A DNA stretch of 31,747 nucleotides from a virus, in the IMG/VR virus record IMGVR_UViG_3300033977_000072, positions 1 through 31,747 of that record, one strand, 5' to 3'. A program made the translations under genes and the position numbers. Position 1 is the first letter of the stretch. Every line of letters begins with the position of its first letter. Below are positions 1 to 31,747 of this stretch, one piece after another. Below the pieces are notes generated by a model. It had not been told where the DNA came from and made no database searches. It worked only from the letters and a program-made list of their open reading frames with translations.

Positions 1-485
1 TCTCCCATGTAAACGGTATTACCAACTGATATAAATGCAGTTTCGCCAGCATTAAGTGCTTTATCAAAAAGCTTTTTATTTACGTTAGGGAAAGCTGAAC
101 ACGAAGTACAATCATAAACTGAGCCAGTATTATTAACACCACCACTTAAGGTATCGGCTAGTATTCGTACTCTATTTGAATTGTTAACTTTTTGAATAGC
201 ATAACCAAAAAAATTGTCAATCCCTGGAAAAGATTGACTATTAAAAACCGAATGTCCAGGGGCGCGTATAAGAGTTAATCGAGGGGAAACTTCTACGTTT
301 GCTCCTGCCCACAAAGCTTCATATCTACTTGCCATATAAAACTTAGCATAAATGAAAGGTGTGGCAGGATCACGGAGGGGATTGCGGTTTGTAAAAAGAC
401 CACTAAAAAATTCATTGCTAAAAATTGGCGCCCAAGCACTGGGACCTTTCGGAACTGCTCCAGAAGCAATTAAAGCATTAGACAT
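1..485 (-). CDS. Phage structural protein, N-terminal part (cut by window edge)
   Basis: Open frame reading out of the window on the left; about 161 N-terminal residues are visible, starting MSNALIASGAVPKGPSAW. AAGGA lies 7 bases before the ATG at 485. The visible part has no signal peptide, membrane segment or motif I can name. It is rich in Asn, Ser, Gly and aromatic residues, as phage structural proteins often are. It is the last gene seen in the tail/structural run and directly follows the gene at 495-1241. A virion or tail role is inferred from position only. Confidence 0.7.
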   Translation of the reverse strand, partial: MSNALIASGAVPKGPSAWAPIFSNEFFSGLFTNRNPLRDPATPFIYAKFYMASRYEALWAGANVEVSPRLTLIRAPGHSVFNSQSFPGIDNFFGYAIQKVNNSNRVRILADTLSGGVNNTGSVYDCTSCSAFPNVNKKLFDKALNAGETAFISVGNTVYMG

Positions 486-494
486 TGTTAATCC

Positions 495-1241
495 TTATTG
501 AGACCCACGAGCTTGCGTGGCTTGTTGTGCTTTCATTACTGCTGCGGTTTGATTTGCAAGCAGGGCATACCAGTTACCAATGAAGATGTTGCGTTGCGAC
601 TCATCAAGGCCTTCTTGAGTAGCAAGTAATGATGCAATGAATCTCTGATTGATGTCATCAAATCGAGTATCCATATTGTATAAATATGCAAGAGCTAAAA
701 ATCCCAATCTGAAAATATGCATAAGTTTGTCTGGAACCTCGATTGTGGTTTCAGCACTTGTAAGGAAGTTTGGTGATTTCTGGTAAGTAAGAACAACCGT
801 GTATGTCAAATCGGGAGCATTAGGACCTACCCGGAATGTAATATTTCCATTACCGTCATCTAAAAATACTGTAACAGCCGTAGGACGACCTAATTGTGTT
901 GAGGCCTCTAATGGAGGAATACGTTGAGGTTGAAGATGATAATTAATTCCAGCATCATTTTGAGCATTGGCGGGAACTTGAATATACCCAGATTCAAGGA
1001 AACCAAAATCTGAAACTGCTTTCTCGTAATCAGTGGTTGGGGTAGTGATAACACAATTAAAAGTGCAAGTATTACGATTCCATTCCCACACGAAGGGCGG
1101 GCCAAGCATAATACCTAAAATAAGATTGGCATTTGATAAAGCAGGTTCAAGACTTGAACCAATCGCGCTATCAACAAATAGAAAGAGATTTGATGTGAAG
1201 GGACGTGTCCATTCAACGACTTGCATGAGTTTTGTTGCCAT
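495..1241 (-). CDS. Putative head-tail adaptor-like structural protein (paralogue of the 6669-7727 product)
   Basis: 248 residues, with AGGA 7 bases before the ATG. It shares an order of short motifs with the 352-residue product at 6669-7727: DFGFLESGYI here against DVGFLTNGYL there, then LGRPTAVTV against YGRPGQICV, then a YQ..P segment. Both end in a helical region starting with IPD or VPD, with an F..G..A..Y pattern. Both therefore look like one family, present twice in the tail gene region. The helix-beta-helix layout would fit an adaptor or tail-tube-like protein, but I do not recognise the family firmly. The C-terminus is Gln/Ala-rich. Confidence 0.65.
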   Translation of the reverse strand: MATKLMQVVEWTRPFTSNLFLFVDSAIGSSLEPALSNANLILGIMLGPPFVWEWNRNTCTFNCVITTPTTDYEKAVSDFGFLESGYIQVPANAQNDAGINYHLQPQRIPPLEASTQLGRPTAVTVFLDDGNGNITFRVGPNAPDLTYTVVLTYQKSPNFLTSAETTIEVPDKLMHIFRLGFLALAYLYNMDTRFDDINQRFIASLLATQEGLDESQRNIFIGNWYALLANQTAAVMKAQQATQARGSQ

Positions 1242-1249
1242 GTTTATTC

Positions 1250-2524
1250 CTAAGATGTCTTTCCGACGACCAGAGCATACGCTGGATATGACTCCTGATT
1301 ACAAGTAGCAGTTACGGGTCCTTCGAGATCAAGTCCAGATGGAGCATAAACGCTGTTTTCTCCATAACTATTGTAAAACCCAGTCATTGACGGAGACACA
1401 GCAGAAATAGCAATATTCCACCCTGTGAATATACAAATAATTAATTCTACACCCGTTAATGTTGGAGTGTTTGTACTTAGTGACGTTACAGCAGAACCAC
1501 TACCAGCGCATCCCGCAGAACATGCTAGATTGCAACTTCCTTCTAACTCAAAAATGAAGCATGTAAAGTAACGCACACCGCCCGAATTACCGCCCGATGT
1601 AAATGTCCAGCTTACACCATCTCCTGATTGAACCACGCGAGTACCAATCTTTGCACAGTTCCATTGAGCGCCATTATATGGTTGTCCTTCAAAATCGGCC
1701 TGAGAAGTAAATCCAGATGGCAAACCAAGACTGGGTTGTTCATAAGGATCAGCAAATGAAGCTATGGCAACCAGAGTATTTCCTGGTGTTGGAGATGAAT
1801 TCAAGGTAACTGTGAGACTTCCACCATTATTCGGAGCATAAGCAGATTGAACAATTTGGGCTGGACCAATGATCTTATGGGCGCCGGTGACATTAAAAAC
1901 AAAACACTGATCGCCTCGAAGGGCCGGTTCTGCGGGCGCTGTGGGAGTTGTAACAGTAGCATAAGTCACAGTCAAAGTGACATTGTTAACAACAAAATCG
2001 GCTCCTGTTGCTGGTTGTTGAGTACAAATTACCCGGAGTTTCCAGCCAAAAGTAGAACTATTAAGTATGGCAGGGGTAATTGTAGTTCCCCATAAGCTAT
2101 TTACTCCAAAAGTAAAATGATAGGTTCCGTTTGATCCCCAAGGACCGTTATCTACGGCCTGTGCGTTAACTCCGGCTAGACTAAACTCACCATATACCGC
2201 AGAATTTCCAGATACATACGTAATATAAACATCCAATTGAACGCTTGTAATTATTGCGCTACTGGGAAATGTAAATGGATTTCCATTCTGATCTACCCAT
2301 TGAATATTTGTTCCAATCAACCATTCAGAAAAATGATTGAGATTTGTAGTATAACAACGAACCTCAGCTACTTCATTTGTTCCGCCTGCGGGATTCAATG
2401 TTCCATTGCTTTGATTAAACCAGGAAGTACCGCCTTGATACGTAGCACCGCCCGAAGATGGGGCTTGAGAGGCTTGGGCCTGCAAAAGTTGAGATTCTAA
2501 GCTAGGATTGGTAGAAGAAGACAT
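1250..2524 (-). CDS. Putative tail fibre/adhesin protein with two beta-sandwich-like modules
   Basis: 424 residues from the ATG at 2524, which overlaps the upstream stop as TAATG; a frame extension to 2569 has no better start. Residues ~1-40 are polar and low in complexity (Gln, Ala, Ser). Residues ~45-190 and ~215-424 are two beta-rich, Thr/Ser/Gly/Asn-rich stretches without membrane segments. The second contains SPTPGNTLVAI followed by LPSGFT, a pattern I associate with lectin-like beta-sandwich domains of phage fibres and surface proteins. It follows the collagen-like fibre gene, so a host-recognition role is likely. The exact function is inferred. Confidence 0.6.
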   Translation of the reverse strand: MSSSTNPSLESQLLQAQASQAPSSGGATYQGGTSWFNQSNGTLNPAGGTNEVAEVRCYTTNLNHFSEWLIGTNIQWVDQNGNPFTFPSSAIITSVQLDVYITYVSGNSAVYGEFSLAGVNAQAVDNGPWGSNGTYHFTFGVNSLWGTTITPAILNSSTFGWKLRVICTQQPATGADFVVNNVTLTVTYATVTTPTAPAEPALRGDQCFVFNVTGAHKIIGPAQIVQSAYAPNNGGSLTVTLNSSPTPGNTLVAIASFADPYEQPSLGLPSGFTSQADFEGQPYNGAQWNCAKIGTRVVQSGDGVSWTFTSGGNSGGVRYFTCFIFELEGSCNLACSAGCAGSGSAVTSLSTNTPTLTGVELIICIFTGWNIAISAVSPSMTGFYNSYGENSVYAPSGLDLEGPVTATCNQESYPAYALVVGKTS

Positions 2525-3303
2525 TACGAATTCACCGTAATAAATATAGTTAAGCAGAGTCTTGTACAAGTTGAAACGCTTACAAGATTAAATTGAAGAA
2601 TGTCACCGGCATTAAGACTCGTTGTCCACGCCGTTACCGAGAGATTATCATTTTTTTGTACGCTAGAAAGTGTAGGTTCATCACTTCCACAGATTGAAGC
2701 ATTCGATGGAAATTGGGTAAAGGTTCCCCTAAGAACGTCAATAACAGCAGACCCAGATTGATCTGCGATCAATGACCACCCTGTAACAGTGCTGTTAGTT
2801 GGAATTTGTAGCGTTCCACGTAGTCCTGTGGCTGGTACACTGCCATTCCCGTCTATAATGTAATATAGCGCCCCATACGGCGCACCCGTAGACGGCCCCG
2901 TAGGACCGCTAGGTCCAGTAGGACCAGTAGGACCTGGTACAGGTACTTGACTACCATAAGGCGGCGTAGTAGTCGATACCATTGTTCCTAAGTCAACCGA
3001 GCCTCCTGATGCAGTTGTGAATGTCCAAATAAGCGGAGTTTGCAACACCGGCACGCCGTTCTTGTCAAAGAGTTGTACCTTGTAGTATGTTGGCACATTG
3101 AGTTCTGCGTTAGACCAAATATTAGTTGTCGGACAATTTCCTGTAGCATCCAGTATGATTATAATAGGAATACCCGATATAACTGTACCATTAGGAGAAC
3201 TAACGGCTTCAGTGCTATCCCATGAAAGAGTTAAAGCAAGGGTGCCATTTGAAAGAGCATTGCCTCCCGCGTCTTGGAAGTTGCCCCCTGAAATTTGTAT
3301 CAT
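2524..3303 (-). CDS. Collagen-like tail fibre protein
   Basis: 259 residues; AGAGGT sits 6 bases before the ATG. Residues ~1-115 are a beta-rich head. Residues ~124-140 are collagen-type Gly-X-Y repeats (GPTGPTGPSGPTGPSTG), which in phage fibres form a trimeric triple helix. Residues ~145-259 match a C-terminal domain seen in many collagen-like phage fibre proteins, with the landmarks TGWSLIADQSGSAVIDV, PTLSSVQK, TAWTTSLNAGDIL and a closing TRLCLTIFI strand. The protein should be a trimeric virion fibre or tip. Its stop overlaps the next fibre gene (TAATG), so the two are probably made in fixed ratio. Confidence 0.8.
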   Translation of the reverse strand: MIQISGGNFQDAGGNALSNGTLALTLSWDSTEAVSSPNGTVISGIPIIIILDATGNCPTTNIWSNAELNVPTYYKVQLFDKNGVPVLQTPLIWTFTTASGGSVDLGTMVSTTTPPYGSQVPVPGPTGPTGPSGPTGPSTGAPYGALYYIIDGNGSVPATGLRGTLQIPTNSTVTGWSLIADQSGSAVIDVLRGTFTQFPSNASICGSDEPTLSSVQKNDNLSVTAWTTSLNAGDILQFNLVSVSTCTRLCLTIFITVNS

Positions 3304-3305
3304 AT

Positions 3306-3665
3306 TTACCTCTTACAACCATCACCTAGATATTTATATTCACAAGTTCCACATCGAAATGTTTGAACATACGTGCCTTCTGGCTCGAAAAAATTACAAC
3401 ATCCAAGAGCTAGACTTACCCCGCCCGGTACATTGACTTTGGAACAGTCGCTATCTTTTCGAGCATTAGTAAGTTCCATATAACCGGCTTTGGATGCAGT
3501 TATCTTATTGCCGCCCTTATTTCTCATGTGATACTCCATATTTAGATCAACTACCCTATATCCCCCTTTGCGATAGCCTTTTATAGTATGAAACGGAGGT
3601 AATTCAGCCATCCACCAAAAAGTCAAAATAGGGATAACAATGTAAACGTAGAAAAACCTCTTCAT
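3306..3665 (-). CDS. Small exported or membrane-anchored Cys-rich protein
   Basis: 119 residues. The N-terminus is KR followed by a hydrophobic run (residues ~4-20), consistent with a signal anchor. The remainder is polar with six Cys, including CC and CGTC, which would suit disulphides outside the cytoplasm. There is no lipobox. The start overlaps the stop of the upstream 63-residue gene as ATGA, so the pair is translationally coupled. The position between a small membrane protein and the fibre genes does not settle the role. An envelope-disrupting partner protein is possible but unsupported by a motif. Confidence 0.6.
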   Translation of the reverse strand: MKRFFYVYIVIPILTFWWMAELPPFHTIKGYRKGGYRVVDLNMEYHMRNKGGNKITASKAGYMELTNARKDSDCSKVNVPGGVSLALGCCNFFEPEGTYVQTFRCGTCEYKYLGDGCKR

Positions 3666-3853
3666 GGCTTTGCTCTTAAACCTAAAAGATAGTTGATTTC
3701 ATTAATTTGTATTTTAATAATTCGTCCTTGCATTTCTACCTGGAAAAGCAGGTACAATATACTTATTACTAGAGTCCAGAAAATTAAATTGCTTGGGGGA
3801 GGATTAAGAAAGTATTGTACAACTTGATGAACTGCACATAACAAAGTTTTCAT
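3662..3853 (-). CDS. Small single-span membrane protein
   Basis: 63 residues with one clear hydrophobic segment around residues 23-39 (NLIFWTLVISILYLLF), then a charged helix. The ribbosome-binding signal is weak, with no GGAG in the 15 bases upstream. It overlaps the next gene by ATGA. It belongs with the membrane proteins at 3306-3665 and 3875-4201, forming a block of three small membrane or exported proteins between the ClpP-like gene and the fibres. Holin-like or accessory lysis functions are possible, but nothing specific is recognised. Confidence 0.5.
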   Translation of the reverse strand: MKTLLCAVHQVVQYFLNPPPSNLIFWTLVISILYLLFQVEMQGRIIKIQINEINYLLGLRAKP

Positions 3854-3874
3854 GGATTTAAAACTTTTGGCGGA

Positions 3875-4201
3875 CTAATTAATTTTCCAGCTATGTTTAA
3901 TTACAACTACTAAAATAGCTGGACCAACCTGGCAAATCCAATCTAAACAAGTTTTTGCCCAGGCCGGAATAGGAAAGCGAAGACCATTTGGATTTTCTTC
4001 GCCTTGGATAAAAAATTCCCATTCATCACGAAAACGCCACACACCCATAATAACAGCGGCGCCAGGGCCTCCAAAATAAGTAGCAACTGCTCCGAGAGTT
4101 CCAAAAGATAACAAATGAAGAACCTCGTCGCCCAAGAGAGAACTTTGGGCATGAAAGAGATTCCAAAAATAATTAATTACCTTATCTACGTAATTTACCA
4201 T
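3875..4201 (-). CDS. Small membrane protein, possibly holin-like
   Basis: 108 residues with two hydrophobic stretches, ~27-54 (LHLLSFGTLGAVATYFGG onward) and ~86-101 (CQVGPAILVVVI), and a charged amphipathic middle. Size and layout are compatible with a two-span holin, but no family motif is evident. A second candidate holin lies in the lysis cassette at 24.2 kb. It is the first gene after the palindrome at 4212-4226, so it may head the membrane/tail-fibre transcription unit. The ribosome-binding signal is weak (GAGAA). Confidence 0.5.
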   Translation of the reverse strand: MVNYVDKVINYFWNLFHAQSSLLGDEVLHLLSFGTLGAVATYFGGPGAAVIMGVWRFRDEWEFFIQGEENPNGLRFPIPAWAKTCLDWICQVGPAILVVVIKHSWKIN

Positions 4202-4211
4202 AAATTCTCAT

Positions 4212-4226
4212 CTGCACAGTGTGCAG
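4212..4226. promoter_or_regulatory. Intergenic 15-bp palindrome, copy 1
   Basis: CTGCACAGTGTGCAG is a perfect 7+1+7 inverted repeat. It lies directly against the TAA stop of the ClpP-like gene (4227) and 10 bases before the start of the membrane protein at 4201. It matches the copies near 7.78, 8.87, 12.42, 18.93, 26.05 and 31.55 kb. Likely an operator, a promoter part or an RNA hairpin; the function is inferred. Confidence 0.7.
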
Positions 4227-4823
4227 TTATTTTACCTCGTCAACAAGTCCATATATTAAAGCCTCTTCCGCAGAAAGCCAAAGTTCATTCTTTTTTATAG
4301 CCTTAAGAACCTCGTCAATAGGCTTTTTAACTCGATCTGCAATAATCTGGGCCAGCATGGTGTTGAGTTTACCAAGTTCACGGGCCTCTTCTTCTGCTTG
4401 TGTTGCGGTAGACTCATCAAAGAACTTGAATTTACTGACTTCATGAAGTAAGAACCGTGTGCTTTTCCATGCAATACGCCTTGTACCAGCTTGAAGAACA
4501 ATGTTTGCCATCGAAGCGCAAAGCCCCAAAACCTCTACATTAACGGGCGTTCCTTGACTACGCGCACGAAGTATAGCATTATGAATTACAAAGCCGTCAT
4601 AAACATCCCCACCAGGACAATTAAGAATTACTGTAATTGGTGCCTTTGAGTCTTCACTAACCAAGTAATTGAGTTTAGTAAAAAACGGCTCATCTTCTGC
4701 ACTTACAGAAGTACAAACTACAATAGTTCTGGTTTTAAGCAAGCGAATATTTAACTTATCATAAAATCGAAGGGGATCATGGACCAGTTGTTCCTCTTGA
4801 TCGTCGTCAGCAATGTTTTTCAT
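4227..4823 (-). CDS. ClpP-like serine protease (S14 family)
   Basis: 198 residues from the ATG at 4823, chosen because AGGAGT lies 6 bases upstream; an open frame continues to 4877 without such a signal. It shows the ClpP/crotonase fold landmarks LNCPGGDVYDG (68-77), the nucleophile region GLCASMANIVLQAG with Ser104, and FLLHEV with His127. The position equivalent to the third catalytic residue (Asp before NF in ClpP) reads Glu180 in NELWLSAEEA. The end YGLVDEV is typical. ClpP-like proteins in phages often act as prohead proteases, but this gene sits among tail and membrane genes, far from portal and scaffold. Its target is therefore uncertain. Confidence 0.85.
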   Translation of the reverse strand: MKNIADDDQEEQLVHDPLRFYDKLNIRLLKTRTIVVCTSVSAEDEPFFTKLNYLVSEDSKAPITVILNCPGGDVYDGFVIHNAILRARSQGTPVNVEVLGLCASMANIVLQAGTRRIAWKSTRFLLHEVSKFKFFDESTATQAEEEARELGKLNTMLAQIIADRVKKPIDEVLKAIKKNELWLSAEEALIYGLVDEVK

Positions 4824-4831
4824 GTTGACTC

Positions 4832-5445
4832 CTATAATGATGTAACTTGATTCCAAGTCTGTGTTTTTCCATTCCAAACTTCTACGTTGTTTCCATTTTT
4901 TCTATAAATCTGAGGATAACCTGCTGTTTGCGGGTCGGCTATTTCTCCCATAAGATCAATAACTTCATTAAGTGGGTCATCGCCTATTACCAAAATTATT
5001 GGGTCAGCTTGTGCATTAGTAGAACTTGGGTCTGTATTAGTTACAGTTGTAAATAACAAACCAACTATAAACTGTGTTGCTGTGGTAATGTACTTTGTAA
5101 CTTGTGCTTTAGCCCAACCTATAAGACTTGTAATAAATGTCCCAGTAGTGGCTTGTCCTTCATCAAAACCAAGTTCTGCCAAAGTACCAAAAACAAGAAC
5201 AAGTGCATCACCTTCTGTACTAGGAATTTGAAAACCTGTAGTAGAAGATTCTCCTAATATTATAATAATAGCCGCCCCAGAACCAGTAGGAAAATTAAAA
5301 GTACAAAGTGATCCTTCTCCATACGGAGAACTTATTCCAGTTCCACTACAAACGGGAGCGTTCTCTCCACTCGCACTTGAATCGCCCGAGGCAGTGCTAT
5401 TACCAGCCCCAGATATTGATAGGTAATTCCCGCTGTTGCTGCCAT
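4832..5445 (-). pseudogene. Beta-rich structural-type protein with a 5' frameshift
   Basis: A long frame ends at 4832. It is open far upstream of any usable start, encoding for example GAGNSTASGDSSASGENAP and PTGSGAAIIIILGES. The only ATG with a ribosome binding site (GAG-TGAG, 7 bases away) is at 5445 in the neighbouring frame, and it hits a stop after 37 codons. One missing base within the first ~12 codons would join both into ~204 residues. I see no canonical -1 slippery heptamer at the junction. A sequencing or assembly indel, or a recent mutation, is most likely. The C-terminus (VEVWNGKTQTWNQV) resembles the ends of the paired genes at 19.7-20.3 kb. Confidence 0.6.
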
Positions 5446-5461
5446 ATTTTTACTCACTCAT

Positions 5462-5520
5462 AAAAAAAACGTAATAGATAGAGATAGCAAATTTATCAAT
5501 GTAATTCTGTATCTATACGT
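5462..5520 (-). terminator. Probable intrinsic terminator
   Basis: Read on the minus strand, a roughly 10-bp AT-rich stem (ACGTATAGATA with TATCTATTACGT, one bulge) is followed at once by eight T. It begins just after the stop of the 57-residue gene at 5524 and precedes the frameshifted gene. The loop is long (~27 nt), so stability is moderate. Confidence 0.5.
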
Positions 5521-5523
5521 ATC

Positions 5524-5697
5524 TTAAAGATGAATTTCTTCCTCAAAAATTAATCCAAGTTTTTTATGTACATACTTAAAATGAATTGAATGGGGAAGTA
5601 CTTCGTTTGCTATTCGTTCAATCTTATCTGGGGATGACTGGGCAAGCCGTTCTGCGATTGCCTCAATAAGTTCACCCAGGACGATCTGTTTAGTCAT
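5524..5697 (-). CDS. Small acidic/amphipathic protein, unknown
   Basis: 57 residues, starting MTKQIVLGELIEAIAERL. It is charged and mostly helical with no membrane segment and no motif I recognise. The ATG lies 2 bases after the upstream stop at 5700 without its own Shine-Dalgarno, so translation is probably coupled. A T-rich hairpin follows the stop, marking the end of this transcription unit. It is real by position and codon continuity; function unknown. Confidence 0.5.
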   Translation of the reverse strand: MTKQIVLGELIEAIAERLAQSSPDKIERIANEVLPHSIHFKYVHKKLGLIFEEEIHL

Positions 5698-5699
5698 GA

Positions 5700-6014
5700 C
5701 TAGCGCAGGCAGTTTTTCAATGCATAATGTGCGGCTTTTTGATTGGCTTCCTCTACCGACATGAAATCCTCGTGGGGAAGATAACCAAAAGTTTTTCGAT
5801 ATTCATTTGGTCCCTTTGGACCATCTAAGTAAAACACCGTCTGATGATAGACATGAACAATATCTAGATTATTTGCACGGCATGTAAAAGTCATGTCAAA
5901 CGCAGTTCCCTTAGTATAAACAGGAGATTTTGTTTTGGAAACTGCTACTGCAAACACCCCTAAAACCAGGCCAATCAGAGAAAGTTCTATAACTAATCTT
6001 TTTAGATTACCCAT
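5700..6014 (-). CDS. Small exported or membrane-anchored protein, unknown
   Basis: 104 residues; GGAG lies 8 bases before the ATG. The N-terminus has a Lys-Arg pair followed by a hydrophobic run (residues ~8-26, VIELSLIGLVLGVFAVAV), a signal anchor or uncleaved signal. The remaining ~75 residues are polar and would lie outside the cytoplasm, with two Cys. The gene sits in a run of small unknown genes between the HNH gene and the frameshifted structural-type gene. No family recognised. Confidence 0.55.
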   Translation of the reverse strand: MGNLKRLVIELSLIGLVLGVFAVAVSKTKSPVYTKGTAFDMTFTCRANNLDIVHVYHQTVFYLDGPKGPNEYRKTFGYLPHEDFMSVEEANQKAAHYALKNCLR

Positions 6015-6016
6015 AA

Positions 6017-6184
6017 TTATTTCTCCGTAAAAGTTGAATTAGAAGTCTCTGTCATTACACAGCCTGCCAAGGCCAGTTTAAGATATTCAAAGACATATTG
6101 GTCTTTGGAAATAAGTTGCTTAAGTTCAGGATGATCCTGGACTAAGTTAATATAGTTAGCAACTGCGATATCGACGTAATTCAT
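6017..6184 (-). CDS. Small helical protein, unknown
   Basis: 55 residues, starting MNYVDIAVANYINLVQDHP. It is predicted helical, without membrane segment or motif. The start overlaps the stop of the HNH gene as ATGA and the stop lies 2 bases before the start of the exported protein at 6014, so it is embedded in a coupled run. Function unknown. Confidence 0.5.
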   Translation of the reverse strand: MNYVDIAVANYINLVQDHPELKQLISKDQYVFEYLKLALAGCVMTETSNSTFTEK

Positions 6185-6600
6185 AGCTCACCTCGCCTAC
6201 GCATAAGGTCTTTCTTTAACTGATGATTAGCGCACAAGGTTTGAAACCTCGGAGGAAATCCCTCTTTTCTAAGGCGTCCATAAAATGCCACGCCAGAATA
6301 TCGGCGCCCAGTACGACGATCTCCTGCCCCAGAATTATCTACATGATCTAAGGTTAGCATGTCAATGTCAATAACATTGCATTCAGGCCAAGAACATTGT
6401 AATACGCCGTTAGGTCCATAGTAAGTGAGAACTTGAATCTTAGTTTTAATATTGTAAGCACGGCTTAATTTATTAAAATGATTTGCCTTGCTTAGTCTAT
6501 ATAATCGTTTGCGTTCTTTATATTTTTCTCGATATACAGGATCAATAGCATATTTTTCACGACGGCGAGCCTTGTCATATTCTTTATTTTTGTACGGCAT
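6181..6600 (-). CDS. Free-standing HNH endonuclease
   Basis: 139 residues from the ATG at 6600, with GGAG 6 bases upstream. The first ~45 residues are very basic, likely DNA-contacting. A Cys pair in LQCSWPEC (69, 74), TLDHVDN (His86) and LCANH (Cys123, Asn125, His126) form an HNH/treble-clef core. It is a paralogue of the gene at 16459-16875, sharing DIDMLTLDH exactly. Such enzymes are often homing endonucleases lodged between phage structural genes. Unlike its neighbours it has its own consensus sigma70-type promoter (6618-6646), fitting an autonomous mobile gene. Confidence 0.85.
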   Translation of the reverse strand: MPYKNKEYDKARRREKYAIDPVYREKYKERKRLYRLSKANHFNKLSRAYNIKTKIQVLTYYGPNGVLQCSWPECNVIDIDMLTLDHVDNSGAGDRRTGRRYSGVAFYGRLRKEGFPPRFQTLCANHQLKKDLMRRRGEL

Positions 6601-6617
6601 TTTATTCTCCAACTATT

Positions 6618-6646
6618 ATTATAGCAAAATCCAAATTCTATGTCAA
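6618..6646 (-). promoter_or_regulatory. Consensus sigma70-type promoter of the HNH gene
   Basis: On the minus strand TTGACA (6646-6641), a 17-bp spacer and TATAAT (6623-6618) form a perfect consensus. The predicted start is ~15 bases before the HNH ribosome binding site. It would let host RNA polymerase express the nuclease early, independent of the surrounding late genes. Confidence 0.8.
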
Positions 6647-6668
6647 TACCACAACTAATAGTAGTATA

Positions 6669-7727
6669 TTAAAATGCAGGCCCAATAGGTTGGCTAGCAT
6701 TGGGCCAATACGTATCGCCCCCTTGTAAAATAGAAGCATATGGATACATTAATGCCGTATCCCGCGTTCGATCCATTGATATCTTACTTTCCTTAAGTGA
6801 TTTTTCCCACAACTGCACAGAGTCAGCATGTTTAGCTCGAACTTTCGGGTCTGGAACCATGCCATAGAAAATTGCAACCATACCATCCATAAAAGAGGGA
6901 GCAAAATCATCTGGAATAGGATCAATCATTTGACCAAGTAATGTAAATTGGGGTGGTCGCATTTGATAAACTGGAAAAATCTGATAAGGTACAGCTTGCT
7001 GAGGAGGTAATGGACCAAGACGAAAACCCCAATTAAACGGACCTACGGCTACCCACACGGCTGTACCGTCTTGTACTGTAGTTGGTGCTATATTAGGTTT
7101 TTGATACGTAGGATAAACTGGATTGGTAGGCCAGGTTGGGGGAGAAGTACCAAGAGTAACAGTTGCACAATTATTGGGGAAGGTCAGAACCCAAAGATTG
7201 CCATTAGGGTCTTTAACATTGAAAATAGGATTAGCTGCGGCTGAAATTAATAAACCAAAGGGATTTAAAATGATCTGACCGGGTTGCGGATTTTGAATAC
7301 CGGCTGTACCTACTCCTGTAGCTCCCCAAGTACCGTATTGAAGGTCTTTATTAAGAAGAACACAGATTTGACCGGGGCGTCCATATTGGTGAGTGGTTTC
7401 CGGCATGTTTTGTACAGCTTCAAGTTCCCAAATAGGCCTCGGATTACAGGTGTTGTTAATTTCCAGGAGGTAGCCGTTTGTTAAAAAGCCAACATCAACA
7501 ATATTGGTGGGATAGTCTTGTTGCCAACTGTTGGTAATTCCAATGGGAAGAACCTTACGATTAAAGTTCCACTTCAAATGTGAAGATAAGAACTTCTTCA
7601 TGACAGCGTTAGCACATTGCAACACGCGCTTGGTGCTGTAACCTACAGTTGGGATAACACTCAGAAGGTCGGGGAATGTCTGACAATAGTCAAGACAGTC
7701 TTGTAGACGAGTGGTTGAATTGCCCAT
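6669..7727 (-). CDS. Putative head-tail adaptor-like structural protein
   Basis: 352 residues; AGGA lies just before the ATG. The N-terminal ~50 residues look helical and include many Cys/Lys/Leu. A Pro/Asn/aromatic-rich beta region follows (~60-270), then a helical end. It shares its motif order with the 248-residue product at 495-1241 (GFLTNGYL, YGRPGQI, IPDDFAP, F..G..A..Y), so the two are paralogues. The extra ~100 residues lie between the GRP motif and the C-terminal part. It follows the palindrome at 7781-7795 and may head its own unit. An adaptor or tail-tube role is suggested by layout and position only. Confidence 0.6.
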   Translation of the reverse strand: MGNSTTRLQDCLDYCQTFPDLLSVIPTVGYSTKRVLQCANAVMKKFLSSHLKWNFNRKVLPIGITNSWQQDYPTNIVDVGFLTNGYLLEINNTCNPRPIWELEAVQNMPETTHQYGRPGQICVLLNKDLQYGTWGATGVGTAGIQNPQPGQIILNPFGLLISAAANPIFNVKDPNGNLWVLTFPNNCATVTLGTSPPTWPTNPVYPTYQKPNIAPTTVQDGTAVWVAVGPFNWGFRLGPLPPQQAVPYQIFPVYQMRPPQFTLLGQMIDPIPDDFAPSFMDGMVAIFYGMVPDPKVRAKHADSVQLWEKSLKESKISMDRTRDTALMYPYASILQGGDTYWPNASQPIGPAF

Positions 7728-7780
7728 AATTTCCTACACGTAGAGCGTACTATTCAGGGCACCATTTAAGGTCGCCCCAT

Positions 7781-7795
7781 TTGCACAGTGTGCAA
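7781..7795. promoter_or_regulatory. Intergenic 15-bp palindrome, copy 2
   Basis: TTGCACAGTGTGCAA, a perfect inverted repeat around one base. It directly abuts the TAA stop (7796) of the coiled-coil gene and lies 53 bases upstream of the adaptor-like gene. Same core as the other six copies. Confidence 0.7.
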
Positions 7796-8365
7796 TTACG
7801 CCCGTTGGATAGTGCCCGGAATCTTAACTTTTTGCCCATTCTCAAACAATTCAAAAATGATTGGAATAGGACCTTTCAAACCCTTACGAGGTTTCTTTGC
7901 AATTTCAACAAATTCCTCTGGGCTATGTTCATAACTAACGGTGCGATTGCAACGAATGCAGCGATATACCTTACGACCCAAACTATCAGTCTCTTCTTGA
8001 TAAGTGCTTTGAACACCATCACCAAGGAAAAGTCCATCTAGGCCCTCACCACCTTGGGAGTGGTTACAAATTGCCTGTTCGCGTGCTTCTTTTGCAAGCC
8101 TAGCTTTTTCAGCAACAACTGCGTTCTTAAGCTTTTGCTGAATAGCTTTGCGTCGTTGAGCAAGATCAAAGGCTTGCATCTTAAGAGCTTCCAATTGCTC
8201 TCTTTTCAATTCTAGCTCTTGCTCTTTAATCTGCGCATCGAGTTCGGCAGACTTAGCTTCAGCTTCTTTACGCCGTAATTCAGCTTCAGCAGCTTTAAGA
8301 GCAGCCTGATCGATCTGTTCTTGTACATCTTTTGAGACTTTCACCTTATCTGTATTTTCAGACAT
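7796..8365 (-). CDS. Coiled-coil protein with C-terminal zinc-binding-like motif
   Basis: 189 residues; AGGAAGGA precedes the ATG by ~7 bases. Residues ~10-98 are almost uninterrupted Glu/Lys/Ala/Gln heptads, a long coiled coil. The C-terminal ~90 residues contain AICNH (Cys and His) and YRCIRCNRTVSYEH (C-x2-C), which could hold one zinc ion. There is no signal peptide or membrane segment. It lies between the decoration-like gene and the adaptor-like gene, so a virion or assembly role is plausible but not shown. Confidence 0.6.
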   Translation of the reverse strand: MSENTDKVKVSKDVQEQIDQAALKAAEAELRRKEAEAKSAELDAQIKEQELELKREQLEALKMQAFDLAQRRKAIQQKLKNAVVAEKARLAKEAREQAICNHSQGGEGLDGLFLGDGVQSTYQEETDSLGRKVYRCIRCNRTVSYEHSPEEFVEIAKKPRKGLKGPIPIIFELFENGQKVKIPGTIQRA

Positions 8366-8447
8366 TGGTATTCCTTCCTTTGAGGATATTTACCTCGTGT
8401 GAATTAGTCCATGATAGGTTCAAGGACAAACCTTATTTGAATGCAAA

Positions 8448-8465
8448 GGGGAGCTTAAGCCCCCC
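8448..8465 (-). terminator. Probable intrinsic terminator
   Basis: GGGG-A-GC-TTAA-GC-CCCC hairpin; on the minus strand it is followed by a short TTT run. It lies 30 bases after the decoration-like gene, in a 129-base intergenic region, and would end that unit. The U-tract is short. Confidence 0.45.
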
Positions 8466-8494
8466 AAGCCGTCGAATAGTTTTCTTACTAAGTC

Positions 8495-8854
8495 TTACGC
8501 ACCTTGCTGCGCCGCAATTACATAGCCGTTTACTGTGCCAGTAGCAGATACATCGAGTTGTAATGCATTATTCATTGTTAAAGCCTTGCCGCCCATAATG
8601 TCCGGGAATACAAGTTTATCTACAAATGGTGTTCCTGCTAGTAAAGCCGGGGTACGTAAAACTTCATTAGTGCCGTCTTTAAAAATGATTTCTCCAGCTA
8701 CGCTTAAACTTAAAGCGTAAGCAAGAACAATAATTCTAACGCCAGATGATCCTGCTAGAATCGACACAGGAGTTCCAGCAGTGATAGATTGCGCTGGAAT
8801 ATTGATATAGACTAATGGAAGCTTTCCAATAAGGTTAATTACGTTGCCAGTCAT
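8495..8854 (-). CDS. Small beta-rich virion protein, possibly capsid decoration
   Basis: 119 residues, nearly all predicted beta strand, rich in Val, Ile, Ala, Gly and Thr. There is no charge cluster, membrane segment or signal peptide. Landmarks are VAGEIIFKDGTNEVL, TPFVDKLVFPDIMGG and a closing ALQLDVSATGTVNGYVIAAQ. This strand-turn pattern is common in small phage capsid-associated or fibre-base proteins. It lies just past the capsid gene cluster, directly behind palindrome copy 3 and followed by a terminator hairpin. It may thus be a single-gene unit made in large amounts. The decoration role is inferred. Confidence 0.55.
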   Translation of the reverse strand: MTGNVINLIGKLPLVYINIPAQSITAGTPVSILAGSSGVRIIVLAYALSLSVAGEIIFKDGTNEVLRTPALLAGTPFVDKLVFPDIMGGKALTMNNALQLDVSATGTVNGYVIAAQQGA

Positions 8855-8864
8855 ATATTATCCC

Positions 8865-8881
8865 ATTGCACAGTGTGCAAT
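8865..8881. promoter_or_regulatory. Intergenic palindrome, copy 3 (17 bp perfect)
   Basis: ATTGCACAGTGTGCAAT, the longest perfect copy. It abuts the stop of the small basic gene (8882) and lies 10 bases before the decoration-like ATG. On the minus strand the right arm runs into TGGGATAAT, resembling an extended -10 box. Confidence 0.7.
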
Positions 8882-9079
8882 TTATTTCGAATGCTTCATG
8901 AATGTGAGTGCGAGCCGCGCCCTGCGACCACGAATTCCACCTTCATGCTTGTGGGCTTGCGCATAAGCCCGAGTAGACATGCCCGCCCGTTTTGCAGCCT
9001 TAGAAAACACGCCTTCGGTGCCCCGGCGCTTGATGCCCTTTGCGATCTTGGTTAGGGGTTTCTTAACTTTCTTTGCCAT
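8882..9079 (-). CDS. Small basic protein
   Basis: 65 residues, very rich in Lys, Arg and Ala; GGAG lies 6 bases before the ATG. The core reads AGMSTRAYAQAHKHEGG followed by RGRRARLALTFMK, a pattern I have seen in small phage proteins of unknown role. It likely binds nucleic acid because of its charge. It is adjacent to another basic mini-protein at 9093-9251, and both lie between the capsid and decoration-like genes. A packaged, DNA-associated or assembly role is possible. Confidence 0.6.
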   Translation of the reverse strand: MAKKVKKPLTKIAKGIKRRGTEGVFSKAAKRAGMSTRAYAQAHKHEGGIRGRRARLALTFMKHSK

Positions 9080-9092
9080 GATGTTCTCCGTA

Positions 9093-9251
9093 TTATTTTA
9101 TTTTCCGGCGAGGAGCGTGCTTAATCGCCTTGGCGCCCTTTTTAAGGCCTTTCCCAGCCTTGAGAGGGAATTGTCTTTTTGCCATGATTTGTCTCCAGAA
9201 TGAATTTGGATTTCGAACAAAGTCCTCAAGTTTATAACTAATAATATTCAT
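9093..9251 (-). CDS. Basic mini-protein with two possible starts
   Basis: 52 residues if started at the ATG at 9251 (GGAG 8 bases upstream), or 30 if started at the in-frame ATG at 9185 (GGAG 7 bases upstream). Both starts have good ribosome binding sites. The shared C-terminal part starts MAKRQFPLKAGKGLKKGAK and is strongly basic, like the neighbour at 8882-9079, which also begins MAK. The short form may be the real one, with the long form fortuitous, or both may be made. Function unknown; nucleic acid binding is likely from charge. Confidence 0.5.
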   Translation of the reverse strand: MNIISYKLEDFVRNPNSFWRQIMAKRQFPLKAGKGLKKGAKAIKHAPRRKIK

Positions 9252-9267
9252 GGTATTTCTCCATGAA

Positions 9268-9753
9268 CTAAATTTGCGCCCCAGATATACTAAGAACGCC
9301 CTGGTTGCCCAGGCCTAAATAGTGGACAGCTATACGTTGTAACCATGCCTTAAATTCTACTTCTGTATAGGAATTCTTGGCTTCATTACACATTTGACAA
9401 CACGTTCTTATGTTGCCAATAATATAGCCCTTAGAATTATCAATCCTGTCCAGACCACTACCACGTTTTGGCAATGGACTTCCACAGTAATAACATTGAT
9501 TTGTCGAAATAAGTTTTGTGTATTGTTGTAAGGTTATTCCAACTTCAAAATTTCGTACTTTAGCAGACCGCAAAAGAATAGAAAATCTTCCATTTACAGT
9601 TGCATCATAAATATGTTTTTTGTCAAGAAGAATTTGTCTATTTTCAACATATCGTTGGCGTCTTCTTGCAAGATAATTTTCTCTATGTTCTTCTTGCCAA
9701 TGTTTAGTATTTAAATTACTTCGTTTGCGTTGTTCTTCAGTATGTTTATACAT
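9268..9753 (-). CDS. HNH endonuclease (phage type)
   Basis: 161 residues from the ATG at 9753, with GAGGAG 6 bases upstream. The basic, Arg/Gln-rich N-terminal part is followed by CYYCGSPL, GLDRIDNSKGY, GNIRTCCQMCNEAKNSY and EF..WL. This is the classic phage HNH domain with two Cys pairs holding zinc and a DR.D catalytic region. It belongs to a different HNH subfamily from the two at 6181 and 16459. It lies directly after the major capsid gene, a common site for homing endonucleases. Confidence 0.85.
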   Translation of the reverse strand: MYKHTEEQRKRSNLNTKHWQEEHRENYLARRRQRYVENRQILLDKKHIYDATVNGRFSILLRSAKVRNFEVGITLQQYTKLISTNQCYYCGSPLPKRGSGLDRIDNSKGYIIGNIRTCCQMCNEAKNSYTEVEFKAWLQRIAVHYLGLGNQGVLSISGAQI

Positions 9754-9780
9754 AGTATTCTCCTCGATAAAATACTGGAA

Positions 9781-9801
9781 GGGGGCAATCGAGGTGCCCC
9801 C
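9781..9801 (-). terminator. Probable terminator after the major capsid gene
   Basis: GGGGGCA / TGCCCCC, a perfect 7-bp stem with a 7-base loop; on the minus strand AGTATTTTAT follows. It lies in the 268-base region between the capsid stop (10022) and the HNH start (9753). The rest of that region holds only a 27-codon frame (9830-9913) behind AAGG, too short to call. Confidence 0.5.
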
Positions 9802-10021
9802 CTCACAGATGACAGAGACCAAATTGCTCTTACCAGCATTTGATACTCTGGGCACCACCTGGGGGTAAGCGCGGGTATGCCAGAAAATTACGAAGTCCAG
9901 TTAGTACTGCCATACTAACCTTTCTTCGGGAACTCGTGACTGGCAGGCCACTTATTCCAAAAATGGTATTCTATGAAAAATTGGATTGCGGTAAAATCTC
10001 CACACTCCCACTTTATGAGTT

Positions 10022-11050
10022 TTAGCTCAAATTGGAAGTTGCGTCGATAAACCTAAGCCTACCAGTAGTATCGGGCGGAAGGGTAGCAACGAACTTCACG
10101 TTATATGAGGTCCATCCACCAATTACACGGGTTGGATCGCCTACTGTTGGCTCAGTAGGTTTCATAATCCATATTTTCATATTACTCCAATCGCCTTCAC
10201 CAATCTGAGCATTCTCTTTCACGCCCAGGCTGATGCCTACGACTGCCTGATGTCCATACAGGTACGTCCGGTAAGCAGTTGCGGCTGCGGACGCATAGTT
10301 AGATGTGGTTGTGACGAGCGGCGATTCATAGAACCGCATCCCGCCGAATTCCAGAACCGGAACCACATGGTCTTTACCATCCCCACCGGGCATATCCAGT
10401 AGGCGGTCCAAACCTTCGATTGTATGTTTATAAACATCGACCAGACTGTTATTAGTCGAGTCGTTGATTACATCACCAATCGATAGGGGCGAAATTACGC
10501 CGATCATACGATTTGCGGCCTGGTCAAATGGGAGAACCGACCGTTGACGGAGTTCCTGAGTAGCAGCAGTGAGATCAGGGCGGGTCAAGGGCGATCCAGA
10601 TGCCTTGGGTGTATATACGGAAGTATCAATGGCGTTGGCACCATCAGATTGATTCCGAATCAACAGAGAGATTGTCCCAGCGAGCCGGTAGCACATCTCT
10701 TTCTCAAGGTTTTCCACACAGGGGTCAATTGCGGTTTCCAGAGCGTAATCGGAAACGTTAACATAGTCAGCGTACTGACCAATGACTGCCGAATCCGTAG
10801 ACACTGCCGGGGCCTTACCAGCCACAACTGTACCTTCAGAAGCCTGAGCAGTTGAAAAAGCGATGCCCAAACCCGCTTGGTACATATACAGCCGGTGGTT
10901 CTGACCTGACTGTGGGGGCAACTCACGCCGCTCAATGCAACGATAGTAAGGCGTAAGCTGTTTCAGGTTTTGGATGAAGTCACGGTCAAAATAGGTAGCC
11001 TGTGATTGAGGCAGATTTGACACGAGACCCGAAGTCGGAGAATAAGACAT
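10022..11050 (-). CDS. Major capsid protein, N4-gp56 family
   Basis: 342 residues; AGGA lies 8 bases before the ATG. The N-terminus has YFDRDFIQNLKQLTPYYRCI, and LPPQSGQ then follows. SEGTVVAGKAPAVSTDS leads into VIGQYADYVNVSDY. Together these form the usual opening of N4-gp56-family capsid proteins, which have the HK97 fold. Later YLYGHQAVVGISL, a KIWIMKP strand and a GWTSYNVKFVATLPP strand fit the C-terminal domain. The length is near the family norm. It directly follows the scaffold gene and is closed by a strong hairpin at 9781-9801. Confidence 0.85.
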   Translation of the reverse strand: MSYSPTSGLVSNLPQSQATYFDRDFIQNLKQLTPYYRCIERRELPPQSGQNHRLYMYQAGLGIAFSTAQASEGTVVAGKAPAVSTDSAVIGQYADYVNVSDYALETAIDPCVENLEKEMCYRLAGTISLLIRNQSDGANAIDTSVYTPKASGSPLTRPDLTAATQELRQRSVLPFDQAANRMIGVISPLSIGDVINDSTNNSLVDVYKHTIEGLDRLLDMPGGDGKDHVVPVLEFGGMRFYESPLVTTTSNYASAAATAYRTYLYGHQAVVGISLGVKENAQIGEGDWSNMKIWIMKPTEPTVGDPTRVIGGWTSYNVKFVATLPPDTTGRLRFIDATSNLS

Positions 11051-11067
11051 AAAATTGTCCTAGAGGA

Positions 11068-12351
11068 CTAAACTTTAGTCCTGAACCGCTTAATTCTGTC
11101 AAGTTTAGCCCGAAATTCTGGGTCAGACTTGATTTTGGTTTTCAGAACTGAAAGCGGCATTGCATCAACTTCCTTAAGGAACGCAATGTCCTCTGCCTGA
11201 CGAGTTACGGGAGGTTCACTCTGACCGTGCTCGGTAGACATTGTGGAAAAGCGTGTCCCCCTCAGCCTTGGCTTAGGCGTAACGGGTTCTGTATTTGCAG
11301 TCTCCGTAACGGTGGGTGCAGGAGTGGCTGTAGCTGGTGTCTCCTGGGAAGTCCGCTCAGCGCTATTTGGCGCAGGAGTCGGTTCCAAAACTGGTGCTGA
11401 TGCTGTTTTTACTTCCACAACCGTAGGTGCATTCTCACTTACCGGTTGTGCTGGAGTAGCTTCGGCGTTTAGTTGAACTGGAACGAGTGTACCATTATCG
11501 ACTAAATCGTCATAGACGATCTCCAAATTATGAGCCGTCCAACCGAATGTCTTGCCTTCGGTTGCGGCAGCGTCCTTACGTCGAGTCATCTCTTCTATCA
11601 TGGCTTGCTTTGAAGCAACGCCTTTAGGAAAATCGGGATGCTCGGCCAGAAATCTATTGGTTTCGGCTGTGCTTCGTGAAAGTCCAAGTTGTTCTGCTTC
11701 CTTAGCACGTCGTTCACGAACTTGTTCAGGGGTTTCACCAAATTGTGCTTTGTATAATTCGGCATAACCCTGTTCCATTGTTTCCGGGTCTGCAAGTAAG
11801 CGCGCAACCCTGATTTTGTCATCTGTGCTCAGGGGCGACGGTTCAAACATTAAAACATTGATTTCCTCATCATAGACTCGGTTCTTAAGCCGTTCTTTCT
11901 TGATTTTGATGGCAGCTTTCTTGTTAGCTTCAACCAACTGGTCAGCTAAATTTTCATAGGCCTCAGATAATGTTTTACCCTTGCCTACAAATCGACTTGG
12001 AGGACCAACTGGTTTACCGTCTTCATCCTTGGCTTGCCAGTCTCGGGTAACTGAATACTCCTGGGGGACTGGAGGTGTAGGGGGTACTGGCGGTGTCGGA
12101 AGCGCTTCTGGCGTGGGCTGTGGTACAGGCTCAGCAGTCGGGGCCGTTTCAGTTGACTCTGTTGTCGGTGCCGGGGTCTCCGGTGCTGTTTCTGTTGGCG
12201 ACTCAACAGGTTTTCCTTGGAACTGCCCTTCGTAATCGAATACATTGCGGGCTGTTTGTCGGGATTTAACTGGTTGTTCACCTGGAACAACGGGCGCTGG
12301 TTCTGGCGCTTCTTGTCCCGTTAATATCATTACATCCATTGGGTCTGGCAT
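11068..12351 (-). CDS. Putative scaffolding/capsid assembly protein
   Basis: 427 residues from the ATG at 12351, with GGAG 6 bases upstream. Residues ~15-100 and ~280-350 are low-complexity Pro/Thr/Glu/Ala-rich linkers. Between them (~105-270) lies a charged helical region containing AYENLADQLVEANKKAA and many Glu/Lys pairs. The C-terminus is basic and helical (LDRIKRFRTKV), as in scaffold proteins that dock on capsid subunits. Acidic, extended, helical proteins directly upstream of capsid genes are typically scaffolds. No sequence motif proves it. It follows palindrome copy 4. Confidence 0.65.
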   Translation of the reverse strand: MPDPMDVMILTGQEAPEPAPVVPGEQPVKSRQTARNVFDYEGQFQGKPVESPTETAPETPAPTTESTETAPTAEPVPQPTPEALPTPPVPPTPPVPQEYSVTRDWQAKDEDGKPVGPPSRFVGKGKTLSEAYENLADQLVEANKKAAIKIKKERLKNRVYDEEINVLMFEPSPLSTDDKIRVARLLADPETMEQGYAELYKAQFGETPEQVRERRAKEAEQLGLSRSTAETNRFLAEHPDFPKGVASKQAMIEEMTRRKDAAATEGKTFGWTAHNLEIVYDDLVDNGTLVPVQLNAEATPAQPVSENAPTVVEVKTASAPVLEPTPAPNSAERTSQETPATATPAPTVTETANTEPVTPKPRLRGTRFSTMSTEHGQSEPPVTRQAEDIAFLKEVDAMPLSVLKTKIKSDPEFRAKLDRIKRFRTKV

Positions 12352-12420
12352 AGTTATCTCCATCGGGCCATTCTGCCCTATTGAAATCGGTGATATTGGT
12401 CACCGTCTTGCATAGACCGT

Positions 12421-12435
12421 CTGCACAGTATGCAG
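12421..12435. promoter_or_regulatory. Intergenic palindrome, copy 4 (one mismatch)
   Basis: CTGCACAGTATGCAG; one base breaks the symmetry of the TGCACA/TGTGCA core. It is 10 bases after the stop of the 184-residue gene (12446) and 69 bases before the scaffold start, the farthest of the intergenic copies. The scaffold/capsid pair lies behind it. Confidence 0.6.
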
Positions 12436-12445
12436 TTGTCTAAAC

Positions 12446-13000
12446 TTATTCGGCTTGCTTTAACATTTCATCCATCGGCGTGGTCTTTACATCTGGCAAA
12501 ATCACCGTGGGTTTTTCTTCGCTTGGCGGTTGTTTCGCGTAAAGCGGATCACGCAATCTATTAAGGGCCTCGATATTTTCAATCGGGTCCTCTGTTGGTG
12601 AATTGATTGCTCTTAATTGCTCCTTGATTTCCAGAGCCTCGGCCTGATCCGCAGCATCAAGTTGTTCATAAACAGCAATCTGGGCTTCTAAGCTCTTACG
12701 GAAAAGATAGGCTGAATGAACAAGACTATGATATTTCAAAACCTTTTTCTCTTCCTCGGGCGGAAGTTCTACAAGGTGTGTAATAAAGCCCTCCATCGTA
12801 GATTCCATCAAGTCTTCTACAACATTCCAACCAGGAGAATTTACAGTTGCTATTAAATCATAACGTTGATGATCTGACAGCATTTCATTTCGCCATGTCC
12901 GCATTTTCAATTCTGGAACAGGTGATTTATCCATAGTCATGGGCGGTACATCAATAAGTGATTTTGCCCAGTCATGAAAACGATCCCACAACTTTCCCAT
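12446..13000 (-). CDS. Helical protein of the head gene cluster, unknown
   Basis: 184 residues; AGAGGT lies 5 bases before the ATG and immediately follows the CCA end of the tRNA. It is acidic and mainly helical, with Trp-rich start MGKLWDRFHDWAKSL, a middle rich in Glu/Leu (LVELPPEEEKKVLKYHSLV) and a Pro-rich tail. There is no membrane segment. It sits between portal-side genes and the scaffold, where head completion or assembly proteins are expected, but I recognise no family. Confidence 0.55.
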   Translation of the reverse strand: MGKLWDRFHDWAKSLIDVPPMTMDKSPVPELKMRTWRNEMLSDHQRYDLIATVNSPGWNVVEDLMESTMEGFITHLVELPPEEEKKVLKYHSLVHSAYLFRKSLEAQIAVYEQLDAADQAEALEIKEQLRAINSPTEDPIENIEALNRLRDPLYAKQPPSEEKPTVILPDVKTTPMDEMLKQAE

Positions 13001-13009
13001 ATTACCTCT

Positions 13010-13085
13010 TGGCTCTGAAGCTAGGAATCGAACCTAGATAACTCGCATTAACAGTGCGATGCCTTACCAATTAGGCTACCTCAGA
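13010..13085 (-). tRNA. tRNA-Asn (anticodon GTT), CCA encoded
   Basis: All four arms fold. The acceptor is TCTGAGG with CTTCAGA (one G-T pair), the D stem is GCCT/AGGC, the anticodon stem is TCGCA/TGCGA with loop CTGTTAA, and the T stem is CTAGG/CCTAG around TTCGATT. Discriminator G and a genomically encoded CCA follow. It fills the space between the stop of the basic gene at 13087 and the ribosome binding site of the gene at 13000, so it must be cut out of a polycistronic message. Confidence 0.93.
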
Positions 13086-13086
13086 A

Positions 13087-13284
13087 TTAGGATTTGACAC
13101 TGTGTTCCCAGGCATGGTACTTCGCCCTTACAGTGTCCCAGTATGCTCTACCAGCGACTTTCTTGGGATTTCGATATCCCGCAGCCGCAGCTTTACGCTG
13201 AATCTTTTTAAATGTCGAGGGCTTCATAATAGCCCCGCGTTTCTGCTTGCTTCTCCAAGTACGCTCGCCTTTCGTTGTTTTCAT
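13087..13284 (-). CDS. Small basic protein
   Basis: 65 residues, strongly basic (Lys/Arg about a third), starting MKTTKGERTWRSKQKRG. The second half reads GYRNPKKVAGRAYWDTVRAKY, a helical DNA-binding-like stretch. AGGTGG precedes the ATG, which overlaps the upstream stop as TAATG. The stop is one base from the 5' end of the tRNA. It resembles the other two basic mini-proteins near 9 kb in composition only. Role unknown; nucleic acid binding is likely from charge. Confidence 0.55.
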   Translation of the reverse strand: MKTTKGERTWRSKQKRGAIMKPSTFKKIQRKAAAAGYRNPKKVAGRAYWDTVRAKYHAWEHSVKS

Positions 13285-13403
13285 TATCCACCTGAAGTGC
13301 CCATACCAAGTTTTCCAAGGATAAGCATTAAAAGATAAAACAAGCCATAACCAACAACGATAAGTCCAAGCAGACTTAGCACAATAATACCAATTATTTT
13401 CAT
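13284..13403 (-). CDS. Very small membrane protein
   Basis: 39 residues starting MKIIGIIVLSLLGLIVVGY; nearly the whole chain is one or two hydrophobic segments ending GKLGMGTSGG. AGGTG lies 5 bases before the ATG, and the stop overlaps the next start as TAATG, supporting real translation. Similar tiny membrane proteins in phages act as lysis or exclusion accessories, but nothing here indicates which. Confidence 0.55.
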   Translation of the reverse strand: MKIIGIIVLSLLGLIVVGYGLFYLLMLILGKLGMGTSGG

Positions 13404-13410
13404 ATTACAC

Positions 13411-14079
13411 CTATGTAACAAGGTCTTGATGCGAATGCTTTCCCTGAGCCATTCTCTCATGGTCGGGCTTCAAAATAGGACGCGCCTCATACTTTCCATT
13501 TGAGATACTGACCTCTACAACACCGCCCGGCAATACAAGAGTTGTCGTATGGTCGCCTTGAAGCAGTTCTCCAACCTCGTGAACAATACTGGAATGTCCA
13601 CTAATTAAGGACGGCTTACCAGTTTCACGTCCCTTTTGGAAGGCAAACAACAGAATGGGCCGAACTCGTCTACGAAATTGATTGAGTGATTCTCCATTCT
13701 TTGTTGGATCATCATCAGGCCCAGGAGGAAATGGAACATCGGGATGTTCCTGGTAATATTCAATCATCTTGAAAGATTCTGGAGTACGCTTCTTTCCGCC
13801 AAGGGCACCTACATTTAGAGCTTCTAAATCAGCCATTAGTGTGATCGGGATATTTTTACCTCGAAGGACTATTCGAGTTGTTTCTACTGCACGATCTTTG
13901 TCAGACGAAAATACAGCGCCAATGACCTTATTTTTGAAGAAGTCATGTAGTTCCTCTGCTTGTTCTATACCATGTTCATTAAGCGGAGGATTCATGGGAC
14001 CACGAAAACAATTAGCTTCATTTAGCTCTGTGTCGCCATGTCGCACAATATATGCAACGATCATTTTGCTCTTAGCCAT
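13411..14079 (-). CDS. Histidine phosphatase superfamily (phosphoglycerate mutase-like)
   Basis: 222 residues. The branch signature VRHGDTELNE carries the phospho-accepting His14 with Arg13. FRGPMNPPLNEHG holds Arg26, SSDKDRAVET holds Arg63, and LISGHSSIVHEVG holds the second catalytic His162. All four core residues are thus present, so it should be an active phosphatase or mutase. The substrate cannot be read from the sequence. The first codons overlap the upstream zinc-protein gene by 8 bases. A phosphatase between portal and scaffold is unusual; it may act on nucleotides, sugars or phosphoproteins. Confidence 0.85.
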   Translation of the reverse strand: MAKSKMIVAYIVRHGDTELNEANCFRGPMNPPLNEHGIEQAEELHDFFKNKVIGAVFSSDKDRAVETTRIVLRGKNIPITLMADLEALNVGALGGKKRTPESFKMIEYYQEHPDVPFPPGPDDDPTKNGESLNQFRRRVRPILLFAFQKGRETGKPSLISGHSSIVHEVGELLQGDHTTTLVLPGGVVEVSISNGKYEARPILKPDHERMAQGKHSHQDLVT

Positions 14080-14350
14080 TGAATTTCTTCCAACGACCAG
14101 GGAAAAACTTACTTCTAGATGAAAGTTCTATATTTACTACAGTTGTTTCAAGTTTATGCCCATATTCTTCAGCTTTCATCTTGAGACAATCTGTGCAGAT
14201 TACAGCGCCGGTATCTACTACGTAAAATTCCTTAAATTTCTTTTTGCAGAAAAAGCATTCGCGGGGTTTACCATCACCGCCGAGACCATTGACATTTACA
14301 TAATCTACAGGAATATAGGGATCAGGCGATGTAAGAATCTTAACTTTCAT
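14072..14350 (-). CDS. Small zinc-ribbon protein
   Basis: 92 residues. A four-cysteine site is formed by CFFC (32, 35) and CTDC (52, 55), spaced like the zinc finger found at the N-terminus of ClpX. The N-terminal part is beta-rich and Gly-rich; the C-terminal part is basic. The start overlaps the portal stop (TAATG) and the end overlaps the phosphatase gene, so it is made with both. Partner unknown; nucleic acid or protein adaptor roles fit the fold. Confidence 0.65.
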   Translation of the reverse strand: MKVKILTSPDPYIPVDYVNVNGLGGDGKPRECFFCKKKFKEFYVVDTGAVICTDCLKMKAEEYGHKLETTVVNIELSSRSKFFPGRWKKFNG

Positions 14351-16452
14351 TAGTAACCGGCCTCACCTTCGCCAGTACCGAGTTCTTCACCATATCCTCC
14401 ACCAGCAGCGCCGGTTAAAACCTCTGGTTGCATGGCATTTTCTAACATATGTCGAAGTACAATATCTGAAGCGCGTGCGTCATTCTTTTCACTGTTAATA
14501 TCAGATTGTTGTCCTGCTGCTTGTGCTTGTAGTGCTGCCTTTCCCGTAGTCTGAGCATTGGCACCGGCTTGGATAGTCTGCATCATCATTGCGCGTTCTT
14601 GAGGAGTCATTTTGCGAATAACATCAGCACGGTTCGTCCATTCACTGACTTCAAAGAACATAGCACAGAGTTCTTTGACATCGACAGTGTAACCCATTGC
14701 ATTCAATTGCTTTAACAATTGCTGATTTTCGAACATTTGAACCATGAGCGGAAGAATTTGTGCCATACCTTGTTTTGCAGCAATGTGCTGTGCAGCCAGG
14801 CATTCAAACTTTAATTTACCATTAAGGTACTTAATAGTATCAAAGGTCTTTAAGTACTTTGAACCCATTTCATCACCGAGAATATCTATTAGTTGTTTCT
14901 CGGGCATTTCCTCATTGACCAGTTCATCAATAAGATAAATGAAGGGTTCCATTACATTCTTTACAAACCTGGAAACAGGACCTTGTATCCGAGCAGAACG
15001 AGCAGCGGCAAGCTGAAGAGCGCCAGCAGCAGTGCGACCCATCGAAGTGCCTGCGCCAGCAGTATTACCCTGCGCAAGTCGTTGATCTGCTCCTGTCGTC
15101 TCCTCCGCAGTCTGTTTGGAGCTAGCCAAGACGGGCCATAGATCGGGCGGCACCCTTGGCATTTCCATAACACTGTAGCCCTTGCGTACATCGTCTACTC
15201 CCCGTACTGTCAACATTGCGCCGCGTCGTAATCGTATGTTCTGGCTAGGTTGATTCTCAGTCTCTAATCTCAGAATTGGAGGATTAACTGCCATAGCCAA
15301 CAAATTCAAGGCCGCATTGCGAACACCTTGTTCAACACGTTGTTCTTGTCCAACTAGATGACCAATACCTAGTGACCAGAACGACCGTGGAATTCTCAGC
15401 CAATGAGATGAAAAGTAATTAATACGTCCCCACTGATTTTTACTATTACGAAGAACATATTTGTCTTGAACGTAAAGACAGATTCTTTTTGTAGTTGTAT
15501 ATTCTGCAACCTTCAAAACATTATCTAATGGATCACCTTGCTCAGCGCGATATGGCTCTCTAGCGTGTTCCAAAATTGTCGTGGCCGTCATATTAGAAAG
15601 GGGCGCTGGCGGTGCCGCTGGTTCCTCTCTTGGCTCATCAAACCAACTACGAATTGTTGCCTCAGTAGGAATGACCCATCCGTCTTCACCTTCATGTTCT
15701 TTACACATTTCAATTAGTTCATAACCAGACATATATCGAATGTGTGTAACGTGTTTGGCTTTTCTAATGTCAGCCTTTGTTAAACGACAATCAACTAGGA
15801 CTTCTTCATTTGGAATGTGCTCAATATACGGGCACCAATAATCTTCTTCGTTATCCTCTACGTCAATGATTTTGCTATCGGGCGTATGGTATTCAGCAGT
15901 GAAGTACTTGCCAGTAATCTTTTGCTTCTTCATACGCCGCTTAAATTCTGGACGCTGTTTTGGAGTAACTTTTATACCCCACTTGTAAATCGCAGTCCCA
16001 AACAATACAGTATAAAACCAACCATCCCAACACTCTGTTTCAAAGTCCATATCGCGGAACAATGTACTGAATACTGCTGTTTTTTGTCGCGTAACTTCTT
16101 GGGCCATTCCCGGATTAGGACGCAGTAAGAAAAATGGGTCTTGAAAGAAAATACTCTTCATTACTGTGGGAACAATGGAATCGGTGTGTTTCGCAATTAA
16201 ATAACTTTGGGTGTTCGCTTCTTGAACGTATGAACCTTCCCAAAGCGAAATCGGGCGCGGACTCTGATAGAGGGCGTCCACTTCTCGCCAACGCAGCGCC
16301 CACATTTTTTCTGATAAAAACTTCTCGTCTTGCCGTGCATCTTTTAGAGCTATTGAAAGTGCGGTATCATTGTCACACGATCCGTCAGAAGCAACTTTCT
16401 TTACAGGAATTTGCGCCGGGGCGCCTTGTGATTGATCTTCAAGAAAAGCCAT
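14350..16452 (-). CDS. Portal protein
   Basis: 700 residues; AGGT lies 6 bases before the ATG. Landmarks include YVQEANTQSYLIAKHTDSI, a region rich in Trp (DMDFETECWDGWFYT), a central YF..HWLRIPRSFWSLGIG strand and helix, and GAGTSMGRTAAGALQLAAA before a long helix region. These match large podovirus-type portal proteins. The last ~100 residues are Gln/Ala-rich helix, likely the barrel or tail of the dodecamer. It stands between terminase and scaffold, as expected. The role is to form the DNA entry ring of the head. Confidence 0.85.
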   Translation of the reverse strand: MAFLEDQSQGAPAQIPVKKVASDGSCDNDTALSIALKDARQDEKFLSEKMWALRWREVDALYQSPRPISLWEGSYVQEANTQSYLIAKHTDSIVPTVMKSIFFQDPFFLLRPNPGMAQEVTRQKTAVFSTLFRDMDFETECWDGWFYTVLFGTAIYKWGIKVTPKQRPEFKRRMKKQKITGKYFTAEYHTPDSKIIDVEDNEEDYWCPYIEHIPNEEVLVDCRLTKADIRKAKHVTHIRYMSGYELIEMCKEHEGEDGWVIPTEATIRSWFDEPREEPAAPPAPLSNMTATTILEHAREPYRAEQGDPLDNVLKVAEYTTTKRICLYVQDKYVLRNSKNQWGRINYFSSHWLRIPRSFWSLGIGHLVGQEQRVEQGVRNAALNLLAMAVNPPILRLETENQPSQNIRLRRGAMLTVRGVDDVRKGYSVMEMPRVPPDLWPVLASSKQTAEETTGADQRLAQGNTAGAGTSMGRTAAGALQLAAARSARIQGPVSRFVKNVMEPFIYLIDELVNEEMPEKQLIDILGDEMGSKYLKTFDTIKYLNGKLKFECLAAQHIAAKQGMAQILPLMVQMFENQQLLKQLNAMGYTVDVKELCAMFFEVSEWTNRADVIRKMTPQERAMMMQTIQAGANAQTTGKAALQAQAAGQQSDINSEKNDARASDIVLRHMLENAMQPEVLTGAAGGGYGEELGTGEGEAGY

Positions 16453-16458
16453 ATTAAC

Positions 16459-16875
16459 CTAATCCATCCGATTTTCTCGGCGTTTTAACATTTCTTTTTT
16501 ACATTGATGGTTCCAACATAAAGTTTGAAAAATATTTGGAAATCCTTGTTTTTTAGCATTTCTATAGGCAATACTTCCACAATTTCTTTCTCTATGTATT
16601 GAAATGCTTCTTCGATGCTTAGCGCCATCATTATTGATATGGTCAAGTGTTAACATATCAATGTCATTAACTTCACAACCAGGCCAGCAACATTGAAGTT
16701 TTCCATTTAATCCATAATGAGCTAAAACTTCAATTTTTAAGTTAGCATTAAAAGAGTTCATTCTTCTTCTATTACAAACTAAACAACGTTTTATGAAACA
16801 TTGTTTACCGCGTTTCATACGCTCAATATAAACATTGCCTTTGGTCAATTTATGACCATACTTACATATTTTCAT
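16459..16875 (-). CDS. Free-standing HNH endonuclease
   Basis: 138 residues; GGAGGG precedes the ATG. The N-terminus holds a small Cys/His cluster (CKYGH, then CLVC at 31-34), likely an extra zinc finger. The HNH core has CCWPGCEVND, TLDHINNDGA (His79) and LCWNHQCKKE (Cys120, Asn122, His123). It is a clear paralogue of the gene at 6181-6600 across the core, but the N-terminal parts differ. It is lodged between the terminase terminator and the portal, a typical homing nuclease site. It has no consensus promoter of its own that I can see. Confidence 0.85.
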   Translation of the reverse strand: MKICKYGHKLTKGNVYIERMKRGKQCFIKRCLVCNRRRMNSFNANLKIEVLAHYGLNGKLQCCWPGCEVNDIDMLTLDHINNDGAKHRRSISIHRERNCGSIAYRNAKKQGFPNIFQTLCWNHQCKKEMLKRRENRMD

Positions 16876-16902
16876 ATTCCCTCCCCCTCCATAAAATAAT
16901 TA

Positions 16903-16932
16903 GGGGCGTCTGTGGAGGGTACAGAACGCCCC
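16903..16932 (-). terminator. Intrinsic terminator after terminase
   Basis: GGGGCGT-CTGT pairs with ACAG-A-ACGCCCC (11 bp, one bulge) around a 7-base loop; on the minus strand TAATTATTTT follows. It lies 31 bases after the terminase stop and just before the HNH ribosome binding site. Confidence 0.7.
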
Positions 16933-16962
16933 GTTATAATCCTGGCGTCCCAGGTTATAAAC

Positions 16963-18909
16963 TTAAATATATGGGTCTCCCAATGGAAGGCCAGTTACCG
17001 GGTCTAACTCAACTTCTGGTTCTGGTTCTTCTTCCTTAATTTTTTCTTCTTTGGGTGGCTCTACGTAAGCATATCGACCTTGCCCATATATCATATCGTA
17101 AAGTTCTTTTTCTCGAAGGTCCTGACGTTGTTTTATTTTTTCTGCTTTGTCTTCCGGTGATTCTACTCTGCTTCTATACTCTAGAAGACGTGCTACAGCG
17201 TCAGGAATGTCTTTCTTGCCTCTTACAGAGCAGAACTGCTTCATGACATCTTCAAAATCCGTTCTAATATTATCAAGAAAAAAAAGGCGGCCACTTTTGT
17301 AAAGGGGCACCAAACCTTTAATACGGGTGTCTTTTGCGTCTTTCTCACCCTGCCCTAATGAAATCCACTCAATTATAGGAAGTTTAACACCCTGAGCTTC
17401 AGCTAAACGGTAGATGTCGTTCTTTAACCACTTCGCCCCTACTGAGTCTTCAATTCCTAAGATTTCAAGTTCAGGGTAATCCCGAGCAATTCCAACGATT
17501 TGCTCAGCCATTTCTTCGGGTTTGATTCTTCCACAAACTATGTCCTTTACCCAAAGAGCATCGTTATACCAGGCACCTACTGCCATGACGGTGAAATCAC
17601 GACCCCGCTTATCTGAATATGCCAAATCAATAATGCCGAATGTCTTGGCATACAGCGGCATCCTAGTCCACTCAATCTTGCACTTGAGCATTCCCTCGCG
17701 GGTAAAGTCCTGCTCTCCAGCCAAGATAGGGTTATTGAGATACTGAGATGCGTGTGATTTCGGGTCAAGACGCAGGTCGGCAATCAAACCCTCATACGGC
17801 CAAAGTTCTTCATCAAGATAACCACATTGCTCTTTTGTACAATCCTTAGTGGGGGGCAAATATGTACTTCGAAGATCGCCCTCATCATCTGGGCCAGTTC
17901 CTTTTAACCACCAAGCGGGCTTACACAGGTACTTAAACGTACCAGGAATATCTTTATCTTGACTTCTTCGTTCAATAAGACCATAGGGAACATCGTCTTT
18001 AATCCCCATTTTCTTCATTAAACGACCATAGGTATCATCCCCATCGTACCTGGTGCCAATAGTATCGCGGTAGCCCCAACCAATAGGCAAGAGCTTGCGA
18101 CTCATATGAAATCGCCGGTCAATACCTTCCATCCTAGCAGGAGAAGTAGTGTTTTTATCTGTCAGGATGTCGTCGTTCTTCATTACTTCGCATCGCCAAC
18201 CAGTGTTATTGCTTTCGATTGACAATGCATACACCGTAGGGTCTTTGATATGACGGTGTTTTGGGTTAATACTTACTAATTGCCGCGCCGGAGTTACCCA
18301 ATAATCCTGGGCGCCCCGTTCTTTACCAACCTCGGCAGTACAATGTTCTGGATAAAGAAGGTGGAATCTATTAGGGCGTGCCTTCTCATTCCATACTGGC
18401 TGATCTTTATCATCTCGTATGCCATCCCAACCTGGAACCAAGAAATAACTTTTAATAAGGCCTACAATGGCCTCTGCTAGGTCGCTATCTCCGGTTTGAA
18501 TCGCAATACAAATTAAAGGAAAACAAACAATCCAATTAACAGCATCTAAAGCATCAATTGTTGTTTTCCAAGCAAATCTAGGAAAAAGTAGCAAACGTTC
18601 ACGAATAGGGTCTTGATCTTTAATATCTTTATCCGGGTCTTTATGAATAAAGAAATCACACATCTCTTCGTGAAGAGGACGAAGCGGAACTTCACAAAGT
18701 TCCGTAGACATCAACCAAAGGTCTTTCTTATAAACTAACTTAAGTTTTTCGTAATCACCTGGATATTCTTGTTTAAATATCTGTATGTCTTTAAGTTCAT
18801 CTAGATAATCAAGTTTACTAGTTCTAACATTAGTACACCATTCACAACGACACGGAGAAGTCTCATTTTCTACCCACCAAATACCAGTATGACCTACGTG
18901 TTCTCTCAT
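16963..18909 (-). CDS. terL: Terminase large subunit
   Basis: 648 residues. The ATPase motor has a Walker A of the terminase type, LLLFPRFAWKTTIDA, with Lys115. IAIQTGD and further coupling segments follow. The C-terminal nuclease carries GIIDLAYSDKRGRDFTVMA (first metal-binding Asp), ILGIEDSVGAKW (second acidic site) and IPDAVARLLEYR (third Asp). The N-terminus has an unusual cysteine group, CRCEWC (20-25), that might hold a metal. The tail is Glu/Pro-rich. The protein cuts and pumps DNA into the prohead through the portal. The gene follows palindrome copy 5 and ends in a strong terminator. No small subunit is obvious next to it. Confidence 0.93.
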   Translation of the reverse strand: MREHVGHTGIWWVENETSPCRCEWCTNVRTSKLDYLDELKDIQIFKQEYPGDYEKLKLVYKKDLWLMSTELCEVPLRPLHEEMCDFFIHKDPDKDIKDQDPIRERLLLFPRFAWKTTIDALDAVNWIVCFPLICIAIQTGDSDLAEAIVGLIKSYFLVPGWDGIRDDKDQPVWNEKARPNRFHLLYPEHCTAEVGKERGAQDYWVTPARQLVSINPKHRHIKDPTVYALSIESNNTGWRCEVMKNDDILTDKNTTSPARMEGIDRRFHMSRKLLPIGWGYRDTIGTRYDGDDTYGRLMKKMGIKDDVPYGLIERRSQDKDIPGTFKYLCKPAWWLKGTGPDDEGDLRSTYLPPTKDCTKEQCGYLDEELWPYEGLIADLRLDPKSHASQYLNNPILAGEQDFTREGMLKCKIEWTRMPLYAKTFGIIDLAYSDKRGRDFTVMAVGAWYNDALWVKDIVCGRIKPEEMAEQIVGIARDYPELEILGIEDSVGAKWLKNDIYRLAEAQGVKLPIIEWISLGQGEKDAKDTRIKGLVPLYKSGRLFFLDNIRTDFEDVMKQFCSVRGKKDIPDAVARLLEYRSRVESPEDKAEKIKQRQDLREKELYDMIYGQGRYAYVEPPKEEKIKEEEPEPEVELDPVTGLPLGDPYI

Positions 18910-18928
18910 TTAAAACGCCTATCATTAT

Positions 18929-18943
18929 CTGCACACTGTGCGA
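18929..18943. promoter_or_regulatory. Intergenic palindrome, copy 5 (opposite centre, one mismatch)
   Basis: CTGCACACTGTGCGA: the centre base is C rather than G, so this copy is inverted relative to the others, and one arm carries a G. It abuts the stop of the 177-residue gene (18944) and is 19 bases before the terminase start. On the minus strand the arm runs into GATAAT. Confidence 0.65.
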
Positions 18944-19477
18944 TTACACTTTTGGTAAAGATTCCGTTTCTGGCGCAGGTCTATTAACACTTGTTCCAAG
19001 ATGCGCAAGTAAATTACTCAGATCGGTTTCTCCATCCTTGCCATCAGGAATTACATTAGTTTCGTCGGGCTTCATTCCAGCCTCATATGGTCTATGAAAA
19101 TGATGAACTAGATGTCCACCTGGATGATGCTGAATATGTGTAGCGTGAACTAGCCGCTTGAATTTCGTTGGTTTTGTTTTTCCTTCAAGGGGTTTTGCTA
19201 CCTCGTCGGTTTTTTTATCTGCCATTTCTTTATCCTTAACTTCCTCTGTACTAACAACCTTTTCGCCTTTATGTAATTTATAAAGGCCAGTTTTCTTAAC
19301 TTTTCCGCCCTTTTCCATACTAGGGAGTAATGCTGATTCTATATTTCCTCCGCTTATTGTTCCTGGAGTACGAGTATTGGAGACTGGTTTAATTTCAATG
19401 GGCGCCGGTTCACCAAATTTATGAGATACAGGAACGAGGCCCACAGAATGAAGAATAGTTGGGGTTGGAGTAGGCAT
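18944..19477 (-). CDS. Unknown protein with His-rich segment
   Basis: 177 residues; AAGGA lies 7 bases before the ATG. The N-terminus is Pro/Thr-rich. Residues ~55-75 contain EKGGKVKKTGLYKLHKGEKV, resembling short structural-protein segments in phages. Residues ~105-135 are His-rich (HATHIQHHPGGHLVHHFHR), which could bind metal. There is no membrane segment. It lies directly before terminase, in the place where a small terminase subunit often stands, but it shows no helix-turn-helix and its composition does not suit one. Confidence 0.55.
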   Translation of the reverse strand: MPTPTPTILHSVGLVPVSHKFGEPAPIEIKPVSNTRTPGTISGGNIESALLPSMEKGGKVKKTGLYKLHKGEKVVSTEEVKDKEMADKKTDEVAKPLEGKTKPTKFKRLVHATHIQHHPGGHLVHHFHRPYEAGMKPDETNVIPDGKDGETDLSNLLAHLGTSVNRPAPETESLPKV

Positions 19478-19478
19478 A

Positions 19479-19673
19479 TTAATCCTTTTTCTTTATTGTT
19501 CCAAACTTTCCACGTGGGCGGGTCTTGGGCTTTTCAGGAATGTCATGCCCTTCCTTGCGTAAGTAGGAAAGTTGTATAGCTTTAGCTTGCTTCTTGGATT
19601 TAACGATCTTTCCGCCCTTTCCAGAGTGAAGTTTGCCAGCCTTAAATAAAGGTATAATTTCTGATGCGGGCAT
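19479..19673 (-). CDS. Small basic phage protein (DUF6496-like)
   Basis: 64 residues; AGGAG lies 7 bases before the ATG. The pattern PLFKAGKLHSGKGGKIVK then QAKAIQLSYLRKEG matches small proteins common in phages and annotated as DUF6496, function unknown. It is Lys-rich throughout. It ends 2 bases before the next gene. Confidence 0.65.
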   Translation of the reverse strand: MPASEIIPLFKAGKLHSGKGGKIVKSKKQAKAIQLSYLRKEGHDIPEKPKTRPRGKFGTIKKKD

Positions 19674-19682
19674 AGCAATCTC

Positions 19683-20009
19683 CTAGATCGTTGACTTAAT
19701 TACCCAGGCCGAACCATTCCAAACATATACTATTCCTGAGACAATTTTAAAAATACCATCTTCTTGCCATTCTTTAATACAATCAGCAACAGGAACGGTA
19801 ATACTAGCAACAGAAAGATCAACCCAAGACTTTGTAGAGGCCTGCCAAACCTGAACAACCGAAGTAGACTGACCTTTACTTGTATTTGAAGTTTCAGTCT
19901 GAGCCGATCCATCAGCAACATTTTTTCCAGAGGAGACTTGATTTGATCCAGTAGGGGTAGCAACAGTAATGTGTCGAAAGATTACACCTGGAATACTTGG
20001 TGCAGACAT
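19683..20009 (-). CDS. Small beta-rich protein, copy A of a tandem pair
   Basis: 108 residues from the ATG at 20009, with GGAG 7 bases upstream. Residues ~50-108 align well with the whole second half of the next product (20078-20329): SITVPVADCIKEWQEDGIF against GVTVPVQQVLDEWQESGLF, and YVWNGSAWVIKSTI against KVWNGSAWVTKSAV. The N-terminal ~50 residues are Ser/Thr-rich and specific to this copy. The VWNG..W ending also occurs in the frameshifted product at 4832. Probably a virion-associated module; not recognised further. Confidence 0.6.
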   Translation of the reverse strand: MSAPSIPGVIFRHITVATPTGSNQVSSGKNVADGSAQTETSNTSKGQSTSVVQVWQASTKSWVDLSVASITVPVADCIKEWQEDGIFKIVSGIVYVWNGSAWVIKSTI

Positions 20010-20041
20010 AGTATTTCTCCAAAAAGACAAAAAGCAACATA

Positions 20042-20054
20042 CCAAGGCGCTTGG
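20042..20054 (-). terminator. Possible weak terminator
   Basis: CCAAG-GCG-CTTGG hairpin; on the minus strand it is followed within 10 bases by the T-rich stretch CTTTTTGTCTTTTT. It lies between the two tandem paralogues. Confidence 0.35.
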
Positions 20055-20077
20055 CGACTCAATACGCTGTTATCAGT

Positions 20078-20329
20078 CTACACAGCAGACTTTGTAACCC
20101 AGGCAGAACCATTCCAAACTTTCACTACAGTAACTCCGCCGTTATTCACTGCCATGAATAAGCCAGATTCTTGCCATTCATCTAAAACTTGCTGGACAGG
20201 AACAGTTACACCAGCCGCAGCTAACGTTTGAAAAGCCTTTGCAGTGGGATTATAAACCTTGACGCCATTTACGGAGTCACAACTGAAAATACAAAAGGTC
20301 GTAAGACCAGACTGATTGGGCATTGCCAT
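20078..20329 (-). CDS. Small beta-rich protein, copy B of a tandem pair
   Basis: 83 residues; GGGGA precedes the ATG by ~7 bases. It is a shorter paralogue of the product at 19683-20009, sharing TVPV..........EWQE.G.F and VWNGSAWV. It has no signal peptide or membrane segment. The two genes lie head to tail, so a tandem duplication followed by divergence is the simplest origin. Function unknown. Confidence 0.6.
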   Translation of the reverse strand: MAMPNQSGLTTFCIFSCDSVNGVKVYNPTAKAFQTLAAAGVTVPVQQVLDEWQESGLFMAVNNGGVTVVKVWNGSAWVTKSAV

Positions 20330-20358
20330 AGTAATTCCCCATAACTTACTCTACTTAC

Positions 20359-20395
20359 AACACCAAACCCTGACCAATGGTGAGGGCAAGGTGTT
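20359..20395. other. Long intercistronic hairpin
   Basis: AACACC/GGTGTT outer stem, an AAA/CAA internal loop, CCCT/AGGG and then ACC/GGT around an AAT loop. It reaches into the TAA stop of the gene at 20395 and fills most of the gap to the gene starting at 20329. No T-tract follows, so mRNA stability or attenuation is more likely than termination. Confidence 0.5.
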
Positions 20396-20706
20396 TACTT
20401 CTTATGTGCGATGACCACAAGCAAGTTATAAATCTTATCAACTCGGCTGTTTACATCGTCAATCTTTTGTTTAGTTTCCTGAGCATGTTGATCTAATTTA
20501 CTAGCAAGAGCATCAATTTTATCACTTAATGGTTTAACTTTTTGGTCTACAACATCAACTGTGGCAATATTAGGGGGGTCTGGTAATTGCGTAACCTTTT
20601 TACCAACATTGAATGCACCATTTACTACAAACCCTATTGCTCCTGCTAAAACAAGCGATGCTGTGCCAATAGCAATTTCTTTCCAACATGCACGCCATTT
20701 ATTCAT
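20395..20706 (-). CDS. Membrane-anchored coiled-coil protein
   Basis: 103 residues. One membrane segment is at ~10-30 (EIAIGTASLVLAGAIGFVV), followed by a Pro-rich joint and a coiled coil (~50-95) with regular Leu/Ile/Val spacing. The layout fits an inner-membrane spanin or similar bitopic protein. However, it is separate from the endolysin cassette at 24-26 kb and lacks a recognisable partner. The first 8 bases overlap the upstream gene. Confidence 0.5.
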   Translation of the reverse strand: MNKWRACWKEIAIGTASLVLAGAIGFVVNGAFNVGKKVTQLPDPPNIATVDVVDQKVKPLSDKIDALASKLDQHAQETKQKIDDVNSRVDKIYNLLVVIAHKK

Positions 20707-21109
20707 TGATATGTCTCTGCTCAGCGGCTTCCATTTTTTGTCTTAACCGTTCGAGTTTAGAGTCCTCATTTGTTGCCTTTGCTTCATTTTGCGGAAGAGG
20801 CGCGCCAGGCTTAACCTTAATACTTAAGTCAATGTTAGTTGTTTTTGCTTTATCAGAACATTCAGCAAGTAACATCAACTCACACAGTCTTACTCGCAGT
20901 CGTTCAAATTCAACTTCGTCTTTTACGCTTATGTCAGTTCGATTAAGAGTTGTTGTTAAATTATCAAACTGTTTTCTCAGTCTTGTTAAAAGCTGACTTC
21001 TTCCCTTAATAGTCATGATCTCGAAAATCCTATTAAATGCCCCAGTATTTCTTTGTTTATTCTTTCGTTGCCATTTTCTCTGCCTGGTCGCATTTTGTTT
21101 TTTGGTCAT
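20699..21109 (-). CDS. Charged helical protein, unknown
   Basis: 136 residues. The first ~25 residues are extremely basic (KKQNATRQRKWQRKNKQR). A helical, mixed-charge region follows, and a Glu/Lys-rich tail. A small terminase subunit or other DNA-binding assembly factor is conceivable from size and charge, but no helix-turn-helix is visible and it is 2 kb from terminase. The start overlaps the upstream stop as ATGA. Confidence 0.5.
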   Translation of the reverse strand: MTKKQNATRQRKWQRKNKQRNTGAFNRIFEIMTIKGRSQLLTRLRKQFDNLTTTLNRTDISVKDEVEFERLRVRLCELMLLAECSDKAKTTNIDLSIKVKPGAPLPQNEAKATNEDSKLERLRQKMEAAEQRHINE

Positions 21110-21372
21110 GCTTTAGTAACATCTTTTATTTCGTGTTTCTGAAGAAGCTTATAACTTCCATCTGCATTTTTCAAAATAGTTAAGCTTCCATCAAATTCAT
21201 TAATTTGAATGACGGTCAAATCATTAAGCAAAACGTTGTTCTCAACGAGCTTTCGAGCACCCTCTCCGCATTTTCCCTGAGCAACCAGTGCCCGAACCAT
21301 TCCCAAGGGAATTTCAAGAACTCGAAATCCAAGTACGATTTTCTGCTTTTTTCTTGCTGTGAAGGACTTCAT
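21106..21372 (-). CDS. Small protein, unknown
   Basis: 88 residues; AAGGA lies 7 bases before the ATG. A basic N-terminus (ARKKQKIVLGFRV) precedes a mixed helix-strand protein with two-strand hints (LTVIQINEFDGSLTILKN). No signal peptide, membrane segment or known motif. It is one base from the protease stop and overlaps the next gene by ATGA. Function unknown. Confidence 0.5.
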   Translation of the reverse strand: MKSFTARKKQKIVLGFRVLEIPLGMVRALVAQGKCGEGARKLVENNVLLNDLTVIQINEFDGSLTILKNADGSYKLLQKHEIKDVTKA

Positions 21373-21373
21373 A

Positions 21374-22186
21374 CTAATCCTTTTTTGGAGGAAGAGGAGT
21401 TATAATTACCTCGGGTTTTGGAGGGGCCGCATCAGGGTCCTTCACATACCAACGATAAGTACCGCCCAATAATGCATCTCGAAATTTAATAAATCTAGAT
21501 ACTGGAACAGCAACTATTGTTGTCTCTTCAATGGCCCCTACAATGAATCCGCAAATAGCATGTTGTTCAGTACAAACTAATGAAGACCCACTGGAACCAC
21601 CGTTTGTTCCAAAAAGTTGAAGAGTAATAGCGCCTTCCCAATCAATATCGCTTTCATGAATAGGACGATCAAGAGAAGCACCAGAAACATTTCCAATAAA
21701 AACTTGTTTACCAAGTCCTAAAGGTGAAGCAACATTAATAACTTGATCTAGGGCTTTAGGATCGTGACCAAGAGTAATGATTGGAAATTTTACAGTTTTG
21801 TCAGTTTTCAAAAGAAAATAATCATCCCCACGAGTTCTATATCCGCAACCAAGTGGCTCAGCTTTCAAATAAACTTTATTACCAGGAATATCCGGGCTAA
21901 TATAAAAAAATGTTTTTTCAGGACTCACAGTATTCCGCGAGTTATTTTCTACGCAACCACAATGCGATGCAGTTACAAATTGAAAAGATGAGTCATCTTC
22001 AGCAATAGCTGTAGCTGTACAACGCATTTGCATACTACCTTCCTCAGATTGAGAATAAAGTAGTCCAGTTGCCGGATACAAAGTATTAGAAATAAAAGTC
22101 TTATCAGCCGTTGAAATTGTACCCTGAGCCTTTGCAAAAATCGCTAAAAACAAGGAAAATACAATAGCTAAAATGGTATTCTTCAT
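21374..22186 (-). CDS. Secreted trypsin-like serine protease
   Basis: 270 residues from the ATG at 22186, which overlaps the GroES stop as ATGA; an in-frame ATG at 22198 is too close to a GAGG. A Sec signal peptide is clear: MKN, hydrophobic residues 4-17, and AKA before Gln21. The chymotrypsin-fold triad is visible as VTASHC (His75), RGDDYFLLK (Asp121 or 122) and GTNGGSSGSSLVC (Ser199). Cys pairs suggest disulphides. The C-terminus is Pro-rich (PPKPEVIITPLPPKK). It should act outside the cytoplasm, possibly in lysis, on surface proteins or on competitors. Its substrate is unknown. Confidence 0.8.
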   Translation of the reverse strand: MKNTILAIVFSLFLAIFAKAQGTISTADKTFISNTLYPATGLLYSQSEEGSMQMRCTATAIAEDDSSFQFVTASHCGCVENNSRNTVSPEKTFFYISPDIPGNKVYLKAEPLGCGYRTRGDDYFLLKTDKTVKFPIITLGHDPKALDQVINVASPLGLGKQVFIGNVSGASLDRPIHESDIDWEGAITLQLFGTNGGSSGSSLVCTEQHAICGFIVGAIEETTIVAVPVSRFIKFRDALLGGTYRWYVKDPDAAPPKPEVIITPLPPKKD

Positions 22187-22443
22187 AATGCTAACCATAC
22201 CTCGTCTTCGAAGAGAACAAGCAAATCACGTTCATCTCCTGGAATAGTGATCTGAAATCCAGACCACTTTGGATACAAAACTTTTTGCCCTGGCTTCCAA
22301 GTAGTGACCTCAGAACCCACCTCAATAACTGTTCCAAAATCGGGACGCTCACGCATCACGTCTGGAATCTTAAATCCTGCTTCGGTTGTTTTCTCGGGGG
22401 CAGGAAATCTCTCAATAAGAACTTTATTTTTTCCAAGAGTCAT
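22183..22443 (-). CDS. groES: GroES-like co-chaperonin
   Basis: 86 residues against 97 in E. coli. It has the family order: KNKVLIERFPAPEKTTEAGF (strand and mobile loop), FGTVIEVGSE, then KPGQKVLYPKWSGFQITI and a closing LVLFEDEVWLAL. The stretch that forms the roof hairpin in E. coli GroES is reduced to VTTW, a shortening also known from T4 gp31. It caps the GroEL ring. It starts 2 bases after the GroEL stop, so both are co-expressed, and it overlaps the protease gene by ATGA. Confidence 0.85.
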   Translation of the reverse strand: MTLGKNKVLIERFPAPEKTTEAGFKIPDVMRERPDFGTVIEVGSEVTTWKPGQKVLYPKWSGFQITIPGDERDLLVLFEDEVWLAL

Positions 22444-22445
22444 GG

Positions 22446-24065
22446 TTATTTCTGCTCCAAGTGAACTATTGTACCAGAAGTTGTTAATAACGTCCCGGCC
22501 AAACTAGCAGCGTTCATTAATGCTTGTTTAATTACTTTTGTTGGGTCAATAATTCCGCTATTTAACATATCAACAACTTGTCCAGTCAACGCATCAAATC
22601 CAATATTTGGATTTTCTTTTCTTTGTAATGAAAGCATAATCTCATCTTCTAGATATCCACCATTTTTTAAAATCTGCCGAAGCGGAGCTTCCATTGCATT
22701 AAGAATTAATTTTGCACCAGCTTGTTCTTCTTTATTAAATTCTAAAATATAATTCAAAAGTTCAATATTCTCAGAACAACGTAAAAGTGCAATTCCGCCG
22801 CCTGGAATAATTCCAGCTTCTTGCGCACATTTTACAGAAAGACAAGCATCTTCAGTTCTATCGCGTTTTTCTTTAGCTTCTGTATCAGTGTAAGCTCCAA
22901 TTTTTATGACCGCCACACCGCCATCGAGCTTAGCAAGGCGTTCTGCAAAAATCTCTTTTTCGTACCCATTCGTAGTAATTTTAAGGGCATTTTGCAAAGA
23001 CATGACTCGTTCTTCGAGTTCGTTGCCCTTTGATTGGCCGCCAATGATTGTTGTATGAGCTTTGGTAACAATAATCTTCTCGGCTTGGCCCAAAATATCT
23101 ATGCCAGCCATCTTAAGATCAATGCCCAACTCCTCAGTTATGGCCGTGCCCCCAGTAAAGACTGCGAGGTCCCGAAGGAAATCTCTTCGTCGTTCACCAT
23201 AAAACGGCGCCACAACAACACAAGACTTCAAAATCGTAAGGTTTGTCAAAAGAAAACTAATAATAGGAAGTTCAAACTCTTCAGAAATTATGAGAAGAGG
23301 TCGTCCAGTACTTGCTACTGCCTGTAATAATTTTTCTATCTGAGGAATGCTTTGAATACGCCGTTCGTGAAGAAGTAAAAATGGGTTTTCCAAAATGCAT
23401 TCATTCCGGCTGAAATCAGTGATGAATCCCTGATAACGCAAACCGGAATCAAAACGCATTCCATCGCTGTATTCGATATGTGTTTTACCCGAGCGGGCGT
23501 TGTCAACTGATACAATACCATTCGGACCTGCTTTCTTTATGGCCTCGGTTACTACCTGGCCGATCTCCGGGTCGCCATTGGCAGCGATATTGGCGATCTG
23601 ACTTTCGCGCTCTTCATTGCATGGCAGCGACATCTGAGTCAGCAACTCAAGAACCTTTGTCACTGCTTTATCAATCCCCGCACGAAGCCATACCGGACTA
23701 AGGCCGTTTTTCACTAGCTCAAATCCGTCTTTAATGAGCTTGTGTGCAAGAACGACACTTGCCGTAGTGCCGTCCCCGGCTTCCGCTACCGTTCTTGATG
23801 CAGCTTCACGTATTAAATCGCAGCCGAGATTTTCGACTGGATCAGGCAGGGCAATTGCTCGGGCAACGCTTACGCCGTCTTTCGTTGTCATTGGCCCCAT
23901 TCTAATAACTTCTTTAGTTTGGAGATTCGTAGCAATGCGCTCAACAATTACGCAGCGACCTTTCGGTCCAAGCGTGCTTCCAACTAACTTTGCTACAGCT
24001 TCAACACCTTTGAGAATTTTCTCGTGGGCTTCATTTCCAAAAAGCAACCCCTTTGACACGTTCAT
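22446..24065 (-). CDS. groEL: Phage-encoded GroEL-like chaperonin
   Basis: 539 residues from the ATG at 24065 with GGAG 3 bases upstream; an ATG at 24092 is an alternative and would add nine residues. Group I chaperonin motifs are intact: TLGPKGR (31-37), TTKDGVSVA (60-68), AGDGTTASVVLA (96-107) and RTEDAC...AGIIPGGGIALL with the catalytic Asp. About ten extra residues (around TNLQTKEVIRMGPM) lie just before KDG, relative to E. coli. The C-terminus ends HLEQK and lacks the Gly-Gly-Met tail. It probably folds phage capsid or tail proteins, as host GroEL does for other phages. Confidence 0.93.
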   Translation of the reverse strand: MNVSKGLLFGNEAHEKILKGVEAVAKLVGSTLGPKGRCVIVERIATNLQTKEVIRMGPMTTKDGVSVARAIALPDPVENLGCDLIREAASRTVAEAGDGTTASVVLAHKLIKDGFELVKNGLSPVWLRAGIDKAVTKVLELLTQMSLPCNEERESQIANIAANGDPEIGQVVTEAIKKAGPNGIVSVDNARSGKTHIEYSDGMRFDSGLRYQGFITDFSRNECILENPFLLLHERRIQSIPQIEKLLQAVASTGRPLLIISEEFELPIISFLLTNLTILKSCVVVAPFYGERRRDFLRDLAVFTGGTAITEELGIDLKMAGIDILGQAEKIIVTKAHTTIIGGQSKGNELEERVMSLQNALKITTNGYEKEIFAERLAKLDGGVAVIKIGAYTDTEAKEKRDRTEDACLSVKCAQEAGIIPGGGIALLRCSENIELLNYILEFNKEEQAGAKLILNAMEAPLRQILKNGGYLEDEIMLSLQRKENPNIGFDALTGQVVDMLNSGIIDPTKVIKQALMNAASLAGTLLTTSGTIVHLEQK

Positions 24066-24173
24066 ATACTCCAAAATAGAATCGGGGCGCATTACAAAAA
24101 GCAATGTGCCCCGTTTACGGACTGAGCATGGTGTTTCGCTTTATCGTGAGTCTCTGCTTCTAACTCACCAAAC

Positions 24174-24428
24174 TTATTGTTTAGGCCCGTTGCCATTCTG
24201 CCAAGATGGGTGCGAAGTGATAACCTCGGCGCCTTTATGTAGTGCGTAAATCGAGGTACAAAACAAAGTTCCACTTGACCAATCTGGCATTTGGTTAGTT
24301 TTCAAAAGAACGTGAATGCCGCAGTAGAATACAACAATCAAGCAAGCAACGAAAGCCAATTTGCCTAAATCAAGATTTCCGTCCTGGTTAGAAAATACTT
24401 TCTTAATACCGGCGAGAATCTTTTTCAT
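24174..24428 (-). CDS. Small membrane protein, candidate holin
   Basis: 84 residues; AGAGGC lies ~6 bases before the ATG. Lys-rich N-terminus, a strong membrane segment at ~24-42 (LAFVACLIVVFYCGIHVLL), and a weaker second one around 53-68. It is the last gene of the lysis run that begins with the endolysin, so a holin or antiholin role fits. No family motif proves it. A 34-codon frame (24092-24196) overlaps its end and touches the alternative GroEL start, but is not called. Confidence 0.5.
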   Translation of the reverse strand: MKKILAGIKKVFSNQDGNLDLGKLAFVACLIVVFYCGIHVLLKTNQMPDWSSGTLFCTSIYALHKGAEVITSHPSWQNGNGPKQ

Positions 24429-24437
24429 AGCGCCTCT

Positions 24438-24746
24438 TTAGAGTTTAAGGGCTTTCTTTACGTCTGCGACAGCATTTTCAAGCAATGTCAACCGATCTTT
24501 TACATCCTTCTCAACCGCAGCTAAATGAGTCAAAACATCGGCTTTTACTGCGTCAAGTTCGGCCTTTGCATCAGATTTTACTTTTGCAACTTCGCCCAAA
24601 ACGAATTTTAAAAGTTCAGCCCTATCAAAATCAACCTTAGCTTCAAAATCTTTGAGTTCCTTTTCAACTTTAGATTTCAGGGCGTCCTCAACCTTTCGCA
24701 GTTCACCAAGTAAGAATGTTTCAAGTTTTTTTAATTCTTCAAGCAT
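24438..24746 (-). CDS. All-helical coiled-coil protein
   Basis: 102 residues, entirely heptad-like Leu/Lys/Glu/Val, starting MLEELKKLETFLLGELRKVE. AGGAG lies 7 bases before the ATG. There is no membrane segment and no Cys. It lies between the spanin-like and holin-like genes. It could be a cytoplasmic lysis regulator or a structural protein; nothing specific is recognised. Confidence 0.5.
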   Translation of the reverse strand: MLEELKKLETFLLGELRKVEDALKSKVEKELKDFEAKVDFDRAELLKFVLGEVAKVKSDAKAELDAVKADVLTHLAAVEKDVKDRLTLLENAVADVKKALKL

Positions 24747-24755
24747 GATTTTCTC

Positions 24756-25487
24756 CTATTTTAAAATAAATGCAACGATCCCGCCTCCAATGCTAAGACC
24801 ACGAAGAAACCAAGATCGTTTTGATTTTTTCGCTTCAGTCTTAATAAGGTTTACCTGGGCTGTGCAGGCCTTAGCTTGGGCGTCTAGTTCATTATGAAGA
24901 CCAGCAATAAGTGTATTGGAATTTGTAATACTGTCGGCCTGCTTGGTAATGATAATGTCTTTTGAATCTGCAACTTGTTTCCAATTATCTCTGTCCGCCT
25001 GCGCCGCAGGAAGCTCAGTAAGGGCGGTAACTGTAGCCCGTGTGACATTTCCAGATACAGTGACAGTGCCCCCGGAATTAGTTGTGAACTCCGCAGCCGT
25101 AACATTAGGAATAAGTGCTTCCCAATTTTCTACAACCGATGTAATGGGCGCTGTTTGAATCTCTGCCAGGGTTTTTGAAAGTTGCGCATCACGCGCCTGA
25201 ATACCTTGTTCAAGCTGTGCTGCTAAGGTTTGTTGTTGTACAATGGTTGCTTTCAAATCATTAATTTGCGCAATCAAATTTGTTTCTTTGTCAGTGTCTT
25301 TTTGATGTTGAGCTACAAGGGCCTGAGTTGCTGTATCAGATTCCTTGCGAGCCTTATCAATAGTGTAACTAAGCCAACCGCCCCAGCACTTCCAAATAAG
25401 TACGGCGGCTACAGCACCAAGAAAAAGAGTCTGATGTCCTTTTATAAAAGTAACCCAATTATGAATGACAGGTTTTGTTTCAGCCAT
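24756..25487 (-). CDS. Spanin-like lysis protein with two end membrane segments
   Basis: 243 residues from the ATG at 25487 (GGAG 6 bases upstream), overlapping the endolysin end by 8 bases. Membrane segments lie near the N-terminus (~20-35, HQTLFLGAVAAVLIW) and at the extreme C-terminus (FLRGLSIGGGIVAFILK). Between them is a long coiled coil (~45-115) with a Thr/Val-rich middle module. Position directly after the endolysin and the anchored coiled coil suit an Rz-like inner-membrane spanin. The C-terminal anchor is unusual for one, and no lipoprotein partner is obvious. Confidence 0.55.
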   Translation of the reverse strand: MAETKPVIHNWVTFIKGHQTLFLGAVAAVLIWKCWGGWLSYTIDKARKESDTATQALVAQHQKDTDKETNLIAQINDLKATIVQQQTLAAQLEQGIQARDAQLSKTLAEIQTAPITSVVENWEALIPNVTAAEFTTNSGGTVTVSGNVTRATVTALTELPAAQADRDNWKQVADSKDIIITKQADSITNSNTLIAGLHNELDAQAKACTAQVNLIKTEAKKSKRSWFLRGLSIGGGIVAFILK

Positions 25488-26034
25488 TGTCTTCTCCAAG
25501 CATAACTAAGAATTTCTCAGCATACTCGGCAATTCGATCTGCCTGGTCTAAACCATTAATAATGCGCCGAGCCTGAACAAAATCAAGAGCGTTGTTTATG
25601 TTGACTGCATTACTTGAAAATCCCAAGCCTGTGAAAAGCCCTTGCCGCATTCCTAAAGATGTAATCTTGTAAGAGACATCTGAAATCAAGGCCAACTCAG
25701 GATGATTTACTAAGTCTAATCCGAGCAATTTACTAAATTGATTATAGTTAGCCTTCCAAGTAATTTGAACAAATCCCCGCCCATAGTAAGTTTGCCCAGT
25801 TTCAGGGTCAGGAATTCCATAACTATAACCGGCGCCCTTTCCATATTCTTCAACCGGGGCAAAAGTAAAGGCAGTTTCATGGCGCACTGTCGCTAACAAA
25901 TATGCAATTTGGCGAGGATCGCTAAGTTCCTGGTCTTCGGCAATGAATTGCAAAAGCTGCCTGAAAGTGGCTTCGTGAGAAAGAGGGGGCCAGGGATAAC
26001 GTTGTATAAGTGTGTCGGCTGATACCTTTAACAC
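25480..26034 (-). CDS. GH19-type (chitinase-like) endolysin
   Basis: 184 residues from the GTG at 26034, chosen because GAGG lies 9 bases upstream; the ATG at 26049 directly abuts the palindrome and has no ribosome binding site. VRHETAFTFAPVEEYGKG (catalytic Glu53 and a second Glu) and YYGRGFVQITWKANY are typical of GH19-family phage lysozymes, which cut the glycan strand of peptidoglycan. A conserved opening (VSADTLIQRYPWPPL) begins just after the start. No signal peptide, so release needs a holin. It is followed by a spanin-like gene. Confidence 0.85.
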   Translation of the reverse strand: MLKVSADTLIQRYPWPPLSHEATFRQLLQFIAEDQELSDPRQIAYLLATVRHETAFTFAPVEEYGKGAGYSYGIPDPETGQTYYGRGFVQITWKANYNQFSKLLGLDLVNHPELALISDVSYKITSLGMRQGLFTGLGFSSNAVNINNALDFVQARRIINGLDQADRIAEYAEKFLVMLGEDNG

Positions 26035-26049
26035 GCTAATAAACCTCAT

Positions 26050-26064
26050 TTGCACAGTGTGCAG
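26050..26064. promoter_or_regulatory. Intergenic 15-bp palindrome, copy 6
   Basis: TTGCACAGTGTGCAG, one outermost mismatch, core perfect. It lies 15 bases upstream of the chosen endolysin start. No gene ends beside it; a 190-base non-coding leader lies upstream, so here it cannot be explained as a stop-linked feature. Confidence 0.7.
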
Positions 26065-26256
26065 TTTAATCTGGGCCAGCGCAGCGCCCACGGCGCTTCA
26101 GGGCATTCTGAGATCAGTCAATTCTGGTCATAACGGAAGTCATAGGGCTGGCCTAAAGCTTTGAAATTGCTCTATATTATAATATTCGGTAATTAAGGGG
26201 TAGACAAAATTGGCGGATATCAAAAAAATCTATAAATTATTGAAAGTAAAAGAGTT
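26065..26256. other. Non-coding leader region upstream of the endolysin
   Basis: No gene seen. It holds a GC-rich hairpin AGCGCC-CAC-GGCGCT (26083-26097) and, farther from the endolysin, a perfect AT palindrome ATATTATAATAT (26174-26185) that includes a TATAAT readable on both strands. No -35 at 16-18 bases accompanies it. It lies between the sigma-like gene and the lysis cassette and is likely a control region. Confidence 0.45.
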
Positions 26257-26643
26257 CTAAACTACAACCTTATTTAATGAAATTAGGTTAATTCGGGCGT
26301 TTTCTTCCTTTGTTTTCTTGCGGATAAAGTCATGCGCATCGAGGGTTAGCATACGATACGCCTTTTGTTTTTCAATAGGAAGTCTAAGTTGTTTTGCACG
26401 GCGAGTTTTCTTACCTTTTACAACAGGTATACGCTTTCGTTTACGATGGGGTCGATTTTCAGGCAAACCTTCTAAGAACTTTAAAAACAATGAATTAGCA
26501 ATGTCCATTGGAGTAATACCAAGAAATGACAACCTAAGTCGATAATTTGCAGCCCGAAAGCGATTAGAAACGCAGATCATTAATTGATATAAATCATTTT
26601 GACATTCAATCATCTCAGGGAGTTTTTTGTAATTATAAAACAT
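26257..26643 (-). CDS. Small protein resembling sigma factor region 2
   Basis: 128 residues; GGAGGAG lies directly before the ATG. Residues ~17-60 (DLYQLMICVSNRFR... ITPMDIANSLFLKFLEGL) and ~95-115 (AYRMLTLDAHDFIRKK) follow the sigma-70/ECF region 2 pattern: an acidic-start helix before FLKFLE, then the helix ending in D-x-x-R-K-K that contacts the -10 strand. A very basic insert (65-88) separates them. There is no region 4, so it may need a partner, as T4 gp55 needs gp33. Driven by a perfect host-type promoter, it could redirect RNA polymerase to late genes. The assignment is from pattern only. Confidence 0.45.
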   Translation of the reverse strand: MFYNYKKLPEMIECQNDLYQLMICVSNRFRAANYRLRLSFLGITPMDIANSLFLKFLEGLPENRPHRKRKRIPVVKGKKTRRAKQLRLPIEKQKAYRMLTLDAHDFIRKKTKEENARINLISLNKVVV

Positions 26644-26661
26644 ATCTCCTCCACTATTTTA

Positions 26662-26690
26662 ATTATAACATCTCTGGGCTAGGTTGTCAA
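26662..26690 (-). promoter_or_regulatory. Perfect sigma70-type promoter of the sigma-like gene
   Basis: On the minus strand TTGACA (26690-26685), 17-bp spacer, TATAAT (26667-26662). Transcription would start about 10 bases before the GGAGGAG of the sigma-like gene. It is back to back with the plus-strand promoter, their -35 boxes 12 bases apart. Confidence 0.85.
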
Positions 26691-26708
26691 GTAAAAATCT
26701 TCTTGACA
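26685..26708. promoter_or_regulatory. Inverted repeat joining the two divergent -35 boxes
   Basis: TGTCAAG and CTTGACA form a perfect 7-bp inverted repeat around a 10-base AT-rich centre. Part of the symmetry follows from having two divergent TTGACA boxes; the extra G/C pair extends it. One regulator bound here would control both directions. Confidence 0.45.
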
Positions 26709-26731
26709 GGAACACCTTGGTATGCTACAAT
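26703..26731 (+). promoter_or_regulatory. Sigma70-type promoter of the plus-strand block
   Basis: TTGACA (26703-26708), 17-bp spacer, TACAAT (26726-26731), one base off perfect. Transcription would start near 26738, which excludes the ATG at 26737 and leaves GGGAG and the ATG at 26749 as the translation start of the glycosyltransferase. Confidence 0.85.
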
Positions 26732-26748
26732 AGAAGATGGGAGATAAG

Positions 26749-28017
26749 ATGAATTTCTCTATTACTGACAAACGAAGATTTGCCTATGAAACAGACCCAA
26801 AAACATCTCCAATACCAAGATTAACTGCCCCCGTGTCACAAGAGATATCTAATTTAGAAAAATCTGAAAGTACTATTAAAAGATTACGTATTAAACCTAA
26901 TCCCCTCGGTGTAAATAGTGTTTGCTTGGCTATGATTGTTCGAGATTCGGCAGAAACAATTGAAGCTGTCCTTGACTCTGTTAAGAACATGGTAGATGCC
27001 ATCGTCATCGTAGATACCGGAAGCAAGGACAATACAATTAAAGTTTTAAAAAATTGGGGAATGACAAATAATAAAAACCTTCTCGTTTATAAACGCCTTT
27101 GGAAAAATAACTTTGCAGAAAGCCGTAACCAGGCCCTAGAGCTTGCTAAAAAAACAGGCTGTGCCTATATCATGCTCATGGACGACCGATCAATTTATCA
27201 TGGCCCTGATTTTAAACCTACAGGCCACGATTACTATGAAATTGAAGAACGCTACGGCAATCTTTCTTACGCAAAACCATTTCTTATTCGAGCAAAACTT
27301 TCTTGGCAATGGCACGGAGTAACTCATGAATACTTACTTTGTACAGAGCCAAGCAATACACCAGTAGGTCTTAGAGGTTGCTGGAGAGAACATGCTGCGC
27401 ATACACCAGCAAAAATGAAAGAAAAACTAGAACGAGACCTTGTAGCTCTTTTAGAAGTAGATAAACAAACACCAGACGATGCTCGGACAGTATTTTATCT
27501 TGCTCAAACTCTTCGTGACTTAAATTTATATGAAAAGGCCGCATTAACATATTTAAGGCGAATAGCTCTGGGAGGTTGGGTTGAAGAGGTTTGGTATTCT
27601 TATTATCAGTATGCAATTATGATTGAATTACTTGGCAGTCCTAAAGATGTAGTTATTGATGCTTACTTAAAGGCATATAATGAACGCCCGATACGAGCAG
27701 AACCACTTTATCAATTAGCACGATATTGTCGATTGCAGAAAATGCACCATGCCGCCGTATTGTTTGCTAAAGAGGCCTGTGCTACACCAGTGCCGCTTGA
27801 TCGACTATTTCTTGATGTAGATATTTATACTTGGAGGTCCATCGAAGAATTGGCCCTTAACGCCTATTATGCCGGAGGCACAGAAGTAGCAGTCACTCTC
27901 TATCAAAAGGCTATAGAAAAGGCTCCCGAGTCAGAACGTGAACGAATTAAAGCCAATTTAAAATTAGTAGAAAATGCCGTAGAAGAAAAGAAAAATCCAT
28001 GCTCGAAGCCGCAGTAA
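26749..28017 (+). CDS. Family 2 glycosyltransferase with helical-repeat tail
   Basis: 422 residues from the ATG at 26749 (GGGAG 5 bases upstream; an ATG at 26737 coincides with the expected transcription start). The GT-A domain (~57-230) has VCLAMIVRDSAETIEAVLDS, IVIVDTGSKDNT and FAESRNQAL. At the metal-binding site IMLMDDRSIY (Asp145-Asp146) stands where DADE is usual. Residues ~230-410 are paired helices of TPR type (ARTVFYLAQTLRDLNLYEKA). Such enzymes add sugars to proteins or surface polymers. In a phage it may modify virion proteins, DNA or the host envelope. It heads the only plus-strand transcript. Confidence 0.85.
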   Translation: MNFSITDKRRFAYETDPKTSPIPRLTAPVSQEISNLEKSESTIKRLRIKPNPLGVNSVCLAMIVRDSAETIEAVLDSVKNMVDAIVIVDTGSKDNTIKVLKNWGMTNNKNLLVYKRLWKNNFAESRNQALELAKKTGCAYIMLMDDRSIYHGPDFKPTGHDYYEIEERYGNLSYAKPFLIRAKLSWQWHGVTHEYLLCTEPSNTPVGLRGCWREHAAHTPAKMKEKLERDLVALLEVDKQTPDDARTVFYLAQTLRDLNLYEKAALTYLRRIALGGWVEEVWYSYYQYAIMIELLGSPKDVVIDAYLKAYNERPIRAEPLYQLARYCRLQKMHHAAVLFAKEACATPVPLDRLFLDVDIYTWRSIEELALNAYYAGGTEVAVTLYQKAIEKAPESERERIKANLKLVENAVEEKKNPCSKPQ

Positions 28018-28169
28018 TCATTATAGCTCTAGGTGGTTTAGAAGTTCTACTTTGGTATATGGATTCCAAACGTCAAGAAAGCCAGGTCAAACATTTAGAA
28101 GGCATTAAAAAAGAATTGCGCGATCTCAATAAGAAAAAAGACATCGAATTAGAGGAATTGAAAGAGTAA
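27999..28169 (+). CDS. Small membrane protein with coiled-coil tail
   Basis: 56 residues, overlapping the glycosyltransferase end by 19 bases and sharing TAATG with the next gene. One membrane helix (AAVIIIALGGLEVLLWYM) is followed by a highly charged helix ending LEELKE. The ATG is frame-shifted relative to the upstream gene, and tight overlap at both ends supports coupled translation. Role unknown. Confidence 0.6.
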   Translation: MLEAAVIIIALGGLEVLLWYMDSKRQESQVKHLEGIKKELRDLNKKKDIELEELKE

Positions 28170-28429
28170 TGGCATTTACTCGTATAATTGGACTTTTGGC
28201 GTCAGCCGTGAATTTGGTCGCCATGTTTATTTTAGGGCGTCGAGGAAAGGTCAAACGCAAGGAAGGCTGGATTATTTATATTGTCAGTCAGCTTCTTTGG
28301 CTTACTTATGCAATCTTTGGACATCTTTATGAGATGTTTTTATTGAACTTTGGCGCAATGGCAATCGCCATAGAAAATCTTTGGGTTTTAAATAAAAGAA
28401 TACACCAAGATGAAAAGAAAACTATCTAA
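28169..28429 (+). CDS. Small three-span membrane protein
   Basis: 86 residues with three hydrophobic segments (~5-22, ~33-50, ~55-74) and a basic loop RRGKVKRKEG between the first two. Length, three spans and the W..Y / LLNFG features recall SemiSWEET or half-PnuC-type transporter units. I hold that only as a weak possibility. It is co-transcribed with the glycosyltransferase and could deliver or anchor its substrate. Its stop overlaps, on the other strand, the stop of the zinc protein at 28426. Confidence 0.55.
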   Translation: MAFTRIIGLLASAVNLVAMFILGRRGKVKRKEGWIIYIVSQLLWLTYAIFGHLYEMFLLNFGAMAIAIENLWVLNKRIHQDEKKTI

Positions 28430-28632
28430 CCAATCTCGCAAGGACATCTCTCAAAAATTACTGGCCTGAATTTCTTACCGGGGCATTGCCAAAACCAACC
28501 TTTTCCTTCAACGTAAATTGCCTTGTGCTTACACGCATAGCACTGCCCGCATCTAGAACACTGATAGAGATAAACAGGGCGTCCGCAACGACCGCAATAA
28601 GCAAAAAGACTACAGAGTTCGCACATTGACAT
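28426..28632 (-). CDS. Small multi-cysteine zinc-ribbon protein
   Basis: 68 residues with ten or more Cys, mostly in C-x2-C pairs: CELC, CGRC, CSRC, CYAC, and CPCE at the end. Two or more zinc sites are likely. No ribosome binding site precedes either the ATG at 28632 or the one at 28626, so the start is uncertain and coupling to the upstream frame is probable. Its TAG overlaps the TAA of the convergent plus-strand gene (28426-28429). A transcription or nucleic-acid accessory role is possible. Confidence 0.6.
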   Translation of the reverse strand: MSMCELCSLFAYCGRCGRPVYLYQCSRCGQCYACKHKAIYVEGKGWFWQCPGKKFRPVIFERCPCEIG

Positions 28633-28762
28633 TTACACACATAATCAAGCACTTTACACAGTAAGGATTCATGATCTTGTGCAGAGTACTGTCTGATATT
28701 CGAGCTAATTGCTCACGGAGGAGCTTCAAAAACTCAGGAGTAAAGTAAATTATTTGTTCCAC
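28610..28762 (-). CDS. Small protein with Cys pair, tentative
   Basis: 50 residues from a GTG at 28762 that overlaps the acetyltransferase end; starts MEQIIYFTPEFLKLLREQL and has NPYCVKCLIMC near the C-terminus. It links the acetyltransferase gene to the zinc-protein gene, overlapping both in other frames, in the style of this phage. There is no clear ribosome binding site, so confidence is limited. Function unknown. Confidence 0.4.
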   Translation of the reverse strand: MEQIIYFTPEFLKLLREQLARISDSTLHKIMNPYCVKCLIMCVNVNVRTL

Positions 28763-29766
28763 GTTGCCGCCAAAAAAGTCTGATGTCGGTAAAATCCGAT
28801 TTTTTCATAAAGACGAACTGCACCCTTATTATTCTCGCTAACTGTTAATGTTACTTGGGACCACCTTCCACCTAGAATTTGATGCAAGCCAGTTCGAAGA
28901 AGGTCTTCTCCAATTCCTCTTTTTTGGGCGCTTTTAATTACAGCAATTTGAGCAATATGAGCAACATTGTAATTGCATTGAGTCATTAACATGATGCCAA
29001 TAAGATTAAAAACTTCAATATTTACTGTGTCTGAAAGATAGTTTTCAAATAGGCCTTTTGGAGATATAAATTCAGTCTGTACAAAGTCCATTTTGCTAAC
29101 AGCCATAGTTGAACCCATTTCAAGAAATGGGCCGTATTCCTGATTGATAAGAATATCTGTGATGTATTTTTTGGCACCTTCTCTGGTTTTAAGTTGGTCA
29201 TTCATCAGAATATCATAGTGCTCAATATAGGCATCCTTAAGAACATTAGGAATTTCTTTTTCATAATAACGGTTCCACCCGCCAATATAAAAAGAAGGTT
29301 CATTGATTGGAAATTTGGCTTGAAGATTATTCAAGTCGAAAGCCATGTACATACGAAGATATATATTATATCCTAGTTTTACAAGTACTGGAGTTATGGC
29401 CCGCCCACTATAATGCGGAAATTGGGCCTCAATCCGCCTCACATTAGGAAAAAGACCATGAATTAGCCCGTCAGTCAACTTCAAAAGTGTTTCAGCATTA
29501 CTCCAGGTTGCATACTGAAAATCAGTAAATAGCCCACCAATACGAACTTTGTTTTCATCACCAAAAGCAAAGCAATAGCCACGTATTACATCGTCAACAT
29601 AAAGAACATAACCAAATACCAGGCCCTTCTTAATTGCCTGAAGAATAGTATAAGCCTGGGGAATGAAGTTCCAGAAATAGTTTTTATTCCAGGTTTCAAT
29701 TTCAGCCTGCATGATTTGAGTGAATTCCTCGGGTTTAGTTTCATGAAGTGGGGCGTAGCGAATCAT
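28750..29766 (-). CDS. Two-domain GNAT-like acetyltransferase
   Basis: 338 residues; GAGGAG lies just before the ATG, which overlaps the upstream stop as TAATG. The C-terminal third has GNAT motif A (IAQIAVIKSAQKRGIGEDLL) for acetyl-CoA and motif B with NNKGAVRLYEKIGFYR. Residues ~1-150 follow a similar GNAT layout (GYVLYVDDVIRGYCF, RIGGLFTDF), but the acetyl-CoA loop is not evident. It is probably a degenerate first copy. The substrate is unknown; phage GNATs may modify proteins, nucleotides or antibiotics. Confidence 0.75.
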   Translation of the reverse strand: MIRYAPLHETKPEEFTQIMQAEIETWNKNYFWNFIPQAYTILQAIKKGLVFGYVLYVDDVIRGYCFAFGDENKVRIGGLFTDFQYATWSNAETLLKLTDGLIHGLFPNVRRIEAQFPHYSGRAITPVLVKLGYNIYLRMYMAFDLNNLQAKFPINEPSFYIGGWNRYYEKEIPNVLKDAYIEHYDILMNDQLKTREGAKKYITDILINQEYGPFLEMGSTMAVSKMDFVQTEFISPKGLFENYLSDTVNIEVFNLIGIMLMTQCNYNVAHIAQIAVIKSAQKRGIGEDLLRTGLHQILGGRWSQVTLTVSENNKGAVRLYEKIGFYRHQTFLAATWNK

Positions 29767-30062
29767 TATTCTCCTCGAATTTGGATGTAATTAGTGTCCA
29801 TAAATGTGCGATCCTTAGCATTTACAAGCTCAATCTTTTTTAAAAGTCCTCGAATGGCGAATGCTTCTTTATCATGATTATTGATAAAAGCTTGAATAAC
29901 CTCATCCTGAAGAAACTTAAGAATCTCTGCCCGGCCCGCAATCTTTCCTGCAAGATGAGTCCAAGCCTGGCGAAATTCAAAGCATTCATCACAAATTTCC
30001 TTGAGGTGTTGTCCTCGATGTTCTATATGTTTCTGAGGTAAAATAAGACCTAAAGTAGCCAT
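29766..30062 (-). CDS. Helical protein, unknown
   Basis: 98 residues, helical with mixed charge (LKEICDECFEFRQAW, then GRAEILKFLQDEVIQAF). No membrane segment or recognised motif. The nearest ribosome binding site, GGAGG, is 15 bases before the ATG inside the end of the upstream gene, which is far. The stop overlaps the acetyltransferase start. Function unknown. Confidence 0.5.
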   Translation of the reverse strand: MATLGLILPQKHIEHRGQHLKEICDECFEFRQAWTHLAGKIAGRAEILKFLQDEVIQAFINNHDKEAFAIRGLLKKIELVNAKDRTFMDTNYIQIRGE

Positions 30063-30070
30063 GTTTTATT

Positions 30071-30226
30071 TTACGAACCTCCTTGATTTTGAAATAAGGA
30101 CTCCATCTTTACTATTTGACTGTCTTTGAGGTCTTTGAATTCTTCAAGCAAGGCCTCAACTTCAGGAGTCATCGGAATCCAGCCGGTTTTGAAAAGATAT
30201 CGAATTTGACCCATTGTGAAGTTCAT
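30071..30226 (-). CDS. Small protein, unknown
   Basis: 51 residues starting MNFTMGQIRYLFKTGWIP, with a helical acidic middle and a Gly-Ser end. The ATG overlaps the stop of the ParB-like gene as ATGA. The last codons contain the GGAGG that may serve the next gene. No motif seen. Confidence 0.5.
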   Translation of the reverse strand: MNFTMGQIRYLFKTGWIPMTPEVEALLEEFKDLKDSQIVKMESLFQNQGGS

Positions 30227-30534
30227 ATTTCGTAGTACCTCACTTTAATAGTTTTCTGGCCCCTGCAAAGGGCTGAGTAAATTCTATGATGTCCATCTCG
30301 AATGAAGTACTGAGTACCAAACTTCACAATGATTGGATAAGGATAAGTATTTTTTCGATTACGAATCTTTTTAACATGGGCACGTTCTAGTCGGCGTTCA
30401 GTAGAATAAAATCCCATGTTAAGAGGAAATTGCTTGATTTCAACTTCTCGAAGTAACACAGAAAATTCACTGACCATAATAATTTGGGTATGATTCGCTA
30501 ACTTCCATTTTCGAGGTAATCGTAAGTATCTCAT
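30223..30534 (-). CDS. ParB/sulfiredoxin-like domain protein
   Basis: 103 residues from the ATG at 30534, chosen because it overlaps the stop of the upstream 51-residue gene as ATGA. The C-terminal half carries the ParB/Srx pattern: TYPYPIIVKFGTQYFIRDGHHRIYSALCRG, where DGHHR is the signature. ER..RAHVKKI precedes it. ParB-like domains act as CTP or ATP switches or as nucleases. This one is single-domain without a helix-turn-helix, so plasmid-type partition is unlikely. Confidence 0.65.
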   Translation of the reverse strand: MRYLRLPRKWKLANHTQIIMVSEFSVLLREVEIKQFPLNMGFYSTERRLERAHVKKIRNRKNTYPYPIIVKFGTQYFIRDGHHRIYSALCRGQKTIKVRYYEI

Positions 30535-30686
30535 TCGGATGTCCATGTACTTTGTACTACAACTAATCCAAGAGTAATGAAAACAATACCCCAACCAAAA
30601 TGGTTATGTGCCCAAAGATATGCACCACCATATATTCCTATTGTTCCAAAAAAGTCAATGAAATTAAACTTGAAATTGACAATCAT
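30531..30686 (-). CDS. Small two-span membrane protein
   Basis: 51 residues; GGGAG lies 7 bases before the ATG, which is inside the end of the gene at 30664. Hydrophobic segments ~9-25 (FIDFFGTIGIYGGAYLW) and ~31-46 (GWGIVFITLGLVVVQ). It overlaps the ParB-like gene by ATGA. Role unknown. Confidence 0.6.
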   Translation of the reverse strand: MIVNFKFNFIDFFGTIGIYGGAYLWAHNHFGWGIVFITLGLVVVQSTWTSE

Positions 30687-31122
30687 GTTCTGTCTCCCAT
30701 TTATTTATAAGTCTTGCAGTGGCTTTTCTAAATTTCTTTTGATATTCTCGATACATAAACTCAACACGGTGAGTCTTTGACGAAAACATTTCTTTCCATG
30801 TTCGTTTAATCCAAGACCAAACATGGGCTTCATCAGGAAGTCCTGAACTACACTCTACTTGCCCCTCTGCCTCTATATCATCCCAGTAAACAATCCAACG
30901 CCATTCTTCCTTTCCACCAAATTCTTTAAAACCAAGAACCGGATTGTCTTCTTCTCGCATAGTGACATGATAATGTGTGGCACCAGGGCAAAGTCCTACC
31001 CAAGAGTAAATCTGAATAGTGACTCGTCTACGCCGACGCTTGTCATCAAACAGCCGCACAAAGGGCACTGGGCCTTTATGTTCTTTGAGATAGCCGCCGT
31101 GCATAGTTCCTAAGAACTTCAT
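30664..31122 (-). CDS. Unknown protein, Trp-rich
   Basis: 152 residues; AAGG lies 9 bases before the ATG and TAATG overlaps the upstream stop. A basic stretch (FDDKRRRRRVTIQIYSWVG) precedes a beta-rich, Trp-rich middle (EEWRWIVYWDD, HVWSWIKRTWKEM) and a basic C-terminal helix. No signal peptide or known motif. Function unknown. Confidence 0.55.
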   Translation of the reverse strand: MKFLGTMHGGYLKEHKGPVPFVRLFDDKRRRRRVTIQIYSWVGLCPGATHYHVTMREEDNPVLGFKEFGGKEEWRWIVYWDDIEAEGQVECSSGLPDEAHVWSWIKRTWKEMFSSKTHRVEFMYREYQKKFRKATARLINKWETEHDCQFQV

Positions 31123-31322
31123 TATAGTGCCTTTCTACGTTTACACAGTCGATTCAGTTCATATTCACAGTCTTGAATGACACTATGAAGATAGGCAATA
31201 AAAGCGCGATTATCTAAAGTTTGGTAGGCATATTGAATTGCCTTAGCTTGTACAGTCATTGACCGGTAAACTCGAATACGAACAGCATCTTCAAGAATAA
31301 CGTCGTCAGGTTCGTTCTTCAT
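31122..31322 (-). CDS. Small helical protein, unknown
   Basis: 66 residues, helical, with a basic end (LNRLCKRRKAL). It overlaps its neighbours at both ends (ATGA upstream, TAATG downstream), so it is part of a coupled run. No motif recognised. Confidence 0.5.
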   Translation of the reverse strand: MKNEPDDVILEDAVRIRVYRSMTVQAKAIQYAYQTLDNRAFIAYLHSVIQDCEYELNRLCKRRKAL

Positions 31323-31519
31323 GGTTCGAATCCTGGTTGAAGTTTATAATCTCTATCAACGACCTTCCAATACCGGGGCGAACTATCGCCAGAGAAGATG
31401 GCATTAATAAGATTACAAAGATTACGAGCATTGTGTTCATTTATCATCGCAGGCAAATTCACAAATTTTTCATTGGGGTAATCCCCGCCAAAGTTATCGG
31501 TTTCTACGATTCGGTACAT
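31319..31519 (-). CDS. Small protein, unknown
   Basis: 66 residues from the ATG at 31519, chosen because AGGAGGG sits about 3 bases upstream; the open frame extends to 31633 but that part overlaps a better gene. Starts MYRIVETDNFGGDYP; contains NLPAMINEHNARNLCNLIN. It resembles short phage proteins that handle nothing known. Palindrome copy 7 lies 24 bases upstream. Confidence 0.55.
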   Translation of the reverse strand: MYRIVETDNFGGDYPNEKFVNLPAMINEHNARNLCNLINAIFSGDSSPRYWKVVDRDYKLQPGFEP

Positions 31520-31658
31520 CGTCCCTCCTATATCCTGGGCAATTGCACAGTGTGCAGGGGCCAGAGTTTTTAAATAAGAAAACTTTCTTTTGTTCATCAT
31601 AGGGACGTTCATGATCCCCGTAGCCATGACCACATTTACAAGTATCTTTTTGTTTCAT
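31494..31658 (-). CDS. Small zinc-binding-type protein
   Basis: 54 residues; AGGTG lies 5-6 bases before the ATG, which overlaps the upstream stop as TAATG. Pattern CKCGHGYGDH, then CTLCNCPGYR: two Cys/His half-sites of a zinc ribbon of a type frequent in phages (C-x-CGH...H...C-x2-C-x-CP). Palindrome copy 7 encodes the CTLCN part. It overlaps the next gene by 26 bases. Confidence 0.6.
   Translation of the reverse strand: MKQKDTCKCGHGYGDHERPYDEQKKVFLFKNSGPCTLCNCPGYRRDDVPNRRNR
31543..31557. repeat. 15-bp palindrome, copy 7, inside a coding region
   Basis: TTGCACAGTGTGCAG, same as copy 6 base for base. Unlike the other six it lies inside a gene, the zinc protein at 31494-31658, where it encodes Cys-Thr-Leu-Cys-Asn. 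It is 24 bases upstream of the next start. It may be functional or a chance outcome of a Cys-rich motif. Confidence 0.5.
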
Positions 31659-31747
31659 TACCACACCTTCTTGAATGCCCCAAGTTTAGCCAATCGAATC
31701 ATTCCTTTCTGAAAAAGTGGGCCGTGTTTTACGCGATGGTGCCCAAT
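31658..31747 (-). CDS. C-terminal end of an unknown protein (cut by window edge)
   Basis: The last 29 codons of a minus-strand gene entering from the right, ending LAKLGAFKKVW. The frame is open to the window edge and its stop overlaps the start of the zinc-protein gene as TAATG. It is basic and too short for assignment. Confidence 0.5.
   Translation of the reverse strand: MGHHRVKHGPLFQKGMIRLAKLGAFKKVW

Follow-up and report, generated by a model that had tools for sequence, protein, structure and literature searches.

Palindromic sites in the window

The window, the whole stretch of DNA analyzed here, is a 31.7-kb fragment of a soil phage genome in which seven copies of a 13-bp palindrome, TGCACA-N-TGTGCA, lie upstream of leftward genes that include those for scaffold-like, major capsid, terminase, and endolysin proteins (Table 1). 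Five copies are exact TGCACA-S-TGTGCA (4213, 7782, 8867, 26051, and 31544), where shuffles gave an expectation of 0.00, and two carry one mismatch each (TGCACAGTATGCA at 12422 and TGCACACTGTGCG at 18930); no copy of either kind appeared in shuffled sequence. Among all 4096 hexamers, TGCACA ranks first as a palindrome arm in the window. The initial annotation had judged a chance origin of this repeated core unlikely, and the shuffle expectation agrees. It had also counted six intergenic copies of TGCACA-(G/C)-TGTGCA; six intergenic palindromes do exist, but the count was slightly generous because those at 12422 and 18930 each have a mismatch, and the coordinates given for these real sites were one or two bases too low because flanking bases had been included.

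A seventh copy, at 31544, had been placed inside a gene. That placement is an artefact of taking the longest open reading frame, 31319-31633, which most probably starts at ATG 31519. This codon has a perfect AGGAGGG Shine-Dalgarno sequence, and the resulting protein of 66 aa aligns over its full length with phrog_19873, a family of 65 aa. With the start corrected, all seven copies are intergenic, in a window where intergenic DNA makes up 10 to 12% (p ~4e-7). Each precedes a leftward gene, bearing out the proposal that intergenic palindromes stand before late units throughout the phage. The start codon mostly follows 11 to 24 nt further on, and the preceding stop codon is often just 1 to 2 nt before the copy. 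In six of the seven, AA precedes the palindrome by two to three bases and G follows it by four. The palindrome with its flanks, in the form found across phages, is AAC-TGCAYANTRTGCA-GTT; a search with the flanked pattern AAY...RATGRG gave no match. The three hairpin terminators annotated at 8448, 9781, and 16903 are all present. Separately, the 128-aa gene 26257-26643, which by eye had been considered for sigma-factor region 2, gave no family, sequence, or fold match, and its structural model was poor (pLDDT 62).

TABLE 1 Palindromes, the genes downstream of them, and terminators, in window coordinates
Feature	Position	Strand	Remarks
Palindrome 1	4213..4225	-	TGCACACTGTGCA on minus strand; 1 nt past 4227-4832 stop; 11 nt ahead of 3875-4201 start
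Small membrane-type protein, downstream of palindrome 1	3875..4201	-	
Palindrome 2	7782..7794	-	1 nt past 7796-8365 stop; 54 nt ahead of 6669-7727 start
Adaptor-like structural gene, downstream of palindrome 2	6669..7727	-	Conserved in relatives
Palindrome 3	8867..8879	-	2 nt past 8882-9079 stop; 12 nt ahead of 8495-8854 start
Decoration-like small protein, downstream of palindrome 3	8495..8854	-	
Intrinsic terminator after decoration-like gene	8448..8465	-	
Palindrome 4	12422..12434	-	One half-site variant, TGCATACTGTGCA; ahead of 11068-12363 and major capsid gene
Scaffold-like gene, downstream of palindrome 4	11068..12363	-	
Major capsid protein, second gene after palindrome 4	10022..11050	-	
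Intrinsic terminator after capsid gene	9778..9804	-	
Palindrome 5	18930..18942	-	CGCACAGTGTGCA; 1 nt past TAA stop; 20 nt ahead of terminase start
Terminase large subunit, downstream of palindrome 5	16963..18909	-	
Intrinsic-terminator-like hairpin after terminase gene	16903..16932	-	
Palindrome 6	26051..26063	-	Ahead of endolysin; 16 nt to GTG start, 1 nt to alternative ATG
Endolysin (GH19), downstream of palindrome 6	25480..26034	-	
Palindrome 7	31544..31556	-	Intergenic; 24 nt ahead of ATG at 31519
66-aa protein, downstream of palindrome 7	31319..31519	-	Corrected start; phrog_19873

Occurrence in unrelated phages, relatives, and integrative elements

The same palindrome recurs in phages unrelated to that of the window. 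Tunturi_4, a cultured acidobacterial phage, has 20 sites at no more than one mismatch, 14 of them exact (10 intergenic by our gene calls, p ~5e-6). The soil myovirus G059 has 7 sites, 5 intergenic, and several copies each were found in further unrelated phages. When nine phage contigs were pooled, leaving the window out, 30 of 40 exact sites were intergenic (p ~2e-17), and the Markov expectation is about 0 exact copies per genome. The unrelated phages also share an anatomy of stop codon, palindrome, Shine-Dalgarno sequence, and start codon, as in TAA-AC-CGCACAGTGTGCA-gttGGGATatcaATG of Tunturi_4 and TAA-AC-TGCACACTGTGCA-gtcGGAGGGttATG of G059, with the start codon mostly 9 to 26 nt downstream of the site (overall range, 9 to 70 nt). 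The CGCACAGTGTGCA variant of palindrome 5 is likewise present in Tunturi_4, at 15134. In the soil myoviruses G059, G069, and G063, a site before one late gene is retained despite unrelated DNA from ~25 nt upstream onward. The carriers also have sites on both strands and inside genes, and one G059 site sits between two convergent genes. Late units in the window are indeed preceded by sites, but the label "late" is too narrow, as the sites of Tunturi_4 stand ahead of early and late genes alike. Tunturi_2, Tunturi_3, and Tunturi_5, from the same host genus as Tunturi_4, lack the palindrome.

Among homologous relatives the sites turn over. The near-complete phage G002 shares ~65% portal identity with the window phage, and its homologous gaps mostly lack the palindrome, the exception being one near-copy before the late operon, at 60371. 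Absence from relatives in which the flanking genes are conserved, which had been named as evidence against a functional element, is thus seen at most G002 gaps. We read it as site turnover and not as lack of function because the element is conserved in place in another phage group and recurs in unrelated phages. A hunt for closer relatives by terminase, capsid, and adaptor scans turned up only members of the capsid cluster, whose capsid identity does not exceed 86% and which lack sites. The near-identical G002 strains vary too little to allow footprinting. A SWIM zinc-finger protein is common to G002 and G059 and was not found in other carriers.

In acidobacterial chromosomes, the palindrome is found upstream of tyrosine integrases in integrative elements, in one case with three copies in a row. 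In three genomes a longer pattern matches four times, mostly within or close to integrative elements.

A putative operator and its candidate regulators

The palindrome is probably a DNA operator. Its putative regulator would be dimeric and sequence-specific and would come from a pool of phages and integrative elements of Acidobacteriota. Because the palindrome is scattered in the same way in unrelated acidobacterial phages and elements, it is probably the landing site of an undescribed regulatory protein. Of the roles listed in the initial annotation, operator of a phage regulator is the most likely. Variation between half-sites points the same way. One half may read TGCAC and the other TGCAT, in either orientation, and T/T occurs in 1 of 51 cases; mixed halves in both orientations with T/T nearly absent suit a DNA-bound dimer, and the symmetry likewise suggests the dimer state.

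The bound protein would presumably block and not activate. Standing at the head of each leftward unit, between the stop codon and the next Shine-Dalgarno sequence, it may prevent RNA polymerase from entering the unit or running on into it, in the manner of the L5 repressor at its stoperators. The late units would be expressed once the protein is released or another regulator takes over, and the terminators after the capsid, decoration, and terminase genes would then set the 3' ends. The convergent-gene site of G059 suits such a roadblock, not a promoter.

As binding proteins, the helix-turn-helix (HTH) repressors ORF104/105 of Tunturi_4 are candidates: the HTH genes of Tunturi_4 and G055 are mutually homologous and flanked by sites. 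G002, G059, and G060 have no member of the ORF104 family, and no regulator family common to all palindrome-bearing lineages was found, as only integrase and DNA polymerase clustered across three or more lineages, and both clusters also occur in the palindrome-free Tunturi_3. Neither an integrase nor an HTH repressor was found in G002, whose gene set is of lytic type, so an immunity system is not suggested there. More tentatively, it is possible that one resident regulator could silence or tune many unrelated incoming elements, of podo-, sipho-, and myovirus type as well as integrative, acting at many sites in each, in a cross-element, genome-wide immunity or timing code that works through a palindromic stoperator.

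Alternative readings

It is doubtful that the palindrome is instead a late promoter element, one that marks late transcription starts and is recognized by a phage activator or by RNA polymerase modified by the phage. All window copies do precede units on one strand, several of them closed by terminators, the AA/G asymmetry of six copies would suit a directional element, and one site is kept ahead of the G002 late operon. However, no -35/-10 pair lies near the sites: a sigma-70-like hexamer pair (at least 9 of 12 matches) was found at none of 21 sites in three phages, and perfect pairs are present elsewhere in the window. Start codons are often only 11 to 16 nt away, so that hardly any space is left for a promoter core downstream, and sites also occur before Tunturi_4 early genes, between convergent G059 genes, and inside genes. 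The suggestion that the palindrome forms the upstream part of a late promoter is therefore not supported. The failure to find a T7-like RNA polymerase in G002 weighs little, since the search for a single-subunit RNA polymerase (PF00940) gave no match in the window (a fragment), in G002, or in its own control. A sigma-70 promoter is unlikely, and a T7-like polymerase promoter may be so as well.

The sites might also be the binding sites of a host regulator exploited by phages, as unrelated phages of one host phylum carry the same site and no shared phage regulator was detected. This is unlikely. In acidobacterial chromosomes, outside integrative elements, the palindrome is no commoner than chance predicts: ~190 Mb contain 17 exact cores, nearly all within genes, and the longer pattern gave 17 single matches in 299 genomes, versus roughly 22 expected by simple composition. 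Its absence from Tunturi_2, 3, and 5 also argues against a host protein, and we rejected a host regulon as the main explanation on the chromosomal counts. A LexA (SOS) box is similarly unlikely, as five acidobacterial lexA upstream regions lack the palindrome and three of them carry a repeated TTCGC motif instead.

Read as RNA, the palindrome would be a short hairpin just upstream of the Shine-Dalgarno sequence that tunes translation or mRNA processing. Its place between stop codon and Shine-Dalgarno sequence in many phages fits, and perfect copies are able to form a stem of 6 to 8 bp with a 3-nt loop. Yet the hairpin is weak (-5 to -8 kcal/mol) and is not the predicted fold at two of the seven window sites (12422 and 31544), and it is the sequence that is fixed, not the pairing. 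In the transcript, mixed half-sites give U.G and C-A about equally (~6 versus 5 independent intergenic cases), with no RNA-strand preference, and U-A/U-A is nearly absent among half-site pairs. Sites are found, too, in the promoter regions of integrases, as well as between convergent genes. We therefore do not support the RNA hairpin role raised in the initial annotation and regard it as quite unlikely.

A REP-like mobile palindromic repeat, spreading by insertion and tolerating only intergenic DNA, would fit the turnover between relatives and the sites close behind stop codons but is highly improbable, given a length of only 13 to 19 bp, no flanking duplication seen, no transposase or RAYT-like gene common across lineages, and a site kept in place between diverged myoviruses while its flanks change.

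Significance and comparison with known systems

Dispersed roadblock operators are a familiar feature of actinobacteriophages. We found no mention in the literature searched of the palindrome sequence, nor of stoperators in acidobacterial phages. Palindromic roadblock operators in Acidobacteriota phages would extend this mode of control to a dominant soil phylum, and the palindrome would be the first regulatory signal for these largely unannotated phages. Should a single regulator prove to act on the sites of several elements, a shared immunity would span unrelated phages. The role of the palindrome can be tested directly, since one carrier, Tunturi_4, and its host are both in culture.

The hairpin promoters of the N4 virion RNA polymerase also have a short stem and a 3-nt loop, but G002 has no virion RNA polymerase, and the sites described here lie on both strands and between convergent genes. 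The KorB operators of IncP-1 plasmids (TTTAGC-S-GCTAAA), bound by a ParB-family protein (PMC2680271), are likewise 13-bp palindromes with a G/C center, and KorB serves several promoters of one mobile element; their sequence differs, and the sites here have no recognizable promoters alongside. The start-associated sequences (SAS) of Cluster K mycobacteriophages, GGGATAGGAGCCC, are also repeated elements immediately upstream of start codons, and the inverted repeat present in ESAS was taken by its authors as a protein-binding site; SAS, however, contain the Shine-Dalgarno sequence, lie 3 to 7 bp from the start, are nonpalindromic, and serve nonstructural genes only (PMC3203893). The palindrome has another sequence, lies upstream of the Shine-Dalgarno sequence at 9 to 70 nt from the start, and precedes structural genes too.

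The likeness in kind to the stoperators of L5, drawn in the initial annotation, is supported. Cluster A mycobacteriophage stoperators (L5 and Bxb1) are 13-bp asymmetric sites, with about 20 to 30 copies per genome, that are oriented with transcription, lie mainly in short intergenic gaps, and are where the immunity repressor encoded by the phage itself binds to block elongation (PMC6550527, PMC9283540). The putative operator differs from them in being palindromic, with half-site variants both ways and no visible orientation requirement, and in its sequence and host phylum. It shares with them a 13-bp core, a high copy number (~20 sites in Tunturi_4 and 7 in the 32-kb window fragment), a preference for short intergenic gaps (30 of 40 exact sites in nine contigs and all seven in the window), and occurrence, with sequence variants, in several related elements.

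Palindromes in the gaps between window genes

The palindrome TGCACA-S-TGTGCA lies at seven places in the window (4213, 7782, 8867, 12422, 18930, 26051, and 31544), compared with zero in shuffles. The initial annotation had counted seven matching copies; five are exact and two carry one mismatch. When all 4,096 arms were compared, TGCACA was the most frequent palindrome arm in the window. Six of seven copies read AAY-TGCACACTGTGCA-R on the minus strand, which is the one that encodes the flanking genes. The seventh copy (31544) had been placed inside a gene, but the open reading frame (ORF) at 31319 to 31633 has a much better start at 31519, where AGGAGGG precedes the ATG, and the shorter product aligns end to end with the 65-amino-acid family phrog_19873. 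Because of this corrected start, all seven copies are intergenic, against 10 to 12% intergenic DNA. The next start codon is 11, 54, 12, 58 to 70, 20, 16, and 24 nucleotides (nt) away; four copies start 1 to 2 nt past a TAA stop, and a fifth 11 nt past one. Intergenic placement may partly be just packing, with a 13- to 19-bp site and a Shine-Dalgarno sequence filling the gap between tight genes.

The contig is a 31.7-kb tailed-phage fragment with genes nearly all leftward, including terminase, portal, scaffold-like, capsid, adaptor, GroEL/GroES-like, endolysin, and three HNH genes. An acidobacterial host is probable, because Tunturiibacter phage Tunturi_3 is the closest named relative (42% capsid identity) and a Candidatus Sulfotelmatobacter metagenome-assembled genome (MAG) contains a capsid relative (43%). 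The hairpin terminators noted initially are indeed present 3' of the decoration-like, capsid, and terminase genes. The HNH endonuclease genes (6181-6612, 9268-9753, and 16459-16875) stand alone in gaps between the structural genes, some immediately 3' of terminators. Neither perfect sigma-70-type promoter of the window lies near any palindrome. One drives a gene just upstream of the late operon that encodes a conserved 128-amino-acid family without assigned function (26257-26643; 18684-19067 in the relative G002), predicted to be all-helical in a low-confidence model.

Promoters of the form TTGACA-17-TATAAT, perfect or near-perfect, with TG before the -10 element
Feature	Position	Strand	Context
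Perfect sigma-70-type promoter	6618-6646	minus	drives HNH gene 6181-6612
Perfect sigma-70-type promoter	26662-26690	minus	divergent from 26703-26731, ~26.7 kb
TTGACA-17-TATAAT promoter	26703-26731	plus	divergent from 26662-26690

Homologous relatives

Contigs from the window's own capsid cluster show 64 to 66% portal and adaptor identity and conserved gene order, and the palindrome is absent from their homologous gaps. G002, a near-complete relative of 92 kb, has one near-copy, TGCACAGTGTGCG, at 60371, at the head of the late operon. TGCACA is the top-ranked arm of its near-palindromes (6 versus a mean of 0.21), the consensus has drifted to yTGCAYACTTTGCA, and many copies lie within genes, on both strands; these may be a decayed or altered site set, a reading that is no more than suggestive.

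Other features were seen in these relatives. A scaffold-gene leader like GGGCAGAATGGCCCGAWGGARRTRACTTATG, with a short hairpin, is kept in the window (12351-12390) and L010/G002, and the rest of the gap upstream is unrelated. G002 also carries six CGGCTTGCCGCATTA elements within ~2 kb of poorly coding DNA (49151-51361). Three distant capsid relatives have palindrome arrays of their own, each clustered in one early region and perhaps origins or operators: TCTGCTTAAAGCAGA in L084 (509-2162), ATACTCCGAGTAT in L087 (75-734), and TGAGCGATCGCTCA in L072 (919-1090). At two further loci, L015 and L016, only capsid residues from 96 onward align at the matched place, suggesting that the capsid gene is interrupted by an intron or homing insertion.

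Unrelated carriers

Eight viral contigs matched an exact search that included part of the flanks, and three of these (G059, G060, and G055) are multicopy. The 19-bp palindrome AACTGCAYANTRTGCAGTT is the full consensus of the three, and searching with it gave additional carriers. Since exact patterns were used, carrier number is a lower bound, and selection by motif biases copy numbers upward, though not intergenic placement. G059 (87 kb, 61% GC) has a tail-sheath gene and shares no detectable protein homology with the window. In six soil myoviruses (G059, G063, G069, G070, G071, and G061), sites precede the same late genes at matching positions, and before one of these the site is conserved though DNA more than ~25 nt upstream is unrelated. 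Genes beyond the annotated sets of G059 and Tunturi_4 were called with a simple in-house script.

Tunturiibacter phage Tunturi_4 (PP885687), a cultured 88-kb siphovirus, has 20 sites at ≤1 mismatch, 14 of them exact (control, 0); Tunturi_2, 3, and 5 have none. Of the 14 exact sites, 10 fall between genes as we called them. The intergenic sites are typically 16 to 26 nt upstream of a start codon and occur in early and late regions, so that the proposed association with late units is too narrow. Site 15134 shares with window site 18930 a one-base variant and the stop-site-start layout. Leaders at ~58326-58410 and ~59912-59990 share a longer duplicated block (TGTAATGCGGCGA...hairpin...site...ATCCCATAA-TGGAG), and thus some sites were copied along with a whole leader. 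The genome is of temperate type, with an integrase and helix-turn-helix (HTH) proteins ORF97, ORF104, and ORF105; the Tunturi virus paper reports lytic infection and notes integrases, and a term search of it returned no mention of a repeated operator (PMC11924767). An HTH protein of G055 is a homologue of ORF104 and ORF105; in each of the two phages the genes adjoin DNA polymerase, with sites on the flanks. No member of this family was detected in G002, G059, or G060, and no other regulator family was common to three carrier lineages.

The ~190 Mb of 41 genomes related to the Sulfotelmatobacter MAG contain 17 exact cores, nearly all of them within genes. Across 299 genomes of the class, the longer pattern is single copy in 17 and present in four copies in 3; the copies read in these three are intergenic, several directly upstream of tyrosine integrases or amid Xis-like/RepA-like integrative-element genes, and two on G310 contig 16 without such context. 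Because of this chromosomal rarity and the proximity to integrative elements, the palindrome is mainly a mobile-DNA feature. It is not the LexA box, as none of the five lexA upstream regions inspected in acidobacteria contains it.

Operator, promoter, or RNA hairpin

Three roles had been proposed, and the operator is favored. Half-sites among 51 sites (orthologues collapsed) are 25 C/C, 25 C/T, and 1 T/T. This symmetric tolerance of one weaker half-site, together with the symmetry itself, occurrence on both strands, a site between convergent genes, and the lack of promoter elements, points to DNA bound by a putative dimer. We infer that such a protein exists and that it would block rather than activate. 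A bound repressor or roadblock would be compatible with every position seen, accommodating clustered operators ahead of integrases, lone sites between operon genes, and sites between convergent genes. The upstream part of a late promoter is hard to fit, as promoter elements are absent near the palindromes and some sites are 11 to 16 nt from a start codon. An RNA hairpin would be weak, and two of the seven window copies do not form it.

Comparison with known systems

The suggested likeness to the start-associated sequences of Cluster K phages does not extend to sequence, distance, or gene class (PMC3203893). The parallel with L5-type stoperators fares better, since those of Cluster A mycobacteriophages are the most similar to the proposed mode of working (PMC6550527, PMC9283540); however, one of their defining features is asymmetry with orientation, and because the palindrome lacks it, we do not class it with them. 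KorB operators offer a formal parallel, a 13-bp palindrome with a G/C center (PMC2680271).
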